64,000 nt of DNA from Hyphomicrobium album. Its GTDB lineage: Bacteria > Pseudomonadota > Alphaproteobacteria > Rhizobiales > Hyphomicrobiaceae. Position numbers and translations under genes: made by a program. The stretch lies in assembly GCF_009708035.1 (NCBI RefSeq), contig NZ_WMBQ01000002.1:682001-746000 (forward strand), read 5' to 3'. Every line of letters begins with the position of its first letter. Within the stretch, counting starts at the first letter, position 1. The notes beneath the pieces are model-generated. The model saw only the letters and a program-made list of their open reading frames with translations. It made no database searches and was not told the origin of the DNA. Below, piece by piece: positions 1 to 64,000 of this stretch.

Positions 1-2
1 CG

Positions 3-599
3 GACCTTGATGCCGTGGCTGCATATCTGCCTTATAGCGACACGTACGCTACGGACGCTTTTGCCGCGACGTTGGTGCGATCGCTGGCTTATCACTCGAA
101 ATACAAGTGTCCTGTATTCGATGCCAAGTCGGCCGGCGTCAATAAATTGATCGAACACTTATGCAGCACTTTGGAGAGTATGAAACCCGTCAACTTGCCG
201 GCTCTGACAATTTTTGTGGCGGCCGACGGTTCAGTGAAAGAGCAATCGTGGGAGCTCTACCGTCAGTTGGGATCGCAGGCCAGGGCCACTGGCGAGTGGA
301 TCGAAATCTACGGCTTCGATGACGGTTCGATGCCACGGTATCAGATGCGTCAAATGCCTCACATCCCGGCACCATTTTACGGGCTCCAGGAGGTAACAAC
401 ACTTAGTTGTTCTGCTGACGCGTCAATCGATCGATTACTAGAAGAGTGTCGTCGCCAGTGCCGGTCTACACACTTTGTGTTCATAGACAGTGCAAAGCCG
501 CTTTCGCCTCATTTCGTCGTGGGAGCCCTGATGGCTTGCGAAGTTGGGATGACGCAGATTGAGGGTTACGGTCTCCACCGCGCTGCCCTGACCGCTTGA
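3..599 (+). CDS. hypothetical protein, 5' end outside window
   Basis: The reading frame is open from the first bases of the window to a TGA at 597-599, so this is the C-terminal part (about 198 residues) of a longer protein. The GTG at 15 is only an internal codon: coding-like sequence (Asp-Leu-Asp-Ala-Val) precedes it. The segment PYSDTYATD followed by a hydrophobic stretch resembles a PYCDAMFID-type motif I have seen in uncharacterised proteins, but I cannot assign a domain. There is no signal peptide or membrane segment in the visible part. The codon pattern is less GC-biased than in the genes that follow, which suggests an accessory gene. Function unknown. Confidence 0.6.
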   Translation, partial: DLDAVAAYLPYSDTYATDAFAATLVRSLAYHSKYKCPVFDAKSAGVNKLIEHLCSTLESMKPVNLPALTIFVAADGSVKEQSWELYRQLGSQARATGEWIEIYGFDDGSMPRYQMRQMPHIPAPFYGLQEVTTLSCSADASIDRLLEECRRQCRSTHFVFIDSAKPLSPHFVVGALMACEVGMTQIEGYGLHRAALTA

Positions 600-1340
600 A
601 GCCGACCCTGCGAGCGAACTATGTGATGGCGATGACTATTTGCTCCTGGTTAGAACCGAACTTATTCCCACCACCTCCCGCACCCGCATACTGCCCGCGT
701 CTTGCCCGATAGAGGGACGCGTCAAGCTTGAGCGTCTTACGTGGGGCAGGCCGGTGACCCGGACGAGGCCGCGTGAATGTTTCCGTTCGCACGCGTGTCG
801 CGAGGACTAGCTCGTCCTCTCAAATCCGGGGTCGCGGACCGAGGCTGTGCAGGCGTGGCAACACTCTGCACGGACGCCCTCCGGCAGCGGCGCTCAGCAT
901 CCTAGAGCGCAGTCGCCTTACGATCCCGAACGCAACAGCCCGGCGTTGAACGCCACAGGGTGGGATCGGACGGTCGCTGACGATGTGCTTGCACCCTCGG
1001 CACGGCAGCACACCGACGCGGGCGCCGAAAGGCTGCCGGACTTGAAACCAGGATGGCGGTCGTTTGGCGCCCGCGCTCCCTCGTTTGTTGCGCCCACCGA
1101 CTCGCACTCCGGCGAGCCGGCCGGTGGGCGCGTGGGCGATCGCCGGTTGGCGCGGGCGCCAGGGCGCATCTGCTCTTTGACATCATCGACGGTCGAGGCC
1201 GACGAGGCCGCATGTGGTTCGCAACTGGACTCTTGGCCGCGAAGCGGCAAGGCGCCAAGGGCGCCCGGCGCGAGCGCCGGCCATCAGCTCGCGTGACATA
1301 TGCCGAACGCCAAGCTTTCTTCAGCTTGTGTCGCGCAACC
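600..1340. other. intergenic stretch without a supported gene
   Basis: About 740 bases separate the partial gene from the cyclase gene. Several GC-rich open frames cross it on both strands, but none has a ribosome binding site, a recognisable domain or a plausible amino-acid composition (they are Arg/Pro/Ala rich, as expected for shadow frames). I see no clear RNA gene, repeat or terminator. It may be the remains of a lost gene. Confidence 0.4.
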
Positions 1341-2102
1341 TTACCTGATCACGGCGACGACGCGGGCCGGGGCCGCCGAGGCGCCGACGATCTTCAGCGG
1401 GAACACCATCACCTCGAAGCCCTTGGGCGGCAGCGCGCCGAGGTTGGTCAGCTGTTCCATGTGCCAGAAGGGGCGGCGCTGCCCGACGCGGTGTGCCTCC
1501 CAGAACAGCGTGTCGTCGTTGTCCGCCTTCGAGCGCGCGATCTGCGTGCGGAACGGCAGATCCCAGCCCCATTGGTCGATGCCCATGACGGTCGGACCGC
1601 GATCGAGGAGCCATTCGGTGGCGGCGGCGCTCATGCCGGTGCCGCGCGAAAAGAACTCCTTCGTGCCCATCAGCTTGTCGCGGCCGGTGCGAATGAGAAC
1701 GATGGTCTTGGCGTCGAGGGTCGCGCCGGTCTTGGCGAGCGCCGCCTCGAGGTCGGCGGGTGTAATCGCGTCGTCGTCGTCCTTGTGCGTCAGGTCGAGG
1801 ACGACGCCGGGGCCGATGCACTTTTCCAGCGGCATCTCGTCGATCGTTTGCGCACGCGTGCCGCCCGACGTCGGCCCGTAGTGCCAAGGCGCATCGATGT
1901 GCGTCGTCGCGTGGACCCCCATCTTGGTGATGGTGTCGTCGGCCCAGCCGGTGAAATCCTTCGGAAACAGCCGCGTCGGGAGTCCGAGCAGCCAGACGAG
2001 GGCCTTGGCGGCACGATGCCGTTTGTGGCGAATGCGCACCTGCATGAAGCGCGGGTCGCCTGGATTGAACTGAATTGGCTTCGACAGGTCGATGATCTGC
2101 AT
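1341..2102 (-). CDS. cyclase family protein (kynurenine formamidase-like hydrolase)
   Basis: A 253-residue metal-dependent hydrolase of the cyclase/kynurenine-formamidase family (PF04199). The metal-binding motif is present as HATTHIDAPWH, which matches the family signature HxGTHxDxPxH except that Ala-Thr replaces the usual Gly. The start is the ATG at 2102, because the product MQIIDLSKPI begins as family members do; the longer open frame upstream is shadow of the next gene. It lies 10 bases downstream of the FAH-family gene and is surely cotranscribed with it. The pair suggests catabolism of an aromatic or amide compound. The substrate cannot be read from sequence. Confidence 0.85.
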   Translation of the reverse strand: MQIIDLSKPIQFNPGDPRFMQVRIRHKRHRAAKALVWLLGLPTRLFPKDFTGWADDTITKMGVHATTHIDAPWHYGPTSGGTRAQTIDEMPLEKCIGPGVVLDLTHKDDDDAITPADLEAALAKTGATLDAKTIVLIRTGRDKLMGTKEFFSRGTGMSAAATEWLLDRGPTVMGIDQWGWDLPFRTQIARSKADNDDTLFWEAHRVGQRRPFWHMEQLTNLGALPPKGFEVMVFPLKIVGASAAPARVVAVIR

Positions 2103-2112
2103 GCGCAGTCTC

Positions 2113-3072
2113 CTACACAATCCGGTTCGACAGCTCGCCGATGCCGTCGATGGCCAGCGCGATGGTGTCGCCCCGCGCCAGGAGGCGGCCGTGCTCGATG
2201 CCGCTGCCTCCGGGAAGCGTACCGGAGCCAAACAGCTCGCCTGGGTGGAGCTGCTCGCCCGCGCTGGCGTGCGCCAGGACCTCGCCCAGCGACCAGCGTG
2301 CATCGCGCGGCGCACACGTCGCCACCAGCCGGCCGTTTAACCGTACGCTGGCTTGAAGCTCGCGCCACTGCGGCAGGATGGCGTCGGCGCTGACGACGAC
2401 GCCCGACATGGCGCTGCGAAAATGCTTGGCCTTCTGCGGGCCGAAGCCGGAACGCATCTCGGCGAGTTGCACATCGCGCGCCGAGAAGTCGTTGAGCACG
2501 ACGAAGCCGCCGATCGCGCGCTCGGCTTCCGCGGGGGAGGCGTCGCGCAGCGCGTGTGCCAGTACGAAGCCCAGCTCCAGCTCATAGTCGAGCGCGCTGG
2601 TGTAAGCCGGCATGGCAATGTCGTCGCCGTCGGCGGCGAAGGTGAGATGGTTGCCCATGTAGTAGATCGGCTGGCGGTGCCACAACGCGTGCGGCCGCAA
2701 GCCGGGGAATGTCGCCCGCGTGATCGCCTCGTAGGCGCCGACGACGCGCGCCGCCCCCGGCATGAAGCGGCGCACGAAGCCGCGTGCGGCGTCGATCGCG
2801 TGTGCCTCATACAACATGAAGTCGCGAAACGAGCGCGGCTCGAAGGGAAGGATCGGGCGGGCTCCGTCGTCCACCGGCGGCACGTTGTCCGCGGCCACAA
2901 CGAGGGCGCGCCGCGCCGCTTCCGGCAACGCGAGAAGGCCGATGATATCTTCGCCAACGCTTTGATCGCACGAGGGCAATTGCGCGAGCGCGGCTGCTGC
3001 CGGCACCCATCCCGTTGGTGCGAGGACCTCCGCGCGCACCTTGCCGCCGGCTGTCACGCGACGCAGCTGCAT
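2113..3072 (-). CDS. fumarylacetoacetate hydrolase (FAH) family protein
   Basis: About 319 residues. The FAH C-terminal domain is evident from LDYELELGFVL, NDFSARDVQ, GPQKAKHF and GSGTLPGGSGIE, which carry the acidic Mg/Mn ligands (Glu-x-Glu and Asp) of the family. Members hydrolyse or decarboxylate beta-diketo acids such as fumarylacetoacetate or acylpyruvates. The open frame extends to 3210, but that would overlap the start of the divergent gene at 3192, so I place the start at the ATG at 3072 (MQLRRVTAGG). First gene of a two-gene operon with the cyclase. Exact substrate unknown. Confidence 0.85.
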   Translation of the reverse strand: MQLRRVTAGGKVRAEVLAPTGWVPAAAALAQLPSCDQSVGEDIIGLLALPEAARRALVVAADNVPPVDDGARPILPFEPRSFRDFMLYEAHAIDAARGFVRRFMPGAARVVGAYEAITRATFPGLRPHALWHRQPIYYMGNHLTFAADGDDIAMPAYTSALDYELELGFVLAHALRDASPAEAERAIGGFVVLNDFSARDVQLAEMRSGFGPQKAKHFRSAMSGVVVSADAILPQWRELQASVRLNGRLVATCAPRDARWSLGEVLAHASAGEQLHPGELFGSGTLPGGSGIEHGRLLARGDTIALAIDGIGELSNRIV

Positions 3073-3191
3073 AGTCACCGCTTCGAATCTCCCGTTGATT
3101 GCGGCCGTCGCCTTTAGGGTTTCGGAACCGGGCGATTGGTAGGACGTTATACTCGGTTCGGCGTTTTTCCCTTTGAGGAGAGGAAACACCA

Positions 3192-3530
3192 ATGGCAACC
3201 AACAAAACAATGTCGATGGGCGTGATTGCCGCGATGGCGCTGGCGCTCAGCACCGGCGCAGCGTTCGCCGATCATTTCGTCGGCACGTGGAAAGTGAAGG
3301 ACTCGGGCGGCAAGGACTTCCAGATCGTCGTCGCCAAGGACGGATCCGCCACCGCCGACCGCAGCGGCGAAGGCTTGAAGGGCAACTGGGCCGAGGAAGG
3401 TGACGCCATCACCATCACCTGGGATACGGGATGGAAGACGACGATCGCCAAGGACGGCGCCGGCTACAAGAAGACCGCATATGAGGGCGACGCCGAGAAG
3501 AGCTCGTCGGCCGCCGAGAAGGTGAAGTAG
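3192..3530 (+). CDS. small exported hypothetical protein
   Basis: 112 residues with a Sec signal peptide: a Lys-containing N-terminus, a hydrophobic core (MGVIAAMALALSTGAAFA) and an AFA-D cleavage site near residue 26. The mature part (GTWKVKDSGGKDF..., GLKGNWAEEGDAITITWDTGWKT) alternates polar and hydrophobic residues like a small beta-sheet or lipocalin-like fold, and ends in a Lys/Glu/Ser-rich tail. A strong GAGGAGAGG ribosome binding site lies just upstream of the ATG, and a hairpin terminator follows. Probably a periplasmic protein with its own promoter. Function unknown. Confidence 0.8.
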   Translation: MATNKTMSMGVIAAMALALSTGAAFADHFVGTWKVKDSGGKDFQIVVAKDGSATADRSGEGLKGNWAEEGDAITITWDTGWKTTIAKDGAGYKKTAYEGDAEKSSSAAEKVK

Positions 3531-3540
3531 GTCGAAACGA

Positions 3541-3570
3541 ACGGGGCGCCCGACGGGCGTCCCGTTTTCG
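3541..3570 (+). terminator. hairpin terminator after small exported protein
   Basis: An imperfect GC-rich inverted repeat (ACGGGGCGCC ... GGGCGTCCCGT) is followed by TTTTCG. It sits 10 bases after the stop of the gene ending at 3530, as expected of an intrinsic terminator. Confidence 0.6.
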
Positions 3571-3592
3571 CGTTCGGGATGGAGAGCGGGCA

Positions 3593-3886
3593 ATGGTTGT
3601 TACTTGGGCGCAGATCGTCGTGTGGCTCATCGTCGGACTGATCGGCGGGACCCTCGCCGGCGTCGTCGTGCGCTGGCAGCGCGAGGGCTTCGGCTGGTGG
3701 ACCAATCTCGGCATCGGCCTCGTCGGAGCGCTGGTGGGCGGCCTCATCTTCCGGCTGTTCAACATTCTGCCGGGCTTGGACGCCATCTCGATATCGATGC
3801 GCGACTTGGCATCGGCCGTGATTGGATCGTTTCTGTTCCTGATCGCGCTGTGGGCCTGGCACAAGTACAGCGGCGGCGCGCTGTAA
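3593..3886 (+). CDS. GlsB/YeaQ/YmgE-type small membrane protein
   Basis: 97 residues with three hydrophobic segments (about 5-25, 36-56, 73-90). Glycine-rich turns such as GLIGGTLAGVVV and GLVGALVGGLIF are typical of the transglycosylase-associated (GlsB/YeaQ/YmgE, PF04226) family. These are inner-membrane proteins of unknown biochemical role, often induced by stress. The protein is slightly longer than the usual 80-85 residues. It runs convergent to the next gene, with four bases between the stop codons. Confidence 0.65.
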   Translation: MVVTWAQIVVWLIVGLIGGTLAGVVVRWQREGFGWWTNLGIGLVGALVGGLIFRLFNILPGLDAISISMRDLASAVIGSFLFLIALWAWHKYSGGAL

Positions 3887-3890
3887 CCGC

Positions 3891-4622
3891 TCAAGCCGTG
3901 CCTGCCTGTGGGCGGATGGTCATGGCGCCATTGGTGTCGATATAGACCATCAGCCGCTCCTCCCGCGCGGGAGCGTCCCGTGCCTCGGCAAAGACGCGCA
4001 GCATCCCTGATCCTGCCGGCAGGATCGAGAATGTCTGCGCTTCGCGTGCTTCTGCCGTCGCCGTCTCCGCGCCGTTCACGTCGACGCCGCACAGCTCGAA
4101 GGCTACACGGGCGCCGGGGTTGAGGTCGATCTGCTCGGCCTCCGAGTTGGCTATCTTCAGCCGCGCGCGGATGTCCACGGCGCGTCCGTCTCCGGCTTTC
4201 TGATAATCGACGAGCGTCACCGCAACATGTCGCGCCGTGCGGAAGCGCGAGGTGTTGACGACCTCGAGGTGGTAGAGCCGCAGCATGCGGTTGCCGAGGC
4301 CAACCAACGTGGCGTAGCGCTCGCCCGGGTCCAGCATGCGCAACTCGAGGCTCGGGCGGGAGACGACCTCCAAGATGATGACATGGCGCAAGAGGCGCCA
4401 ATAGAGATAGGCGCCGGCGACGAGCACGGCGGGCATGGTGCCGTCGACGACGGGCCAACCGGCGATGCCACGCTGGCTCAGGTAGGCCTGGGCCTGCGGA
4501 TGGAAGACCAAGGGCAAGAGCAGGATGAGGATGACGAGGAGCTCGCGCTTGAAGCCCAAGCTCGCGTGCATAATGCGGGCGCCGTTCCAGACCCACCCGA
4601 ATAGTCGCATCGCCGCCGCCAC
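3891..4622 (-). CDS. membrane-anchored hypothetical protein
   Basis: 243 residues (239 if the inner ATG at 4610 is used). Two hydrophobic segments lie near residues 28-45 and 62-80. A long soluble C-terminal part follows, with a beta-rich pattern: HLEVVNTSRFRTARHVAVTLVDY, ARVAFELCGVDV and LRVFAEARDAPAREERLMVYIDTNGAM. The layout, two membrane helices then an Ig-like or beta-sandwich domain facing one side of the membrane, is all I can infer. No motif identifies the family. Confidence 0.65.
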   Translation of the reverse strand: MAAAMRLFGWVWNGARIMHASLGFKRELLVILILLLPLVFHPQAQAYLSQRGIAGWPVVDGTMPAVLVAGAYLYWRLLRHVIILEVVSRPSLELRMLDPGERYATLVGLGNRMLRLYHLEVVNTSRFRTARHVAVTLVDYQKAGDGRAVDIRARLKIANSEAEQIDLNPGARVAFELCGVDVNGAETATAEAREAQTFSILPAGSGMLRVFAEARDAPAREERLMVYIDTNGAMTIRPQAGTA

Positions 4623-4798
4623 CTACGCCTGACCACACCCGAGCGCGTCGCATCCCGGGTAGAGACTACAACCACTCGGGCGCCAATGCGGCGGCAAGCG
4701 CAAATTGGCGCGGCGAATGTTACTTGGATCGATATTCTCGTGACGGTGCAGCCATTTGGCCTCGGGGACCTGTCCGAGGGCTCAGCCATGCCGGTGCG

Positions 4799-5980
4799 TT
4801 AGCGAGCATTACCGGGCGCACTCGTCTGATGCATCACGGTCCGGACGATCTCCGACGCAAGCTCGTTCAGACCGCTCACGCCATCTGCATTGGTCAGGAG
4901 CGAAACGCTGATCCACGTGCCGTCAGGGGAGTGGCGCGCGATCATGTTCGAGGACGTAAATCCAGGGACGTAGCCCGAGTGGCTGTACCAGTCCCAGCCA
5001 GGGGAGTGCTCTATGAACCAGCCCATTCCGTAGTAGGTAGAAGCGCCCACTCGCGCCGCATCCGAGAACATGAGGTGGCGGCTCTGCGCGCTCAGCAGGT
5101 CGTTCCCCATCAGCGCCTTGTTCCAAGTGAACAGATCGAAGGCGCTGCTGGCCATATCGGCCGAGCCCTTTAGCCAGTCGGCCTGCACGAATGCCGGGCG
5201 CCGTCGGTAAGCCGGCGTTCTGCCCCACGAGGGCATCGCGGTGCGCATCGCGCTGTAGGAGCCGTAGTCGCCAACAAAGCTTGTGTCAGACAGGCCAAGT
5301 CTGGAAATGATGTTGCCTTTTACAAAGTCGGCAAAGCTGGATGTGCCCCGGCCATCGCCGGCGACGACTGTCTCCACAATCTCGGCCAACAAGAAATAGG
5401 CCGAGTTGTTATACACGAAGCCAGTCGACGTCCCGGGCACGGCGAGCTTCCGTAACTCTTCGAGCATGCGCGTGGAGGTGATGGTGCCCCACGGATCCGC
5501 TTGGGCAGGCGGGTGCGCGATGAGGCTCGGCAGCCCGGATGTCATGGTGAGTAACCCGCGCAGGGTGACGGGCCCGTGGCCGCTGCCTTCCCAGTTGTCG
5601 ACGTCCGCAAAAAAGTCCCGTGCCGACGATGCGAGAGTCATGGCGTTGTTCGATCGGGGCGCCAATGCCCCGCGGTCCACCAAACCTAGGACTGCTGCCG
5701 CGGTGAATTGCTTTGAAAGAGATCCGATGTGATAGACGGTGTGTTCCGTTGCCGGAAGTCCCGGTCGCGCCTCGCCGTAGCCCCGCGCAAAGACCAGTTG
5801 CCCGTTGACCCCGACCGCCACGCTCAAGGCAGGAGCGCGGCGATAGCCGCCGCTGCTCAACCAGCGCTCGACGGCGGCATTGAGTTGCGTCGAGCCATAA
5901 GCGGTCAAGCCGACGGTGTCCGCCGATCCTGGTCGGCTAAGCGCGCAGGCGACGCCGAGCAACAGTCCCAGCCAGGTCAT
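4799..5980 (-). CDS. exported serine hydrolase, beta-lactamase fold (class C/EstB type)
   Basis: About 393 residues with a signal peptide (MTWLGLLLGVACALSRPGSA-D) that sets the start at 5980. All three active-site motifs of the serine beta-lactamase/penicillin-binding fold are visible: SLSK (SxxK nucleophile and base), YNN (YxN) near the middle, and HSG (the KTG equivalent) in WYSHSGYVPGF. An HSG or HTG third motif is typical of the esterase, DD-peptidase and D-aminopeptidase members rather than true AmpC. Likely a periplasmic peptidase or esterase; substrate unknown. Transcribed alone. Confidence 0.85.
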   Translation of the reverse strand: MTWLGLLLGVACALSRPGSADTVGLTAYGSTQLNAAVERWLSSGGYRRAPALSVAVGVNGQLVFARGYGEARPGLPATEHTVYHIGSLSKQFTAAAVLGLVDRGALAPRSNNAMTLASSARDFFADVDNWEGSGHGPVTLRGLLTMTSGLPSLIAHPPAQADPWGTITSTRMLEELRKLAVPGTSTGFVYNNSAYFLLAEIVETVVAGDGRGTSSFADFVKGNIISRLGLSDTSFVGDYGSYSAMRTAMPSWGRTPAYRRRPAFVQADWLKGSADMASSAFDLFTWNKALMGNDLLSAQSRHLMFSDAARVGASTYYGMGWFIEHSPGWDWYSHSGYVPGFTSSNMIARHSPDGTWISVSLLTNADGVSGLNELASEIVRTVMHQTSAPGNAR

Positions 5981-6263
5981 TCGTGGCACCCTCGCGTGCA
6001 TGGCGGGCGCAACTTGCGCGCGGAAGGCATCCAGACATCCCAGTGATCGCCGATCGCGGTCCGCACCACATTCAACATGCTTTCGCGGTGCGTGTCGTTG
6101 GCCTCGGCCATCCACACGACATTCGAAAACGCGAATAGGACGTTACGGCGGTCCGGAACGGAACTGTTAGCAACATGCACCGGGAAATCTGCGTAAGCGG
6201 ACGACTTTTCAATTTGAAACGTTGGTGGTGGACATCTCCCAAAGTGATCGGTATCGGCGGATC

Positions 6264-6556
6264 ATGGTCGCCAACGACGCATATCCGCCAGAGCTCATTG
6301 AGCTAATGTCTGCGTCCTTCGACGGGCCTTCGACCAACTCGACGCCGAACCTAGCCAAGCGCTGCAGCTTCAATTGGCTACCCGCATCATGGCTGCGGTG
6401 AACGTAGGCGAACGCGACCTTGAACGGTCAATCGCCATCGCGCTGGGGAAGCTACACACCAGCTCGACGACGATCTCGATGCGCCGTCCGCTCCCCTTTC
6501 GGCCGAAACATCCTCAGCAGCCTGAAGTTCGAGAGAAAATCTCTTTGGCACTCTGA
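6264..6556 (+). pseudogene. frameshifted short conserved alphaproteobacterial gene
   Basis: From the ATG at 6264, one frame reads MVANDAYPPELIELMSASF. The frame two bases on then continues as AFDQLDAEPSQALQLQL and ATRIMAAVNVGERDLERSIA. Joined, these match the pattern of short Hyphomicrobiales proteins (YDPETLxLM ... AFDExx ... RIMAAVxxGERDPExLxxIAL). The frame change falls near 6300-6325, where no single frame spans both halves. The tail after ALGKL looks abnormal and may hold a second lesion. I infer an inactivated gene of unknown function, although a sequencing error cannot be excluded. Confidence 0.55.
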
Positions 6557-6714
6557 GCCAGCGCCATTGCCACGCTGTCTTTGCTAGTCTGCATTTACCC
6601 GCCCCAGGTGCGATGCTAACGGACCGACACACCGTCCTGTCCGTCCCCCAGACCTAGCGGGAGCGGGTCCCCCTCGGGCTCGTTGTGGTGTATAGGCGTC
6701 CTGATCATGCGTGA

Positions 6715-7365
6715 TCACGACGCCTTTTTTTCTGGAACTTGAGCTACGCCGGGATGGCCGGTGATTGCCACGCGCGTCAGCTCTCCCAGCGAGCCGGCGC
6801 CGAGTTTGCGTTTCAAGCTGGAAACGATGTTGACGACGGTCTTGTAGCTCACGTGCAACTGCTCAGCGATGGCTTCATAGCGGCCCCCACTGCCGATCAG
6901 CTTGAGTGTGTCGAGCTCCCGCAGCGTCAAGTCGCCAAAGACGTCGAACTGATCGCGGTCGAATGCCATGCCTATCGCAAGTTCGGGGCTGACATAAATC
7001 TCCCCGGCTTTCACCTTTCGGATGGCTGTGAGCAAGTCGTCGCAATTGCCGTCCTTGCAAACGAAGGCGCTGGCACCTCCCTCGATCGCCCGACGGGCTA
7101 TTCCCGGCTCGGTGTGCATCGTCAAGACGATGACAGCGGCAGTGCTGTCATGCACGCGGAGCCATTGCAGGAAATTGAGCCCGCTGAGGGTGTCAGAACC
7201 AAGCGACAGATCCAGAATGATCAAGTCGGGCTTGTGCCGACGATAGAGATTGACGCCCTCTGTCAAATCCGAGGCCAGGAAGACTGGGTCGACCGCCACG
7301 AGCCGGAGAAGGTCAAGGCATCCCTGAAGCACGACGGGATGGTCGTCGATTACGAGCGCTTTCAT
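6715..7365 (-). CDS. NarL/FixJ-type response regulator
   Basis: 216 residues. The N-terminal receiver domain has acidic pocket Asp7-Asp8, phosphoacceptor Asp52 (LIILDLSLG), Thr82 and Lys104 (FVCKD). The C-terminal LuxR/GerE helix-turn-helix reads DLTLRELDTLKLIGSGGRYEAIAEQLHVSYKTVVNIVSSLKRKLGA. The start at 7365 gives MKALVIDDHP, the normal receiver beginning. No sensor kinase gene is adjacent, so it is an orphan regulator here. Target genes unknown. Confidence 0.9.
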   Translation of the reverse strand: MKALVIDDHPVVLQGCLDLLRLVAVDPVFLASDLTEGVNLYRRHKPDLIILDLSLGSDTLSGLNFLQWLRVHDSTAAVIVLTMHTEPGIARRAIEGGASAFVCKDGNCDDLLTAIRKVKAGEIYVSPELAIGMAFDRDQFDVFGDLTLRELDTLKLIGSGGRYEAIAEQLHVSYKTVVNIVSSLKRKLGAGSLGELTRVAITGHPGVAQVPEKKAS

Positions 7366-7678
7366 ACAACTGCATGCAATTCGGAGGAGGGCCACGAGGG
7401 CCCGGGCCGCTCAATTCACGTAGGGACACTGCCGACCGATTTCATCGTCAATTGACGATTTGTAACTTCAGGCGTCGCGCTGCTGCTGAAGGCTCAGCCG
7501 CATCAGTCCTTGGTTCGCAACTTGCCGGTGCCCTTTCGCCAGCGTCGCGCGTCGGGTCGGGGATGGAGACGACATAGCCCACCCTCTTTGAAAGCATAGG
7601 CGACGCGGTGATCGGTGCAGACATCGCCGGTGGTCGCCGCGATGTTCAAGACGGTCCTTCGTGCTTGCCGGCGAAACG
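7366..7678. other. intergenic region, no gene seen
   Basis: About 310 bases between the response regulator and the PilZ-type gene, both of which are on the minus strand. No convincing coding frame, RNA or repeat was seen. The region must hold the promoter of the response regulator. Confidence 0.4.
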
Positions 7679-7993
7679 CTAGGTGTGCGGGGGCTGCGCG
7701 CGGCTGCCGAAGACGGGCGGCGGGTTGGGCTCCTCCGGGTCCGGCCACGCGGCCTGATCGACGAAGCGCACCCCCAAGGCCTCGGGCGACCGCCAGATGA
7801 CCTTCGATTTGCGCTTTGTTCCCGAGAAGACGTCGACCAGATCGAAGCCCTGCGGTACCCAGCTGGAGCCCCAGATGTAAACGCGGGCGCCGCTCTTCGA
7901 TAGGTTGAGTATGCGGCCCGAGATACCGTCGCTGCCGCCGAACAGCAGTTTGGCGGCGCGGTTGACCGATAGGCGAAAAGCTCTTGGTGTCAT
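7679..7993 (-). CDS. PilZ-like domain protein
   Basis: 104 residues. RLSVNRAAKLLF followed by ISGRILNLSKSGARVYI has the two-part PilZ pattern: a basic/Arg-rich segment, then (D/N)xSxxGxxV. The end of the domain (SKVIWRSPEALGVRFVD) matches the usual VRWR...xGVxF closing strand. PilZ proteins bind cyclic di-GMP and act on motility, biofilm or exopolysaccharide. The first half of the binding motif has few arginines, so nucleotide binding is not certain. The last 20 residues are Pro-rich and probably disordered. Confidence 0.7.
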   Translation of the reverse strand: MTPRAFRLSVNRAAKLLFGGSDGISGRILNLSKSGARVYIWGSSWVPQGFDLVDVFSGTKRKSKVIWRSPEALGVRFVDQAAWPDPEEPNPPPVFGSRAQPPHT

Positions 7994-8134
7994 GACACAA
8001 CCCCAATGGCGTTAAGCAGTATTGCCACTGGAGGTCTGCAAGCGAAGGGCCAAGTCGCCGTTCGGTTGTGCCGCTGCTGGATGATTGACCGCTGAAGGTA
8101 AATCCTGGCCCGCGCGGCGGAGATGGAAGATTGA

Positions 8135-8211
8135 TGGTAGCGGGACCCGGACTTGAACCGGGGACCTACGGATTATGATTCCGCCGCTCTAACCAACTGA
8201 GCTATCCCGCC
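8135..8211 (-). tRNA. tRNA-Met (CAT), elongator type
   Basis: Reading the minus strand gives a 77-base cloverleaf that starts GGCGGGATAGCTCAGTTGG and ends GTTCAAGTCCGGGTCCCGCTACCA-like, with an encoded CCA. The anticodon loop is ATCATAA, giving CAT. The acceptor pairs GGCGGGA/TCCCGCT and the TCATAA loop resemble alphaproteobacterial elongator tRNA-Met rather than initiator tRNA (it begins with a paired G) or tRNA-Ile2. Confidence 0.9.
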
Positions 8212-8286
8212 ACTGGCCGCGTCTATAGGGACGCGCACGCGGCACTGTCAAGAATAGGGGCGCCTCCACGGCGTCCAGCGCAAGAT

Positions 8287-9015
8287 TTATTCGGCGGCAA
8301 CCTGGCGGCGGACGCCGTCGCTCTTGGCGAAGCGCAGCATCGTGAACAGGCCGAGCGGGCGTAGTGCCTTTCGCTCTACGAGCTCGAGGTCGTCGCATAC
8401 CTGCACGCGCGAGATATCGAACACCGAGCGCCAGCCGATCTTGTCGGCGAAGGGCGCCATACGGCGCTCCACCCAGCCGCGCACGCCTTCACGCTGGCTG
8501 AAGTGATTGACGAGCATCACCTCGCCGCCCGGCTTGGTGACGCGCGACAGCTCGCGCATGACGACCTCCGGCTCGGGGACGACAGTCATCACGAACATGG
8601 CGACAACCGTATCGAACGAGCCGTCGGGAAACTTGAGGTCGCCCGCATCCATCTCGTGCAAGCCGGTAACGTGATCGAGACGCTCGCCGGCGACGCGCTC
8701 GCGCGCCTTCTCGAGCATCTCGGGCGACAGATCGATGCCGACGACTTCCAATTGCTTCTTGTAGTCGGGAAGCGAGAGACCCGTGCCGACACCGACCTCG
8801 AGGACGCGGCCGCGGCTCTGATTGATCACTTCGACGGAGTGGCGGCGGCCCTGGCGGGCGACAAGCCCGAATGTGTAGTCGTATACGGGTGCCCAGCGGC
8901 GGTAGGCGTCGAGCACAGCGCTCTCATCGATACGGCCGATGCCGACGATGCGGCCCTGGGCGCGCTCGAGAAGGGCAGGCTGACGGCGATAATCGGTCTG
9001 CGACATCATTTTCAT
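8287..9015 (-). CDS. pmtA: SAM methyltransferase, PmtA-type phosphatidylethanolamine N-methyltransferase
   Basis: 242 residues. SAM-binding motif I is VLEVGVGTGLSL, followed by VVGIDLSPEMLEKA, FDTVVAMFVMTVVPEP and LSRVTKPGGEVMLVNHF. The N-terminal YRRWAPVYDYTFGLVARQGRRHSVE is the hallmark of the Rhodobacter/Sinorhizobium PmtA group, which methylates phosphatidylethanolamine stepwise to phosphatidylcholine on the inner membrane. The length fits the family. It is a single gene between mnmA and tRNA-Met. A related ubiquinone or menaquinone C-methyltransferase is the alternative. Confidence 0.75.
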   Translation of the reverse strand: MKMMSQTDYRRQPALLERAQGRIVGIGRIDESAVLDAYRRWAPVYDYTFGLVARQGRRHSVEVINQSRGRVLEVGVGTGLSLPDYKKQLEVVGIDLSPEMLEKARERVAGERLDHVTGLHEMDAGDLKFPDGSFDTVVAMFVMTVVPEPEVVMRELSRVTKPGGEVMLVNHFSQREGVRGWVERRMAPFADKIGWRSVFDISRVQVCDDLELVERKALRPLGLFTMLRFAKSDGVRRQVAAE

Positions 9016-9059
9016 TGGGGACGCTCCTCAACGTCGCGGCCCAAGCCTCTCCAATCCGC

Positions 9060-10289
9060 TCAACTGTTCAAGTCCGCGCGGCTCAGCTCCGTCGCCGGCG
9101 CCGCGCCGGCCTGCTTCGCGATCGTTCGGGCGATGAAACCGCCGCCCAAGAGGCGAGCGTCAAGATCGTCGCTGGCGTAAAACACGCAAGCCTGCCCCAC
9201 CGCGACCCCATCCTCGCCGTCTTCTAGCACAACCGACGTCGTTCCGTCCGCCTCGGCAAAAAGTGTTGCCGCCTGCGGGGCTTGCGAGGAGCGAACTCGC
9301 GCGAAGATGCGCAACCCGTCTCCGGCCGCGCTCACAAGCGGCTCATCGCCCAGCCAATTAGTGTTTCTAAGGAGAAGCCCCTGGGTGCGCAAGCAGTCAC
9401 GCGGTCCCACTACGACCTCGTTGCGTGCCGCATCGAGGCGGACCACGTAGAGTGGCTCCGGTCCGGGAATGCGCAACCCTTTGCGTTGCCCGATCGTGTA
9501 GTTGACGATGCCCTCGTGCCTTCCCAGGTGGCGGCCGTCCACATGCACGATGTCGCCGGGCTTCAAAGCGTCGGGCTTTAGCCGCTCGATGATGCCGGTA
9601 TAGCGGCCCGTCGGAACGAAGCAGATGTCCTGGCTGTCGGCCTTCTCGGCGACGGGCAGAGCGAAGTCGCGGGCGAGCGCGCGCACTTGCGCCTTCGGCA
9701 TGCCGCCGAGCGGAAACCACAGATAGCGGAGCTGCTCGGGCGTCGTGGCGAACAGGAAGTAGCTCTGGTCGCGGTCGGCATCGACAGCGCGGGAGAGCTG
9801 CGGGCCGCCCGGACCCTCGCGGCGCTGGATGTAGTGGCCCGTCGCCAGCACGTCGGCGCCGAGCTCCTTGGCGGTGTCGAGCAGGTCGCGGAACTTGATC
9901 TGCTGGTTGCAGGTGACGCACGGGATCGGCGTCTCGCCGGCCACGTAGCTTGCCGCGAAGCTGTCGATCACGGCGGCTGAGAAGCGGCTCTCGTAGTTCA
10001 GGACGTAGTGCGGAATGCCGAGCGCATCTGCAACCCGGCGCGCGTCATGGATGTCCTGCCCGGCACAGCAGCTTCCCTTCCGGCCGGAAGCGGCGCCGTG
10101 ATCATAGAGCTGCAGGGTTATTCCGATAACGTCGTGTCCGGCCTGGTGCATCAGCGCGGCGACGACCGAGGAATCAACGCCCCCCGACATGGCAACGACC
10201 ACGCGGCGCCGCCCCTCGGAAGCAGGATTGGAGGCGGAAGCGCTCGAGGCTCCGGGAGGCTCGTTTTCAAGCACGTGAGGGCACACCAA
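9060..10289 (-). CDS. mnmA: tRNA-specific 2-thiouridylase MnmA
   Basis: 409 residues. The PP-loop is [15 protein letters not shown]. The two catalytic cysteines lie in [13 protein letters not shown] and [11 protein letters not shown], and the tRNA-binding segments YFLF, FPLG and IGQRKGL are present. MnmA adds sulfur to U34 of tRNAs Lys, Glu and Gln. The N-terminus is about 25 residues longer than in E. coli, with a Ser/Ala-rich lead ([14 protein letters not shown]), so the true start could be at an inner codon. It is divergent from sciP, an arrangement common near ctrA in Rhizobiales. Confidence 0.95.
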
Positions 10290-10550
10290 CGTTGTGACGG
10301 TCAGGGGCTTTGCCAGCCAAAATGGGCGGAAATTCTGCCTTGTTGCAGCGCCACGGATGGCGGGACCTTAGGGCCGGAGCGGCCGGAAGTGCAAGCCGCC
10401 ACGGTGCCTCGGCCGGGGTCCGTTCATTGCGTAAACCTTAACGACGCACAAGGGAACGCGGACCGATTGGTTTATGTTACGTTTACTCAAAGACTTAGGC
10501 CAGTCTTAATCGTGTTGGGTTACAACTGACGGCTGGTCAGCGAGTGTGTA

Positions 10551-10838
10551 ATGAGTATCATGACCGAGCAACAGATGAGAGCGCGGGTGCGCTACGTTAT
10601 CGGGCCCGATGGGAGTCCGCTGACGATTGCGGATCTACCTCCTCGAGATACGAAGCGCTGGGTGATCCGCCGCAAGGCGGAAGTGGTTGCCGCTGTTCGC
10701 GGTGGCCTGCTCAGCATCGAGGAGGCTTGCGACCGCTACAAGCTGACCGTCGACGAGTTTCTGTCCTGGCAGCGGTCGATCGACAAGCACGGGCTTCCGG
10801 GCCTGCGGGCAACGCGCGTCCAAGAGTATCGCGACTAG
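10551..10838 (+). CDS. sciP: SciP, CtrA-inhibiting regulator (DUF1153)
   Basis: 95 residues. RVRYVIGPDGSPLTIADLPP, then RWVIRRKAEVVAAVRGGLLSIEEACDRYKLTVDEFLSWQ, is the DUF1153 helix-turn-helix signature. In Caulobacter SciP binds CtrA and DNA and blocks CtrA-dependent transcription in G1. The start is the ATG at 10551; the Met four codons on is an alternative. It lies about 1.8 kb upstream of ctrA on the same strand, with two minus-strand genes between, as in other Rhizobiales. Confidence 0.92.
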   Translation: MSIMTEQQMRARVRYVIGPDGSPLTIADLPPRDTKRWVIRRKAEVVAAVRGGLLSIEEACDRYKLTVDEFLSWQRSIDKHGLPGLRATRVQEYRD

Positions 10839-10869
10839 TCATCCTTGGGGGCTGAGCGGGTTCTGCCTG

Positions 10870-11412
10870 CTAGTCCTTTTTCGGAGGATGCTTCTTTGCG
10901 CCGGTGGCTTGGGCCGCGGGCGGAGCGGACTTGTTTTCCGACCAGCCGCCCGTTTCGACCTCGGCGCAGCCGAACGCCCCCGAGCCCCAGCGGCGCGCAT
11001 CTCCTTCCATCGACTTGGCCGTCGCCTCCGGGAACTTGAAGTTCTCGAAGACGAGCGTCGTCGCGTCGTTCTCAGGCGTGATTGCGATGCGGTAGGCGCG
11101 CAGACCCTTGGGGTTGTCCGAGGTGCGGTCGCGCTCGTGGATGACGATTTCAGCTTTGCCGCCCTTGGCCGGCGGCTCGGCTTCCGCGTGGTAGACGTAG
11201 TCCTTCTTGAGGGGACCGTTCGCGCCGAACCAGCAGCCGAGCACGCCGCGCGCGACGCGCTCATACACCTCGGTGGGCGAGCCGACGATTGGCGCTTCGG
11301 TGATCGTGCCTGGTGCTTGGAGGCTCGGAAGCGAAGGCAAGTTCACGCCGGAGCATCCGCCGATTAGGACGGCCGGGAGGACGGCAAGGCTTATGAGCGC
11401 CGGTTTCAGCAT
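10870..11412 (-). CDS. outer-membrane-type lipoprotein, function unknown
   Basis: 180 residues with a lipoprotein signal peptide: MLKPALISLAVLPAVLIGGC, so the lipidated Cys is residue 20. The mature part contains VYERVARGVLGCWFG, KDYVYHAEAEPPAKGGKAEIVIHERD and TTLVFENFKFPEA, and ends in a Lys/Pro-rich tail. Two further cysteines (CWFG and FGCAEVE) could form a disulfide. I recall similar conserved lipoproteins beside ctrA and fliJ in Rhizobiales but know of no assigned function. It lies 32 bases from the sciP stop, in convergent orientation. Confidence 0.75.
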   Translation of the reverse strand: MLKPALISLAVLPAVLIGGCSGVNLPSLPSLQAPGTITEAPIVGSPTEVYERVARGVLGCWFGANGPLKKDYVYHAEAEPPAKGGKAEIVIHERDRTSDNPKGLRAYRIAITPENDATTLVFENFKFPEATAKSMEGDARRWGSGAFGCAEVETGGWSENKSAPPAAQATGAKKHPPKKD

Positions 11413-11568
11413 GCGTCCGTGGCGTGCCCGGTCAGTGGTAATGGCATCTCACCCGGGCAGCGCGGCCGATCCGCAGCCCCTGCGCTCGTTCGCATGGGCT
11501 TGGATCGAAAACAAGGCTGCAATGACGGCCCCTTGCTGAGGGCCGCCGATCATCTTGCAGCGTAAGAC

Positions 11569-11949
11569 TTAGCGCAGAACGGACGCCGGCGTGCGTTCGG
11601 CCCGGCGGCGGTTGCGCAGCTGATCGTGACCGGCCGGCGAATCGGCACGGGCGACCTGCTCCAGCGCATCGTCCCGCTCCTTCAGGGCCGCCTCGAGCTT
11701 GGCCTTGAGACCGTCGGCGGAGGCCCGCAGGTTGTCGCGACGCTGGCTCGCCGACTTGGCGAAGGTGGAATAGGAGAAATGCGCTGGATCGCGGACGCCG
11801 GTGCGCTCTTCCTCGGCCTTGATCTGCCGATCGAGGTCACTGGCCATACCGTCGAATTCGCGGATCATATGTTCCAGATCGGCGACTTTGCGTGCTTTCT
11901 CGTCGGCGGCGAAGCGCTTCAGTCTCAGCGCCGATTCACGTGCTTTCAT
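11569..11949 (-). CDS. fliJ: flagellar export chaperone FliJ-like protein
   Basis: 126 residues that are almost entirely charged and helical (KARESALRLKRFAADEKARKVADLEHMIREFDGMASDLDRQIKAEE...), predicting the long antiparallel coiled coil of FliJ. FliJ is a cytoplasmic chaperone-escort that works with the FliI ATPase in flagellar type III export. The start at 11949 (MKARES) is preferred over the longer open frame. In many alphaproteobacteria fliI and fliJ flank ctrA; here only fliJ is present, so fliI is elsewhere or lost. The family assignment rests on shape and context more than on invariant residues. Confidence 0.75.
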   Translation of the reverse strand: MKARESALRLKRFAADEKARKVADLEHMIREFDGMASDLDRQIKAEEERTGVRDPAHFSYSTFAKSASQRRDNLRASADGLKAKLEAALKERDDALEQVARADSPAGHDQLRNRRRAERTPASVLR

Positions 11950-12589
11950 CGTTCGATACCCCGGACTAACTCGAACTACACGGCACAAGGCTAACAAGAA
12001 GCGTGCCAGCACCGCCTTCTGACACCCGCACTCGCCGTCCGCCGACCTCGGAAAGGGCCGGATTCAGTGGCTACTCGCGGTCGCGCGCAATGTTCGCACC
12101 AAATCTGACACGCTGCCATTAAGTTGCGGTAAAGCAACGCGAAGATCAATCCCTTCGGTATTCGCCGCAATGGGGCCAAAAAATGGCGCCGGCGCTATAG
12201 GGGCGCTCTGCGAATTCTGTTACCTCTTGATTCGTAAGCGCATTGGGCTCGAACGGCGCCCCTTTGGCCAAGGGCATCCCACATCGGGAATTGGTCAGGG
12301 ACGGCAGACGGGACTCGCGGGTTCAGCGGCATACCAGCACAAATTAGCGAGTAGGGACGCGGCCTTAGCGGCTGCGAACGGGCAGATTGCGCGGCTTTTT
12401 GCGTGTTCAGCACGGTCACGCGGCGGAGTCGTCGTAACCAAGTTCGTTAGAGTGTTGGGTCGGAGCGCAAGACTTAATTAGGGTTTGTTAACTTTCGGCG
12501 GGTAAATTCCTAACGATGGCTTAGCTTGAAGAGAAGCGGGCGCTCTCTTCGGCTTAATGGGGCAGCGGCGCGGACTAAGAGGAACGACC
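11950..12589. other. long ctrA upstream region
   Basis: About 640 bases without a supported gene lie between the divergent fliJ-like gene and ctrA. Its AT content is higher than its surroundings near 12460-12520. GAnTC sites (the CcrM methylation sequence), for example GAGTC at 12426-12430, are present. Such a long regulatory region is usual for ctrA, which has more than one promoter in Caulobacter. Confidence 0.5.
12474..12491. promoter_or_regulatory. possible CtrA half-sites upstream of ctrA
   Basis: Two TTAA tetramers, at 12474-12477 and 12488-12491, lie about 100 bases before the ctrA start. CtrA boxes are TTAA-N7-TTAA; here the spacing is ten, so this is at best an imperfect autoregulatory site. 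Suggested by location only. Confidence 0.3.
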
Positions 12590-13294
12590 ATGAGAGTCCT
12601 TTTGATCGAGGACGACAGTGCAACGGCGCAAAGCATCGAGCTGATGCTGCAGTCCGAAGGTTTCAACGTCTATACGACGGACCTCGGCGAAGAAGGCGTC
12701 GACCTCGGTAAACTCTACGACTACGACATCATCCTTCTCGATCTGAACCTTCCAGACATGAGCGGCTACGAGGTCCTGAAGACCCTTCGTGTCGCCAAGG
12801 TCGGGACACCGATCCTTATCCTTTCCGGCCTCGCCGGCATCGAGGACAAGGTTCGCGGCCTCGGCTTCGGTGCCGACGACTACATGACCAAGCCGTTCCA
12901 CAAGGACGAGCTCGTCGCGCGCATCCACGCGATCGTGCGGCGCTCGAAGGGTCACGCGCAGTCCGTCATCGAGACGGGCGACCTGCGCGTCAACCTCGAC
13001 ACCAAGACCGTCGACGTCAACGGCGCGCGCGTGCATCTGACGGGCAAGGAATACCAGATGCTCGAGCTGCTCTCGCTCCGCAAGGGCACCACGCTCACCA
13101 AGGAGATGTTTCTCAATCATCTCTACGGCGGCATGGACGAGCCGGAGCTGAAGATCATCGACGTGTTCATCTGCAAGCTGCGCAAGAAGCTGCAGGCGGC
13201 CACCGGCGGTCAGCACTACATCGAAACCGTATGGGGACGCGGCTACGTGCTGCGCGACCCGAGCGACGACAACAGCGCAGTTACGGCCGCCTAA
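12590..13294 (+). CDS. ctrA: cell-cycle response regulator CtrA
   Basis: 234 residues. The OmpR-type receiver has Glu7-Asp8-Asp9 and phosphoacceptor Asp51 ([16 protein letters not shown]), as in Caulobacter CtrA. The C-terminal winged helix reads [54 protein letters not shown], near-invariant in CtrA orthologs. The protein ends in Ala-Ala, the ClpXP-recognised tail. CtrA-P silences the replication origin and activates division, flagellar and pilus genes in this class. The start is the ATG at 12590, after an AGAGG ribosome site. Single transcription unit closed by a hairpin. Confidence 0.97.
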
Positions 13295-13328
13295 GGGCGA
13301 TCGGATCCGTTGTTGCGTGGCAGCGTCT

Positions 13329-13355
13329 CGGGAGCCTTCGGGCTCCCGATTGCGT
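13329..13355 (+). terminator. ctrA terminator hairpin
   Basis: A perfect 8-bp stem (CGGGAGCC ... GGCTCCCG) with a TTCG tetraloop lies 35 bases after the ctrA stop. The T tract after it is weak (ATTGCGTTT). Confidence 0.65.
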
Positions 13356-13386
13356 TTGGGCGGCCGTCGTTGGGCTTCTTGCCAAT

Positions 13387-13542
13387 CCCCCTCACCCGCG
13401 CTTATCGCGTCTGCGCGATGGCGCGCGACCTCTCCCCGCCGGGGAGAGGTTAGTTTGGTCGGCGCAGCCCACACCACTTAGCCTCTCTCCGGTGGGGAGA
13501 GGCCGACGCGGCATGCACAAGCATGCGCGGCGGGTGAGGGGG
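13387..13542. repeat. long interrupted palindromic repeat (Rhizobiales RPE/REP-like)
   Basis: The outer arms CCCCTCACCCG (from 13387) and CGGGTGAGGGG (to 13541) are inverted copies. Between them lie two further small palindromes of the type CCTCTCCCC...GGGGAGAGG, near 13429-13450 and 13482-13502. This is the layout of the intergenic palindromic elements scattered in many Rhizobiales genomes, probably transposase-derived and non-coding. A copy count in the genome would confirm it. Confidence 0.7.
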
Positions 13543-13565
13543 CACTTGCGTTTGGGTGGCCGCCG

Positions 13566-13946
13566 TCAGTTGCTCAAGAGCAGCTTGCCCTCGATCTGCA
13601 GGATGCAGGCGTCGATGTTGTGCAAGACCTCATCGGTCATCTGCAACTCGCGCTCGATGGCGTCGAGGTCGTAGAGCGGCGTCTCCTTGCGAAACAGCGA
13701 GGTCACGCGTGACATGGTGGCGATGACCCCGCGCCGTTGCGCCCGCGCGGCACTCGCCCGCTCGCTGCGCACCTGCTCCTTCTGCGCCGCCTTCTGCTGC
13801 CGCTGCAGCGCGCGCCGGTGCAGGCCGACCTCCTTCTTGCGGTGCCGCAACTCCTTGATGGCGCGCTTGGCATCGGCGGACGAGGTCACCTGCACGGTGA
13901 CATCGGTCCCCTCGATGGTGGTGAAGCGCATCGGTGTCAGCTTCAT
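13566..13946 (-). CDS. coiled-coil hypothetical protein
   Basis: 126 residues from the ATG at 13946 (MKLTPMRFTTIEGTDV). After a short beta-like N-terminus comes a strongly basic helical part (AKRAIKELRHRKKEVGLHRRALQRQQKAAQKEQVRSERA) and then an acidic helix (LYDLDAIERELQMTDEVLHNIDACILQIEGKLL). The protein resembles a cytoplasmic coiled-coil scaffold and has no catalytic motif. It might bind nucleic acid through the basic stretch. Function unknown. Confidence 0.65.
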   Translation of the reverse strand: MKLTPMRFTTIEGTDVTVQVTSSADAKRAIKELRHRKKEVGLHRRALQRQQKAAQKEQVRSERASAARAQRRGVIATMSRVTSLFRKETPLYDLDAIERELQMTDEVLHNIDACILQIEGKLLLSN

Positions 13947-14093
13947 TGTCCCGTCCCTGTCGCCATGCCCGGCGCCCATGATCCCTGCGTTCGATTATAC
14001 GCGGTGCGGCGGCGGCGTCAGCATGAGGCGGGATGGCGACTTGACCCAACGGCGGCGCCGGCCACCATTGGCGAGGTGCATAGGGAGGTAAGC

Positions 14094-14363
14094 ATGGAAG
14101 GACACGATTCGATGGCGACGCTGATCGGCTTCACGGGGGTCGGTCTGCTGCTGCTCGCCTTTGTGCTCAACCTCGCCAAGCTGTTGAAGGCGGAGAGCGT
14201 CCCCTACCTGCTCTTGAACCTCGTCGGCGCCGGGCTGGCGTGCCTCTCATCCTGGATGATCGACTTCATGCCCTTCGTCATCCTCGAGGGCACCTGGGCG
14301 GCGGCGACGCTCGTGGCGTTGATCCGGACGTTGGCGGGCGGGCCGCGTCCGGAACCGGGCTGA
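14094..14363 (+). CDS. CBU_0592-type small membrane protein
   Basis: 89 residues with three membrane segments: VGLLLLAFVLNL, VPYLLLNLVGAGLACLSSW and WAAATLVALIRTL. The strings LLNLVGAGLACLSSWMIDFMPFVILEG are characteristic of the CBU_0592 family of unknown function. A GGGAGG ribosome site precedes the ATG at 14094, which settles the start against the longer open frame. Confidence 0.75.
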   Translation: MEGHDSMATLIGFTGVGLLLLAFVLNLAKLLKAESVPYLLLNLVGAGLACLSSWMIDFMPFVILEGTWAAATLVALIRTLAGGPRPEPG

Positions 14364-14483
14364 CGGGGTGGTATGGGCGCCGGGTAACCTACTGGCCAGG
14401 CTCTCGGGTTCCGCCGCCGCTCGACCTGTACTATAGCCGACGGACGATTGAGGCCGCTGGCGCTGCGGCCCGGGGGTTACGCG

Positions 14484-15503
14484 ATGGCCATAGGTGCAAA
14501 CGGCAACGCCGCTGGCGACCGGCAGGTGGCGTTCCTGACGCGCCACGGGTGGCCGTGGCAGCGGCAGATCGACGACGGGGCCCGCCATCACCAGGGTGTA
14601 ACTTTCAACTTCGCCGCCGGTCCGGACGACGAGTGGCTGGTCGTCTACGACGACATCCGCGCCCCCGTCGCAACCCGCGTGCCCGCGAGCCGCCGCGTCC
14701 TCTTCGTCACCGAGCCGCCGGGGCAGAAGCGCTACGCGCCGCAATTCGCCAACCAGTTCGGCATCCTCGTCTCGCCGTATGCGCTCAAGGGCTATCGCGG
14801 CGAGTGGATCGCGCAGCAGCCGGCCATCAACTGGTTCTATGGTGTCGACTTCGATAGCGGAAAGCCCGTGAGCCGCATCGGTCTCGATGGCCTACGCAAC
14901 CTGCCGGTGCCGCCCGACAAGCAGAAGCGCATCTCCGTCGTCTGCTCGTCGAAGTCGCATCTGCCCGGGCACCGCGCGCGCCTCGCGCTGCTGGAGCGGC
15001 TGCGCGCTTCGTTCGGTGCATCGATCGACGTCTACGGCCGCGGGTTCCGGCCGATCGGCGACAAGGCTGACGCGATTGCGCCCTACCGCTATCACCTCGT
15101 GCTCGAGAACAACTGCTGCCCGCACTTCTGGACCGAGAAGATCGCCGATCCTTACCTCGGCTACAGCCTGCCGATCTTCGCCGGCTGCGCCAACATCACC
15201 GACTATTTCCCCGAGCGCTCGCTGGTGCGCATTCCCGACGTGCACGATCTCGATGCCGCGGTGCGCGCGGTTGGCGACGTGCTTGCGCAGGATCCGTGGG
15301 CCGATCGGCTCGATGCCATTCGCGCTGCCCGCGGCGCGCTGATCGAGCGCCACAACCTCTTCTCGGTTCTGACCCGGCTGACGGCGGCGGATGCGCGGCC
15401 GAGGCGACTCGCGCAGGACGAGGTGATACTGCCCGGCTCGGATTGCGGTCCGCTGCGCAGTCTCCTCCGCCCGGTTCGCCGGCTCTTCGCCGGCGCGAGG
15501 TAG
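14484..15503 (+). CDS. family 10 glycosyltransferase (fucosyltransferase-like)
   Basis: About 339 residues. The C-terminal half carries the GT10 donor-binding signature: YRYHLVLENNCCPHFWTEKIADPYLGYSLPIFAGCANITDYFPERSLVRIPD, comparable to the alpha-1,3-fucosyltransferase motif FxFExS...YxTEKxxxxxxxxxxPxxxG. The N-terminal half is a divergent acceptor-binding Rossmann domain (WLVVYDDI..., VLFVTEPPG). It likely acts in the cytoplasm on a surface polysaccharide or LPS sugar. The start at 14484 is tentative; the frame is open from 14448. No sugar-nucleotide synthesis genes are next to it. Confidence 0.75.
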   Translation: MAIGANGNAAGDRQVAFLTRHGWPWQRQIDDGARHHQGVTFNFAAGPDDEWLVVYDDIRAPVATRVPASRRVLFVTEPPGQKRYAPQFANQFGILVSPYALKGYRGEWIAQQPAINWFYGVDFDSGKPVSRIGLDGLRNLPVPPDKQKRISVVCSSKSHLPGHRARLALLERLRASFGASIDVYGRGFRPIGDKADAIAPYRYHLVLENNCCPHFWTEKIADPYLGYSLPIFAGCANITDYFPERSLVRIPDVHDLDAAVRAVGDVLAQDPWADRLDAIRAARGALIERHNLFSVLTRLTAADARPRRLAQDEVILPGSDCGPLRSLLRPVRRLFAGAR

Positions 15504-15535
15504 GGTCAGAGCGCTAATAGCTTGATTTTCCAAGA

Positions 15536-15576
15536 GTTGTGCGGTAAATATCTGAGACGCGAAATTACCGCACAAC
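15536..15576. promoter_or_regulatory. perfect 12-bp inverted repeat before nucleotidyltransferase gene
   Basis: GTTGTGCGGTAA (15536-15547) and TTACCGCACAAC (15565-15576) are exact inverse copies separated by 17 AT-rich bases, ending 23 bases before the ATG at 15600. The position, in the expected promoter and leader, suggests an operator or RNA hairpin controlling the downstream gene. No T tract follows, so it is not a typical terminator of the GT10 gene. Confidence 0.6.
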
Positions 15577-15599
15577 CTAATATATTCCAATGGCTTACT

Positions 15600-16571
15600 A
15601 TGGATTTAGAGGAATTTACTAACGAGCAGCGCCGGCAGCTAGTCGATGTGCAGCAGGTCTTCAAAGGGTGGCACCATAACTCTACCGCCCTGCGGGACCT
15701 TGGCACCATGCGCTGGCAGACCTCGAAAGGACGACGCTACCTCTATGAGGTGCACGATGAGGTCCGAAAATCTCTAGGCCGAGAGACCCCAGAACTAGCG
15801 GCGCGCAAAGCCAAACACGACGATGAACGGCAGAAGCGCAAGACCCTGGTGAAAGGATTAGGTGCGCGCCTCGACAAGATGGCCCCGGTGAACCGCGCGC
15901 TAGGTCTTGGCCGCATACCGGCGATAGCAGCCAACATACTCCGCGAGCTTGATCGAGAAAAACTCCTAGGCACCCACATCATCGTGGCGGGGACCAACGC
16001 GCTCTATGCATATGAGGCGGCCACCGGAACCGTTCTGGAGAGCCAGCACGTCGCCACTACGGACGCCGACTTACTTTGGGATACTAGGCAGTCGCTTCTC
16101 CTCGCCGCCACCGGCGTCAAGCGACAAGGCATCATGGGTCTTCTTCGCCGCGTCGATTCTACTTTCGAGGCTGACTACGGCCTTAACGCCACCAACCGCG
16201 ACGGCTACATCGTTGATCTCTTGTGTCCAGAGACCGATGACATCCAGACCATGAAACCGGCGGCTGACCTCGAAGCTGTTCAGATGGCCGGAGCGGAATG
16301 GCTTCTGGCCGCACCGCAGCTTACCGAGACTATTGTCGGTGCCGACGGCTGGCCACTTCGAATCGTGGTGCCGGAGCCGCGAACCTTTGCCTTGCATAAA
16401 TTGTGGGTCTCGCGGCGCCCAGATAGGCAACCACTTAAGAGGCCCCGCGACGTAGCACACGCGAGACTCGTGGCCGACCTAGCCCGCACCTATCTGCAGC
16501 AGCCTATGACCGCGAAGGCTATGCCCTGGCTGCCGAAGGAGTTGAAGGCCTTGATGAAGGAACTCAAATGA
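15600..16571 (+). CDS. GSU2403-family nucleotidyltransferase-fold protein
   Basis: 323 residues from ATG 15600 (MDLEEFTNEQRR). The central IIVAGTNALYAYEAATG ... ATTDADLLWD is a minimal nucleotidyltransferase core: a Gly-rich helix then the metal-binding Asp-x-Asp, as in the NTP_transf_8 (PF12281) family. Flanking regions are helical, with an HKLWVSRR segment near the end. Such proteins resemble the AbiEii/MNT toxins, but activity is not established. Codon use is less GC-biased than in its neighbours, and the gene stands alone behind an inverted repeat, both signs of acquisition. No antitoxin gene is visible. Confidence 0.75.
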   Translation: MDLEEFTNEQRRQLVDVQQVFKGWHHNSTALRDLGTMRWQTSKGRRYLYEVHDEVRKSLGRETPELAARKAKHDDERQKRKTLVKGLGARLDKMAPVNRALGLGRIPAIAANILRELDREKLLGTHIIVAGTNALYAYEAATGTVLESQHVATTDADLLWDTRQSLLLAATGVKRQGIMGLLRRVDSTFEADYGLNATNRDGYIVDLLCPETDDIQTMKPAADLEAVQMAGAEWLLAAPQLTETIVGADGWPLRIVVPEPRTFALHKLWVSRRPDRQPLKRPRDVAHARLVADLARTYLQQPMTAKAMPWLPKELKALMKELK

Positions 16572-16663
16572 GGATGGATCGATGCCCAAGCGCAATGAGC
16601 CCGAGCTAACGCCAGCACGCTGAAGAACAAGCTCGACGTTGGACGAACGCAAGGATTGCGGTC

Positions 16664-18268
16664 TTACGTGTCGCCTTCGGCCTTCTGCATGAGCGCCGCG
16701 GTCTGTCCGTCGGGCAGGCGATCGCGCACGGCAATGCAGAAGACGGCGAGCGAAAACGTGCTGACGATGATGAGGTCGCCGTACTTGGGCAATAGTCCGA
16801 GGCCGCCGCCGTAGTTGCCGACGAACGAGATGAGCCCGAGGCCGTCGATGAACAGCCAGAACCACAGCGATTGGCGCAGGTTGAGCCTGGCCGTGTCGTC
16901 GCCGCTCCAGTAGGTGAGGCCCATCAGCACGGCGCCCCCGGCGATGGCCAGCGCGAAGACCTTCCAGTTGGTGCTCCAGCCGGCCCAGTAGACGATGCAG
17001 CCGACGAGCATGAAGGCGATCGCCGAGACGACGATGCCGTTGTTCAGACGGAACGGGCGTGCGTGGCGCGGGAGCTGGTAGCGCAGCGCGGCGAGCGACA
17101 CTGGACCGAAGGCGAGCGACAAGATGGCGGCCGAGGAGATGAAGCCGATGAGCGCCGACCAGCCGGGGAGCGGCAGCAGGAGCAGCAAGCCGACGGCGAA
17201 GTTGATGGCGATCGACCACACCGGCACCTGCGCCTGGTTGAGCTGCATGAAGATGCGCGGCAGCTGCCCGTTCTCGGCGAGCGCGTAGTTGATGCGCGCC
17301 GTGGCGCCCGTGTAGGCGATGCCGGTGCCGGTGGGGGAGACGATGGCGTCGACGTAAAGGGCTGCGGCCAGGCCTTGCAGGCCGAGGATGGTTGCGAAGG
17401 CGGCGAAGGGTCCGTCGGCGACGTTCTCGGCGAGCCGCGTCCAGCCGCCGGAGAGATGCGCCTCCGGCACGGCGCCGATGAAGGCGATCTGCAAGAGCAC
17501 GTAGATGGCGAGGCTGATGACCACGGCGCCGATCATCGCCAGCGGCACGTTGCGTTGCGGGTTCGAGGCCTCGCCCGCCATGTCGATGACGGTGCGGAAG
17601 CCGAACAGCGAGAAGATCACGCCGCCGCCGGCGACCGCGGCGAAGATGCCGTCGACGCCCGTGGGCATGAAGCCGCCGTGATCGGTGAAGTTGGAGCTGT
17701 CGAACCCGAAGACGATGAGGCCCGCGGCGGCGAGCAGCGGAATGACGAGCTTCCAGGAGGTAATGGCGACGTTGGCGCGCGCCAGCCAGCGCACCCCAGC
17801 GAGGTTGATGACGACGAAGAGCAGCAGCAGCGCGGCGGCGACGAGGAGGCCGTGCGTGGTGAGCACGCGGCTGCCGTCGACGATGGTGGTGAGCCAAGGG
17901 AGGTAGTTGGAGGCGTACTGCAGCACCGCCGTCACCTCGATCGGTGCGGTGGCAACGTAGGCGATCCAGCACAGCCAGCCGGCCATGAAGCCGCTCATTG
18001 CCCCATGGGAAAAGTAGGGGATGCGGGCAATGGCGCCGGCGAGCGGAAGCATCCCGCCGACCTCGGCGTAGATCAGTGCCAGCAGGAGCGCCACGCCACC
18101 GCCGATAATCCAGGAGATGATCGCCGCCGGACCGGCGATCTGCGCGGCGTAAAGCGAGGCGAACAGCCAGCCCGAGCCGATGATTCCCGTGATGCCGGTG
18201 AACAGCAGCGCGACCGGGCCGATTTGCCGTTGTAAGGCGCCGTCGTGCGTTGGAGCCTTTTTGAGCAT
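16664..18268 (-). CDS. APC superfamily amino acid permease
   Basis: 534 residues with about 13 hydrophobic segments. The start of helix 1 reads GITGIIGSGWLFASL, the unwound Gly-Ser-Gly substrate site of the APC (amino acid/polyamine/cation) family. GEASNPQRNVPLAMIGA is the conserved cytoplasmic loop between helices 6 and 7. Inner-membrane proton symporter or exchanger; substrate not predictable. Transcribed alone. Long open frames in other phases across this gene are shadows of its GC bias. Confidence 0.9.
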   Translation of the reverse strand: MLKKAPTHDGALQRQIGPVALLFTGITGIIGSGWLFASLYAAQIAGPAAIISWIIGGGVALLLALIYAEVGGMLPLAGAIARIPYFSHGAMSGFMAGWLCWIAYVATAPIEVTAVLQYASNYLPWLTTIVDGSRVLTTHGLLVAAALLLLFVVINLAGVRWLARANVAITSWKLVIPLLAAAGLIVFGFDSSNFTDHGGFMPTGVDGIFAAVAGGGVIFSLFGFRTVIDMAGEASNPQRNVPLAMIGAVVISLAIYVLLQIAFIGAVPEAHLSGGWTRLAENVADGPFAAFATILGLQGLAAALYVDAIVSPTGTGIAYTGATARINYALAENGQLPRIFMQLNQAQVPVWSIAINFAVGLLLLLPLPGWSALIGFISSAAILSLAFGPVSLAALRYQLPRHARPFRLNNGIVVSAIAFMLVGCIVYWAGWSTNWKVFALAIAGGAVLMGLTYWSGDDTARLNLRQSLWFWLFIDGLGLISFVGNYGGGLGLLPKYGDLIIVSTFSLAVFCIAVRDRLPDGQTAALMQKAEGDT

Positions 18269-18489
18269 GAGCCCCTCAACCCGGCTTAGATTCAGTACCT
18301 GCCGCTATAGGCGATTCGCCGAGACAACAGGCTGACCGAGGGACTATTATTGCGCGAGCGAAGGTAGCGGCGACCGTGGATGTATTGCGTCTCTCCCGGC
18401 GATAATTGTGCGCTGTTCCCTAGGGAACAGCCGCATGACCTTCGGTGACACCAGGTATGAGATCGAATTTTCGATCCTTGGAGGCATTG

Positions 18490-19080
18490 ATGACCAGGAC
18501 GTTTCTCGCCATTGCCGCTGCATCCGCTGCGGCGATGAGCCTGTCCGCCCCGGCGGTAGCCTGCATCTCGTGCGAGTACGTGCCGGAGGTCGTGCGCAAC
18601 CACACGACCTCGAGCCCGCCCAGCCATGCGCGCTCGCGTGCGTACGAGGCGGTGGAAGAGCGGCGCGCGCGCAAGAGCCGCGTGACCAAATCCGATGACG
18701 GCGGCTCGAAGGCGAAGAAGCACATCGAGCGCGCCGAGAAGACCGACAAGCCGAGCAAGTCCGAGAGCGCCGAGAAGTCTGAGCCGGCCAAGAAGGTGGA
18801 TACGGCGAAGGCTACGCCCGCCGAGACCGAGAATTCGACATTCGCCGCGGCAGGCGGGTCCGACAATAAGCAGGCCGAGGCGACGACCACGACACCCGCC
18901 AAGAGCGGGCCGCAGACCGAGCATTCGACCATTTCGGGCGCATCGACGGACAAGCCGGCCGGCAGCAAGACGGCTGAGGCCAGCCCAGTGCCCGCGAAGG
19001 ACGAGGAGAAGGTCAGCAACGTCGGCTGCAAGAAGTTCTTCCCGACGGTCGGCCTGACGCTAACGGTGCCCTGCGAATAA
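18490..19080 (+). CDS. exported Lys/Glu/Ala-rich low-complexity protein
   Basis: 196 residues. A signal peptide (MTRTFLAIAAASAAAMSLSAPAVA) is followed by CISCEYVPEVV, then about 130 residues of charged, repeat-like sequence (SKAKKHIERAEKTDKPSKSESAEKSEPAKK, TTTPAKSGPQTEHS). A short end contains a third Cys (NVGCKKFFPTVGLTLTVPCE). The middle is surely disordered. The Cys pairs at both ends may form disulfides in the periplasm. The start at 18490 follows GGAGG. Function unknown. Confidence 0.75.
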   Translation: MTRTFLAIAAASAAAMSLSAPAVACISCEYVPEVVRNHTTSSPPSHARSRAYEAVEERRARKSRVTKSDDGGSKAKKHIERAEKTDKPSKSESAEKSEPAKKVDTAKATPAETENSTFAAAGGSDNKQAEATTTTPAKSGPQTEHSTISGASTDKPAGSKTAEASPVPAKDEEKVSNVGCKKFFPTVGLTLTVPCE

Positions 19081-19157
19081 AAGCAGGCGTACGCGAAGAT
19101 CCGAGTTTTCCGAGCTGGCCGCCGCGCATCCCGCGGCGGCTAGTTTCGTTTCAGCAC

Positions 19158-21149
19158 CTAGCCGCGCGGCGGACGCCGGCGCTCGTTGAACCAGGCGCGG
19201 TACTCCGACATCTTGGTGCGCTGCGAGCCGGACGCGCGGCGCTTGCACGTCGCCGCCTCCTCGCTGTTGTCGGCCGCGCCCCACCTCAGCTCCACGCAGT
19301 CGTTGACGTTGTAGGCCATCTCGAGCGCGGCGGTGCGGTCGACGACGTCCTTGAGCGTCAACTCCCACGGCGTGCCGTCGGTGCGCGTGTAGGTGACTTT
19401 GCGCGCCGCGAGCTCGCTGGCGAGCGTGCGGTCGAGCTCGACCTTGACGTCGGCGGCGCTCTTGTCCTTCGGCATGGCGTAGCGTTCGGGCCGGCGCGCG
19501 ACGCGCTCCGGGTAGCCGCGCACGACGTCGATGGCGATGAGCAGGCGCAGGTCGCGCGAGGGCGTGGCGAAGTCCTCCCAGGCGCCGGTGGTCTCGAAGA
19601 TCGAGGCGCCGTCCGGCATGGCGACCTCGCCGCCGCCGCCGGTCTGGTACTTGCGCCCGTTCTCGACCGAGGTGACGCGCGTGCGCACCTGCTCGTCGAG
19701 CGAGACGATCGCCTCCTTCATCGCCGCCATCGGATCGAGCGGGGCGGGCGACAGCACGTCGTCCATGCGGTCGTAGAAGGCTTCGATGTCGAGCTTCGAC
19801 TGGTCGAGCGAGAAGTCGGCATATTCGGGGTTCTTGGCGATCTCCTCGTTGCTCGCGCGGCGCAGCCCGCCCTTCGTCGCGACGACGGGACGGAAGCGCT
19901 TGAAGCCCGGGCCGCCGAGGGCGGGATCCTGCGCGAACAGGAAGTTGCCGCGCCAGAACCGCTTGCGGGCGACGGTGCCGTCCGGCTGTCCGTCGACGGC
20001 GAGCAGCACGCCGGCGTTGGCGCCCGACTGCGGCAGGCGCTTCACCAGCACCAGGATGTGGCCGTAGGGATCGGCGTAGATGGTGCCGGGCCGCAGCGTC
20101 TCCTGCTTCAGGGAGACGGGATAGTAGTCGGTGTCGTCGTCGTCGTTGGCGGTGCGGCCCGAGCCCGAGTGCACGCCGTTGGCGACCGTGTTGCGCAGGT
20201 AGAACCCGAAGCCCGGCACCAGGCCCGGCGGACGTTGCTGCACTCTGACGACCTGGCGCGCCGCCGCAGGAGGCGGGCCGCCGAAGATGCCGAAGAATCC
20301 GTCGGGCGGTCCGCCGCCGACGCTTTGCATGGGCGGTGCCGGCGGCGGCTCCTCTTTCTGGATGTTCCACCACGCCGGGCATTGCGGGGCCTTGCCGCCG
20401 CCGCCGCGATTGCACTTCGCGTAGCCGAACGGCAGTCCCATCTTGAAGGCGAAGTAGGCGCGCAGGAAATAGGGAAGGTCGGCGCAGTCGGGCTGGATGA
20501 CGAGGCCCTTCTCGTCCTCGCGGGCGCTCAGATGATTGAACAGCGCGTTGCGCTGCTTGTCGCGCAGCACCTCGTGCAGCGCCTTCCACGACAGCTGCTC
20601 CTCGACGGGCGCGTCGAACAGCTTCTCGATCCAGGCGGAGTAGAGGTTCTCGGTGCCGCGGTTCCAGGTGTCGCGCACCGGCCAGACGCTCGCCTTCGAC
20701 GAGCTCGGCGCCGCGCCGGGGGCGCGTCGCACCTCGATGGCGCGGATGACGGTGGCGCATTCGGGCGAGGCGCCGGCCCGCACGAGCTTTGCCTCCCACT
20801 TGCCGACGGCGGGGGCGGGAACTTCCGCGTACCAGAAATAAGGTGGCCCGCCGCGCTTGTCTTTCGCGGTGACGGCGACCTTGCCGTCGGGGGCGGTCAG
20901 CGTCAGCTCACCGTCGTGCGCGTCCTCGCTCGTCATGACGACGCGCAGCGGTGCGCCCTTCCACGGTGTGAGCGGCGAGGCGAGCATGGCGAGCCCGGCG
21001 TCGGCGCAAGCGCCGGCTGCGGCTTTCTCCTGCGCGTGTGCGGCGGATGGAATAAATGCGATGGCGCTCAGCAGCGATGCTGACGCGACGGCAATCTGGC
21101 GTGCTGAAATCACTCGAGCCCCCCGGGGGTCAGCCTCGACCACAGTCAT
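19158..21149 (-). CDS. exported hypothetical protein with NlpC/P60-like Cys and His motifs
   Basis: 663 residues from ATG 21149, with a signal peptide ending SAAHA-Q near residue 40. After a beta-sandwich-like region, PDCADLPYFLRAYFAFKMGLPFGY looks like the Asp-Cys-Ala helix of NlpC/P60 or papain-like cysteine peptidases. About 140 residues later, DPYGHILVLVKRL supplies a His followed by a strand, as in those enzymes. The C-terminal half is charged and helical with a Cys near the end (ATCKRRASG). I infer a periplasmic peptidase or amidase; the family is not recognised with certainty. Confidence 0.7.
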   Translation of the reverse strand: MTVVEADPRGARVISARQIAVASASLLSAIAFIPSAAHAQEKAAAGACADAGLAMLASPLTPWKGAPLRVVMTSEDAHDGELTLTAPDGKVAVTAKDKRGGPPYFWYAEVPAPAVGKWEAKLVRAGASPECATVIRAIEVRRAPGAAPSSSKASVWPVRDTWNRGTENLYSAWIEKLFDAPVEEQLSWKALHEVLRDKQRNALFNHLSAREDEKGLVIQPDCADLPYFLRAYFAFKMGLPFGYAKCNRGGGGKAPQCPAWWNIQKEEPPPAPPMQSVGGGPPDGFFGIFGGPPPAAARQVVRVQQRPPGLVPGFGFYLRNTVANGVHSGSGRTANDDDDTDYYPVSLKQETLRPGTIYADPYGHILVLVKRLPQSGANAGVLLAVDGQPDGTVARKRFWRGNFLFAQDPALGGPGFKRFRPVVATKGGLRRASNEEIAKNPEYADFSLDQSKLDIEAFYDRMDDVLSPAPLDPMAAMKEAIVSLDEQVRTRVTSVENGRKYQTGGGGEVAMPDGASIFETTGAWEDFATPSRDLRLLIAIDVVRGYPERVARRPERYAMPKDKSAADVKVELDRTLASELAARKVTYTRTDGTPWELTLKDVVDRTAALEMAYNVNDCVELRWGAADNSEEAATCKRRASGSQRTKMSEYRAWFNERRRPPRG

Positions 21150-21296
21150 GCAGTATCGCCATAGCTCGGACTGAATCAAAGCTCTGACGGAAAAATGGCA
21201 AAATTTGTCGTCTGACGATTGTGCGCCCGTGCCGGCAGGGCCGGATTTTCGCGGTTTTGCGGCCTGTTGCCGGGCAATCGCCCGGTGGGGGTCCGA

Positions 21297-22181
21297 TTAT
21301 CCCCGCAATATGCGCAGGACGCAGTCGGCGACGCCGTCCTGCCAGGAGGGCATGCGCATGCGGAAGGTCCGCTCGAGCTTGGAGCAGTCGAGCTGCGAGT
21401 TGGCGGGGCGCGCTGCGGGCGTCGGGTAGTCCTTGCTGGAGATCGGGTCGACCTCGGCCACCGGGCCGCCGAGCGCCGCCGACCGCTTGAACACCTCCTC
21501 GGCGAAGCCCCGCCACGTCGTCGTGCCGGAGTTGGCGGCGTGGTAGATGCCCCACGGCGCGACCGCATTGGGCTTCGACAGTCGCCGCGCGAGTTCGAGG
21601 ATGACCGTGACGAGATGCGGGGCGTAGGTCGGGCTGCCGCGCTGATCGTCGACGACGCGCACGCGCGCACTCTCGGAAGCCTGCGCCAGCATCGTCTTCA
21701 CGAAGTTGCGGCCGCCCGGGCTGAACACCCAGGAGGTGCGCAGGATGATGTGCCTGGGGTTGGCGGCGCGCACCGCCTCTTCGCCTTCGAGCTTCGAGCG
21801 GCCGAAGACGGTCGTGGGCGACGTCGCATCCTCCTCGACATAAGGATCGTACTTGCGCCCGTCGAACACGTAGTCGGACGAGATATGGATCATCGGGATG
21901 CCGCGCTTGGCGGCGGCCTCGGCAAGCAGGCGCGCGCCGTCGCGATTGAGGGCAAAGGCGCGCTCGACGTCGGTCTCGGCCTTGTCGACGGCGGTGTAGG
22001 CGGCCGAGTTGATCACGACGGTCGGAGAAATTCCGGCGAGGGCCCGCTCGATCGATTTGGCTTCGCAGATGTCGAGCGCCGCGCGGCCGACGGCGCAGGC
22101 CGTCACGTCAGGGCACCCCGGCGCCGCCTCGACGAGCGCGCGGGCGACCTGGCCTTGCCAGCCGGCGATCAGCAGACGCAT
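21297..22181 (-). CDS. rfbD: dTDP-4-dehydrorhamnose reductase
   Basis: 294 residues from MRLLIAGWQGQVARAL (start 22181). The NAD(P)-binding motif is GWQGQVA, with the short-chain dehydrogenase YxxxK as YVFDGRKYDPYVEEDATSPTTVFGRSKLEGE and the substrate segment ILRTSWVFSPGGRNFVKTML. RfbD makes the last step to dTDP-L-rhamnose for surface polysaccharide. rfbA, rfbB and rfbC are not adjacent, so it is a detached member of the pathway. Confidence 0.92.
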   Translation of the reverse strand: MRLLIAGWQGQVARALVEAAPGCPDVTACAVGRAALDICEAKSIERALAGISPTVVINSAAYTAVDKAETDVERAFALNRDGARLLAEAAAKRGIPMIHISSDYVFDGRKYDPYVEEDATSPTTVFGRSKLEGEEAVRAANPRHIILRTSWVFSPGGRNFVKTMLAQASESARVRVVDDQRGSPTYAPHLVTVILELARRLSKPNAVAPWGIYHAANSGTTTWRGFAEEVFKRSAALGGPVAEVDPISSKDYPTPAARPANSQLDCSKLERTFRMRMPSWQDGVADCVLRILRG

Positions 22182-22232
22182 GGTTCGCTCTCGACTACGC
22201 GGCAACAGCCGGCGAATTTCTCGATCATCACT

Positions 22233-22538
22233 CTAGTCCCGCTCGGTGGCGAGGGTCGTCTCGCCGGCGCCGCGACCGCGGCGATTGATCTGCCAGATGA
22301 GCGATCCGTCCTCAAGTGTGAGGGCGAACACGTGACCCATGCAGGCGGCGACAACCGTGTCGGCGACGAGGCGCACGGCGACCGGCTGGCCCTCGCACGG
22401 CGAGCCGGCGGGCAGGTCGGTGAGCGCCCGCTCCCACAAGATGCGCCCCGAGGCGACCTCGAGCAGCAATACCGATCCGGCATGTCCTACGGCGACGACC
22501 GCGCCCGATCGCTCCGAAGATGAGTGGCGCTCAGGCAA
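22233..22538 (-). CDS. short PQQ-type beta-propeller repeat protein
   Basis: 101 residues if the TTG at 22538 is the start. That codon overlaps the last codons of the upstream gene (stop at 22531), implying translational coupling. VVAVGHAGSVLLLEVASGRILWERAL and GHVFALTLEDGSLIWQI are two PQQ-like (VxAxDxxTGxxxW) blades. A full propeller needs six to eight, so this is either a small accessory domain or a fragment of a longer protein. No signal peptide is seen. Confidence 0.6.
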   Translation of the reverse strand: MPERHSSSERSGAVVAVGHAGSVLLLEVASGRILWERALTDLPAGSPCEGQPVAVRLVADTVVAACMGHVFALTLEDGSLIWQINRRGRGAGETTLATERD

Positions 22539-23025
22539 GCTCGTCGTCCTTCTGCGCGAGGAATAGGAGCACAAGCCCGATGCAGCCGATGAAGCGGAAG
22601 GCGGCCTCCTGCCCGTTCCAGGTTTGCGACTGCCACATCTGGAACCATTCGCCGCCGACGACCATGAAGCCGAAGAACCACAGCGCGAAGCCGAGGACGA
22701 GACCGGCGACGGCGACGTCCTTCGCCGCGTTGAACGCCGGCGCGGGGAGGGCGCGCACCTGCCACAAGCGCCAGGCGCCGAGCACGCAAAGGATGCCGGT
22801 CAGGAGCTCTGCCGCAATGATCGCGGCATACGCCGCGTGATGCAGTGCCGGACTGGTGATGGCGCGCCAGGTCAGCGTCGAGTTGGGGAATACCGTGTCC
22901 ATCGACATGACATGCTGCACGAAGGCGTAGTTGGTGCCGTAGTCGACGATGTTGTCGCCGCCGACGAGCAGCGAGAACAGCCCGACCAGCAGCACGAGCA
23001 GGACCTTCGCAGCGCGCACGAGCAT
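22531..23025 (-). CDS. DUF2165 small integral membrane protein
   Basis: 164 residues with four hydrophobic segments. DNIVDYGTNYAFVQHVMSMDTVFPNSTLTWRAI and GGEWFQMWQSQTWNGQEAAFRFIGCIGLVLLFL are the conserved loops and last helix of DUF2165 (predicted small integral membrane protein). The start at 23025 gives MLVRAAKVLLVLLVG. Role unknown. First gene of a coupled pair with the PQQ-repeat protein. Confidence 0.85.
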   Translation of the reverse strand: MLVRAAKVLLVLLVGLFSLLVGGDNIVDYGTNYAFVQHVMSMDTVFPNSTLTWRAITSPALHHAAYAAIIAAELLTGILCVLGAWRLWQVRALPAPAFNAAKDVAVAGLVLGFALWFFGFMVVGGEWFQMWQSQTWNGQEAAFRFIGCIGLVLLFLAQKDDELA

Positions 23026-23143
23026 ATCGGGTGCCCCCTCACGAATCGTCGCCTGGATTATGGGGCCCTGGCTAGCCGGCGCCAACTCCGCTACTCAAAG
23101 GCGCCAGAACACGACATTAACTGCGCGAGGATAGACCCGCGAC

Positions 23144-23818
23144 ATGGCGAATACAGAGAAATCCCCCGCGAAAGGCCTCAAGGCGGCCATCGTCCCGGTG
23201 ACGCCCTTCCAGCAGAACTGCACGCTGCTGTGGGACCCGGAGACGAAGACGGGCGCCGTCGTCGACCCGGGCGGCGATCTCGACGCCATCGAGGCGGCCA
23301 TCGCCGAGGTCGGCATGAAGCCGGAGAAGATCCTGCTGACGCACGGCCATATCGATCACGCCGGTGGCGCGGCGGAGCTGCGCGAGCGGCTCGGCGGTAT
23401 CCCCATCGAAGGCCCGCACGAGCACGAGCGGCCGCTACTCGACAATCTCGACAAGCAGGGCGACGCCTACGGCATCCCGGCGCGCACCGTGTCGCCCGAC
23501 CGCTGGCTTGCCGACGGCGACACGGTCACAGTCGCCGGACACACGTTCGACGTGCTCCACTGCCCCGGGCATTCGCCGGGTTCGGTGGTGCTGGTCAACC
23601 GTCCGCAGCGTTTCGCGCTGATGGGCGACGTGCTCTTCCAGGGATCGATCGGACGCACCGATCTGCCGATGGGCAATCACGAGGCGCTGATGAAGTCGAT
23701 CCGCACCAAGGTGATGGCGCTGCCCGACGAGTTCGCATTCATTTGCGGGCACGGGCCGACGAGCACCATCGGCCAGGAGCGGCGCACCAACCCGTTCATT
23801 GTGGGCGACGCGGCCTAG
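23144..23818 (+). CDS. MBL-fold hydrolase, glyoxalase II-like
   Basis: 224 residues. The zinc motif is LLTHGHIDHAGG, with later metal ligands in CPGHSPGSVV, MGDVLFQGSIGRTD and FICGHGPTST. The order and the F-x-Q-N-C-T-L start (PFQQNCTLLW) match the YcbL group of hydroxyacylglutathione hydrolase-like enzymes. It probably hydrolyses S-lactoylglutathione or a related thioester in the cytoplasm. Monocistronic, divergent from the DUF2165 gene. Confidence 0.85.
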   Translation: MANTEKSPAKGLKAAIVPVTPFQQNCTLLWDPETKTGAVVDPGGDLDAIEAAIAEVGMKPEKILLTHGHIDHAGGAAELRERLGGIPIEGPHEHERPLLDNLDKQGDAYGIPARTVSPDRWLADGDTVTVAGHTFDVLHCPGHSPGSVVLVNRPQRFALMGDVLFQGSIGRTDLPMGNHEALMKSIRTKVMALPDEFAFICGHGPTSTIGQERRTNPFIVGDAA

Positions 23819-23838
23819 GGTCGCCCACGATCAAAAAA

Positions 23839-24222
23839 TCATCGCCACCGGTTGACGATCTGCAACGCGATCCACGACCCCAGCACCGAGAGGAGCGTCA
23901 TGCCGGCCAACAAAACGTAAAGCAGGGGATGTCCCGAAGCCGCGAGCGTCCCTTTCACAGGGAAGAGCAGGAGTATCGGTTCAAAAATCAGGTTGCCGAG
24001 TTCGGCGGCCACGAAGGCGCCGACGAACGAGACGGCGATGTTGACGATCCAGCCGAGCACACCCCGCTTGTTCGACCATGCCTCGTGGATCGCAACGGCC
24101 AGCACGGCGGCGAAGAAAACAAGCGCGAGGGTCATTGGGCCGCCGACGCTCGACTGCGGAACCGCGCCGCTAAATTGAAGGAGTATGATGGCGATCACGG
24201 CAATCAGCGCGATGTACTTCAT
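23839..24222 (-). CDS. small membrane protein, unknown
   Basis: 127 residues from MKYIALIAVIAIILLQF (start 24222) with four hydrophobic segments, the last (LLYVLLAGMTLLSVLGSWIALQIV) near the C-terminus. It contains a short charged loop, EAWSNKRGVLG. Convergent with the MBL gene, with 20 bases between stops. No family recognised. Confidence 0.65.
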   Translation of the reverse strand: MKYIALIAVIAIILLQFSGAVPQSSVGGPMTLALVFFAAVLAVAIHEAWSNKRGVLGWIVNIAVSFVGAFVAAELGNLIFEPILLLFPVKGTLAASGHPLLYVLLAGMTLLSVLGSWIALQIVNRWR

Positions 24223-24518
24223 GGAGCGCGTCCCTACTGCTGTGCCTTCCAATTCCGCGACCCAGAATGGAAGCACACCCGAAATTCAGCAATGGGTGTC
24301 GTAGCGGACGTGCGCATCCCGTGGCATGTCCACGCACGTGCGGCAGGCGGCCAGCCTTTAGGCCGCCCCTTGGTTAAAAACGAGTGGCCCCGGGGGCACA
24401 TCGGAGGCTCCCGCCCGCCCGCCATGCTGATGGCGCGATTTGTCCCTTGATTGGGGCGAGCCCGGACTGGCATCAACGGTCAGGGGGCATGGCATTGGCA
24501 CGGGCAGATCGATTCTCA

Positions 24519-26210
24519 ATGAAAAAATCAGTGGTTCGGCAGTTGGGCCTTCCGGTCATCGTGGCGGTTGCGGCGATCTCGGCAATGACGGCAACGACCG
24601 CCGCAGCGAGAGAGGGGGCCGCCTTCGAGGCGGCGCCGCGCGATGCCGGCGAGCCGATCATGGCGGTCGTGTCGATCAAGTCGCAGAACGTCACGTTCTA
24701 CGACGCCGACGGCTGGATCCTGAAGGCGCCGGTGTCGACGGGCGTCAAGGGACGCGAAACGCCGGCCGGCGTGTTTGCCATTCTGCAGAAGAACATCGAC
24801 CACCGCTCCAATCTCTATGACGACGCCCACATGCCGCACATGCAGCGCCTGACGTGGAACGGCATCGCCATGCATGGCGGTCCGCTGCCGGGGTATGCTG
24901 CTTCGCACGGCTGCGTGCGGTTGCCGTTCGGATTTGCGTCGGAGCTGTTCGACAAGACGCGCATAGGCATGCGGGTGATCATATCGCCGGAAGACGCGCC
25001 GCCCGCCGATTTTACGCATGCGTCGCTCCTGGTTCCGAACGCGGACGCCATCGCAGCTGCGCCGCAGCGTGCCGAGACGCTCGCGCGCGAAGCCGCCGAT
25101 GCGGCCAAGGCGATCGACGAGACGAAGAAGGCGGCCAAGCTGGCGGCGCGCGAGGACGGGGCGGCAAAGGCGGCGCTGCGCAAGCTGGAGAGGGCGAACT
25201 CCTCGGCCGACGAGGATCTCGCGGACGCCGAGAAGGCGATCGCCTCCGCGAAGAACGGCGAGGCCAAGGCGCACGAGCAAAAGCTCAAGGCGGCTGACAA
25301 GGTCGGAAGCGCAGGTGCGACGGGCGCGGTCGAGATTGCGGCCGATGCCAAGCCGGCCGATGCCGCCAAGGCGGCCGCCAAAGCGGAGCGGCAGAAAGCC
25401 TCTGCCGAGGCCGATCTCGCTGCCGCCGAAAAGGCAATCGCCTCCGCACAGTCGAACGTGGCCAAGGCTGAGGAACGGCGGCTCAAGGCCGCTGCCAGGG
25501 TCGCTGAGGTAGGCCCCAAATTCGAGGCCGCCAAGGCCGACGCGGCAGCGAAGGCCGATGCCGCGGTGAAGGCCGCCGAGGCTGCCAAGGCGGCCGTAAC
25601 CCGCAAGACGGAGACGGCAAAGGCGGCGGACGAAGCAAAGCTCGCGCTCGTTCCGGTTTCGATCTACATCAGCCGCGCGACGCAGAAACTCTACGTGCGG
25701 CGGAACACGCAAAAGCCGTGGTCGGATGGCGGCGAGGTCTTCGATTTCAGCATCGAGGTGCCGGTCACCATCCGCGACCCCGAGCGGCCGATCGGCACGC
25801 ATATCTTCACGGCGATGGCGCCCGGCGACGGTGGATTGCGTTGGAGCGCGACCACGATCGACCACGGCGACGAAGCCAAGAACGCGCTCGACCGGGTCAC
25901 CATTCCGAAAGAGGTGCTCGATCGCATCGCTCCGACCGCGCTGCCGAGGTCCTCGATCATCGTCTCCGACGAGCCGCTGAGCAAAGAGACCAATTATCGT
26001 ACCGAGTTCGTGGCGGTGCTGAGCAATCAGCCGCAGGGCGGCTTCAAGACGCGCAAGCCCACGCCTCCACTCGATCCGTGGGGAATGTACCCGGCAAGCG
26101 GCAATCAGTGGCAGCCCGGCATCTTCAATTTCTGGGACCAGCCCAGTCAGAAGCGGCAACCCGCCTATAAGCAGAAGCGCGGCCCGCAGGGGAAACCATT
26201 TTTTTGGTAG
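24519..26210 (+). CDS. exported L,D-transpeptidase family protein with coiled-coil middle
   Basis: 563 residues with a signal peptide (KKSVVRQLGLPVIVAVAAISAMTATTAAA). The first domain is YkuD: VVSIKSQNVTFYDADGWILKAPVSTGVKGRETPAGVFAI and the catalytic HGGPLPGYAASHGCVRLP, Cys132. Then come about 200 residues of Ala/Lys/Glu coiled coil in two similar blocks (each with DLAxAEKAIASA...AKAxExxLKAA). A second region (VSIYISRATQKLYVRR...PIGTHIFTA) looks like the first half of another YkuD domain without its SHGC. Likely crosslinks peptidoglycan or attaches proteins to it in the periplasm. The ATG at 24489 is an alternative start. Confidence 0.85.
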   Translation: MKKSVVRQLGLPVIVAVAAISAMTATTAAAREGAAFEAAPRDAGEPIMAVVSIKSQNVTFYDADGWILKAPVSTGVKGRETPAGVFAILQKNIDHRSNLYDDAHMPHMQRLTWNGIAMHGGPLPGYAASHGCVRLPFGFASELFDKTRIGMRVIISPEDAPPADFTHASLLVPNADAIAAAPQRAETLAREAADAAKAIDETKKAAKLAAREDGAAKAALRKLERANSSADEDLADAEKAIASAKNGEAKAHEQKLKAADKVGSAGATGAVEIAADAKPADAAKAAAKAERQKASAEADLAAAEKAIASAQSNVAKAEERRLKAAARVAEVGPKFEAAKADAAAKADAAVKAAEAAKAAVTRKTETAKAADEAKLALVPVSIYISRATQKLYVRRNTQKPWSDGGEVFDFSIEVPVTIRDPERPIGTHIFTAMAPGDGGLRWSATTIDHGDEAKNALDRVTIPKEVLDRIAPTALPRSSIIVSDEPLSKETNYRTEFVAVLSNQPQGGFKTRKPTPPLDPWGMYPASGNQWQPGIFNFWDQPSQKRQPAYKQKRGPQGKPFFW

Positions 26211-26240
26211 CAAGCGGCGGCAGGCCCAGCCCGATCGCGT

Positions 26241-26786
<546 letters not shown>

Positions 26787-26897
26787 GACTATTCCCCTCG
26801 TGTCGCGTGACTTGGTTTCTTGCCTCAACATGGCGTGAAATATGCGGGCTCGCACGCAGATGTTACGAGACATCAAGCGCGCGTTTGGGATGATACA

Positions 26898-27545
26898 ATG
26901 ACCATCACCATCACCGCCTTTGAACGGTCACCCGATGGCGGCCAGGGACTGGCGCGTGATACGCGCGTTCGCTGGGCGCTGGAGGAAGTGGGCCAACCCT
27001 ACGAGGTTCGTCTTGTTTCGTTCACGGCGATGAAGGAACCCGCGCATCTGGCGCTGCATCCTTTCGGGCAGATTCCGACCTTTGAGGAAGGCGATCTCGC
27101 GCTGTTCGAGACGGGGGCGATCGTGTTCCATATCGCGCAGCGCCATGCGGGTCTGCTGCCAGACGATGCGAATGCCCGGGCGCGCGCGATCACCTGGATG
27201 TTCGCCGCGCTCAGCACGGTGGAGCCGCCGATCCTTGAACTCGGAAGCGCCAGGTTTCTGGAGAGCGACAAGTCCTGGTCCGCGCAACGCATGCCTCTCG
27301 TCAAGGATCGCGTCCGCGACCGGCTGACACAACTTTCGGCTCGCCTTGGCGATGCCGACTGGCTCGATGGTCCGTTCAGCGCGGGCGACCTGATGATGGT
27401 GTCGGTGCTGCTCCGGCTGAAAGCGTCGGGGTTGCTGGACGAATATCCGAACCTCTCCGCCTATGTGGCCCGCGGCGAGGCGCGGCCCGCCTACAAGCGT
27501 GCCTTCGAGGCGCAATTGGCGGTCAACAAGCCACCGGCCGGCTGA
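26898..27545 (+). CDS. glutathione S-transferase family protein
   Basis: 215 residues. The N-terminal thioredoxin-like domain includes TRVRWALEEVGQPYEVRLV and the cis-Pro segment HPFGQIPTFEEGDLALFETGAIV, where Glu-Thr occupies the glutathione-binding ES position. The C-terminal helical domain carries the N-capping box GPFSAGDLMMVSVL. The start at 26898 (MTITITAFERS) agrees with the family. Cytoplasmic; substrate unknown. Confidence 0.9.
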   Translation: MTITITAFERSPDGGQGLARDTRVRWALEEVGQPYEVRLVSFTAMKEPAHLALHPFGQIPTFEEGDLALFETGAIVFHIAQRHAGLLPDDANARARAITWMFAALSTVEPPILELGSARFLESDKSWSAQRMPLVKDRVRDRLTQLSARLGDADWLDGPFSAGDLMMVSVLLRLKASGLLDEYPNLSAYVARGEARPAYKRAFEAQLAVNKPPAG

Positions 27546-27578
27546 TTAAGGTGGGTCCTGACCCTAGCCCAAAAACAA

Positions 27579-27605
27579 ATCATCCCGGCGCAGGACCGGG
27601 ATGAT
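27579..27605. terminator. bidirectional terminator between convergent genes
   Basis: TCATCCCGG ... CCGGGATGA forms a 9-bp stem with a loop of about 8 bases. It lies between the stops of the GST gene (27545) and the minus-strand gene ending at 27635. On the minus strand the hairpin is followed by a T-rich tract (TTTGTTTTTGG), so termination should be strongest for that direction. Confidence 0.7.
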
Positions 27606-27634
27606 GCAAATACCAGCGGTACCGTGAGCGCGGC

Positions 27635-27991
27635 TTAGAAGCCCCACTCCCAGTGCAGGCAGCCGGCGATGCCGCATTCCTGCTGCAGGGTGCCGACGCC
27701 CACCGGGTTGGCGTTGTCGACCTTCGCCCACACGTCGATGGTGTTGACGCGCAGCGTCTCCGAGCAGCTGGTCTTGCAGTAGACCCACGTGCCGTGCGGT
27801 AGGCGCACCTGGTAGCCGACGTTGGTGTTGCGATAGGGGGCGCGGATCGACCCGTTGCCGTCATGGCTGTAGGCCGTGACGGTGCCGAGGATCTTGCTGA
27901 CCGCGCGGGGACCGGCGGTAGCGGGGAGGATCAGAGCGGCCATGGCAACGGCTGCGATGGCGAGAGGGGCGGAATGGGCGAGGCGCTTCAT
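27635..27991 (-). CDS. small exported hypothetical protein with four cysteines
   Basis: 118 residues. A signal peptide (MKRLAHSAPLAIAAVAMAALILPATA-G) sets the start at 27991. The mature region has two close Cys pairs, VYCKTSCSETLR and QECGIAGCLHWEWGF, which suggests disulfides in the periplasm. No known family. Monocistronic, ending at the shared terminator. Confidence 0.75.
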   Translation of the reverse strand: MKRLAHSAPLAIAAVAMAALILPATAGPRAVSKILGTVTAYSHDGNGSIRAPYRNTNVGYQVRLPHGTWVYCKTSCSETLRVNTIDVWAKVDNANPVGVGTLQQECGIAGCLHWEWGF

Positions 27992-28129
27992 CGTGATCTC
28001 CGGCCTAAGGCGCTCGAACGGCAGCGAATCTTGCTGCGAAAACGTAGCACGATTGCGGCGCGCACCGGCCCAAGGCCGCCACTCGGCAGAAGCCTGTGGC
28101 ACATGCGCACCGCTTGGCGCGCGGCTGAC

Positions 28130-28621
28130 TTAGCCGTTGCGCGCGAAGTTGATGTTGACGCCCTTGAGCGCCGAGCCCTCCGTGGACAGGGAGACCGACT
28201 GCGTTTCCCCGCCGATGGACACGGACAGCGAGCCCTTGAGGCCGCCACCGCCGATGGTGAGCTTCATCTTCTGGTCGTCGGCGCTGCCGGTGATGGTGCC
28301 GGCCTGGTTGTAATTGCGCTCTTCCCAGGTGCCGGTGACCTTGCCGCCGGCATACTTCAGGACCGAGCGAAGCTCGACCTTGGTCGACGCGTTGGCGCAG
28401 ATGATGTTGAGCTTGAGCTCAGTACCGCCGGAGCCCGAGTAGTAGCCCTTGCAGGTGAGCTTCTCGCTCTTGCCGCCCTCGAGTCGGGCGGTGCCCTTGC
28501 CGCTCCAGGTGCCAACGAGCGCCGAGAACGGGCTGCCCGCGACGGCCGGCACGCCGATCATCAACACAGCTACGGAACTTGCGGCCAGAACCTGGGCGCT
28601 CCCCCTCAACCAGCTCACCAC
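28130..28621 (-). CDS. exported beta-rich hypothetical protein
   Basis: About 163 residues if started at one of the adjacent GTG codons (28621 or 28618), which gives a good signal peptide (SWLRGSAQVLAASSVAVLMIGVPAVA-G). The mature part is Gly/Ser/Thr-rich with alternating strands (GTWSGKGTARLEGGKSEKLTCKGYYSG, KMKLTIGGGGLKGSLSVSIGG), like a lipocalin or other small barrel. Two cysteines are present. Function unknown. Confidence 0.7.
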   Translation of the reverse strand: MVSWLRGSAQVLAASSVAVLMIGVPAVAGSPFSALVGTWSGKGTARLEGGKSEKLTCKGYYSGSGGTELKLNIICANASTKVELRSVLKYAGGKVTGTWEERNYNQAGTITGSADDQKMKLTIGGGGLKGSLSVSIGGETQSVSLSTEGSALKGVNINFARNG

Positions 28622-28885
28622 ACAACCTCCACCGCTCTGACCAACAACAGGCACTCCGCCGCGCCGCCCCGACAGCGACCGATTAGGCACGTGAGCACCG
28701 CCGAATTCCTGGTATCGGCATGTCCCAAATTAGCACAGTTGTCGTTAAATAAGTATCTCACCCGTGCATCGACAACCCGGCCTTGACGGAGGATGCACAG
28801 CAATTCTGCCCGCGAGATGCCCTGAAATGCCTGGATAGGGCGGTTGCGCGGCGGTCATCGGTAGCTATATTGCGCCGCCTGCGAC

Positions 28886-28975
28886 GGAGGGGTGGCCGAG
28901 TGGTTGAAGGCGCACGCCTGGAACGCGTGTAGGCGGGCAACCGTCTCGTGGGTTCGAATCCCACCCCCTCCGCCA
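28886..28975 (+). tRNA. tRNA-Ser (GGA)
   Basis: A 90-base cloverleaf with a long variable arm. It starts GGAGGGGTGGCCGAGTGG and ends with T-arm GGTTCGAATCCC, acceptor CCCCTCC, G, CCA. The anticodon loop CTGGAAC gives GGA, reading TCC and TCT serine codons. The large variable arm (GTAGGCGGGCAACCGTCTC region) is diagnostic of serine. A TATATT at 28866-28871 may be its -10 element. Confidence 0.95.
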
Positions 28976-29281
28976 ACTGAATAGTTCGCGACTGTTCCAG
29001 ACGTTCGCGATGATATGAAAATATCTGCCTATTCAAACCTTTAGCGGTTGCCTGAAGCCACCAGTCGTTCATGCAAACCGCGTCTTCCGGTCGGGCTGAT
29101 GTCGGGGCGGACAGGCACTCATGACGGCGTGCTCTGGGTCTGCCCGCGACCAGAGAATAAGGGGATCATCTCGGCGATGATCCGCTTAATGTCCCAAAAG
29201 GACTCTCGAAAACTCGGCCCTCGACGCGTTTTCAGTGCGGCATAGTTCAGGATCGTCCAGCCAATCATCCGTACTCATGGA
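28976..29281. other. gap after tRNA-Ser, left edge of the accessory island
   Basis: About 300 bases with lower GC content and no supported gene. I see no integrase, no transposase and no repeat of the tRNA 3' end within the window. It marks the change from ordinary chromosome to the low-oxygen gene island. Confidence 0.4.
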
Positions 29282-30554
29282 TTACCGGGTGGCGGCGACT
29301 GGGACGACCAGGAATATGGCTTCCCCATTGCGCACGATATTGAACAGCAGGTTCGGACGACCGACCTTCATCATGGAAAGCAACTGCTCCGGTGAAGTCA
29401 CCGGTTCTTGGTCAAGCGAGCGTATGATATCGCCCTTGCGGAAGCCGGTATCCCAGGCATTGCTGTCCGTCTCCACCGACACCACCTCGGCGCCGGTCAC
29501 GGGCACGAAATATTGCACGGGGCCAAACGCCGCTCCGGCCAGCTCGGGACTGATCGCGCCGCCCTCGAGGGGTTGTGGCGCCGGTGAAGCAAGCGTCGCA
29601 TGGATCGTGAGGGCCTTGGCGTTGCGCAACAAGGTGATATGGGCGACCTCTCCGGGCTTCAGGAGGCCGAGCTTAGTGCGCGCCTCGGGCATTGTGCCGA
29701 CGCTTTCTCGATCGACTGTCGTTATGACATCCCCCGCCACGATGCCGGCACGGTCCGCCGGCGAGCCTGCGCTGACCATGGTGATGAGCGCACCACTTTG
29801 CTGAGGCGCCAGCCCGAGCGACGGAGGCAATTTCGGAGTCAAGATCCCGCAGCGCAACGCCCAAGTGTCCGCGGCGCACCTCGCCGTGGGCGATAAGTTC
29901 GCCAGCGATCAGCCGCACCATGTTACCGGGCATGGCGAAGCCGATGCCCACGTTGCTGCCAGTGAGGCCGACAATGGCGGTGTCAAGGCCGACGAGTTCG
30001 CCGTTCAAGTTGACCAGAGCGCCGCCGGAATCGCCAGGGTTCATCGATGCGTCGGTCTGAATGAGATTATCATAGCCCTCGATCGGCATGTTCGAGCGGC
30101 GCAATGCGCTAACGACGCCAAATGAGATTGATTGGCCGATGCCGAACGGGTTGCCAACGGAGACGACGAAATCACCGACGTGAACCTTGCTGGAGTCAGC
30201 AAACCTGATCGACACTAGGTTGTCAGCAGCAACTTTCAGCACTGCAACGTCCGTCTCAATATCGCGAGCCAACTGCTCGGCGGTCAGTTCGCGCCCGTCG
30301 GACAATGTCACCTTAATCGCATCGGCGTCCGTGATCTGATGCGCGCAGGTTACGATGAGGCCGCGCTCGCCATCCAAGATCACGCCGGAGGCCGCGACCT
30401 GGACTTGGCTGTCCTCCGTGTCCGGTGCGCCCGAAAGGAGAACCTCATCAGGGGTGGCGCGCCGCTTGATGCTGAGGGAAACAACGCTTGGGGTTACTTG
30501 GCGGAGTATCGGCGCAGTGGGGCCAGCAAGCGAGCGGCTCTGGGCTCGGCTTGG
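29282..30554 (-). pseudogene. degP/htrA-like serine protease, 5'-truncated and frameshifted
   Basis: Two overlapping minus frames together make a DegP-type protease. The first, readable from about 30554, has LRQVTPSVVSLSIKRR, then SGVILDGERGLIVTCAHQI (catalytic His), DIETDVAVLKV (Asp) and NPGDSGGALVN (Ser). It leaves the family pattern near 29850 after GHLGVALRDL. The second frame continues the PDZ domain from LTPKLPPSLGLAPQQSGALITMV to the end at 29282. There is no start codon before the GTG at 30383 and no signal peptide: an in-frame TAG sits at 30555-30557, inside the kinase remnant. So the 5' end is lost and the reading frame is broken once. Confidence 0.8.
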
Positions 30555-30670
30555 CTATCGTCCGAGATCTCGTGCAGCTCTACGGCGGCAAGATCACGCT
30601 TGGCCAATCAGAGCTCGGCGGACTCAAGGCGCGGCTCACGCTGCCCGAATTTACCGCCTGGCCGACCTAG
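30530..30670 (+). pseudogene. C-terminal remnant of a sensor histidine kinase
   Basis: SGSGLGLAIVRDLVQLYGGKITL is the G2 box and final helix/strand of a HATPase_c domain. It is followed by a typical last strand (GLKARLTLPEF) and stop. Nothing of the phosphoacceptor helix or N box precedes it; instead the same DNA reads into the truncated degP gene on the other strand. I infer a deletion that joined the two gene ends. The open frame technically starts at 30488, but only the part from about 30530 is kinase-like. Confidence 0.75.
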
Positions 30671-30672
30671 TG

Positions 30673-30686
30673 CTGATGCAGATCAA
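30673..30686. promoter_or_regulatory. FNR/FixK-type box before cytochrome b gene
   Basis: CTGATGCAGATCAA matches TTGAT-N4-ATCAA at nine of ten positions. It ends 49 bases before the cytochrome b start at 30736, a suitable place for an activator of the CRP/FNR family. Confidence 0.6.
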
Positions 30687-30735
30687 GGGTCGCCAGCCAC
30701 TCGTACGCAAGAATGACGTTACGGAGGATCTGGCT

Positions 30736-31464
30736 ATGTCTGAGTTCAAAGAATACGCCGCATGGGATGCCCCGACCCGTTGGTTCCATTGGCTCAATGT
30801 GTTGGCGGTCGTGGGTCTTATCGGCACGGGCCTCGTCGTTCTCTTCGATGACGCCCTTGGGCTGTCCGCATCTGGAAAGCTCACTCTCAAGAGCGTCCAT
30901 GCATCCTTCGGGTACGTCATGGTCTTCAATCTGTTCTGGCGCTTTGCCTGGGCCTTCCTGGGGAATCGATACGCGAGGTGGCGCGCCATTGTGCCTGGCG
31001 GGCCGGGCTATTTTGTCGCTTTACGCGCCTACACGGACTCGTTCCTAACCGGGGAGCCACAGCAGTATGTGGGTCACAACCCGCTTGCGCGCATTGCCGT
31101 TGCGCTGCTCTTCTTGCTATTGCTCGTCCAGGCAGTGACCGGCCTCGTTCTCGTAGGAACCGACCTCTATTGGCCCCCGTTCGGGCATTGGTTCGCGGCG
31201 TGGGTTGCCGCGCCGGGTGTCGACCCATCCTTGGTGGTGCCGGGAGCAGCCCACCTCATCGACAACACCTCCTATGACGCGATGCGCGCGTTCCGCAGTC
31301 CGTTTGTCGAAGTGCACGAGCTTGGCTTTTATGCGCTTGCCGCTCTGATCGTGCTCCACGTGATCGCGGTAGTGGCGACGGAGGTTCACGAGGGCGGCAG
31401 CATCACGTCGGCAATGTTCACCGGACGCAAGATTCTGTCGCGTCCTCCGCCCGACGCTCCTTAG
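30736..31464 (+). CDS. membrane-bound cytochrome b (b561/hydrogenase b-type)
   Basis: 242 residues with four main hydrophobic helices. WDAPTRWFHWLNVLAVVGLIGTG in helix 1, KSVHASFGYVMVFNLFWRFAWAFLG in helix 2 and LGFYALAALIVLHVIAVVATEVHEGG in helix 4 supply the heme-ligating histidines of the cytochrome b561/Ni-Fe-hydrogenase cytochrome b (PF01292) family. Such proteins pass electrons between quinones and periplasmic cytochromes c. It is first in a likely operon with the P-type ATPase (39 bases apart) and lies behind an FNR-type box. Confidence 0.85.
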   Translation: MSEFKEYAAWDAPTRWFHWLNVLAVVGLIGTGLVVLFDDALGLSASGKLTLKSVHASFGYVMVFNLFWRFAWAFLGNRYARWRAIVPGGPGYFVALRAYTDSFLTGEPQQYVGHNPLARIAVALLFLLLLVQAVTGLVLVGTDLYWPPFGHWFAAWVAAPGVDPSLVVPGAAHLIDNTSYDAMRAFRSPFVEVHELGFYALAALIVLHVIAVVATEVHEGGSITSAMFTGRKILSRPPPDAP

Positions 31465-31502
31465 GGCGCGTCTCTACTGTGTCGCCGGCTTCGAGGAGCG
31501 TC

Positions 31503-33791
31503 ATGATCAACGAACGCTTCGCCAGGCGCACACTCGCCGTTGCCGCACTGCTCGGCCTCGCATTTGGCGGCACGGCATTTCTTGCAGGCTATCCCGCGAC
31601 GGCCGGGTGGATGTGGACGGCGGCTACGATTCCCGTCGTCATAGCTCTAGCCTTTTCCATCGTTCGCGACTTCGCGGCCGGACGTATGGGCGTCGACGCC
31701 ATCGCCCTTCTGGCCATGGCAGCCGCCATTCTTCTCCAGCAGCCCCTGGCTGCCATCGTCGTCGCCATCATGTACACGGGCGGGACGGTGCTCGAGGACG
31801 ACGCGGTCAGCCGCGCCGAACGCAACTTGAAGACGCTCGTCGATCGGGCACCGCGATTGGCGCATCGTCGCGTAGACGAGACCATTATGGACGTCGACAT
31901 CGGCGACGTGAAGGTCGGCGATGCGATCCTCATTCGCGCTGGCGAGATCATCCCCGTCGACGGGCTGATTGCGTCTCCGCGGGCGGTCGTCGACGAAGCG
32001 GCGCTCACGGGCGAGCCGATCCCGATCGCCCGGCAAGCCGGCGAGAGCGCCCGCAGTGGGACACTCAACGCGGGCGATACTTTCGAGATCACGGCAACGG
32101 CGACGGCGGACGAGAGCACCTATGCGGGCATCGTGCGGCTTGTCACCGCGGCGCAGACCGCAAAGGCGCCCTTCATACGGCTTGCGGATCGATACGCGCT
32201 GTTGCTGCTGCCGGTGACGATCGTGATTGCCGGACTGGCGTGGGCGCTGTCGGGTGATCCAGTTCGCGGCCTCGCCGTTCTGGTGGTCGCCACACCATGC
32301 CCGCTCATACTTGCTGCCCCGGTCGCGTTCATCGCCGGCGTATCGCAGGCGGCACGTCGAGGCATCATCATCAAGGGCGGCGCGCCCCTCGATGCCTTGG
32401 CGCAAACGCATACCGTTCTATTCGACAAGACAGGCACCCTGACGGTAGGGGGAGCGCGCCTGATCGCCGTCGAAACTGCGCCCAACGAAGACGCCAGCGA
32501 GGTACTGCGCCTAGCGGGATCGCTGGAGCAGGCATCGCAGCATGTCGTGGCTGCCGCCATCGTGACGGCCGCCGCCGGCAAAGGTCTATCTCTGCAGATG
32601 CCCGAGCAGGTGCATGAGGTTATGGGCTCCGGCCTCGAGGGCGTAGTCGACGGGCGGATGGTCCGCGTCGGCTCACACCAGCTTAACTTCGGGCCACGCA
32701 AGCCGGACGAATGGGCTGGGCGTGCGCTGCGCCGCGCCTCCTGGCGATCGGCGCTCAGCGTGTTCGTATCGGTCGACGGCCGCGTCGTTGGCGCGTTGCT
32801 CCTTGCCGACGAGCTACGCAAAGAGACCCCCCGCGCGGTGCAATCGCTGCGCTCGGCCGGAATTTCCCGGATCGTGATGGTCACTGGCGATCACGCCGAT
32901 GCGGCAGAGACGATTGCTGCGGCGCTGAATATCGATGCGGTGCTATCCGATCGCGTCCCTTCCGACAAGGTCGATGCCGTCGTCATGGAGAGCCGGCTAC
33001 ACCCGACGCTGATGGTGGGCGATGGCATCAACGATGCTCCGGCCCTTGCAGCAGCCGACGTGGGCGTCGCTTTGGGCGCCCGCGGCGCCAGCGCCTCGTC
33101 GGAAGCGGCCGACGTGGTTATCGTCGTGGACAGACTCGATCGGGTGTCGGAGGCCGTAATCATCTCCCGGCGTGCGCGGCGCATCGCCATCCAAAGCATC
33201 GTCGCCGGCATGGGGCTTTCCGGTGTCGCCATGGCCTTCGCCGCCTTCGGCTGGCTGACGCCCGTGGCGGGTGCCCTGACGCAGGAGGCCATCGATGTCG
33301 CGGTGATCCTCAACGCGCTGCGGGCTCTCACACCGGGGTGGCACCGACGCCGGGAAGGACTGCCGAGCAAGATGGCACGCGCCTTGAGCGAGGAGCACCG
33401 GTTGCTCGAGCAGGAACTGGACAAGCTGCGATCCATCTCGGACGCGCTCGACGATGCAAGCGGCCAGCGCGCCGTCGACCTTATCCTCAGCGCACACGCA
33501 ATTGTCGAAGACAGTGTCGTGACGCACGAGCGTGAGGATGAAACGACACTCTACCCGCGCTTATCGAAGCTGCTCACCAACAGCCACGGTTTGTCCGCCA
33601 TGAGCCGGGCACATCGCGAGATCCTTCATCAGGCGCGCCTCTTGGCTAGGCTCGCGCATGGCCTGCGGGCAGAGGACGCCGACAAGTACCTCGTTCGTGA
33701 TGCCCAGCGGGTCATCGGATCCATCGAGGCGCTCGTGCGGATTCACAACGCGCAGGAGGAAGATATCTACGAGGAGACAGTTTCTGGATGA
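31503..33791 (+). CDS. P1B-type metal ATPase with C-terminal hemerythrin domain
   Basis: 762 residues. The actuator domain has TGEP, the membrane motif is TPCPL (Cys266) and the phosphorylation motif is DKTGTLT (Asp308). The hinge is MVGDGINDAPAL. There is no N-terminal metal-binding domain, and the second Cys of CPC is Leu. Residues from about 625 on form a hemerythrin/HHE domain: EEHRLLEQEL, HAIVEDSVVTHEREDETTLYPRL, SRAHREILHQ and HNAQEEDIYEE supply His and Glu ligands for a di-iron site. The fusion suggests metal transport controlled by oxygen, NO or iron. Metal unknown. Confidence 0.88.
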   Translation: MINERFARRTLAVAALLGLAFGGTAFLAGYPATAGWMWTAATIPVVIALAFSIVRDFAAGRMGVDAIALLAMAAAILLQQPLAAIVVAIMYTGGTVLEDDAVSRAERNLKTLVDRAPRLAHRRVDETIMDVDIGDVKVGDAILIRAGEIIPVDGLIASPRAVVDEAALTGEPIPIARQAGESARSGTLNAGDTFEITATATADESTYAGIVRLVTAAQTAKAPFIRLADRYALLLLPVTIVIAGLAWALSGDPVRGLAVLVVATPCPLILAAPVAFIAGVSQAARRGIIIKGGAPLDALAQTHTVLFDKTGTLTVGGARLIAVETAPNEDASEVLRLAGSLEQASQHVVAAAIVTAAAGKGLSLQMPEQVHEVMGSGLEGVVDGRMVRVGSHQLNFGPRKPDEWAGRALRRASWRSALSVFVSVDGRVVGALLLADELRKETPRAVQSLRSAGISRIVMVTGDHADAAETIAAALNIDAVLSDRVPSDKVDAVVMESRLHPTLMVGDGINDAPALAAADVGVALGARGASASSEAADVVIVVDRLDRVSEAVIISRRARRIAIQSIVAGMGLSGVAMAFAAFGWLTPVAGALTQEAIDVAVILNALRALTPGWHRRREGLPSKMARALSEEHRLLEQELDKLRSISDALDDASGQRAVDLILSAHAIVEDSVVTHEREDETTLYPRLSKLLTNSHGLSAMSRAHREILHQARLLARLAHGLRAEDADKYLVRDAQRVIGSIEALVRIHNAQEEDIYEETVSG

Positions 33792-33939
33792 CAGCCGACC
33801 AACTCCGATTGGCGTCCGTCGCAGCGAGTGCGTCCCAGACCGGAACAATCGAGCCGGCGCTGGCCGGATCGACGCCGCGGTACCTGAATTGGCTAGCGGC
33901 ATCGCTTGCATCACGTGGTGCTCCAGGCGGACGTGGCCA

Positions 33940-33953
33940 TTGATCTAAATCAT
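33940..33953. promoter_or_regulatory. FNR/FixK-type box before cytochrome c gene
   Basis: TTGATCTAAATCAT matches TTGAT-N4-ATCAA with one mismatch. It ends 49 bases before the start codon at 34003. Confidence 0.7.
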
Positions 33954-34002
33954 AGGCCTGGGTTCCGCAGGGGTTAAGCTTCGGCGTCCACGGAGAAACA
34001 GC

Positions 34003-34329
34003 ATGGCGTGCCTGCTCAGGCTTTTGACGGCGATGACGCTACTGGCTCCCGGCGTGCCCGCGGCGGCTGTTGAGCTAGGCAACGTAGCAGCGGGTCTCGA
34101 GTACGCGCAGAAGGTTTGCTCCGCCTGTCACGCCGTGGAGAAGGATACCGTGATGCGCCTCTCCCAGGTGCCGAGCTTCCAAGAGGTGGCCGACACCCCG
34201 GGCATGACGCCTCGGGCGCTGGTCGTATGGTTGAGGACCTCGCATCCGAATATGCCGGACCTCATCATCGCGCCGGACGACATGGACAATGTCGTCGCCT
34301 ACATCATGAGCCTGCGAACCAAGAAGTAG
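34003..34329 (+). CDS. small exported cytochrome c
   Basis: 108 residues. A signal peptide (MACLLRLLTAMTLLAPGVPAAA) is followed by heme motif CSACH (Cys39, Cys42, His43). The axial Met is probably that in SHPNMPDLI, followed by the closing helix DDMDNVVAYIMSLR. This is the size and plan of class I monoheme cytochromes such as the SorB or c-552 type electron carriers. Periplasmic. It stands alone behind an FNR-type box. Confidence 0.9.
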   Translation: MACLLRLLTAMTLLAPGVPAAAVELGNVAAGLEYAQKVCSACHAVEKDTVMRLSQVPSFQEVADTPGMTPRALVVWLRTSHPNMPDLIIAPDDMDNVVAYIMSLRTKK

Positions 34330-34386
34330 AACGCGACCGCTGGAGAGCAGCGTTTGGTTTGCCAGATCCGATTTGCGAGCGGGCCT

Positions 34387-34824
34387 TCATCGGCAGATGA
34401 GTACTGGAACCGACGCACCGGTCAGCACGCGGGTAGCCTCGCTGCCTAGCAGGAGTTTGGATAGTCCGCGTCTTCCATGCGAGCCCATCACGATGAGATC
34501 GCATGGCGTCGCCTTCGCGTGCTCGATGATGCCTTCGGCGGCATAGCTATCGGGGATGTGCACTGTCTTGCATGTCAATCCGCAGCGGCGTGCGCGCTCT
34601 GCGGCAGCACTAAGAACACTTCCCGCATTTGCCGCAGCTAGCTCTTGGTACTCCTTGAGGGGCATCGCGAGGGCCCATTCTCCTGACACGGCCGTTGGCC
34701 ACGGCTCGGTCACGTGCGCGAGCGTCACTTGCGAGCCAAGCGCTTTCGCTAGTGCAAATCCCTGCTCCTCGGCGCGGACAGAGACGTCCGAGCCGTCGAC
34801 TGCAATCAGAATATGCTCGTACAT
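34387..34824 (-). CDS. universal stress protein (UspA family)
   Basis: 145 residues. The start MYEHILIAVDGSDVS and the ATP-binding loop VMGSHGRRGLSKLLLGSEATRVL (G-2x-G-9x-G-S/T) mark a nucleotide-binding single-domain Usp. The family acts in survival of starvation and oxygen limitation. Divergent from the cytochrome gene at 34923, with a shared FNR-type box whose near edge is 50 bases from this start. Confidence 0.92.
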   Translation of the reverse strand: MYEHILIAVDGSDVSVRAEEQGFALAKALGSQVTLAHVTEPWPTAVSGEWALAMPLKEYQELAAANAGSVLSAAAERARRCGLTCKTVHIPDSYAAEGIIEHAKATPCDLIVMGSHGRRGLSKLLLGSEATRVLTGASVPVLICR

Positions 34825-34874
34825 GATCCGCTCCTATGCTTTGCGGACTATGCTTGCCGACACCGCGCGTGCCG

Positions 34875-34888
34875 TTGATCCGGGTCAA
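34875..34888. promoter_or_regulatory. FNR/FixK-type box between divergent usp and cytochrome c genes
   Basis: TTGATCCGGGTCAA fits TTGAY-N4-RTCAA exactly and resembles the FixK box. It lies 50 bases from the Usp start (minus) and 34 from the cytochrome start (plus). Confidence 0.75.
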
Positions 34889-34922
34889 CTTGCGGCCACC
34901 GTGAGCAGCTTAAGTTTGCCCA

Positions 34923-35255
34923 ATGAGGACTCTCTGCGAGATAGTCGCCGTCGCCGCGATCGTTGGATTCGGTGCGGCCTCGGCGCTGGCGGGCGAAGCA
35001 GGCCCCGCCACGAGCGGCAAGATTATCCTTGCGGCCAACTGCGCCCGCTGTCATGCGATCGAGGGAAGCGGCAAGAGCCCGCACCACGAGGCCCTGCCAT
35101 TCCGCGAAGTGGTCCTCCGCTATCCACCCGAGCAGCTTGCCGAGGCGCTGGCGGAGGGAATCATATCGGGACACCCGGACATGCCCGAGTTCACCTTCGA
35201 GCCGGCGGAGATTGAGGCCATAGTCGCCTATCTCACGACACTCAAGGCGGACTAG
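34923..35255 (+). CDS. small exported cytochrome c
   Basis: 110 residues. A signal peptide (CEIVAVAAIVGFGAASALA-G) precedes CARCH (Cys40, Cys43, His44). The heme pocket has HPDMPEFTF with the likely axial Met, and the closing helix is EIEAIVAYLTTLKAD. It shares the HPxMPxF/L...EIExIVAYL plan with the cytochrome at 34003, so the two are probably paralogs. A decayed YedE-type gene and a persulfide-dioxygenase-like gene follow on the same strand. Confidence 0.9.
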   Translation: MRTLCEIVAVAAIVGFGAASALAGEAGPATSGKIILAANCARCHAIEGSGKSPHHEALPFREVVLRYPPEQLAEALAEGIISGHPDMPEFTFEPAEIEAIVAYLTTLKAD

Positions 35256-35261
35256 GCCTGA

Positions 35262-35580
35262 TCGTCACGTGTGCCGTCCTGCTGTTCAGGCTTGGCCTTG
35301 TCGTATCCGGTCTCATCAAATGGCAAAGTTCCTCAACTTCCACGATGTCACCGGAAGCTGGGATGCAAGCCTGGCGCTGACTATGGCTGCTGCTATCGTG
35401 ATAATGGTTTTGGCTACCAGCTCGCCATGGAAATCTCTCTCCCGTTCGGCAGCAGCTTGAGCCTTTGGCCCCGGCATGCCATCGCCGCTCTTGCGTAGGG
35501 TTGGTGTCGACCCTCGTTTCGTTGCCGCGATGCTCGCCAGAACGGCCTCGCAGATCTATCTCGCGCGAAGAAGCCGCTGC
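35262..35580 (+). pseudogene. decayed YeeE/YedE-type (DUF6691) sulfur-transport membrane gene
   Basis: Family-like segments appear in order but in different frames. ACAVLLFRLGLVVSGLIK comes first. MAKFLNFHDVTGSWDASLALTMAAAIVIMVLA (35321 on) resembles NPAKVLNFLDxxGxWDPSLAxVMxGAI. EISLPFGSS and RHAIAALA follow, and last VAAMLARTASQIY resembles FVAAMLAGMALHD. A TAG stop and at least two frame changes interrupt them, and the middle third of the usual protein is missing. The intact gene would be a partner of the downstream metallohydrolase in sulfur uptake. Confidence 0.7.
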
Positions 35581-35600
35581 AATTCCACTGGAGGCACCTG

Positions 35601-36494
35601 ATGACCAAAATTCCTCATTCCGTCGCTCTCAGCGTAAAGCCGGAGGTCACCCCGTTCTTCGACGAGCAGACCAATACGGTGAGCTACGTCGTCAAGGATC
35701 CGAACTCGAACGCTTGCGCCGTTATCGACAGTGTCATGGACATCGACTATGCGGCTGGCCGCATCAGTTATCAGTCGGCCGACGAGATTATCCGCTTCGT
35801 GCAAGAGCGAGGTCTTAAGGTCGAGTGGCTGATTGAAACGCACGCGCATGCCGATCACCTGTCGGCTGCCCCCTACATCCAGGGCAAGCTTGGGGGCAAG
35901 CTGGGCATCGGCGAAAACATCAAGGTGGTGCAGGAGGTGTTCGGCAAGATCTTCAACGAAGGGACTGAGTTCCAACGCGACGGCAGCCAGTTCGATCACC
36001 TGTTCAAGGACGGCGACGTCTACCAGATCGGCAGCATGACGGCTTTCGCTATGCTGACCCCGGGGCACACGCCGGCCTGCATGACACACGTCATCGGCAA
36101 CGCCGCGTTCGTCGGTGATACGTTGTTCATGCCTGATGGCGGCACGGCGCGCGCCGACTTCCCGGGTGGGGATGCGCGCGTGCTCTATCGGTCGATCAAG
36201 CGCGTGCTCGAGCTGCCGCCGGAGATGCGGTTGTTCATGTGTCACGACTACGCGCCGGGTGGTCGCGAGGTGAAATGGGAGACGACCGCCGCCGAGGAGC
36301 GCGCGCAAAACATTCACGTGCGCGACGGCGTGACGGAGGACGAGTTCGTGCGCATGCGCGAGGCGCGCGACAAGACCCTTGAGCTGCCGAAGCTCATCAT
36401 CCCGTCGATCCAGGTCAACATCCGCGGCGGCAACCTGCCTGAGCCCGATGAGAGCGGTAAGCGCCACCTTAAGGTACCGATCAACGAACTGTAG
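35601..36494 (+). CDS. MBL-fold persulfide-dioxygenase-like hydrolase (Blh type)
   Basis: 297 residues. The metal motif is ETHAHADHLSAA, with further ligands in TPGHTPACMTHVIG, FVGDTLFMPDGGTARADFPGGDA and MCHDYAPGGREV. The early SVKPEVTPFFDEQTNTVSYVVKD and the C-terminal LPKLIIPSIQVNIRGGNLPEP are typical of the ETHE1/Blh group that oxidises glutathione persulfide to sulfite. It is intact although its two usual neighbours (DUF6691 before, DUF442 after) are ruined. Cytoplasmic. Start at ATG 35601 after GGAGG. Confidence 0.88.
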   Translation: MTKIPHSVALSVKPEVTPFFDEQTNTVSYVVKDPNSNACAVIDSVMDIDYAAGRISYQSADEIIRFVQERGLKVEWLIETHAHADHLSAAPYIQGKLGGKLGIGENIKVVQEVFGKIFNEGTEFQRDGSQFDHLFKDGDVYQIGSMTAFAMLTPGHTPACMTHVIGNAAFVGDTLFMPDGGTARADFPGGDARVLYRSIKRVLELPPEMRLFMCHDYAPGGREVKWETTAAEERAQNIHVRDGVTEDEFVRMREARDKTLELPKLIIPSIQVNIRGGNLPEPDESGKRHLKVPINEL

Positions 36495-36538
36495 CCCACG
36501 GGCACGACACCGCACCGCTGAGAAAGGTCGCCGACTGA

Positions 36539-36688
36539 ATGATCAAGAAGCTAACCGATCAGATCTCGGTTGCGCCGCAGATCAAGCCATCCGAGCTTGC
36601 CGAACTGGCGGCACAGGGTTTCCGCTCGATCATCTGCAATCGCCCCGACGGCGAGGGTGCGGATCAGCCGGTATCGATGCCGCAATGA
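36539..36688 (+). pseudogene. truncated DUF442 / TIGR01244 sulfurtransferase-phosphatase gene
   Basis: The frame encodes 49 residues, MIKKLTDQISVAPQIKPSELAEL then AAQGFRSIICNRPDGEGADQP, the conserved first third of the DUF442 (Blh-associated, tyrosine-phosphatase-fold) family. It stops at TGA 36686-36688. The catalytic Cys-x5-Arg loop that should follow is absent, and I find no continuation in another frame. It is a remnant of the gene normally paired with the metallohydrolase upstream. Confidence 0.75.
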
Positions 36689-36729
36689 TTAGCCATAAGG
36701 GTGTCTCTGGTTCCTAGGCTTAAACTTGG

Positions 36730-36743
36730 TTGACTTCGGTCAA
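36730..36743. promoter_or_regulatory. FNR/DNR-type box before small membrane protein and acyl-CoA synthetase
   Basis: TTGACTTCGGTCAA is a perfect 5+5 palindrome of the TTGAC-N4-GTCAA type. It ends 60 bases before the ATG at 36804. Confidence 0.72.
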
Positions 36744-36803
36744 TCTCCTGTCGCCTGACCACTCTAGAGTTGGGTTTCGCTGAGCGACCCTGGGAGGCCA
36801 GTT

Positions 36804-37031
36804 ATGAGACGCATTCGTGCCGGCTATCTAGTGCTTATAGCCATCGTCATCGTCATGAACGGCCTGGCGTTGCTGCAGCACTTAGGAATGCTTCCGGAAA
36901 TCTCCGGTTTCCTTGCGGCCACCCTGCTGGCGAACATGCTCGTGATTCCCGTCGTCATCTGGGGTGCGTTCGTCCTGGGCGAGGTCGTCGAGGGGCTCCC
37001 CGGAAGGAAAGTTCGCCGCGCGGCACGGTGA
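36804..37031 (+). CDS. two-helix small membrane protein
   Basis: 75 residues: MRRIRAGYLVLIAIVIVMNGLALLQ, a short loop and FLAATLLANMLVIPVVIWGAFVLGEVV, then a basic tail (GRKVRRAAR). The positive ends suggest that both termini are cytoplasmic. A GGGAGG site precedes the ATG. It is the first gene behind an FNR-type box and probably cotranscribed with the acyl-CoA synthetase. Function unknown. Confidence 0.65.
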   Translation: MRRIRAGYLVLIAIVIVMNGLALLQHLGMLPEISGFLAATLLANMLVIPVVIWGAFVLGEVVEGLPGRKVRRAAR

Positions 37032-37157
37032 GCGTGTTCGAGCCCTTTTTTGGCCGCACGCATCGATTGGGCCCGCTCCCTTGTCACATCGGCGATCCTT
37101 AGGTCGACGAAAGGTACTGTGAGGTACCGTCGGTCCTGCGAAGGCGGTTACTCGGCC

Positions 37158-39824
37158 GTGACGATTAGAAATCTGGAAAAGCTCCTCGCGCCACGATCGG
37201 TGGCCCTCGTCGGAGCCAGCGACCGGCTTGGCAGCGTTGGCGCCATCGTCGCGCGCAATCTCCTGCGCGGCGGCTTCGCGGGGCCGATCTATTTCGTGAA
37301 CCCGCGGCACCGGTCGATCGATGGCGCGCGCTGCTACGCAACTCTGTCAGATCTGCCGGAGGCGCCCGATCTCGTCGTGTTGGCAACGCCGCCGCAGACC
37401 GTGCCGGGCCTCATCGCGGAGGCCGGCGCGCGCGGCACACGGGCCGCCGTCATCATAACGGCTGGCTTCGACCGCCAGCTTCGGCAGGAGGTGCTCGATG
37501 CGGCGCGTCCCCATTGCCTGCGGATCCAGGGGCCGAACTGCGTCGGCTTGCTTGTCCCCCACATCGGGCTCGATGCGAGTTTCGCCCATCGTATGCCGAT
37601 CCCCGGCGATCTCGCCTTCATCTCGCAGTCCGGGGCGCTGGTGACCGCAATCATCGACTGGACGGCGCATCGCGGCATCGGTCTGTCGCATGTCATCTCG
37701 CTCGGCGACATGGCCGATGCGGACTTCGGCGACTTCCTCGACTACCTGGCCGGCGATCGGCGCAGCCGCGCGATCCTGATCTACATGGAGCAGATGACGG
37801 CGGCTCCGAAGTTCGTTTCGGCGGCAAGACGGACCGCGCGCGCCAAACCCGTGATCATCTTGAAGGCCGGTCGCAACGCCACCGCCGCCAAGGCGGCGAT
37901 GTCCCATACTGGAGCTCTTGCGGGCTCCGATAGCGCTTACAACGCCGCCTTTCGCCGTGCCGGCGTGCTGCGCGTGCGCGAACTGAGGCAGCTGTTCGAT
38001 GCCGCCGAGATTCTTTCGGCGCCCCCGGTGCTTGCCGGAGATCGACTGACGATCCTCACCAATGGTGGCGGCGCGGGTGTGCTGGCGACCGACGCGCTTG
38101 CCGACCTGAATGGAACGCTGACCGAGCTCGATGCATCCACGCTAGCTAAGCTGAAACAAGCGCTGCCGGCGACGTGGTCCGGCACCAATCCTGTCGACAT
38201 CATCGGAGATGCGGGCGCGCGCCGCTACGAGGATGCGATGCGCGCGCTGATGATGGACAAGTCCACCGACGCCATACTCGTCATGAACTGTCCGACCGCT
38301 CTGGCATCGAGCGAGGAGGCCGCTGCGGTTGTGGTCCGCGAGGCCGCCGCCGACAAGGATCGCCGCCCGCGCAAGGTGGTCCTGACAAGCTGGCTCGGCG
38401 ATGGCGCCGCCGCCGCCAGTCGGCGCCTGTTCGTCGACGCTCGTATTCCGACGTTCGAGACGCCGGAAGCCGCGGTCGAGGGCTTCATGCAGCTGGTGCG
38501 CTACCGGCGTGCCCAAGACGAGCTGATGCAGGTACCGCCGTCGGCCGGCGGCGCGATGCGCTTCGATGCTTCGGCGGCGCGAGAAATCCTGCGCAGTGCG
38601 CTCGCTGCAGGCCGCAAGACACTTTCGGAAGTCGAGGCGAAGGCCCTTCTGGCGACCTACGGCATCCCCGTCGTGCCTACCTATACCGCCACCGATCCGA
38701 CGGCGGTGGAGGAGAAAGCCCGCGAGATCCTGCGCGATCACAAGGCCTGCGTGGTCAAGGTGCTGTCCGACCAGATCACGCATAAGTCCGACGTGGGCGG
38801 TGTGCGCTTGGCACTCACTTCGCCGGCCGACGCGCGCGTCGCGGCCGAGGAGATACTCGCCAATGTGAGCAAGCTGCGCCCGGAAGCAGTGGTCCGCGGC
38901 TTTACCGTTCAGGCGATGATCGAACTCCACAATTCCTTTGAGCTGATCATCGGAGCTAGCGACGATGCAACCGTCGGACCCCTCATGATGTTCGGCTCGG
39001 GCGGGACCTCCGTCGAGGTGACGGCGGACACCGCCCACGCGCTTCCTCCGCTTGACCTCAAGCTGGCGCAGCAGATGATGGAGGAGACGCGCATCTACAA
39101 GCTTCTGCGCGGCTATCGCGATCGGCCGTCGGCGGCGATCGAGGAGATTGCGCGGTCGCTCGTCCGGCTCAGCTACCTCGTCGCCGAGCACGAAGAGATT
39201 CGTGAGATCGACATCAATCCGCTGCTTGCCAATGAGCTCGGTGTGCTGGCGCTCGATGCCCGCGTCAGCGTCGCCGATCCGAAGCTCGTGCCGCGCACGC
39301 CGCTAGCCGTCCGGCCTTATCCCGTGGAATGGGAGCGCGGTGACAGCGTCGAGGGTATCGGTAGCTTCCTGCTGCGGCCGATCCGCCCCGACGATGAGCC
39401 AATGTATGAGGCGTTCTTCTCGCGCATCACGTCCGCCGACCTGCAAATGCGCTTCTTCACTGCCGCGCCTGATCGATCCTTCCGTTTCTTCGCGCGCATG
39501 ACGCAGATCGACTACGCACGCGAGATGGCCTTCGTGGCAGCGACTCCAACCGAGCTCTTGGGAGTTGCGCGTCTCGTGGCGGACCCTGACTACAGCAATG
39601 CAGAGTTCGCGGTCATTGTCCGCTCCGATCTCAAAGGCAAGGGGCTCGGCTATAAGCTGATGCAGCACTTGATTGGGTACGCTCGGGCAGAAGGGCTCGA
39701 TGTCCTGCAAGGCGACGTGTTGGCGGCGAACACCAGCATGTTGCAACTCTGCCGCGAGCTGGGATTCAGCGCGGACAGCGCGGCGCCAGCCGATGTCGTG
39801 CGGGTAAAGCTGCCCTTAGGGTAA
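37158..39824 (+). CDS. ADP-forming acetate/acyl-CoA synthetase fused to GNAT acetyltransferase
   Basis: 888 residues from the GTG at 37158 (TIRNLEKLLAPRSVALVGAS). The order is CoA-binding domain (about 1-130), succinyl-CoA-synthetase-like domains with SHTGALAGSD (about 140-460), ATP-grasp (about 480-700; VVKVLSDQITHKSDVGGVRL), and a C-terminal GNAT domain (about 720-880; LRPIRPDDEPMYEAFF ... VRSDLKGKGLGYKLMQHLI). The synthetase half can make ATP from acyl-CoA, useful without oxygen. The same architecture occurs in the Pat/PatZ protein-lysine acetyltransferases, where the synthetase half is inactive, so both roles remain open. Confidence 0.88.
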   Translation: MTIRNLEKLLAPRSVALVGASDRLGSVGAIVARNLLRGGFAGPIYFVNPRHRSIDGARCYATLSDLPEAPDLVVLATPPQTVPGLIAEAGARGTRAAVIITAGFDRQLRQEVLDAARPHCLRIQGPNCVGLLVPHIGLDASFAHRMPIPGDLAFISQSGALVTAIIDWTAHRGIGLSHVISLGDMADADFGDFLDYLAGDRRSRAILIYMEQMTAAPKFVSAARRTARAKPVIILKAGRNATAAKAAMSHTGALAGSDSAYNAAFRRAGVLRVRELRQLFDAAEILSAPPVLAGDRLTILTNGGGAGVLATDALADLNGTLTELDASTLAKLKQALPATWSGTNPVDIIGDAGARRYEDAMRALMMDKSTDAILVMNCPTALASSEEAAAVVVREAAADKDRRPRKVVLTSWLGDGAAAASRRLFVDARIPTFETPEAAVEGFMQLVRYRRAQDELMQVPPSAGGAMRFDASAAREILRSALAAGRKTLSEVEAKALLATYGIPVVPTYTATDPTAVEEKAREILRDHKACVVKVLSDQITHKSDVGGVRLALTSPADARVAAEEILANVSKLRPEAVVRGFTVQAMIELHNSFELIIGASDDATVGPLMMFGSGGTSVEVTADTAHALPPLDLKLAQQMMEETRIYKLLRGYRDRPSAAIEEIARSLVRLSYLVAEHEEIREIDINPLLANELGVLALDARVSVADPKLVPRTPLAVRPYPVEWERGDSVEGIGSFLLRPIRPDDEPMYEAFFSRITSADLQMRFFTAAPDRSFRFFARMTQIDYAREMAFVAATPTELLGVARLVADPDYSNAEFAVIVRSDLKGKGLGYKLMQHLIGYARAEGLDVLQGDVLAANTSMLQLCRELGFSADSAAPADVVRVKLPLG

Positions 39825-39846
39825 AAATGGAGAGATTGCGCAGCTG

Positions 39847-39860
39847 TTGACCTGCATCAA
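39847..39860. promoter_or_regulatory. FNR/FixK-type box before phaC
   Basis: TTGACCTGCATCAA fits TTGAY-N4-RTCAA. It ends 51 bases before the phaC start. Confidence 0.7.
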
Positions 39861-39911
39861 TCCAAAACCGGCGGTACCGGCCGATAAAGGGGCCGGGTCG
39901 CGTGGCGCAGG

Positions 39912-41795
39912 ATGAGCATGTTTATGACGGCGCAAGCCCGACATTCAATCGCTCCTGACCTCGACGACCACGAGGAAGCGAACGCTTCGGCGGTCGCCAG
40001 CCGCAGCGCCGTAGCGGCGCGCCCATCGCGGCAGGCATCGCAGGCGTCGCCCCCTGCCGCCGCTCCGGCTGAGGAAGCCGACCTGTCGCAGGACGCAGCC
40101 GACGCCATCGATCGATCGGTCAGGTTCGCCATCGCCCGGATCACCTCCGGATTGTCACCCGCGGCCCTGAGCGAGGCGTACTTCGATTGGCTCATCCACT
40201 TGCTGTCGTCCCCGGGCAAGCAAAGCCAGCTGTGGCAGAAGGGCGCCCGCAAGTGGCTGCGATGGGGCCGCTACTGCGCCATGGCCACTCGCGATTGCGA
40301 GTGCTGCATCCAACCTCTGCCGCAGGACCGTCGGTTCGACGCGGAGGCTTGGAAAAGCTGGCCGTTCAATCTGATCAGTCAAGCGTTCCTCTTGCAGCAA
40401 CAGTGGTGGCACAACGCCACCGTCGGGATCCGCGGCGTCACGCGCCAGCACGAGCAGCAGGTCGAGTTCGCCGCGCGCCAATTGCTGGACATGGTCTCGC
40501 CGTCGAACTTCATCCTCACCAATCCAGAGGTTCTGGAGAAGACGCGCTCTGACTATGGGCAGAACCTCGTCCGTGGGTTCTGGAATTTCGTCGAGGACTG
40601 GGAGCGCGCCGCAAACGGGCGTCCGGCCGTCGGGCTAGAGGCGTTCAAAGTGGGCGAGAATCTCGCCACGACGGACGGCGAGGTCATCTATCGCAACGAC
40701 CTGATCGAGTTGATCCAGTATACGCCGCGCGCGAGCCGCGTTCGGCGCGAGCCGGTGCTCATCGTGCCGGCGTGGATCATGAAGTACTATATCCTCGATC
40801 TGAGCCGCCAGAACTCGCTCGTCAGGTATCTTCTGGACGAAGGCTTCACGGTCTTCATCATCTCCTGGAAGAACCCAAAGTCGGATGATCGCGAGCTCGG
40901 GCTCGACGACTACCGGCGGCTCGGGGTCGAGGCGGCAATGGACATGATCGGCAGGGTGCTGCCGGGACGCAAGGTACACGGCGTTGGTTATTGCCTTGGG
41001 GGCACCTTGCTGGCGGCGAGCGCGGCTGCCTGGGCGCGTGAGCAGCGCGATAATCTGGCAACACTGACGCTGCTGGCCGCGCAGGTCGACTTCAAGGAAG
41101 CCGGTGAGCTGACGCTGTTCATCAACGAGGCGCAGGTCACGTTCCTCGAGGACATGATGTGGCAGCAAGGCTACCTCGATGCACGCCAGATGTCGGGGGC
41201 CTTCCAGCTTCTGCGCTCCAACGATCTCGTCTGGTCGCGCATGGTGCGTGACTATCTGTTGGGCGAGCGGCGACCGCTATTCGACCTTATGGCGTGGAAC
41301 GCCGATTCGACGCGCATGCCGTATCGCATGCATTCCGAATACCTGCGCGAGTTCTTCCTTCGCAACGATCTTGCCGAGGGGCGGTACCGTGTCGACGGGC
41401 GACCCGTGGCCCTGACGGATATTGCCGTTCCCGTATTTGCCGTCGCCACGGAGACCGATCACGTGGCCCCCTGGCACTCGGTCTACAAGCTGCACCTGTT
41501 GCTTGATACGGACCTCACGTTCCTGCTGACCACAGGTGGGCACAACGCGGGTATCGTATCGCCGCCGAGCGGCTCGCCGCGGAGCTACAAGGTCCACACG
41601 AAGGTGGAGGACGATATCTATTTGGATCCGGATGCTTGGCAGAAGCATGTGCCGGCGCACACCGGGTCGTGGTGGCCCGAATGGGTAAGCTGGCTGAGCG
41701 AGCGTTCGACGGGCCTGGAAAGTGCTATCGTGCCGGGCGGCGGAAAGCTCGTCCCGCTCTGTAAGGCACCCGGAACGTACGTATTGCAGAACTGA
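39912..41795 (+). CDS. phaC: class I poly(R)-hydroxyalkanoate synthase
   Basis: 627 residues. The lipase-like box GVGYCLGGTLL carries the catalytic Cys361. The acid and base follow in ATETDHVAPWHSVYKLHLL (Asp) and TTGGHNAGIVSPP (His). RPLFDLMAWNADSTRMPYRMHSEYLR is a signature PhaC segment. The first 60 residues are Ala/Ser-rich and non-conserved. The enzyme polymerises 3-hydroxyacyl-CoA into PHA at the granule surface, a sink for reducing power when respiration is limited. phaA, phaB and phaR are not here; the phasin lies at 50602. Confidence 0.95.
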   Translation: MSMFMTAQARHSIAPDLDDHEEANASAVASRSAVAARPSRQASQASPPAAAPAEEADLSQDAADAIDRSVRFAIARITSGLSPAALSEAYFDWLIHLLSSPGKQSQLWQKGARKWLRWGRYCAMATRDCECCIQPLPQDRRFDAEAWKSWPFNLISQAFLLQQQWWHNATVGIRGVTRQHEQQVEFAARQLLDMVSPSNFILTNPEVLEKTRSDYGQNLVRGFWNFVEDWERAANGRPAVGLEAFKVGENLATTDGEVIYRNDLIELIQYTPRASRVRREPVLIVPAWIMKYYILDLSRQNSLVRYLLDEGFTVFIISWKNPKSDDRELGLDDYRRLGVEAAMDMIGRVLPGRKVHGVGYCLGGTLLAASAAAWAREQRDNLATLTLLAAQVDFKEAGELTLFINEAQVTFLEDMMWQQGYLDARQMSGAFQLLRSNDLVWSRMVRDYLLGERRPLFDLMAWNADSTRMPYRMHSEYLREFFLRNDLAEGRYRVDGRPVALTDIAVPVFAVATETDHVAPWHSVYKLHLLLDTDLTFLLTTGGHNAGIVSPPSGSPRSYKVHTKVEDDIYLDPDAWQKHVPAHTGSWWPEWVSWLSERSTGLESAIVPGGGKLVPLCKAPGTYVLQN

Positions 41796-41864
41796 AAGCG
41801 CCGACCATTTTCGGGGGCCATGACGGTTCACACGGCTGGCGCCACAGTCGAGCAGGAGCAGGCC

Positions 41865-42131
41865 ATGATCACGCTGGAAGATTGCATCGCGTTTTGCGGA
41901 TTGACGGAGGCCGAGGTGATGGCCATCGCCGAGCACGAGCACGTACCGGAAATCGCGGCCGCCGCGATGGCGGAATGCCTCCTCAAGCAACGCCGGGGCG
42001 TCGACAAGATCCATTGCATGATCGTCGACGACATCCGTGCGGCGCTGCGCCGAGGCGATAAGAAGCACGCCAGCGAATTGTTCGCGGCCTTGCGTCACTT
42101 CCTGTCGACGCATCCCGAGCACATGCACTGA
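41865..42131 (+). CDS. small conserved hypothetical protein
   Basis: 88 residues from MITLEDCIAFCGLTEAEVMAIAEHEHVPEIAAAAMAECLL. The start at 41865 is favoured by an AGGAG site and by where conservation of this family, as I recall it, begins; the ATG at 41820 is possible. It is entirely helical with a first part like a helix-turn-helix (GLTEAEVMAIAEHE) and no export signal. It lies between phaC and a P-type ATPase in the same operon. Function unknown. Confidence 0.7.
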   Translation: MITLEDCIAFCGLTEAEVMAIAEHEHVPEIAAAAMAECLLKQRRGVDKIHCMIVDDIRAALRRGDKKHASELFAALRHFLSTHPEHMH

Positions 42132-42133
42132 GA

Positions 42134-44905
42134 GTGACTGTCGACCCGCAGCACGCGGACGCGCTCGCAGGCGAAGGAATCGGTAGCCTGGCCGCAATGC
42201 CCACCGGGCTAAGCGACGAGCGTGCGGCGGACCTGCTGCAGAAGTTCGGCCACAATGAGCTGCCGGCCGCTGCGCGCAAGGGTCTGCTCGCTCGCGCCGC
42301 TGCGCAGATTGCGAATCCGCTGATCTATGTATTGCTTTGCTCGGCGGCCATCAGCGCCCTGCTCGGTCACGCTGTCGACACAGCCATCATTCTCGCGGTC
42401 GTTAGCATCAATGCTGCGATCGGCATGGTGCAGGAGGGGCGCGCCGAGCAGGCACTTGCCGCCATCCGTAACTTGATAAGCGCGCGCGCCTCAGTCCGCC
42501 GTGACGGACGGCGCATCATCATTCCGGCAAGCGAAGTCGTCCCCGGCGACGTCCTGCTGCTCGAGGCCGGAGATCGCGTCGCGGCGGACGGACTGCTGAT
42601 CCGAGCGCGCAATATGTCGATCGACGAATCCATCCTCACCGGCGAGTCGGTTCCGGTGAGCAAGGTGTCTTCCTCCGCGCACGAGGACACGTTTGCCGGC
42701 GAAGAGTCGCTGGTGTTCTCCGGCACGCTCGTGGCGGCGGGACAGGGGACCGTGCTGGTGAAGGCAACCGGCATCGGTACACGCCTCGGCCGCATAACCA
42801 CCCTACTCGAGCGCGTCGAGGAGCTGGAGACCCCGCTCATTCGGCAGATGAATGTTTTCGCGCGCCGCGTAACGGGGGTGATCCTGGCGGTGTCGTCTCT
42901 CGCGCTCACGTATGCCTGGCTCATCGGCGGCTATCCACTCACCGAAGCCTTCATGATCGTCGTCAGTATGGCCGTCGCGGGGATCCCCGAAGCTCTTCCG
43001 GCAGTGACGACGATCACCATGGCGGTCGGCGTGCAGCGAATGGCGAAGCGTCACGCCATCCTGCGTCGCCTTCCGGCCATTGAAACACTCGGCTGCGTGT
43101 CGACGATCTGCTCGGACAAGACCGGGACCCTGACCAAGAACGAGATGACGGTTTCGCGTCTGGCGACCGCGGGTGTCTGCTTCCAAGTCGGCGGCGTGGG
43201 TTATGAACCGCGCGGCGGGTTCACGCTTGACGGCCTGGATGTCGATCCCGACGCCGATCCGACCCTGCTGCAGCTCCTTCGGGCGGCGGCGCTGTGCAAC
43301 GACGCCGCCCTGCGCGAGACGGATCACGGATGGGTGGTCGACGGTGATCCGCTCGAGGGGGCGCTGCTGGTGGCGGCCATCAAGGCGGGCTTGAGCATCG
43401 ACAACCTGCAGCGCAGCACGCCGCGGCTCGACGAGATTCCGTTCGATACCGCCCATCGGTACATGGCGAGCCTGCATCGCTGTCCCGACGGTGCGGCTTG
43501 CCTCTACGTGAAGGGTGCGCCGGAACGCATTCTCGATATGTGCTCCCGGCAAAGAACGGCTGACGGCCCCGCCGCTATCGACCGCGCCTATTGGCGAAAG
43601 GCGGTCGAGCAACTCGCCGCCACCGGGTTCCGGGTCATCGCCGTGGCTTCCAAGCCGACGCTTGAGAAGGGTCGGCTCGCGTTCGCCGATGTCGATGACC
43701 TAGTGGTCGAAGGCTTGATCGGGCTGATCGATCCGCCGCGCGAGGAGGCCATCGCCGCCATCGCTCAATGCCGCAGCGCCGGCATCGCCGTGAAGATGAT
43801 CACCGGGGATCACGTCGGCACGGCGGCGGCAATCGCGCGCGAGTTGGGGCTCGATGTGAGGCAGCCCGCCGTCGCCGGCGAGCTGATCGACGCGCTCGAT
43901 GATGACGCGTTGCGCCGCCTCGTGGCCGAGGCGAACGTCTTCGCCCGGGCGACACCGGAGCATAAGCTGCGCCTGGTCCAGGCGCTGCAAGCGCGCGGTG
44001 ACGTCGTCGTGATGACGGGCGACGGCGTGAACGATGCGCCCGCGCTCAAGCGCGCCGACGTTGGCGTCGCCATGGGACGCAACGGCACCGAGGCCGCGAA
44101 GGAAGCGGCGGAAATGGTGCTTGTCGACGATAACTTTGCGTCCATCGTCGCCGCCGTACGCGAAGGCCGTGCCGTCTACGACAATCTGAAAAAGGTGATC
44201 GGCTGGACCATGCCCACCAACGGCGGCGAGGCGATGATCATCGTTCTGGCACTTGCGTTCGGCCTGACCTTGCCGATCACCCCCGTGCAGGTCCTGTGGA
44301 TCAACACCGTCACGGCCGTCGGCCTCGGGCTGGTACTGGCTTTTGAGCCGGCCGAACCGGACATCATGCAGCGTGGACCGCGCGCCGGAAATGAGCAGCT
44401 CCTGTCAGGATTTCTGATATGGCGCGTTCTACTTGTGTCGGCGCTGTTCGCGATCGGAGCCTTCGGCGTCTTCGAATGGGCCCTGCATTGGGGCTACGGC
44501 CTCGATGCTGCGCGGACCATGGTCGTGAATGCGATCGTTATAATGGAGATCGCGTATCTGTTCTCGGTGCGTTATCTGAGTTCCACGTCCCTGACGCTGC
44601 GCGGCGCTTTGGGGACACCCGCCGTGTTGCTTGGCGTCGGCTGCGTTTCGGCATTGCAGGTCGCCTTCACCTACGTTCCGTTCATGAATGAGCTATTCGA
44701 TACGCGCCCGGTGCCGCTGGGTCCCGGGTTGGCGATCTTGGCGGTCGGCGTCGCACTTTTCTTCATTCTGGAACTGGAGAAGCGGGTGCAGCGGCAGTAC
44801 GGCGACTTCATCGAGCGGTGTCTGGCGATGGCTGAGCCGCCGCTGCGCGGTTGGCGCCGGTCCATACAACGATCTGCTGCAAGACTTCGCCGAAGGCTTG
44901 GTTGA
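42134..44905 (+). CDS. P2-type cation-transporting ATPase
   Basis: 923 residues, GTG start 2 bases after the previous stop. N-terminal cation-ATPase domain (GLSDERAADLLQKFGHNEL), actuator TGES, membrane motif PEALP in helix 4, phosphorylation site SDKTGTLT (Asp328), hinge TGDGVNDAPALKRADVGVAMG, and a long C-terminal membrane domain (LPITPVQVLWINTVTAVGLGLVLAFEP). PE(A/G)LP and the domain order place it with Ca2+/Mg2+/Na+-type P2 pumps, not heavy-metal pumps. The ion is not determined. The last 98 bases overlap the convergent MCE gene. Confidence 0.88.
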   Translation: MTVDPQHADALAGEGIGSLAAMPTGLSDERAADLLQKFGHNELPAAARKGLLARAAAQIANPLIYVLLCSAAISALLGHAVDTAIILAVVSINAAIGMVQEGRAEQALAAIRNLISARASVRRDGRRIIIPASEVVPGDVLLLEAGDRVAADGLLIRARNMSIDESILTGESVPVSKVSSSAHEDTFAGEESLVFSGTLVAAGQGTVLVKATGIGTRLGRITTLLERVEELETPLIRQMNVFARRVTGVILAVSSLALTYAWLIGGYPLTEAFMIVVSMAVAGIPEALPAVTTITMAVGVQRMAKRHAILRRLPAIETLGCVSTICSDKTGTLTKNEMTVSRLATAGVCFQVGGVGYEPRGGFTLDGLDVDPDADPTLLQLLRAAALCNDAALRETDHGWVVDGDPLEGALLVAAIKAGLSIDNLQRSTPRLDEIPFDTAHRYMASLHRCPDGAACLYVKGAPERILDMCSRQRTADGPAAIDRAYWRKAVEQLAATGFRVIAVASKPTLEKGRLAFADVDDLVVEGLIGLIDPPREEAIAAIAQCRSAGIAVKMITGDHVGTAAAIARELGLDVRQPAVAGELIDALDDDALRRLVAEANVFARATPEHKLRLVQALQARGDVVVMTGDGVNDAPALKRADVGVAMGRNGTEAAKEAAEMVLVDDNFASIVAAVREGRAVYDNLKKVIGWTMPTNGGEAMIIVLALAFGLTLPITPVQVLWINTVTAVGLGLVLAFEPAEPDIMQRGPRAGNEQLLSGFLIWRVLLVSALFAIGAFGVFEWALHWGYGLDAARTMVVNAIVIMEIAYLFSVRYLSSTSLTLRGALGTPAVLLGVGCVSALQVAFTYVPFMNELFDTRPVPLGPGLAILAVGVALFFILELEKRVQRQYGDFIERCLAMAEPPLRGWRRSIQRSAARLRRRLG

Positions 44906-45968
44906 GTCCCGCCACTGCGTTGACGGCGTCGAGTGCGCCGACCGGCACGGAGGCCTCGAACACGCGAGCAGCGATCACGCGTCCGTTGCCCATGAGCTTT
45001 GCAGAGACGGCGACGTGCGCATTCGGCGTCGGTGAGGTTTCCATGCGCAATGTTCGGAGCTCGGTGAGCAGCTGCTGATCGGCCTCGAAGCCATCGACGG
45101 GGCGGCTGACAGCTTCGAAATACCGCGAGTTCTCCAGCGCCTCGATCAACTTGGCCTGCACCAAAACCGGAATGCTATCGCTCCATTGAGCGTTGTCGAT
45201 GGTGTCGCCATCGCTTCCGTTCTTGGCGACGAGGATCTTATCGGTACTGAGTGACATCAACGCGGCCGGTTCCGGCACAGCGAGCTGCCCCTGCGGCGGT
45301 TTCGTCGAGGGTGGCAGCGTTGTGAGCGCACTCAGCGAATAAGTCGGGATCTTGGGGTTACCCTTGGCGCCACCTGTCATGCGCTCCAATCCGGCGACGA
45401 CGCCGTCTATCCGGTCGGAATTGCGAGCGAGGGCTTCGGAGAAGACTTTGAAGTTGGCAATGACGTCGTGCAGCGGTGCGGAGTTCTCCGCCAGCATGCC
45501 GTCGATCCGCTTCAGCGTCGTGCGCGCGGCCTGCGTCATGCTCTGACCGCTGTCGGCCTCGGCGACCAGCATGGGTCCCGCCGCTCCGTCCGCGGCACTC
45601 ACCGGGCTGGCGGCAGGGCTCCCGCCCGTCAGCAGGATGACGGGAGCGCCGGTCAGGCCCTGGAAGTCCATGCTGACGCTCGTGTCGGCGCGCACGGGGG
45701 TAGCTGGATCGACTCCGATCGTTGCGATCACCTGTTTCGGCTGATGGGGGGATAGCCGAAGTTCGGTTACCTCACCGACACGAATGCCGTTGAACAGCAC
45801 AGCCGAGCCCGTCAGCAGTCCGGATACGGGATTGTCGAAGCGGATATCATACACCGCGCGGTCGCGGAATCCGCCGCCGGTGTACAGCCAGTAGACGAAC
45901 GCGAAGCCGGCCGTGATCACGGCAAGGGTGAAGGCTCCGACCCAAAGATAGCGCGCCTGAGTTTCCAC
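44808..45968 (-). CDS. MlaD/MCE-domain protein fused to ABC-transport auxiliary (PqiC-like) domain
   Basis: 386 residues. An N-terminal anchor helix (YLWVGAFTLAVITAGFAFVYWLY) precedes the MCE domain (VYDIRFDNPVSGLLTGSAVLFNGIRVGEVTELRL ... VSMDFQGLTGAPVILLTGG). From about residue 205, PPQGQLAVPEPAALMSLSTDKILVAKNGSDGD ... MGNGRVIAARVFEASVP matches the ABC_trans_aux family, normally a separate lipoprotein (PqiC/YmbA). Such a protein would link the inner-membrane permease to lipid transfer across the periplasm. Last gene of an Mla-like operon. Confidence 0.82.
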   Translation of the reverse strand: METQARYLWVGAFTLAVITAGFAFVYWLYTGGGFRDRAVYDIRFDNPVSGLLTGSAVLFNGIRVGEVTELRLSPHQPKQVIATIGVDPATPVRADTSVSMDFQGLTGAPVILLTGGSPAASPVSAADGAAGPMLVAEADSGQSMTQAARTTLKRIDGMLAENSAPLHDVIANFKVFSEALARNSDRIDGVVAGLERMTGGAKGNPKIPTYSLSALTTLPPSTKPPQGQLAVPEPAALMSLSTDKILVAKNGSDGDTIDNAQWSDSIPVLVQAKLIEALENSRYFEAVSRPVDGFEADQQLLTELRTLRMETSPTPNAHVAVSAKLMGNGRVIAARVFEASVPVGALDAVNAVAGLNQAFGEVLQQIVVWTGANRAAAAQPSPDTAR

Positions 45969-45976
45969 GTTTCACC

Positions 45977-46759
45977 TCAGCTCATCGTTTGCGCGAAGCG
46001 GCGCTGCAGCACATCAGCGCGCCTGCCAGTGAAATATGCCTTCACCCACGGATGGTCCGATTGCAGCATGCTGGAGATCTGCCCGCAGGCCACGAGCTTG
46101 CCCTGCGCCAGCACGCCAATGCGGTCGCAAACGGTGTAGAGGCTCTCGAGATCGTGGGTGATCATAAAGACCGTTAGACCGAGCGTGCGCTGCAGGGTGC
46201 GGATGAGCTCGTCGAACTCGCCCGCGGAAATGGGATCGAGTCCCGATGTCGGCTCGTCCAGAAAGACGAGCTCCGGATCGAGCGCCAGCGCCCGCGCAAG
46301 CGCCACGCGCTTGGTCATGCCGCCGGACAGCTCGGAGGGAAACTTGTGCCAATCCGTTGGCCCCAGGCCGACCATGTCGAGCTTGGCCTTGGCTATCTCG
46401 TCCAGTAGTCGCTGCGATAGCTGCAGATGCTCGCGCATGGGGAACTGGACATTCTGCAGCACGGTCAGCGAGGACAGCAGCGCTCCCTGCTGAAACAGGA
46501 TGCCCCAGCGTTTCTGGATGGCCTGCCGCGTGCTGTCGTCGGCGTGCACGAGGTCTGTGCCGAGCACTTCGATGCGCCCCTCGCGCGCGGGTATCAATCC
46601 GATCACGGTGCGCAACAGAACTGACTTTCCGCTTCCCGAGCCGCCCACTAGACCGAATATTTCGCCGCGCTCGACAGCGAGCGAGACGTGGTTCAGCACG
46701 GTCTGCGTGCCGAAGCCGACAACCAGGTCGCTAACGCGGATGACGGCTTCTGGCGGCAT
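45977..46759 (-). CDS. MlaF-type ABC transporter ATP-binding protein
   Basis: 260 residues. Walker A GGSGSGKSVLL, signature LSGGMTKRVALARALALDPELVFLDEPTSGLDP (with Walker B), and switch His in MITHDLESL. LSGGMxKRV and the ending are those of the Mla/Ttg2A/Mkl phospholipid importers. It lies 3 bases after the permease gene and 8 before the MCE gene. Confidence 0.93.
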   Translation of the reverse strand: MPPEAVIRVSDLVVGFGTQTVLNHVSLAVERGEIFGLVGGSGSGKSVLLRTVIGLIPAREGRIEVLGTDLVHADDSTRQAIQKRWGILFQQGALLSSLTVLQNVQFPMREHLQLSQRLLDEIAKAKLDMVGLGPTDWHKFPSELSGGMTKRVALARALALDPELVFLDEPTSGLDPISAGEFDELIRTLQRTLGLTVFMITHDLESLYTVCDRIGVLAQGKLVACGQISSMLQSDHPWVKAYFTGRRADVLQRRFAQTMS

Positions 46760-46762
46760 TGG

Positions 46763-47869
46763 TCACATGTCGATCGAAGCGAAGAACACGGCGAAAAGGC
46801 CGTCGAGGACGATCACCAGGAAGATCGACTTGACGACCGACGCCGTCGTCTGGCGGCCGAGCGATTCAGCGCTGCCTTTGACCGCGAAGCCCTCGGCGCA
46901 GGCGACGATGCCGATGACGAGCGCCATGAACGGGGCCTTGAGCATGCCGACCTTGAAGTGCGTCGTCGAGATCGCCTCGTGCAGTCTGGCGACGAAGATA
47001 TCCGGGCTCATGCCGCCATACAGCCACGAGACGATGCAGCCGCCGTAGAGGGCGGCCATCGAACCGATGAAGGTGAGCATCGTTAGCCCGAGGATCAGCG
47101 CGACAATGCGCGGAAGCACCAGCACGGCGATCGGATCGAGACCCATCGTGCGCAGGGCATCGATCTCCTCGCGCATCTTCATCGAACCGAGCTCCGCCGT
47201 GTAGGAGCTCCCCGAACGGCCCGCCACCATGATCGAGACGATCAGCACGCCGATCTCGCGCAATATTAGGATGCCGAGCATGTCGACGACGTACAGCTCG
47301 GCGCCGAACTTGCGGAAATGGAAAAAGCCCTGCTGGGCGATGATGCCGCCGATCAGGAACGTGATCAGGATGATGATAGGCACGGCCTGCAAGCCGACCC
47401 GATCGAGTTGATGGACAGCCGACGTAAGGCGGAACGTACGCGGCTTGGCGATCGTCGCAATGACTGCGGTGCCAACCGAGCCGAGCATGGCAACGATGGT
47501 GAGGAGATCGGCACCGGCGCTCGCTACCACCTTGCCGGTTCTCTCAATGGCGACCGCAATCGGATTTTGCTGCAGGATGGCAGCGGGAATCGAGCGATTG
47601 GCATCGTGGACGGCTGTGAACAGGTCCTCATAGTGCGCCGGCAGAGCCGCCACCTGCGTAGGCGCTCCCATCGTGGCCCGCTGGCGCATGAAGCGCTCCA
47701 ACAGCCACGCGCCGTATGTATCGAAGGCTTCGACGCCGCGCATGTCGATCGTCGCAGATCTACCGGCGACGCGAGACGCGAGCTCGTCGATCAGGCGCTC
47801 GAGTTTCGCGGCATGCGCCGCGGTCCAGCCGCCTGACGCTAGGCATGTGCCGCCGGCACTGGACTCCAT
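46763..47869 (-). CDS. MlaE-type ABC permease with N-terminal STAS-like domain
   Basis: About 368 residues from MESSAGGTCLASGG (start 47869). The N-terminal 100 residues (LIDELASRVAGRSATIDMRGVEAFDTYGAWLLERFM) resemble MlaB STAS domains. The MlaE permease follows: QQGFFHFRKFGAELYVVDMLGILILREIGVLIVSIMVAGRSGSSYTAELGSMKMREEIDALRTMGLDP. The ATG at 47968 would give 33 more residues but lies inside the FNR-type box, so I prefer the inner start. First gene of the lipid-transport operon. Confidence 0.85.
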   Translation of the reverse strand: MESSAGGTCLASGGWTAAHAAKLERLIDELASRVAGRSATIDMRGVEAFDTYGAWLLERFMRQRATMGAPTQVAALPAHYEDLFTAVHDANRSIPAAILQQNPIAVAIERTGKVVASAGADLLTIVAMLGSVGTAVIATIAKPRTFRLTSAVHQLDRVGLQAVPIIILITFLIGGIIAQQGFFHFRKFGAELYVVDMLGILILREIGVLIVSIMVAGRSGSSYTAELGSMKMREEIDALRTMGLDPIAVLVLPRIVALILGLTMLTFIGSMAALYGGCIVSWLYGGMSPDIFVARLHEAISTTHFKVGMLKAPFMALVIGIVACAEGFAVKGSAESLGRQTTASVVKSIFLVIVLDGLFAVFFASIDM

Positions 47870-47957
47870 GGCTATGGACGGCTCGCTGGTCACGCTGGGC
47901 TCGGGAGACGGGTGGGAAAATCGATCAATATCATAGGACCACCCCAGCGGGCCGTGG

Positions 47958-47971
47958 TTGATCGTCATCAA
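47958..47971. promoter_or_regulatory. FNR/FixK-type box between divergent Mla operon and cytochrome c gene
   Basis: TTGATCGTCATCAA is a perfect TTGAT-N4-ATCAA match. It ends 51 bases before the cytochrome start (48023) and begins 88 bases before the preferred permease start on the other strand. Confidence 0.75.
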
Positions 47972-48022
47972 TGTGGGACTCTCCTGCCACCATAAGCTGG
48001 CAGAAGGGAGCAGGAGGCTGCA

Positions 48023-48445
48023 ATGCGATATGTGGGTGTCCTTTTCTGTGCCGGCATTGCTTGCGTAATTGCCGCGCACGGGACGGTATTGGCCGGCGAG
48101 CCGGGGGCAGACGAACTGTCGGGCGGCCGCGACCTTTACGTCGGCCACTGTGCGATCTGCCACGGGCTCGATGGGACCGGACAAGGCCCTTTGGCGCAAG
48201 CCATGAAAATCGTACCGGCCGATCTGACGCAGATTGCCGTGAAGCATGCGGGCGAATTTCCGGACGCGAAAGTTCGCGACGTGATCCGCAACGGCGGCGC
48301 CGTGCTCGGCCATGGCTCGACGGCGATGCTGCCTTGGGGGCTCTACTTCAGCGAACGGCGCAACCCAGATCTTGCAAAGGCGCGTATCAAGGCGTTGACC
48401 GAGTACATCAAATCAATCCAGCAGGGCAGCGCCCCCGGCCGCTGA
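48023..48445 (+). CDS. small exported cytochrome c
   Basis: 140 residues. A signal peptide ends TVLA-G. The heme motif is CAICH (Cys43, Cys46, His47) in GRDLYVGHCAICHGLDGTGQGPLAQ. VPADLTQIAVKHAGEFPDAKVRDVIRNGG follows, and the axial Met is likely that of STAMLPWG. Closely similar in plan to the cytochrome at 54910. Periplasmic electron carrier; monocistronic behind an FNR-type box. Confidence 0.9.
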   Translation: MRYVGVLFCAGIACVIAAHGTVLAGEPGADELSGGRDLYVGHCAICHGLDGTGQGPLAQAMKIVPADLTQIAVKHAGEFPDAKVRDVIRNGGAVLGHGSTAMLPWGLYFSERRNPDLAKARIKALTEYIKSIQQGSAPGR

Positions 48446-48472
48446 ATGAGCGCGGCCCGATGCGCCTAGTCC

Positions 48473-48934
48473 TCAGTCAAGCAGCTCGGCAAGGCGGTCG
48501 AGGAAGACGGCTTGGCCTTTGAGTATCTTGTCGCGTGCGATATCGAGAGAGAACCACTCGGCGCGATCCACTTCCGGATACTGTTGCGTGCAGCCGCTGC
48601 GCGGCGGCCATTCGATCTCGAATGAGCTGCTGACCAGCCGGCCCGGCTCCCAGTCGCTTAGCAGCGCGAATATCGTCACCAGCTTGCCGCTTGGCTGTTT
48701 GGCATCGCCGAGCGGAAGGCACTCGCCCTGCGGATGATAGCCCAGCTCCTCCGCGAACTCGCGGCGCGCGGCGGTCTCTTCTGCCTCGCTGCCCTCGATC
48801 TCGCCCTTCGGAATGGACCAGGCCCCCGCGTCTCTGCGGCGCCAATAGGGGCCACCGGGGTGGGCGAGCAGTACCTCGAGACGACCACCGCTGCGGCGGT
48901 AGAGGAGCAAGCCGGCGCTCTTCTTGCTCGGCAT
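48473..48934 (-). CDS. NUDIX hydrolase
   Basis: 153 residues. The Nudix box GEIEGSEAEETAARREFAEELGY fits GX5EX7REUXEEXGU. The opening KKSAGLLLYRRSGGRLEVLLAHPGGPYW and the ending WFSLDIARDKILKGQAVFLDRL are typical of the diadenosine-polyphosphate/NTP pyrophosphohydrolase-like group that also includes DR1025-type proteins. Probably last gene of the minus-strand operon starting near 50261. Confidence 0.9.
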   Translation of the reverse strand: MPSKKSAGLLLYRRSGGRLEVLLAHPGGPYWRRRDAGAWSIPKGEIEGSEAEETAARREFAEELGYHPQGECLPLGDAKQPSGKLVTIFALLSDWEPGRLVSSSFEIEWPPRSGCTQQYPEVDRAEWFSLDIARDKILKGQAVFLDRLAELLD

Positions 48935-48977
48935 CTGTGGCTCGGACTACTGGATCGAGCAGGATCGCGCTCGCCGA

Positions 48978-49346
48978 CTATTGCGGCCGTCGGCTTTCCG
49001 CGTCGGGGCTTCTATCGTGAAGATAATAATAGATGCTCTCGATGTCCTCGATGGAGAACTGGATTTGCGGCATATCCTTGTGCCGCGATCCGATGCCCTC
49101 GGAGAGTTCAACCTCGAGGCGCTCCCACGGGTAAGTACCCAGCACCGTATAGAGGTTGGGCGCCTCCGCGAGCGGGCTGGGCTGCCCGGCGACAACGGCG
49201 TGGCAACGGCTGCAGTTTCGCTCGAGAATTGCTTGGCCTGCTTCGCGCCCGTCGGCAGCTGCCGACGGCTGCAAGCTTGCGGTCAACAAGGCGCCGGCCA
49301 GCACGACGTGCATCGCATCCAATCTCAATCCAAGCATATTGCTCAC
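48978..49346 (-). CDS. small exported cytochrome c
   Basis: 122 residues. The signal region (MHVVLAGALLTASLQPSAAA) precedes CSRCH (Cys45, Cys48, His49). KDMPQIQFSIEDIESIYYYLHDR has the probable axial Met and the closing helix, with the same HxDMPxxxF...EDIExIxxYL layout as the cytochromes at 34003 and 34923. It is 21 bases downstream of the Crp-type gene on the same strand. Confidence 0.88.
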   Translation of the reverse strand: MSNMLGLRLDAMHVVLAGALLTASLQPSAAADGREAGQAILERNCSRCHAVVAGQPSPLAEAPNLYTVLGTYPWERLEVELSEGIGSRHKDMPQIQFSIEDIESIYYYLHDRSPDAESRRPQ

Positions 49347-49367
49347 CTCGTTGGGCCGCTGTCGATT

Positions 49368-49736
49368 TTAGCTGGCGAGTCTTTCGAGCGCGCTCATGTT
49401 GGTGAGTCGCAGGCCGTGGCCCTCGGCTCGCACGAGCCCACGCTGCTGCAGGGCAATGAGGGCGTCGGTGAGCATGCCGATGTCGACGCCAAGAAGATCC
49501 GCTACGAAGCCCGAAGCGAGGTTGTCGGGGATGCAGGCCGGATCGCGGCCCTCATACTGGTTGTTGCGCGATACGCTGATGAGCAGGGCGGCGAGTTGAT
49601 CGATGGTGCGCTCGATGTGCGCCTCGGGCGTGAGCTCGAAGACTCCGCGAAGGCCGACGCGGCTTGGCGCTTCGAGCGGCAATTCGGGGCGCGATCCGGG
49701 CTGATGGGGCATTGTCGGCTGCATGCTCGTCTCCAT
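49368..49736 (-). CDS. stand-alone Crp-type winged-helix protein
   Basis: 122 residues from ATG 49736 (or 118 from 49724). The C-terminal half is a Crp-family DNA-binding domain: NLASGFVADLLGVDIGMLTDALIALQQRGLVRAEGHGLRLTNMSALERL, where DLLGVD/MLTDALIAL is the helix-turn-helix. The N-terminal 70 residues (PEAHIERTIDQLAALLISVSRN) resemble only the dimerisation helix that joins sensor and DNA-binding domains in Crp/Fnr proteins. No cyclic-nucleotide fold or Cys cluster is present. It may be a degenerate FNR/FixK relative that regulates the surrounding boxes, or an antagonist. Confidence 0.72.
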   Translation of the reverse strand: METSMQPTMPHQPGSRPELPLEAPSRVGLRGVFELTPEAHIERTIDQLAALLISVSRNNQYEGRDPACIPDNLASGFVADLLGVDIGMLTDALIALQQRGLVRAEGHGLRLTNMSALERLAS

Positions 49737-49892
49737 CGCTGAACTCAGTGCAGCCAACCACGGCGAAGTCACTGTAAGTTTTGATCGGTGCGCAGTTTTG
49801 TAGAGTTTTGTAACAAGCCCAAAAGGGCGTGGGGCGAGAGCCGAGCCCCTGGCCATCGAGTTTGCCGCAGGATCTAGCAACGAGGCGCAACC

Positions 49893-50261
49893 TCAGTCGA
49901 GGTCGGTAACCGACACGATCCGGAACGTGCGCATGTGACCGTCATGCTCTTTGAGCGAGACATACTCGCCGGGAGCAAAGCGATGCTTGTCGAACCGGAA
50001 ACCAGGTTCGTCGTCATCCTCGGTCTTCGGATCGTAATCTATGGCCCAGGTGCCGCCGCGCTTATGGACCAGGCGCCCACGCTCCTCCTCGCCGGCCCAG
50101 AAGCGGCGAACACGGCAGCGGTCTCGGTTGAGGCGCCACTCATCAGCGACTAGGCAGTCGTCCTCGCCGATCGGCGCGATCAAATCATAGCCGCGCTCGC
50201 GGCTGCCATCCGGAAAGTCGTGATCGCGCGCCAACTCAAGTCGAATACGTTTCAATGTCAT
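49893..50261 (-). CDS. conserved hypothetical protein
   Basis: 122 residues from ATG 50261 (MTLKRIRLELARDHDFPDGS). Notable strings are RCRVRRFWAGEEERGRLVHKRGGTWAIDYDP, DEPGFRFDKHRFAPGEYVSLKEHDGHMRTFRIVSV. It is soluble and beta-rich, with many charged residues and no signal peptide. I recall similar proteins in other alphaproteobacteria but know no function. First gene of a minus-strand group (this gene, the Crp-type gene, cytochrome c, NUDIX) preceded by an FNR-type box. Confidence 0.72.
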   Translation of the reverse strand: MTLKRIRLELARDHDFPDGSRERGYDLIAPIGEDDCLVADEWRLNRDRCRVRRFWAGEEERGRLVHKRGGTWAIDYDPKTEDDDEPGFRFDKHRFAPGEYVSLKEHDGHMRTFRIVSVTDLD

Positions 50262-50437
50262 GGCAAATCTCTCATGGGGCTTGCCCAATGCGGAACGGAT
50301 TAGCGGGGTTCTGGGCGCCCTCCGAGAGCCCCGCCCTTGTTTCGATTCGAAAAGCGTTAGCAGCCGTGACGCACCATCCTTCTGTGGAAGCGTGGCGGGG
50401 CTACACGCATGCCTAGCGCGGAGGCGCGCCATCGGGG

Positions 50438-50451
50438 TTGATCTCGATCAC
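50438..50451. promoter_or_regulatory. FNR/FixK-type box, upstream of the minus-strand group
   Basis: TTGATCTCGATCAC, nine of ten positions of TTGAT-N4-ATCAA. It lies 177 bases before the start at 50261 and could serve that operon. Confidence 0.6.
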
Positions 50452-50527
50452 AGAGGCGCGGGCAGCGGCGGAACGATCGATTCGTTTGGCCCCGCGGCGA
50501 CCCAGAAACTGCGACATAGCGACTGCA

Positions 50528-50541
50528 TTGATCTCGATCAT
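50528..50541. promoter_or_regulatory. FNR/FixK-type box before phasin gene
   Basis: TTGATCTCGATCAT, nearly identical to the box 90 bases upstream. It ends 60 bases before the phasin start. Confidence 0.7.
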
Positions 50542-50601
50542 GCTGCTTTGTTGGCACACTGATAGATTGGCTCTGAGTTTGGCGCGTTAGGGAGAATATT
50601 C

Positions 50602-50937
50602 ATGTCCAAAATAGAAACGATGGCGTTCAATCCGTGGCTAACTCTGGCGCGACCGGTGCTCCAGGGTTTGCCGGAACAAGCCTTCGAAAAGTCGGCATCG
50701 TTGACGGTCCAATGGTTGGAGTTCCTCAATCTGCGCTTGCAGGAGGATATGGGGCTTTGGAATTCCCTCGCGCGTTGTAAGACGCCGCAAGACGTGCAGC
50801 GGGCTTACGCGGACTTCGGGAAGACGGCCTGGGCCCAATATCAGGAATACTTTCGCGCCCTCGCCGGAACGGCCCTGCCCAAGCAGGAGATCGTGCCGGT
50901 CCAGGGATCGCACGCGAAGTACAAGGCCGCGGCCTGA
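50602..50937 (+). CDS. phasin family protein
   Basis: 111 residues, helical and amphipathic: QAFEKSASLTVQWLEFLNLRLQEDMGLWNSLARCKTPQDVQRAYADFGKTAWAQYQEYF. The CKTPQDVxxxxxxF(G/A)...AxxQYxEY pattern is the core of the phasin family (PF09361), which coats PHA granules or acts in their stress-linked assembly. It fits the phaC gene 11 kb upstream, and both have FNR-type boxes. GGGAGA precedes the ATG. Confidence 0.82.
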   Translation: MSKIETMAFNPWLTLARPVLQGLPEQAFEKSASLTVQWLEFLNLRLQEDMGLWNSLARCKTPQDVQRAYADFGKTAWAQYQEYFRALAGTALPKQEIVPVQGSHAKYKAAA

Positions 50938-51061
50938 GTTGGTCGCGCGGAGCGCGGGCGAGGTTAGCTCTGGCGAGCGGTCAAGCGCAGCTACCTCAAG
51001 ACCGATGCGGGCTGGCAAGCACGCGCGACCGCGGGAGGCGACAGAGCTAGAATAAAGTCTG

Positions 51062-51334
51062 TCACGCGCCCAGTGCGTGCTGTCGCGCGGCGTTGATCAA
51101 CGCGCCCGGAAGATGCGAGCTGCAGGCCATGATGGGGGTAATGACCGCCGTGTCGTATTCGTCGCCGGCGCGATACGTCTCGAAGAAGCGATTCAACGAG
51201 CTTACGCGCTCGGGCATGGCATTCGAACCCTGCAGACCGACCGATCCACCATCGTTCGTGCAGGCGAACTTGACGTTTGGATGGCCCGGTTCGCGGCAGA
51301 AATAGCTGTTGGCCGTCCACATCCTATCCAGCAT
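51062..51334 (-). CDS. small hypothetical protein
   Basis: 90 residues. A GGAGGAG site 11 bases before the ATG at 51334 supports translation. The product has three cysteines (YFCREPGHPNVKFACTND, IMACSSHLPGALI) and no membrane segment. FFETYRAGDEYDTAVITPIMACSSHLPGALI looks like the end of a folded domain, so this may be a fragment of a longer ancestral protein. Family not recognised. Confidence 0.45.
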   Translation of the reverse strand: MLDRMWTANSYFCREPGHPNVKFACTNDGGSVGLQGSNAMPERVSSLNRFFETYRAGDEYDTAVITPIMACSSHLPGALINAARQHALGA

Positions 51335-51565
51335 GCCGAGACATCTCCTCCGCTGCAGCTGTGCCCACGGCTCCTGCGGAAAAGTCGGGCGCCTGTGCTT
51401 TCTGGCCCACCCGGCGGTGGGCCTTGCTTGTCCATTCCTTTTAGGGGAACGGCGCTTCTCTATCGTGCTTAATTGACCCCACTTTGAGTGAGGGATACTT
51501 GGCTTGGACGAAGGTTAGGCGCAGGGATTAGCGCGCGTTAGCGCGGGAACGGGTGGAGCGACGGG

Positions 51566-51796
51566 ATGTCCGAACTAAGGAACAAGTTGCCCCCGTGCGT
51601 GTGGTTTATGTTGGTCGGGTTGATCACGACCACGTTTGTTGTCAACCTCCTTACACCCCTCCGCACCGCACCGGACGCAATCAGCCTGATAATCGCACGC
51701 ATGTGGGCCCTGATCGGCATCGGGGCAGGCCTTCTGATTTATGAGCTCGTGTGTTTGGTGCGGCGCTTTTCGAATCGAGCATCGGCCCCAAACTGA
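51566..51796 (+). CDS. two-helix small membrane protein
   Basis: 76 residues with hydrophobic segments at about 12-32 (VWFMLVGLITTTFVVNLLT) and 42-64 (IIARMWALIGIGAGLLIYELVCLV) and a basic C-terminus. A GGGTGGAG sequence precedes the ATG. Codon use is less GC-biased than around it. Function unknown; the call rests on composition and the ribosome site. Confidence 0.5.
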   Translation: MSELRNKLPPCVWFMLVGLITTTFVVNLLTPLRTAPDAISLIIARMWALIGIGAGLLIYELVCLVRRFSNRASAPN

Positions 51797-52154
51797 ATCC
51801 GCGCGGCGCTGAAAGCGCTTGGTGATCGACCCCTGCGTCCCCCTTCCAGCGGACCGCCCAGCCTGCCGATCGCCGCGGGCAGTTGCAGGTCAAGCGTCTG
51901 GAAGTGAGCTGAAGGAGTCATACTTTTCTGATCGCCGCTTCGATCGAGAATTCGCAAGCTATTGCGTGTCCGCCGATGATCCTAGGTCTGTCGAAGTTCA
52001 CCCATCAAACCCTCCGCAGGTTAATTGCATCAGGGAGCGGTCTCTACTACGCGCTCGTCGACCGGTTCGGCCGCTCGATCACCTACCTCCCTCGGTTTGT
52101 CGCAGGAAACGGACAGACGAAGTACTGCCTTGGAAGCGGTTCTTCTTTGAATGC
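51797..52154. other. gap without a supported gene
   Basis: About 360 bases of lower GC content between a small membrane protein gene and the convergent cytochrome gene. Open frames here lack domains and ribosome sites. No RNA gene or repeat was recognised. Confidence 0.35.
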
Positions 52155-52736
52155 CTATCTGGCACTAGGTGCTCTCTGTGCTTCGGGAAAACCGGCCCGC
52201 ATGTACGTGATGATCTTCCAAATATCTTCGCGGGGAAGTGTCTCCTTGAAGGAAGGCATTGCACTGCCGAATTGCTTGCCACCTTCAGAGATTGACCAAA
52301 GCAGGTACTCGTCCACTGCTATAGGCTTTGTGATCATGTAAGCCAGCAACGCAGGGGATGGAGAGAGGGCTTTGGCCATGTCTCCTTTGCCCATGCCGTT
52401 CATGCCGTGGCATCCGGCACAATGCCGCGCATAAAGCTTGCGTCCGGCCACACTTACGCTCGTCGACTGTCCAACAGTCGAACGCATTCCCTGGTATTCC
52501 TTGGCCGCGCCTAATTCCACGAAGGCCTTGTGGCGCAACAGCCGGGTCTCCAAGCCCTTCGGCATGCGGCCGGGCTCCCACAGATGGCGCGTCATCCATT
52601 CAGGTTGCCAGTAGTCAAAGTCTGGTGGCCGCTGTCCCTCTTGTCCGATGGCCGCAACCGTAAGCCAAACGAGCGCCACGACCATGGATGCGGAACGGCA
52701 TCGGCTAGACTTCGCGGTCGCGATTGGATTGCTCAC
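52155..52736 (-). CDS. exported cytochrome c with N-terminal extension
   Basis: 193 residues from the GTG at 52736; the ATG at 52685 is an alternative that still leaves a hydrophobic lead (MVVALVWLTVAAIG). A 65-residue linker (PDFDYWQPEWMTRHLWEPGRMPKGLETRLLRHKAF) precedes the heme motif CAGCH (Cys106, Cys109, His110) in LYARHCAGCHGMNGMGKGDMAK. The axial Met is probably in GSAMPSFKETLPREDIWKIITYM. It is the largest of the six cytochromes here. Divergent from the PCMT fusion with an FNR-type box between. Confidence 0.88.
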   Translation of the reverse strand: MSNPIATAKSSRCRSASMVVALVWLTVAAIGQEGQRPPDFDYWQPEWMTRHLWEPGRMPKGLETRLLRHKAFVELGAAKEYQGMRSTVGQSTSVSVAGRKLYARHCAGCHGMNGMGKGDMAKALSPSPALLAYMITKPIAVDEYLLWSISEGGKQFGSAMPSFKETLPREDIWKIITYMRAGFPEAQRAPSAR

Positions 52737-52817
52737 AGGCGCGTCTCCTCGGGATGATGGAAGCGGCGACAACGAGAGGTAGGTGACTAAGACTATCGAG
52801 CCGCGTGGCTGAGACCC

Positions 52818-52831
52818 TTGACCCACGTCAA
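52818..52831. promoter_or_regulatory. FNR/DNR-type box between divergent cytochrome c and PCMT-fusion genes
   Basis: TTGACCCACGTCAA is a perfect TTGAC-N4-GTCAA palindrome. It ends 61 bases before the GTG at 52893 and begins 81 bases before the GTG at 52736. Confidence 0.73.
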
Positions 52832-52892
52832 CGCTGGCGCCCGGTGGAAGGCGCACAAGATCTTGCCAGCTCGCCACTAAGAGGTCCGTCCC

Positions 52893-54893
52893 GTGACTGA
52901 TCTTGCGACAGAACGCGCTTACATGGTCGAGCACCACATTGCGGCCCGCGGCGTGCGCTCGCCCCTCGTGCTCGAGGCGATGGCGACGGTGCCGCGCGAA
53001 GAATTTCTGCCCTCTCACCTGCGCGAATATGCCTACGAGGACACGCCACTCCCCATCGGCGAAGCGCAGACCATATCGCAGCCATACATCGTCGCCTTCA
53101 TGACCGAAGCCCTCGGCCTGTCCGGAGGTGAGAAGGTTCTTGAGATCGGTGCGGGGTCGGGCTATGCCGCCGCCGTTCTGTCGCGCATCGCCGGCGATGT
53201 CTACACGGTCGAGCGTATCGGAGAGCTTGCCGCGAAGGCTTCCGAGCGGCTGTCCGATCTCGGCTATGACAATGTGCACTTGCTGCATGCCGACGGCACG
53301 CGCGGGTGGCTCGAGCACGCGCCTTACGACGCGATCATCGTCGCTGCCGGCGGCCCGGAGGTCCCCAGGTCGCTGAAGCAGCAACTCGCCATCGGCGGTC
53401 GCCTTGTCATCCCCGTCGGTACCGACCCGCGCGTTCAGGAGCTCGTGCGTTTGACGCGCGGCAGCGAGGATGAATTCAAGTCAGAGGATATTGCGGACGT
53501 CCGCTTCGTCCCCCTGCTCGGTGAAGAGGGCTGGGCGGAGACGAAACCCCAGAAACGCGCGGCTAAGGCGGCACGGGACCGCGTTGGGGAACGCGATCTG
53601 ATCGATGCGGTGCGGGAGCACGCGGAGCCGTTCGGGTCGATTGAGCTCGCCGACCTCGAACCGGTGCTCAAGCGGATCGGCGACGCGCGCTTGGTTCTAA
53701 TCGGCGAGGCGACGCACGGCACCGCGGAATTCTATCGGATGCGCGAGCAGATCACGCGAGCGCTGATCACGGAGAAGGGCTTCAAATTCGTCGCCATCGA
53801 AGGTGATTGGCCGGACGCGGCGCGCATCGACAACTATGTGCGACACTTCGAGTACCAGCCCGCGGGGTGGACCGCATTCGCCCGCTTTCCTACGTGGATG
53901 TGGCGTAACCACGAGGTTCGCGAATTCGTGGAATGGCTGCGCGGCGAGAACGCAGATCGCGAACCGGGCAAGCGCGCGGCCTTCCACGGGCTTGATCTCT
54001 ACAGCCTGCACAATTCGATCCGCGAAGTGCTCGACTACCTGGACGACGTCGATCCGCATGCGGCGCAGGTCGCGCGCGAACGCTATGGGTGCCTGACCCC
54101 ATGGCAGGCAGATCCCGCCACCTATGGACGAGCAGCCCTCACCGGGCGCTACCGCTCCTGCGAAAAGGAGGTCGCCTCCATGTTGGCCGGCATCCTCACG
54201 AAGCGGCGGGAGTATGCGCTGCGGGACGGCGAACGCTACTTCGGTGCAGTGCAGAACGCGCGACTCGTTACCAATGCCGAGCGTTACTATCGCATCATGT
54301 ACTACGGCTCGCGAGCGTCCTGGAACCTGCGCGACAGCCACATGTTCGAGACCCTGAGGGCGCTGCTCGCCTTCTATGGGCTCGATAGCAAAGCCGTCGT
54401 GTGGGCGCACAACTCCCACGTCGGCGATGCTTCAGCCACCGAGATGTCCATCAGGGGCGAGTACAATGTCGGTCAGCTGTGTCGCAGCGAATTCAAACAA
54501 CAAGTCTATCTGATTGGTTTTGGCACCGACCGGGGGACGGTTGCTGCGGCCTCAGACTGGGATGGTCCAATGCAAACCATGGAGGTGAGACCCTCGATCG
54601 AGAAGAGCTATGAGCGACGGTTTCGCGCTGCCGCTCAAGACATGGGCGAGCCGAAGTACTTCCTGCCGTTGCGAGGCAAGGCGTCGATGCAAGAGGCACT
54701 GCAGCATCCGCGGCTGGAACGCGCCATCGGCGTCATTTACCGGCCCGAGACGGAACTCGCGAGCCACTATTTCCAGGCCGTCCTTCCACGCCAGTTCGAC
54801 GAGTACATTTGGTTCGACGAGACATGCGCCGTAAGTCCTCTTCCAACGGTGGATCTCGCGGGCATGCCAGACACCTATCCGTTTGGTCTCTAG
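52893..54893 (+). CDS. L-isoaspartate O-methyltransferase fused to erythromycin-esterase-like domain
   Basis: 666 residues, GTG start. Residues 1 to about 215 are a protein-L-isoaspartate methyltransferase: VPREEFLP, PLPIGEAQTISQPYIVAFMTEAL, VLEIGAGSGYAAAVLSRIA, YDAIIVAAGGPEVP. From about 230, GDARLVLIGEATHGTAEFYRMREQITRALI, FKFVAIEGDWPDAARIDNYVR, HGLDLYSL and VVWAHNSHVGDAS form the erythromycin esterase (EreA/EreB-like) family, with its Glu-His pairs. The first half repairs aged Asp/Asn; the role of the second is unknown and need not concern antibiotics. Leads an operon with a cytochrome and an RbbA-type system. Confidence 0.9.
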   Translation: MTDLATERAYMVEHHIAARGVRSPLVLEAMATVPREEFLPSHLREYAYEDTPLPIGEAQTISQPYIVAFMTEALGLSGGEKVLEIGAGSGYAAAVLSRIAGDVYTVERIGELAAKASERLSDLGYDNVHLLHADGTRGWLEHAPYDAIIVAAGGPEVPRSLKQQLAIGGRLVIPVGTDPRVQELVRLTRGSEDEFKSEDIADVRFVPLLGEEGWAETKPQKRAAKAARDRVGERDLIDAVREHAEPFGSIELADLEPVLKRIGDARLVLIGEATHGTAEFYRMREQITRALITEKGFKFVAIEGDWPDAARIDNYVRHFEYQPAGWTAFARFPTWMWRNHEVREFVEWLRGENADREPGKRAAFHGLDLYSLHNSIREVLDYLDDVDPHAAQVARERYGCLTPWQADPATYGRAALTGRYRSCEKEVASMLAGILTKRREYALRDGERYFGAVQNARLVTNAERYYRIMYYGSRASWNLRDSHMFETLRALLAFYGLDSKAVVWAHNSHVGDASATEMSIRGEYNVGQLCRSEFKQQVYLIGFGTDRGTVAAASDWDGPMQTMEVRPSIEKSYERRFRAAAQDMGEPKYFLPLRGKASMQEALQHPRLERAIGVIYRPETELASHYFQAVLPRQFDEYIWFDETCAVSPLPTVDLAGMPDTYPFGL

Positions 54894-54909
54894 CGATCAG
54901 GAGGAGCGA

Positions 54910-55341
54910 ATGAATCTCGAAAGGCTCACAGTGCGCTCGGCAAACTGCTCGCTACTTCTTCTCCTGGTCTGTGCGAGTACGCAGCTCGCCGCGGCCGAGG
55001 GAAGGACGCGGGCTGCGGTATTCAACGACGGCAAGCAGGAGTTCGAGGAGAACTGCATCGCCTGTCATGGTCGGGACGGCACTGGAAAGGGCGAGCTTGG
55101 CGTTAAGCTCGTGAAGCCGCCAAAGGACCTCACCGCCATTGCCAAAGCCAATGGCGGCGAATTCCCCTTCTGGCGCGTCTTCGACATCGTCGCCGGCGAT
55201 ACCGACGTGCCGGGGCATGAAACATTTCACATGCCACTTTACTCGCAACGCATGCGCAGTCAGGAGGCCGCCGGTCTTCCGCCGGCGCATGTGCGGGTGC
55301 TTGAGCTCACGCACTATCTCGAGAGCATCCAGCATGAGTGA
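54910..55341 (+). CDS. small exported cytochrome c
   Basis: 143 residues. An AGGAG site sets the ATG at 54910. The signal peptide CSLLLLLVCASTQLAAA is followed by CIACH (Cys49, Cys52, His53) in EFEENCIACHGRDGTGKGELGVKL. KPPKDLTAIAKANGGEFPFWRVFDIVAG parallels the cytochrome at 48023, so they are paralogs. The Met in HMPLY is a likely axial ligand. 16 bases after the PCMT fusion, hence the same operon. Confidence 0.9.
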   Translation: MNLERLTVRSANCSLLLLLVCASTQLAAAEGRTRAAVFNDGKQEFEENCIACHGRDGTGKGELGVKLVKPPKDLTAIAKANGGEFPFWRVFDIVAGDTDVPGHETFHMPLYSQRMRSQEAAGLPPAHVRVLELTHYLESIQHE

Positions 55342-55469
55342 TCGCGCAACTGCGGCTCAATCCGCGTGAGGGCACTGCATGTGTGCTTGAGGGACGTGGA
55401 CTCGTGCGCTAGTTAAGGAGTGCAACGCGTGTTGGACCGTTCGTTTTCGGCCCGCAGGGCGACGCGGCA

Positions 55470-56534
55470 ATGCTGAGCTCGCTTCTGCGCCTACCGCTGC
55501 AATGGAAAGTGCCGATGCCGGGCAGGCAGCCGAACGACCCATCCGGATCGCGCCCAAACGTCAAGCCGTTGCTCGCGCTTGGCCTCGCCGCGCTCCTGCT
55601 CGTGGGCGGCGGCTACGTCGCCTGGCGCACGCTATCCACACCCAGCCTGCCGGCCGGTATCGCCAAGGCCAACGGGCGTATCGAGGCCGAGCGCGTCGAC
55701 GTGGCGACCAAGCTCGCCGGGCGCCTGAAGCAGGTGCTCGTCAAGGAGGGTGACAGCGTGACCATCGGGCAGACGCTCGCCCTGATGGATACCGCGGAAC
55801 TCGAGGCCCAGCTCAACGACGCCAAGGCAACGGCCCGACAGGCCGAGCGTCAGCTCGACCAGGCCATCGCACTCCTGGCGCAGCGCAAGAGCGAGCTCAC
55901 ACTTTCTGAGCAGGAGCTCGATCGCGCCGAAAAGTTGGCCGCCAAGGGATACACGTCCAAGCAGGTAGTCGAGCAGCGTACGTCCGTGAAGCTTACGGCC
56001 GTAGCCGCGGTCAACAGCGCTCAAGCCCAGATCGACGTGGCAAAGGCGAGCATCGAATCGGCGACGGCGCGGGTCGCCCGCATCCAGACCTATCTCGACG
56101 ATAGCGTACTCACCGCGCCGCGGTCCGGGCGCGTGCAATATCGGCTCGCGCTGCCGGGCGAAGTTCTGGCCGCCGGCGGCAAGGTCCTCACCCTGCTCGA
56201 CGTGACCGACGTCTACATGACCGTCTTCCTGCCGACGAGCGAGGCCGGCCGCTTGCCGATCGGCGCCGAGGCGCGCATCATTTTCGATGCGGCGCCCCAG
56301 TATGTCGTGCCGGCCTCGGTGTCGTTCGTCGCCACCGAAGCCCAGTTCACGCCCAAGTACGTGGAGACGCAAAGCGAGCGAGAGAAGCTGATGTTCCGCG
56401 TGAAGGTGCAGCTTCCGCCCGACGTGCTGGAAAAGTACGTTGCCTGGGTGAAGACCGGCGTGCCGGGCATCGCCTTCATACGGCTTTCGCCGAAGGTGCA
56501 ATGGCCTGAGAATCTCGCCGTTGCACTGCCGTGA
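55470..56534 (+). CDS. HlyD-family membrane-fusion protein (YhiI-like)
   Basis: 354 residues (339 from the ATG at 55515). One N-terminal anchor (LLALGLAALLLVGGGYVAW), a lipoyl-like half (NGRIEAERVDVATKLAGRLKQVLVKEGDSVTIGQTLALMD), a coiled-coil hairpin (AELEAQLNDAKATARQAERQLDQAIALLAQRKSELTL) and the closing lipoyl/beta-barrel part (TAPRSGRVQYRLALPGEVLAAGGKVLTLLD). Inner-membrane adaptor for the ABC system that follows; its stop overlaps the next start. Confidence 0.9.
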   Translation: MLSSLLRLPLQWKVPMPGRQPNDPSGSRPNVKPLLALGLAALLLVGGGYVAWRTLSTPSLPAGIAKANGRIEAERVDVATKLAGRLKQVLVKEGDSVTIGQTLALMDTAELEAQLNDAKATARQAERQLDQAIALLAQRKSELTLSEQELDRAEKLAAKGYTSKQVVEQRTSVKLTAVAAVNSAQAQIDVAKASIESATARVARIQTYLDDSVLTAPRSGRVQYRLALPGEVLAAGGKVLTLLDVTDVYMTVFLPTSEAGRLPIGAEARIIFDAAPQYVVPASVSFVATEAQFTPKYVETQSEREKLMFRVKVQLPPDVLEKYVAWVKTGVPGIAFIRLSPKVQWPENLAVALP

Positions 56535-59296
56535 AAGCTTTTGGCGCCCCGCTTCCTGTTGCAGAACTCCGCTCGGTGACCCATCGCTACGGACGATCGG
56601 TTGCGCTCGACAACGTCTCCATCGAGATACCCGCAGGGCGCATGGTGGGTCTTATCGGGCCGGACGGCGTCGGCAAATCCACCGTTCAGGCACTGATTGC
56701 CGGCGTGCGCCAGATTCAGTCGGGGCGGGTGATCGTGCTCGGGGGCGACATGAGCAGCACGCGCCACCGCAACGACGTCTGCGCCCGCATCGCCTACATG
56801 CCGCAGGGTCTTGGTCGCAATCTCTATCCGACTTTGTCCGTCTACGAAAACGTCGACTTCTTCGGGCGGCTATATGCACAGGAGGAGGAGGAGCGGCGCG
56901 CGCGTATCCAAGAGCTGCTGCGCTCCACCGAACTCGAGGCATTCGCCGATCGGGCGGCCGGCAAGCTGTCTGGGGGCATGAAACAAAAGCTTGCGCTGTG
57001 CTGCGCGCTGATCCACGACCCGGATCTTCTGGTGCTCGACGAGCCGACCACCGGCGTCGACCCGCTGTCGCGCAGGCGGTTCTGGGAGCTGATCGAGCGC
57101 ATCCGCGAGCGCCGCGACGGCATGAGCGTCATCACCGCCACCGCCTATATGGAGGAGGCGGAGCAGTTCCAGTCGCTGATTGCCATGGACGACGGGCGCG
57201 TCGTTGCCACCGGTACGGCTGCCGATCTCAAGAACATGACCGGCCGCGACACTCTCGAGGCGGCCTTCATCGAGCTCCTGCCCGAGGAAAAGCGCGCGGG
57301 GCACACGCAACTCGTCTTCGTTCCCCGCACGCGCAGCGGCGGCGCGCCGGCCATTGAGGCCAACAATCTAACCAAGCGCTTTGGCAGCTTCACGGCCGTG
57401 GATCGCGTCAACATCCGCATCGACCAGGGGGAGATCTTCGGGTTCCTCGGCTCCAACGGATGCGGAAAATCGACGACCATGAAGCTGCTGACGGGGCTGT
57501 TGCAGCCGAGCGCAGGTTCCGCTCGCCTCTTTGGGCGCCCGGTCGACGCCCGCGACCTGGAGACGCGCAAGCGCGTCGGCTACATGTCGCAGTCGTTCTC
57601 GCTCTACACGGAGCTGACGGTGCGGCAGAACCTCGAGCTGCATGCACGCCTCTTCGAGGTTCCGTCCGACGCGGTCGGTGCGCGTGTGGAGGAGATGCTG
57701 GCGCGCTTCGGGCTCGCCGCGGTCGCCGGCGCCATGCCCCTGTTGCTGTCGCTCGGCATGCGCCAGCGGCTGCAGCTCGCCGTGGCCGTCATCCACAGCC
57801 CGGACATGCTCATCCTCGACGAGCCGACGTCGGGCGTCGATCCTGTCGCCCGGGACAACTTCTGGGAGCTGCTCATCGAGTTGTCGCGCCGGGACGGCGT
57901 CACCATCTTCATTTCCACGCACTTCGTGAACGAGGCCGAACGCTGCGACCGCGTCTCGCTCATGCACGCGGGCCGCATTCTCGCGATTGGTGAGCCGAGC
58001 GAGTTGCGGAATGCGCGCGGGGCAGCGACGCTCTCCGATGCTTTCATCGACTATCTCGAGGTCGCCGACGGGAAGGAGGACGCGGCGGAGGAGGGCGCGA
58101 TCGAGGCTGTCGCGGCCGGGCAATTCGCGTCGCCAGTGGCTGGGATCATAAACAGCCAACGGCGCCCTTGGTTCAGCCCCGCCCGCATATGGGCATTCGC
58201 GCGACGCGAAACTCTGGAGCTGGTTCGTGACCCCATACGCATCACGTTTGCCCTGCTAGGACCGGTCGTTCTTCTGCTCGCGATGGCGTACGGCATCTCG
58301 TTCGATCTCGAGAACGTGCGCTACTCCGTGCTCGACCGCGATCAATCCCAGGAAAGCGCCACACTGCAGGAGAGTTTCTCCGCGTCGCGCTACTTTCAGC
58401 AGCGGGCACCCCTGCGCAGCGAGGGCGAAATCGATGCGCGGCTCAGATCGGGCGACATCAAGGTAGCGATCGCCATACCGCCCGAATTCGGTCGCGATCT
58501 GTTGCGCGAGCGCGCGCCGGAAGTCGGCGTTTGGCTCGATGGCTCCGATACCTTCAGGGCCGAAACGGCACGCGGCTATGTGCAGGGGGTGATCAACACC
58601 TACCTGCAAGACCTGGCGCGCCGCGAGACGGGCTCAGTTCCCAATCTCAGCCCGGCCGATATCGAGACGCGCTTCCGCTACAACCAGGCCTTCCTCAGCA
58701 TCTACGCAATATCTCCGGGTGTCTTGATGATGCTCATCATCATGTTCTGCACCATGCTGACGGCGCTGGGGATCGTACGCGAGAAGGAGCTCGGCTCGAT
58801 CACCAACCTCTATGCAGCACCCGCCAGCAAGCTCGAGTTTTTGCTCGGTAAGCAGTTGCCGTATGTCGGCATTGGCCTCGTTAGCTTCGTCGTGTTGGTG
58901 CTTGTCATCGTCTTTGGGTTCCGCGTGCCGATGACCGGCAGCTTCGCAGCATTGGCTCTGGGAGCGGTTCTGTTCGCCGGCGCAGCGACCGCCTTCGGGC
59001 TCGTCATATCCACATTCGTGCGATCGCAAATCGCCGCCATCTTCGGCTCGGCTATCATCGTATCGATCCCCACGGTGAACTTCTCCGGCATGATGTACCC
59101 CGTCTCGACGCTCGAAGGCGGCGCGCGCGTGATCGGAACGCTATTCCCTTCCCTCTATTTCCAGCGCATCAGCACCGGCGTCTTCAACAAGGGACTCGGT
59201 CTCGCTGAGCTCTACGCAAACCATTTGATACTCGCGCTGTTCTGCGTCGTATTCCTAGCGGTCGCAGCGCTGCTCTTGCGCAAGCAGGAGGCGTGA
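56531..59296 (+). CDS. RbbA-type ABC transporter, two ATPase domains fused to permease
   Basis: 921 residues, GTG start overlapping the previous stop by four bases. ATPase 1: GPDGVGKSTV, KLSGGMKQKL, LLVLDEPTTGVD. ATPase 2: GSNGCGKSTT, MLILDEPTSGVD, with an altered signature LSLGMRQRL as in RbbA proteins. The C-terminal 370 residues are an ABC-2 permease with about six helices. The order and length match E. coli RbbA of the yhiI-rbbA-yhhJ operon, described as a ribosome-associated ATPase. Exported substrate unknown. Confidence 0.9.
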   Translation: MKAFGAPLPVAELRSVTHRYGRSVALDNVSIEIPAGRMVGLIGPDGVGKSTVQALIAGVRQIQSGRVIVLGGDMSSTRHRNDVCARIAYMPQGLGRNLYPTLSVYENVDFFGRLYAQEEEERRARIQELLRSTELEAFADRAAGKLSGGMKQKLALCCALIHDPDLLVLDEPTTGVDPLSRRRFWELIERIRERRDGMSVITATAYMEEAEQFQSLIAMDDGRVVATGTAADLKNMTGRDTLEAAFIELLPEEKRAGHTQLVFVPRTRSGGAPAIEANNLTKRFGSFTAVDRVNIRIDQGEIFGFLGSNGCGKSTTMKLLTGLLQPSAGSARLFGRPVDARDLETRKRVGYMSQSFSLYTELTVRQNLELHARLFEVPSDAVGARVEEMLARFGLAAVAGAMPLLLSLGMRQRLQLAVAVIHSPDMLILDEPTSGVDPVARDNFWELLIELSRRDGVTIFISTHFVNEAERCDRVSLMHAGRILAIGEPSELRNARGAATLSDAFIDYLEVADGKEDAAEEGAIEAVAAGQFASPVAGIINSQRRPWFSPARIWAFARRETLELVRDPIRITFALLGPVVLLLAMAYGISFDLENVRYSVLDRDQSQESATLQESFSASRYFQQRAPLRSEGEIDARLRSGDIKVAIAIPPEFGRDLLRERAPEVGVWLDGSDTFRAETARGYVQGVINTYLQDLARRETGSVPNLSPADIETRFRYNQAFLSIYAISPGVLMMLIIMFCTMLTALGIVREKELGSITNLYAAPASKLEFLLGKQLPYVGIGLVSFVVLVLVIVFGFRVPMTGSFAALALGAVLFAGAATAFGLVISTFVRSQIAAIFGSAIIVSIPTVNFSGMMYPVSTLEGGARVIGTLFPSLYFQRISTGVFNKGLGLAELYANHLILALFCVVFLAVAALLLRKQEA

Positions 59297-59299
59297 GGC

Positions 59300-60430
59300 A
59301 TGCGCTCACTCGCTCACATCTACCGCCTGGGAGTGAAGGAGCTCTACAGCCTGCGGCACGACCCCGTGCTTGTGTTTCTCATTCTCTACACCTTCACCTT
59401 CGCGATCTACACGGTCGCGACCGGAGTGAAGACGGAGGTGCGCAATGCCTCCATCGCCTTCGTCGACGAGGACGGAACCGAGCTATCGCGACGTATGCGG
59501 GACGCGTTCCTGTGGCCTTACTTCAAGCCCGCCGCGCTGCTGCCCTCCACCGCCGATATCGACCGCGCGATGGACGCGGGCAAATATACCTTCGTCGTCG
59601 TGATACCCAGCCGCTTTCAGGCCGACCTCGTCGCCGGACGGCATCCGACCCTGCAACTCGACGTCGATGCCACGGCTATGACTTTGGCCGGCAACGGCAC
59701 GACTTACATCACCACTATTCTGCAGAACGAAATTTCCGGTTTCGCGGCCCGCAGCGAAGGCGGGGCGGCGCTGCCGGTGAGCATTTCGGTGCGCTCCAAG
59801 TTCAATCCAAATCTGGAATCGAGCTGGTTCATGGCCGTCATGCAGATCGTCGGCAACATCACCATGCTGTCCCTCATCCTTTCGGGTGCGGCCGTGATCC
59901 GCGAGCGCGAGCATGGCACCATCGAGCATCTGCTCGTCATGCCGGTCACGCCGGCGGAGATCATGTTGGCCAAGATCTGGGCCAACGGCAGCGTCATCGT
60001 CGCGGCGGCGCTCTTATCGTTGGTCGTCGTCGTGCAGGGACTGCTCGCCGTCACCATCGCAGGCTCGATCATGCTGTTCTTGCTGGGCACGGCGCTGTTC
60101 CTATTCGCCATGAGCTCGCTCGGCATCGCGTTGGCCACGCTGGCGCGCTCCATGCCTCAGTTTGGGCTGCTGGCGATTCCATTTTTCGTGGTGATGAACA
60201 TGCTTTCCGGGGGTGTTACGCCGCAGGAAGGCATGCCGGCATTCCTGCGCATGCTAATGCAGGCATCACCGTCGACGCATTTCACCAGCTTCTCGCAGGC
60301 TGTGCTCTACCGCGGCGCCGGTGTCGACGTCGTCTGGCCACAGCTCGCCGCCATGACGTTGATCGGCACGGTACTGTTCGTGGTGGCCGTCCGGCGCTTT
60401 CGCAACACGATGGCCGTGGGCCAGAGCTGA
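59300..60430 (+). CDS. ABC-2 type permease (YhhJ-like)
   Basis: 376 residues. An N-terminal helix (PVLVFLILYTFTFAIYTVA), a large periplasmic loop (about 50-170), then five C-terminal helices with the ABC-2 segment ALPVSISVRSKFNPNLESSWFMAVMQIVGNITMLSLILSGAAVIREREHGTIEHLLVMPVTPAEIMLAKIWAN. Starts 3 bases after the RbbA-like gene and completes the yhiI-rbbA-yhhJ set. Confidence 0.9.
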   Translation: MRSLAHIYRLGVKELYSLRHDPVLVFLILYTFTFAIYTVATGVKTEVRNASIAFVDEDGTELSRRMRDAFLWPYFKPAALLPSTADIDRAMDAGKYTFVVVIPSRFQADLVAGRHPTLQLDVDATAMTLAGNGTTYITTILQNEISGFAARSEGGAALPVSISVRSKFNPNLESSWFMAVMQIVGNITMLSLILSGAAVIREREHGTIEHLLVMPVTPAEIMLAKIWANGSVIVAAALLSLVVVVQGLLAVTIAGSIMLFLLGTALFLFAMSSLGIALATLARSMPQFGLLAIPFFVVMNMLSGGVTPQEGMPAFLRMLMQASPSTHFTSFSQAVLYRGAGVDVVWPQLAAMTLIGTVLFVVAVRRFRNTMAVGQS

Positions 60431-60433
60431 AGT

Positions 60434-60469
60434 AGGTGGCAAAGTTGATGACACTGACGTCAGCCACCT
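60434..60469. terminator. possible terminator between convergent operons
   Basis: AGGTGGC (60434-60440) and GCCACCT (60463-60469) are exact inverse repeats, with an inner TGAC...GTCA pair. The element lies between the permease stop (60430) and the convergent Usp gene. No T tract. Confidence 0.35.
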
Positions 60470-60571
60470 TGCCCCGTCCGTACCCAGAGACCAAATGGTA
60501 GCGGTCGGATCTGGCTCTTAGCCGTCCACCGAGCGCGATGCACTCGACGAGCGGCAGATGCTGGTTTCAAC

Positions 60572-61432
60572 TTATGTTGCTAGGTGCGCTGGTACGAGCA
60601 GGACATCACAGCTTGCGGTGCCCATGACCCATTCGGTGACGCTACCAAATATCGCCCGGGAGCTGCCCGTCTGCCCGTGGGTTCCCATGACCACTAAACC
60701 CGGCTTGCGAGTCGCGATGAAGGCATCGATAGCGTCTTCGGGCCAACCATAAACGGCGAGCGGCTCTGCGGCGGAGGCCACCGCTCCTAGTGGTCCCATT
60801 TCGGTCGCTACTTCGGAGAGGAGTCCGTGAACCGCCAGGCGGCGCGTCTCGCCTGCAAGGTCGGTCATCGGTTCCGCCTTATGACGCACCTTTCCGTAGG
60901 CGCTGAGGACGGTAATGTGGGCTGTCGAAAACCACTCCAGAGCAACGCGCAGGGCGCGGCGCGAAGCCGGCGAGAAATCTACTGCAACCATCACGGAGTC
61001 GTATCGACCACCGTCCTCTCCGCGTGCGACGAGCACAGGACGCTGCCCAGCTCGCAAAAGTTTCCCCGCAGTCGTTCCAAGCAGGTCCTGGGCAAAGCTG
61101 CTTGGGCGGTGGGGACCGAGGACAATCAGATCTGCGGCATAGTCAATCGCGTCGCGTAAGATCTCTTCAAAGGTTCTTCCTTCTAGAACCGCGGTTGTGA
61201 CCTTCGCGATTCCTTCCTCTCTCGCCCGCGCGGCATGCGCGGCCAGCTCCTCACGGGCGAACTTTTCCTGGGCCAGCTTGAGCTGCTCAGGAAAGTCTTC
61301 GGAACAGACGTAAACGAGCCGCAGGTCAGCGCCCGATCCCAGAGCCAATTGTATGCCGCGCCTCAACGCACGATGGCCGCGCGGTGTCCAGTCGACGGCG
61401 ACGAGAATGCGCTGCAAGGCTCCGTGCGGCAT
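60572..61432 (-). CDS. tandem-domain universal stress protein
   Basis: 286 residues made of two Usp domains. The first is ILVAVDWTPRGHRALRRGIQLAL ... LIVLGPHRPSSFAQDLLGTTAGKLL, where the ATP loop is modified (GPHRP). The second is VMVAVDFSPASRRALRVALEW ... LVVMGTHGQTGSSRAIFGSVTEWVM, with a complete G-2x-G-9x-G-S loop. Cytoplasmic. Last gene of a four-gene minus-strand stress operon, 8 bases after the host-attachment-family gene. Confidence 0.9.
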   Translation of the reverse strand: MPHGALQRILVAVDWTPRGHRALRRGIQLALGSGADLRLVYVCSEDFPEQLKLAQEKFAREELAAHAARAREEGIAKVTTAVLEGRTFEEILRDAIDYAADLIVLGPHRPSSFAQDLLGTTAGKLLRAGQRPVLVARGEDGGRYDSVMVAVDFSPASRRALRVALEWFSTAHITVLSAYGKVRHKAEPMTDLAGETRRLAVHGLLSEVATEMGPLGAVASAAEPLAVYGWPEDAIDAFIATRKPGLVVMGTHGQTGSSRAIFGSVTEWVMGTASCDVLLVPAHLAT

Positions 61433-61440
61433 GGCGCTGC

Positions 61441-61887
61441 TCAGATGATGATGGTTTCGGCAAGATGGTCGGCAACTTCTTTGGACGAAGCTTTGGTAAG
61501 ATCCTTTGCCACTTCGCCGTGCAATAACGGCTGCAGCCGCTTTGACATGGCTTTGCGAAAGTCGCCAAGCATTTTAGGGGGCGCCACGACAACAAACCGA
61601 TCGAATGCCCGTTCAGCCACGCTCTGGTCGAGCACTTGCGCCAGATGCTCGGTAAACTCGCGCTTGGCATCCTGGTGGGGATCGACCCTTGGCTCGATGG
61701 CGTGGCGGGCATGCCCGACGGACTCGTGAGTGCGGGGCAGGCTATCCCTTACCATATCGCTAGTGCGCGGGTGCTCGGCGGTAAGCTCGCGCCCCGAAAG
61801 CTCAAGGCCCTTACCAGGGCCTCGATTGACGAAGATTCTGGCCCTCGCCCCATCAGCCACAACAATCCACGTGATGGTCGGCTTCAT
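61441..61887 (-). CDS. host attachment protein family (PF10116)
   Basis: 148 residues from MKPTITWIVVADGARARIFVNRGPGKGL. The later RFVVVAPPKMLGDFRKAMSKRLQPLLHGEVAKDLTKASSKEVADHL is the conserved end of the family first named from Agrobacterium attachment genes. It has an actinin- or eRF1-like alpha/beta plan with ADGxxARxF at the front. Despite the name the family is cytoplasmic and widespread in non-pathogens, and its role is unknown. Lies between two Usp genes. Confidence 0.85.
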   Translation of the reverse strand: MKPTITWIVVADGARARIFVNRGPGKGLELSGRELTAEHPRTSDMVRDSLPRTHESVGHARHAIEPRVDPHQDAKREFTEHLAQVLDQSVAERAFDRFVVVAPPKMLGDFRKAMSKRLQPLLHGEVAKDLTKASSKEVADHLAETIII

Positions 61888-61927
61888 GCTCGTGCTCCTT
61901 CTCTGCAATGGCCGCTTACAGCGGCTA

Positions 61928-62377
61928 TCACCGGCAAATGAGTACCGGAAGTTTCGTTCTCACAAGAACTTCTTGAGCCTGACTTCCCATGACGAAACGC
62001 GCGATCCCCCGGCGGCCATGGGAGGACATAATGATCAAGTCGCATCCACACGCATCGGCGGCTTCAAGAATGCCGTCCGCGGGGTAATTGTTCGGTACGT
62101 GGCGGACGGCGCACGCAACGCCGACATCGGCAGCTCTCTGCGCCGCGGCGTCTAAAATTGTCGCGGCGCGGGCCGCGCAGGCGTCATTGTATTTGACCCA
62201 GAAGGGCTCTTTCGTGAGCTCAGGGGGAAAATCGGTTGCCCAAGGCTCTGTGACATAGACCACCGTAACTGTAGCGCCCAGGTGCTTGGCCAAGGTCACG
62301 CCAGTCGATACCGATTTGTCGCCCAGAGCCGAACCATCCGTGGCAATCAAAATATTCCGGTACATGGCTTCATCCAT
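61928..62377 (-). CDS. universal stress protein (UspA family)
   Basis: 149 residues. MYRNILIATDGSALGDKSV (the frame's first ATG is at 62377; MYRNIL begins 4 codons later) and IIMSSHGRRGIARFVMGSQAQEVLVRTKLPVLICR. The loop SSHGRRG...GS is the ATP-binding Usp type and is closely similar to the Usp at 34387, including the VPVLICR-like end. Part of the minus-strand operon from 62650. Confidence 0.92.
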   Translation of the reverse strand: MDEAMYRNILIATDGSALGDKSVSTGVTLAKHLGATVTVVYVTEPWATDFPPELTKEPFWVKYNDACAARAATILDAAAQRAADVGVACAVRHVPNNYPADGILEAADACGCDLIIMSSHGRRGIARFVMGSQAQEVLVRTKLPVLICR

Positions 62378-62419
62378 AGAGAGAGGCCGGCGACGTTGTT
62401 GCGCCGGCTCCCCGACTCG

Positions 62420-62650
62420 TCAGCATCCGTGGCGACGTAGGCAACGGGCAAAGCGCCAGGTGCCAAGCCCCCACCGCCATGCGCACTTGTCGCTCCATGC
62501 ATTGCAGCGGTTAAAGCCCGCGTGCTGCACAAGATTGGCCTGCAAGATTGGCAATTTAGCCGCCTGCAGCGCTTGGGCTTCGCCGATTGGTCCAAAGAAC
62601 GGCATCGACACTGCGAGTAAAGCGGCGGTAACGACTGAATTGCGGGGCAT
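62420..62650 (-). CDS. tiny exported Cys/Trp-rich protein
   Basis: 76 residues. An AAGGAG site 11 bases before the ATG and a signal peptide (MPRNSVVTAALLAVSMPFFGPIGEAQA) support a real gene. The mature part is about 48 residues and ends RCNAWSDKCAWRWGLGTWRFARCLRRHGC: four cysteines, three tryptophans and many arginines. It could be a periplasmic disulfide-bonded peptide or a metal binder. First gene behind the FNR-type box at 62707. No family recognised. Confidence 0.62.
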   Translation of the reverse strand: MPRNSVVTAALLAVSMPFFGPIGEAQALQAAKLPILQANLVQHAGFNRCNAWSDKCAWRWGLGTWRFARCLRRHGC

Positions 62651-62706
62651 ATCTCTTTCTCCTTGCTAGAGACACGCCTACATTGCCGTCTTTGAATATG
62701 CCCGCC

Positions 62707-62720
62707 TTGATCTGGATCAC
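62707..62720. promoter_or_regulatory. FNR/FixK-type box between divergent small protein and chitosanase genes
   Basis: TTGATCTGGATCAC, nine of ten positions of TTGAT-N4-ATCAA. It lies almost midway: 55 bases before the chitosanase start (62776) and 56 bases before the start at 62650. Confidence 0.7.
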
Positions 62721-62775
62721 CCATCTGGGCCTGATGGATCAGGCACGCACCGACCTCGAGGCCGTAGAGGGCGAC

Positions 62776-63654
62776 ATGACGAACACGCGCCGGGAGTTTC
62801 TCAGCTTGGCAGGCCGCTATTGCGCATCGTCGGCGCTCATCGCTGCGGCGGGCCCGCTCGCCCATGCGGCGGGACCCGGGCACGAGACCGTCGACAAACC
62901 GCTCCCCCTTCCGTCGGAAGGCATGCCCATGCCGCAGACCAGCGCCAGCAAACCCGACGCCAACCTCGTCCGGCGGATCAAGGCGATCTCCAACGTGTTC
63001 GAGGTCGGCGGAACCGAGCCGGACTACGCCTACGTCGAGAACCTGGGCGATGGACGCGGCTATACGGTCACCCAGTACGGGTTCTGCACCTATAACAGCG
63101 AGGTCTCGCAGGTCATCGATCGCTACGCGGCGCACGTACCCCAAACGCCGTTGAAGCGCTTCCTCGCGCAGTTGCCGCCGGTCAAATGGACGGACCAGGA
63201 CCTGCGCGGTTTCGCGGCGGCGTGGCGCAGGGAGATCAAGGCATCGAAGTTCCTCGGCCAGGCGTGCGACGAGGAGGCTGACATTCTCTATCTGGGGCCG
63301 GCCGTCGAGGCGGCAGTGGCGGTGGGTGTCCGGTCACCGGTCGGCATATCGATTTTCTACGACACACTCTTGCAGCACGGGGGCAGCGGCGACCCGGATT
63401 CCCTGCCGACGATCATCAAGCGGACGCTCGAGGAGAACGGCGATGTCGACAGCAGCTCGGAAGCCGAGTTCCTGAGGACGTTTCTCGCCGTCCGCCACTC
63501 GGTGCTCGAGCATTCGCACAACCAGGAAACCCGCGACGTGTGGCGCGCCTCGGCGCGGCGCGTCGATGCCTTGCGCAAGCTGCTCGACGGCAATCCGGAT
63601 CTCGTGCCGCCGATCAAGGTCACCAACGCCGACGTTGACGTCACGGTCCTTTAG
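62776..63654 (+). CDS. GH46 chitosanase-like protein, Tat-exported
   Basis: 292 residues from ATG 62776, where NTRREFLSLAG is a twin-arginine signal; the longer frame from 62683 would run through the FNR-type box. RIKAISNVFEVGGTEPDYAYVENLGDGRGYTVTQYGFCTY matches glycoside hydrolase family 46 chitosanases. Glu75 and Asp92 occupy the places of the catalytic Glu22 and Asp40 of the Streptomyces N174 enzyme. It would cleave chitosan-like or other glucosamine polymers in the periplasm or outside. Next to a family 2 glycosyltransferase gene. Confidence 0.85.
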   Translation: MTNTRREFLSLAGRYCASSALIAAAGPLAHAAGPGHETVDKPLPLPSEGMPMPQTSASKPDANLVRRIKAISNVFEVGGTEPDYAYVENLGDGRGYTVTQYGFCTYNSEVSQVIDRYAAHVPQTPLKRFLAQLPPVKWTDQDLRGFAAAWRREIKASKFLGQACDEEADILYLGPAVEAAVAVGVRSPVGISIFYDTLLQHGGSGDPDSLPTIIKRTLEENGDVDSSSEAEFLRTFLAVRHSVLEHSHNQETRDVWRASARRVDALRKLLDGNPDLVPPIKVTNADVDVTVL

Positions 63655-63660
63655 TTCCAT

Positions 63661-64000
63661 TCAAGGCGCGCGCGGCACCACGCTGTCGAGGTCGACCGTC
63701 GCCTTGCGATCGAGCTTGCCCCAGCCGACGAAGTGGCCCTTCGCCGCGTTCATCACCGACTTGGCGAGCACGTAGTAGAGCAGCTGCCGGTAGCCGAAGC
63801 GTTGCAGCGCCAGCCACCAGAGCAGCCGCCAGTTCTCCCGCTTCTCGAACATGAAGGCGACGACGGCCGTCATATAGTCGACCGCGATGAACACCGCGTA
63901 GTAGAACAGCGTGACCTTCAGGTGGGTGGCATCGTACTGACCGCCGTGCTGCAGGACGTCGGAGGTGACGGCGATCACCTGCACGATGAGCAGCAGGTCG
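63661..64000 (-). CDS. C-terminal part of a membrane family 2 glycosyltransferase (5' end outside window)
   Basis: At least 112 residues, open to the window edge. A helix TLFYYAVFIAVDYMTAVVAFMF is followed by EKRENWRLLWWLALQRFGYRQLLYYVLAKSVMNAAKGHFVGWGKLDRKATV. This membrane-anchored end is characteristic of processive GT2 enzymes of the PgaC/NodC or deacetylase-GT2 fusion type that make glucosamine polymers. It converges with the chitosanase, 6 bases between stops. Specificity unknown from this part. Confidence 0.75.
   Translation of the reverse strand, partial: DLLLIVQVIAVTSDVLQHGGQYDATHLKVTLFYYAVFIAVDYMTAVVAFMFEKRENWRLLWWLALQRFGYRQLLYYVLAKSVMNAAKGHFVGWGKLDRKATVDLDSVVPRAP

Follow-up and report, generated by a model that had tools for sequence, protein, structure and literature searches.

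The locus studied here raises the question of whether unrelated-looking genes spread over some 30 kb are controlled together. The initial annotation of the window (the whole 64-kb stretch analysed, from a genome of 3.91 Mb) had claimed ten FNR/FixK/DNR-type boxes and read them as one low-oxygen regulon. We searched for the pattern TTGAY-N4-RTCAA, perfect or with at most one mismatch, and found all ten: five are perfect (34875, 36730, 39847, 47958, and 52818) and five carry one mismatch (30673, 33940, 50438, 50528, and 62707).

Density and spacing of the boxes

The window held 17 sites with at most one mismatch against 2.99 in shuffled sequences, and 17 was reached by none of 100 shuffles. Genome-wide totals were 242 sites with at most one mismatch and 14 perfect sites. 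From this density, 3.96 and 0.23 sites, respectively, are expected per 64 kb, compared with 17 and 5 observed (Poisson P, 1.0e-6 and 4.4e-6). Of the 14 perfect sites, an 18-kb part of the window carries five, and another four adjoin hemN, a FixK-like gene, and ccoNOQP; in 200,000 simulations with 14 randomly placed points, a group of five inside 18 kb arose once. Ten other 20-kb stretches of the same genome, chosen at round coordinates, contained no perfect site and 16 one-mismatch sites, four of which were intergenic.

Subsequently, a box matrix trained solely on sites of other bacteria was applied to the window. All ten boxes scored 13.6 to 20.9. The statement that positions 1-29000 hold none as good was upheld, since the three one-mismatch sites there (8507, 17202, and 24735) scored at most 10.6. 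No score above 12.4 was obtained at the window's four other one-mismatch sites (36405, 52605, 58332, and 63172). In the training set, a -10 element was found at a fixed distance that places the box centre at -41.5, which is the geometry of a class II activator, and the window boxes showed this predicted spacing. The mean -10 score of the 13 box-to-gene directions taken as promoters was 4.1, compared with -0.45 at intergenic positions, and 20,000 draws of 13 positions gave none above 1.93. Three further directions might equally be counted as pointing at genes but stand outside the 13, namely those from the 62707 box to the chitosanase (-1.0), from 50438 to the phasin (0.7), and from 50528 to the gene at 49893-50261 (-1.9); with these, the mean over 16 directions was 3.2. 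For the -10 matrix, the alignment used whichever of three offsets was best, and the null was given the same choice; the training-set peak was also seen without it. A divergent box entered the 105 or 106 rows of the matrix and -10 analyses once per side.

Composite promoters numbered eight in 30-64 kb, where gene starts were checked by hand, versus none in 200 kb of background from this genome, in which genes were called automatically; calls beyond Pfam matches relied on a simple coding-score caller whose training data were the window itself. Elsewhere in the genome there are nine perfect boxes. Six of them score 3.5 or more for a -10 element on one side, including those of hemN, ccoN, and a HemA-like gene, and three have no good -10 element (contig C1, 61591, 134246, and 1094733).

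Genes facing the boxes

In the following, features lie on the plus strand unless marked minus (a box between two divergent genes has no strand of its own), and paired values are box and -10 scores. The box CTGATGCAGATCAA (30673..30686; 16.5 and 3.7) has a predicted +1 at 30721 and a 15-nt leader to the gene for cytochrome b561 (30736..31464; PF01292, E 2.2e-27). This gene is followed after 38 bp by that of a P1B-type metal ATPase with a TPCPL motif and a C-terminal hemerythrin domain (31503..33791; PF00122, PF01814). The box TTGATCTAAATCAT (33940..33953; 18.7 and 4.2) is the predicted promoter site of the small c-type cytochrome c1 with one CxxCH (34003..34329), with a 15-nt leader. The perfect box TTGATCCGGGTCAA (34875..34888; 19.7) stands between the divergent genes for the universal stress protein usp1 (34387..34824, minus; PF00582, E 1.1e-32) and the small c-type cytochrome c2 (34923..35255), with -10 elements both ways (5.4 plus, 3.7 minus); the predicted +1 of the latter gene is its ATG.

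Furthermore, the perfect box TTGACTTCGGTCAA (36730..36743; 15.5 and 5.0; leader 26 nt) faces a 75-aa ORF that is hydrophobic by reading and has no Pfam match (36804..37031), together with ACS-GNAT, an ADP-forming acyl-CoA synthetase fused to a GNAT acetyltransferase (37119..39824; PF13549, PF13607, PF00583; TIGR02717 under its cut-off). The perfect box TTGACCTGCATCAA (39847..39860; 19.1 and 3.2; leader 29 nt) faces the PHA (PHB) synthase gene phaC (39924..41795; PF07167, E 2.5e-57), and a P2-type (Ca-like) cation ATPase (42134..44905) begins 338 bp past it. The perfect box TTGATCGTCATCAA (47958..47971; 17.1; -10 score 4.2 plus, 6.2 minus) separates a likely single operon for an MlaE-STAS permease, an ABC ATPase, and an MlaD/auxiliary protein (44808..47866, minus; PF02405, PF13466, PF00005, PF02470, PF03886) from cytochrome c3 (48023..48445), with leaders of 57 and 17 nt, respectively.

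Two boxes lie near the phasin gene. The box TTGATCTCGATCAT (50528..50541; 18.1 and 5.8; leader 26 nt) is directed at the PHA granule protein phasin itself (50602..50937; PF09361, E 2.8e-7), and TTGATCTCGATCAC (50438..50451, minus; 13.6 and 2.7) at a 122-aa protein with no Pfam match (49893..50261, minus); its 142-nt leader makes this the least convincing promoter fit. The perfect box TTGACCCACGTCAA (52818..52831; 20.9; -10 score 1.9 plus, 4.4 minus) is shared by cytochrome c5 (52155..52736, minus) and PCMT-Ere (52893..54893), a fusion of protein-L-isoaspartate methyltransferase and an erythromycin-esterase-like domain (PF01135, PF05139), with leaders of 47 and 27 nt, respectively. Cytochrome c6, an HlyD adaptor, an ABC ATPase/permease, and an ABC permease follow (54910..60430) and are perhaps co-transcribed with PCMT-Ere. 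Neither this HlyD/ABC exporter nor the Ca-type ATPase has its own box; both lie downstream of boxed genes.

The last box, TTGATCTGGATCAC (62707..62720, minus; 15.5), was considered as the promoter site of the GH46 chitosanase (62776..63654), whose more likely start is 62776, with a twin-arginine-like signal, rather than 62698. The 21-nt leader from this start fits, but the -10 element is poor, and the opposite 76-aa ORF with a signal-peptide-like start (62420..62650, minus; -10 score 3.1) fits better, beginning 22 nt from the predicted +1; the membership of the chitosanase is weak. Once these two gene starts were re-read, the promoter position claimed for the boxes was true of all ten. By our reading, six boxes in five intergenic stretches are flanked by divergent genes, against the four of the initial annotation.

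Boxes in relatives and the candidate regulators

The surroundings of PhaC were also examined in other bacteria, in the 80 best of 382 loci, which are phylogenetically non-independent. They contained 109 perfect boxes, of which 106 were intergenic, though intergenic DNA makes up 26%. Seven permuted patterns gave 0 to 3 perfect sites in the same loci. At exactly one mismatch the contrast was weaker (167 for the box versus 7 to 107 for the permuted patterns), and a shifted-spacing pattern, which overlaps the motif, gave 221. A box preceded PhaC in 46 of 77 loci, compared with 39 of 475 other plus-strand genes in those loci; in the Halomonas loci, PhaC had no upstream box. Among 96 box-adjacent genes in the PhaC loci (one 49-aa ORF was dropped from 97), Hsp20 occurred seven times, HlyD six, BON and CBS four each, and Usp three. 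These families were absent from the 25 most frequent ones of 96 other first genes sampled as controls in those loci, a list that ends at two members and a sample that still contained five PhaC genes.

For single genes, the count covered no more than the 30 best loci of each query. With the window excluded, MlaE was boxed in 10 of 29 relatives and PCMT-Ere in 6 of 20, and in-gene control stretches gave 0; 19 and 14 relatives, respectively, were unboxed. ACS-GNAT was dropped as a generally boxed gene, having a box in just 4 of 29 relatives. Including the window's own locus, the totals were 11 of 30, 7 of 21, and 5 of 30, respectively. For a single gene family, most relatives lack the box, which could suggest that independent operons of different regulons are adjacent by chance, with boxes that are partly chance or relics. 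Against the density, the -10 spacing, the short leaders of almost all ten boxes, and the 200 kb of background without a composite promoter, we regard this as scarcely credible. A syntenic island was also looked for in the genus: 40 kb around ACS-GNAT was read in five of the seven other genomes, and none of the five has the island at that place. Three of the five had ACS-GNAT and the Ca-type ATPase with nearby boxes, and two had ACS-GNAT with no ATPase match. In these five genomes, ACS-GNAT lies upstream of genes read as rpoBC.

The most likely reader of the boxes is a FixK-like protein encoded at C1:59991-60668, adjoining hemN and ccoNOQP. Boxes with a -10 element precede both hemN and ccoN (HemN and COX1 domains were matched; ccoOQP were named by reading). 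The protein is of the Crp/FNR type, with cNMP-like and HTH domains, and its closest solved relative is FixK2 (4i2o, E 2.8e-32), the recognition helix being ETVSR in both. It alone among the genome's 15 HTH_Crp_2 matches has the ExxSR helix. Its cysteines are at positions 43, 104, 129, 199, and 215 only, with no N-terminal Fe-S cysteine cluster. None of the 15 matches was of the FNR type, combining an N-terminal cysteine cluster with the ExxSR helix; the C2:781707 protein has CxxC and lacks the helix. A stand-alone Crp-type HTH protein in the window (49368..49736, minus, start uncertain; PF13545, 26.6 bits against a cut-off of 27) was rejected as the reader, with no ExxSR helix and no sensor domain found. 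The choice that the initial annotation left between FNR, FixK, and DNR narrows to the FixK type, the candidate reader having no cysteine cluster at its N-terminus.

Of the 52 family genomes that have both a FixK relative (41 to 76% identical) and ACS-GNAT, 18 have the two no more than 20 kb apart, a count that includes this genome and takes distance between the low ends of matches on one contig, many assemblies being fragmented. Here the FixK-like gene and the island are on separate contigs, and the linkage was seen in no same-genus genome.

A second Crp/FNR protein, C1:808973, could share the sites. A perfect box with a good -10 element (22.4 and 4.4) lies shortly before its own gene, and the protein matches FixK2 weakly (E 1.7e-10). 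We consider it unlikely that this protein is the main reader, with NO or another cue, and that the regulon is not primarily one of oxygen. Its helix is DTLSR, and the first contact residue is D instead of the E of FixK/FNR. Furthermore, the classic oxygen targets hemN and ccoNOQP carry the boxes and adjoin the FixK-like gene, not C1:808973; the family-wide linkage analysis covered the FixK-like protein only.

The FixK-like gene has boxes upstream too, in 13 of 30 loci (own locus included); in only two of these does the -10 score toward it reach 2.0 or more, a pattern compatible with repression or with a divergent gene. The in-gene control (5 of 30) was not clean: it overruns the end of the gene, which is short. 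That the boxes are repressor operators rather than activator sites is, however, very improbable, as target boxes are at a fixed distance from the -10 element, at the place that a -35 element would occupy.

Comparison with known low-oxygen regulons

In Bradyrhizobium diazoefficiens, Table 2 of PMC6515984 gives phaC2 (bll6073), Usp (bll6069), CBS (blr6074), and PCMT (bll4651) as induced by microoxia and marked as direct FixK2 targets. The same source gives GNAT (bll6068), MCE/ABC/MlaE (bll6063-6065), phasin, HlyD, and MBL proteins as induced and not so marked, and several of these genes sit in one locus-tag run, bll6060-blr6074. These counterparts were paired through their product names and locus tags rather than their sequences. 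Compared with the FixK2 regulon, the block here has extra c-type cytochromes and the b561/P1B ATPase pair, whereas CBS and Hsp20 were absent from the 30 block proteins scanned. As to FixLJ, which controls the regulator gene in a FixK-type regulon, no FixJ was found above the family cut-off, the best FixJ-like match having 214.6 against 255 bits. A FixLJ pair was considered as a possible sensor, with the adjacent kinase as its putative haem-binding member.

Comparative genomics of Alphaproteobacteria has predicted FnrN/FixK sites genome-wide, with cco and hemN as targets and possible control of phbC in some Rhizobiales (PMC4999443); its main text contains none of 'universal stress', 'uspa', and 'hyphomicrobi'. 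In Herbaspirillum seropedicae, phaC1, a phasin, two Usp genes, c-type cytochromes, and fixNOP are reported under Fnr1/Fnr3, proteins with Fe-S cysteines (PMC5934665), whereas the candidate here has no N-terminal ones. Low-oxygen control of such genes is of a known kind, used by related bacteria too.

The DosR hypoxia set of Mycobacterium tuberculosis holds Hsp20, a CBS protein, a P-type ATPase, and a storage-lipid synthase. Its activator and box are unrelated to the FixK type, and mycobacterial storage is triacylglycerol. Six Usp proteins and the erythromycin-esterase fusion Rv2030c have also been assigned to it (PMC4410610, PMC2914252); the esterase partner is a phosphoribosyltransferase there and PCMT here, and the likeness is one of gene content only. 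Tentatively, and with more doubt than confidence, we suggest that PhaC-centred, FixK/FNR-boxed blocks may be a recurrent alphaproteobacterial survival module, whose gene content converged on the DosR set (Usp, Hsp20, CBS, esterase fusions, P-type ATPases, storage-polymer synthase) and which was repeatedly gathered into and scattered from islands, the boxes travelling with the operons.

Taken together, the clustering, the fixed class II spacing, the boxes before PhaC, MlaE, and PCMT in other genomes, those common with hemN and ccoNOQP, and the induction reported in Bradyrhizobium (PMC6515984) point to one low-oxygen regulon, and the island is very probably one block of it, of the FixK type. The initial reading is supported. 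As members, the chitosanase, the Ca-type ATPase, the HlyD/ABC exporter, the MBL and Nudix proteins, cytochrome c4, usp2, and usp3 are only inferred or unsupported. When oxygen falls, the FixK-like activator would bind the boxes and turn on sigma-70-type promoters in the class II mode. The boxes would thereby switch on b561 with the P1B-type metal pump, usp1, the ADP-forming acyl-CoA synthetase, PhaC, phasin, the MlaE transporter, and PCMT-Ere, and directly four of the six small c-type cytochromes. Such a response might serve cbb3-centred respiration, banking carbon and reducing power as PHA and maintaining envelope and proteins.

These findings, argued from sequence alone, would place PHA storage, small cytochromes, a stress protein, lipid transport, and protein repair under one low-oxygen activator in a Hyphomicrobium-like organism, outside the rhizobial models of the cited papers. 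On the same evidence, boxes beside PhaC would be widespread in Alphaproteobacteria. Transcription starts are predicted for thirteen promoters, at 30721, 33988, 34923, 34840, 36778, 39895, 48006, 47923, 50403, 50576, 52866, 52783, and 62672, and a likely condition of use is offered for genes usually labelled hypothetical.

Density of FNR-type boxes in the genome and promoter spacing

The window occupies positions 682001-746000 of contig C2 in a genome of 3.91 Mb in three contigs, and the three closest named relatives of its PhaC are from Hyphomicrobium strains (68 to 75% identity). The initial annotation had listed ten TTGAY-N4-RTCAA sites, exact or with one mismatch, and all ten were found (30673, 33940, 34875, 36730, 39847, 47958, 50438, 50528, 52818 and 62707). 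The whole genome contained 14 perfect (exact) boxes and 242 with at most one mismatch, versus 84 for the reversed pattern. The window held 5 perfect boxes against 0.23 expected, and 17 with at most one mismatch against 3.96 expected. When 14 random points were simulated, five fell inside 18 kb in 1 of 200,000 runs, and ten other 20-kb stretches of the genome contained no perfect box.

The training set consisted of PhaC relatives from other bacteria together with their flanks; it took the 80 best of 382 loci and spanned 1.47 Mb. These loci contained 109 perfect boxes, versus 0 to 3 for each of seven control patterns with rearranged half-sites and 9 for a shifted-spacing pattern overlapping the motif; 106 of the 109 were intergenic, versus 26% of the sequence. 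A box lay upstream of PhaC in 46 of 77 loci and of 39 of 475 other plus-strand genes, and the Halomonas PhaC loci among the best 80 had none upstream. Alignment of 105 box-to-gene stretches revealed a -10-like element that lies 36 bases after the start of the box. No other element downstream of the box's own flanks was as strong. Exact TAnnnT occurred at offsets 35, 36 and 37 in 8, 9 and 4 of 106 cases, against a mean of 0.5 at other offsets. If the -10 hexamer spans -12 to -7, the centre of the box falls at -41.5, the class II position of FNR and CRP work.

Predicted promoters and transcription units

With a matrix from other genomes, the ten sites scored 13.6 to 20.9. Twelve window positions, all beyond 30 kb, reached at least 12 (7 in a 200-kb background), and nine reached at least 14 (3 in the background). 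The two outside the ten, 36405 (12.4) and 45247 (12.2), had no -10 element facing a gene start. The -10 score, the fit of that element at its fixed distance, averaged 4.1 over the 13 directions taken as promoters and -0.45 at intergenic positions; the highest mean in 20,000 random sets of 13 intergenic positions was 1.93. Adding the three omitted directions (62707 toward chitosanase, -1.0; 50438 toward phasin, 0.7; 50528 toward 49893-50261, -1.9) gave a mean of 3.2. Predicted leaders measured 0, 15, 15, 16, 17, 26, 26, 27, 29, 47, 57 and 142 nt. The predicted transcript start of cytochrome c2 coincided with its ATG (34875-34923), and its mRNA may be leaderless. A 76-aa ORF with a signal-peptide-like start (62420-62650, minus strand) faces the 62707 box; from its start at 62650 the leader is 22 nt.

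Among the predicted units, the divergent pairs were usp1 and cytochrome c2; the MlaE (lipid-transport permease)/ABC/MlaD operon and cytochrome c3; a 122-aa protein and phasin; and cytochrome c5 and PCMT-Ere (protein-L-isoaspartate methyltransferase/erythromycin-esterase-like fusion). The PCMT-Ere unit also takes in cytochrome c6 and perhaps an HlyD/ABC exporter. The remaining units were b561 with a hemerythrin-bearing P1B ATPase under a common box; cytochrome c1; ACS-GNAT (ADP-forming acyl-CoA synthetase/GNAT fusion) together with a 75-aa ORF; and PhaC, perhaps with a Ca-type ATPase 338 bp downstream. In the window, chitosanase, the MBL and Nudix proteins, cytochrome c4, usp2 and usp3 were without a good box/-10 promoter. 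The coexpressed set first proposed is supported, as predicted boxed units, for b561, cytochromes c1, c2, c3 and c5, PhaC/phasin, usp1, the P1B ATPase, MlaE and PCMT-Ere, and is not supported for chitosanase, cytochrome c4, usp2 and usp3.

The P1B-type metal ATPase (31503-33791, beside b561) carries a TPCPL motif, which we take to mark the P1B-5 subtype, and a C-terminal hemerythrin domain. Such a domain is described for some P1B-5 ATPases, one from Sinorhizobium (PMC9388753). Just before the island, at 29282-30670, a DegP-like protease appears to be split between two overlapping frames, and what looks like the end of a histidine kinase comes after it.

Boxes elsewhere in the genome and candidate regulators

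Outside the window, perfect boxes lay on contig C1 beside hemN, a FixK-like gene, a PqqC gene and ccoNOQP, and before an aldehyde dehydrogenase gene and a HemA-like gene (our reading; Pfam, aminotransferase class I and II). Others were close to two further genes of Crp type and at C1:1094733. In six of these nine, the -10 score reached 3.5 or more to one side of the box; at C1 positions 61591, 134246 and 1094733 it did so on neither side.

The best solved relative of the FixK-like protein (C1:59991-60668) was FixK2, whose helix LTLETVSRALSQL is matched by LTIETVSRTLTKL in the FixK-like protein; the latter is without an N-terminal cysteine cluster. Of the 15 HTH_Crp_2 matches across the genome, the FixK-like protein was the only one with an ExxSR helix, and one other had DTLSR. 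This second Crp/FNR protein (L048:5457-6252; C1:808973) has its own perfect box and -10 element. Relatives of the FixK-like protein occurred in 64 of 103 family genomes, including H. album, and lay within 20 kb of ACS-GNAT in 18 of the 52 having both; the two genes are on different contigs here, and no linkage was found in the genus. Inside the island, 49368-49736 (minus strand) encodes a stand-alone Crp-type HTH protein in which no sensor domain was found, and a 144-aa open frame at C2:786072 is similar to it; both lack the ExxSR helix.

Boxes upstream of relatives and known counterparts

Among at most the best 30 loci per query, with the window left out, a box lay upstream of MlaE in 10 of 29, of PCMT-Ere in 6 of 20 and of ACS-GNAT in 4 of 29; a -10 score of 2.0 or more accompanied nine, five and two of these boxes, respectively. 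In-gene control stretches for the three contained no box. Hence, the link between box and gene is real, yet it appears and disappears across lineages.

The DosR set resembles the island in gene content alone and is a lead. The microoxia-induced genes of Bradyrhizobium diazoefficiens include MCE bll6063, ABC bll6064, MlaE bll6065, GNAT bll6068, Usp bll6069, PhaC2 bll6073, CBS blr6074 and PCMT bll4651 (PMC6515984); the last four are marked there as direct FixK2 targets and the first four are unmarked. Control of phbC by FnrN/FixK was suggested in some Rhizobiales (PMC4999443), and PHB, phasin, Usp and cytochrome genes are under Fnr in Herbaspirillum (PMC5934665). Taken together, these precedents place the control of the island in an already known type, and its reading as a further case of such regulation is well supported.
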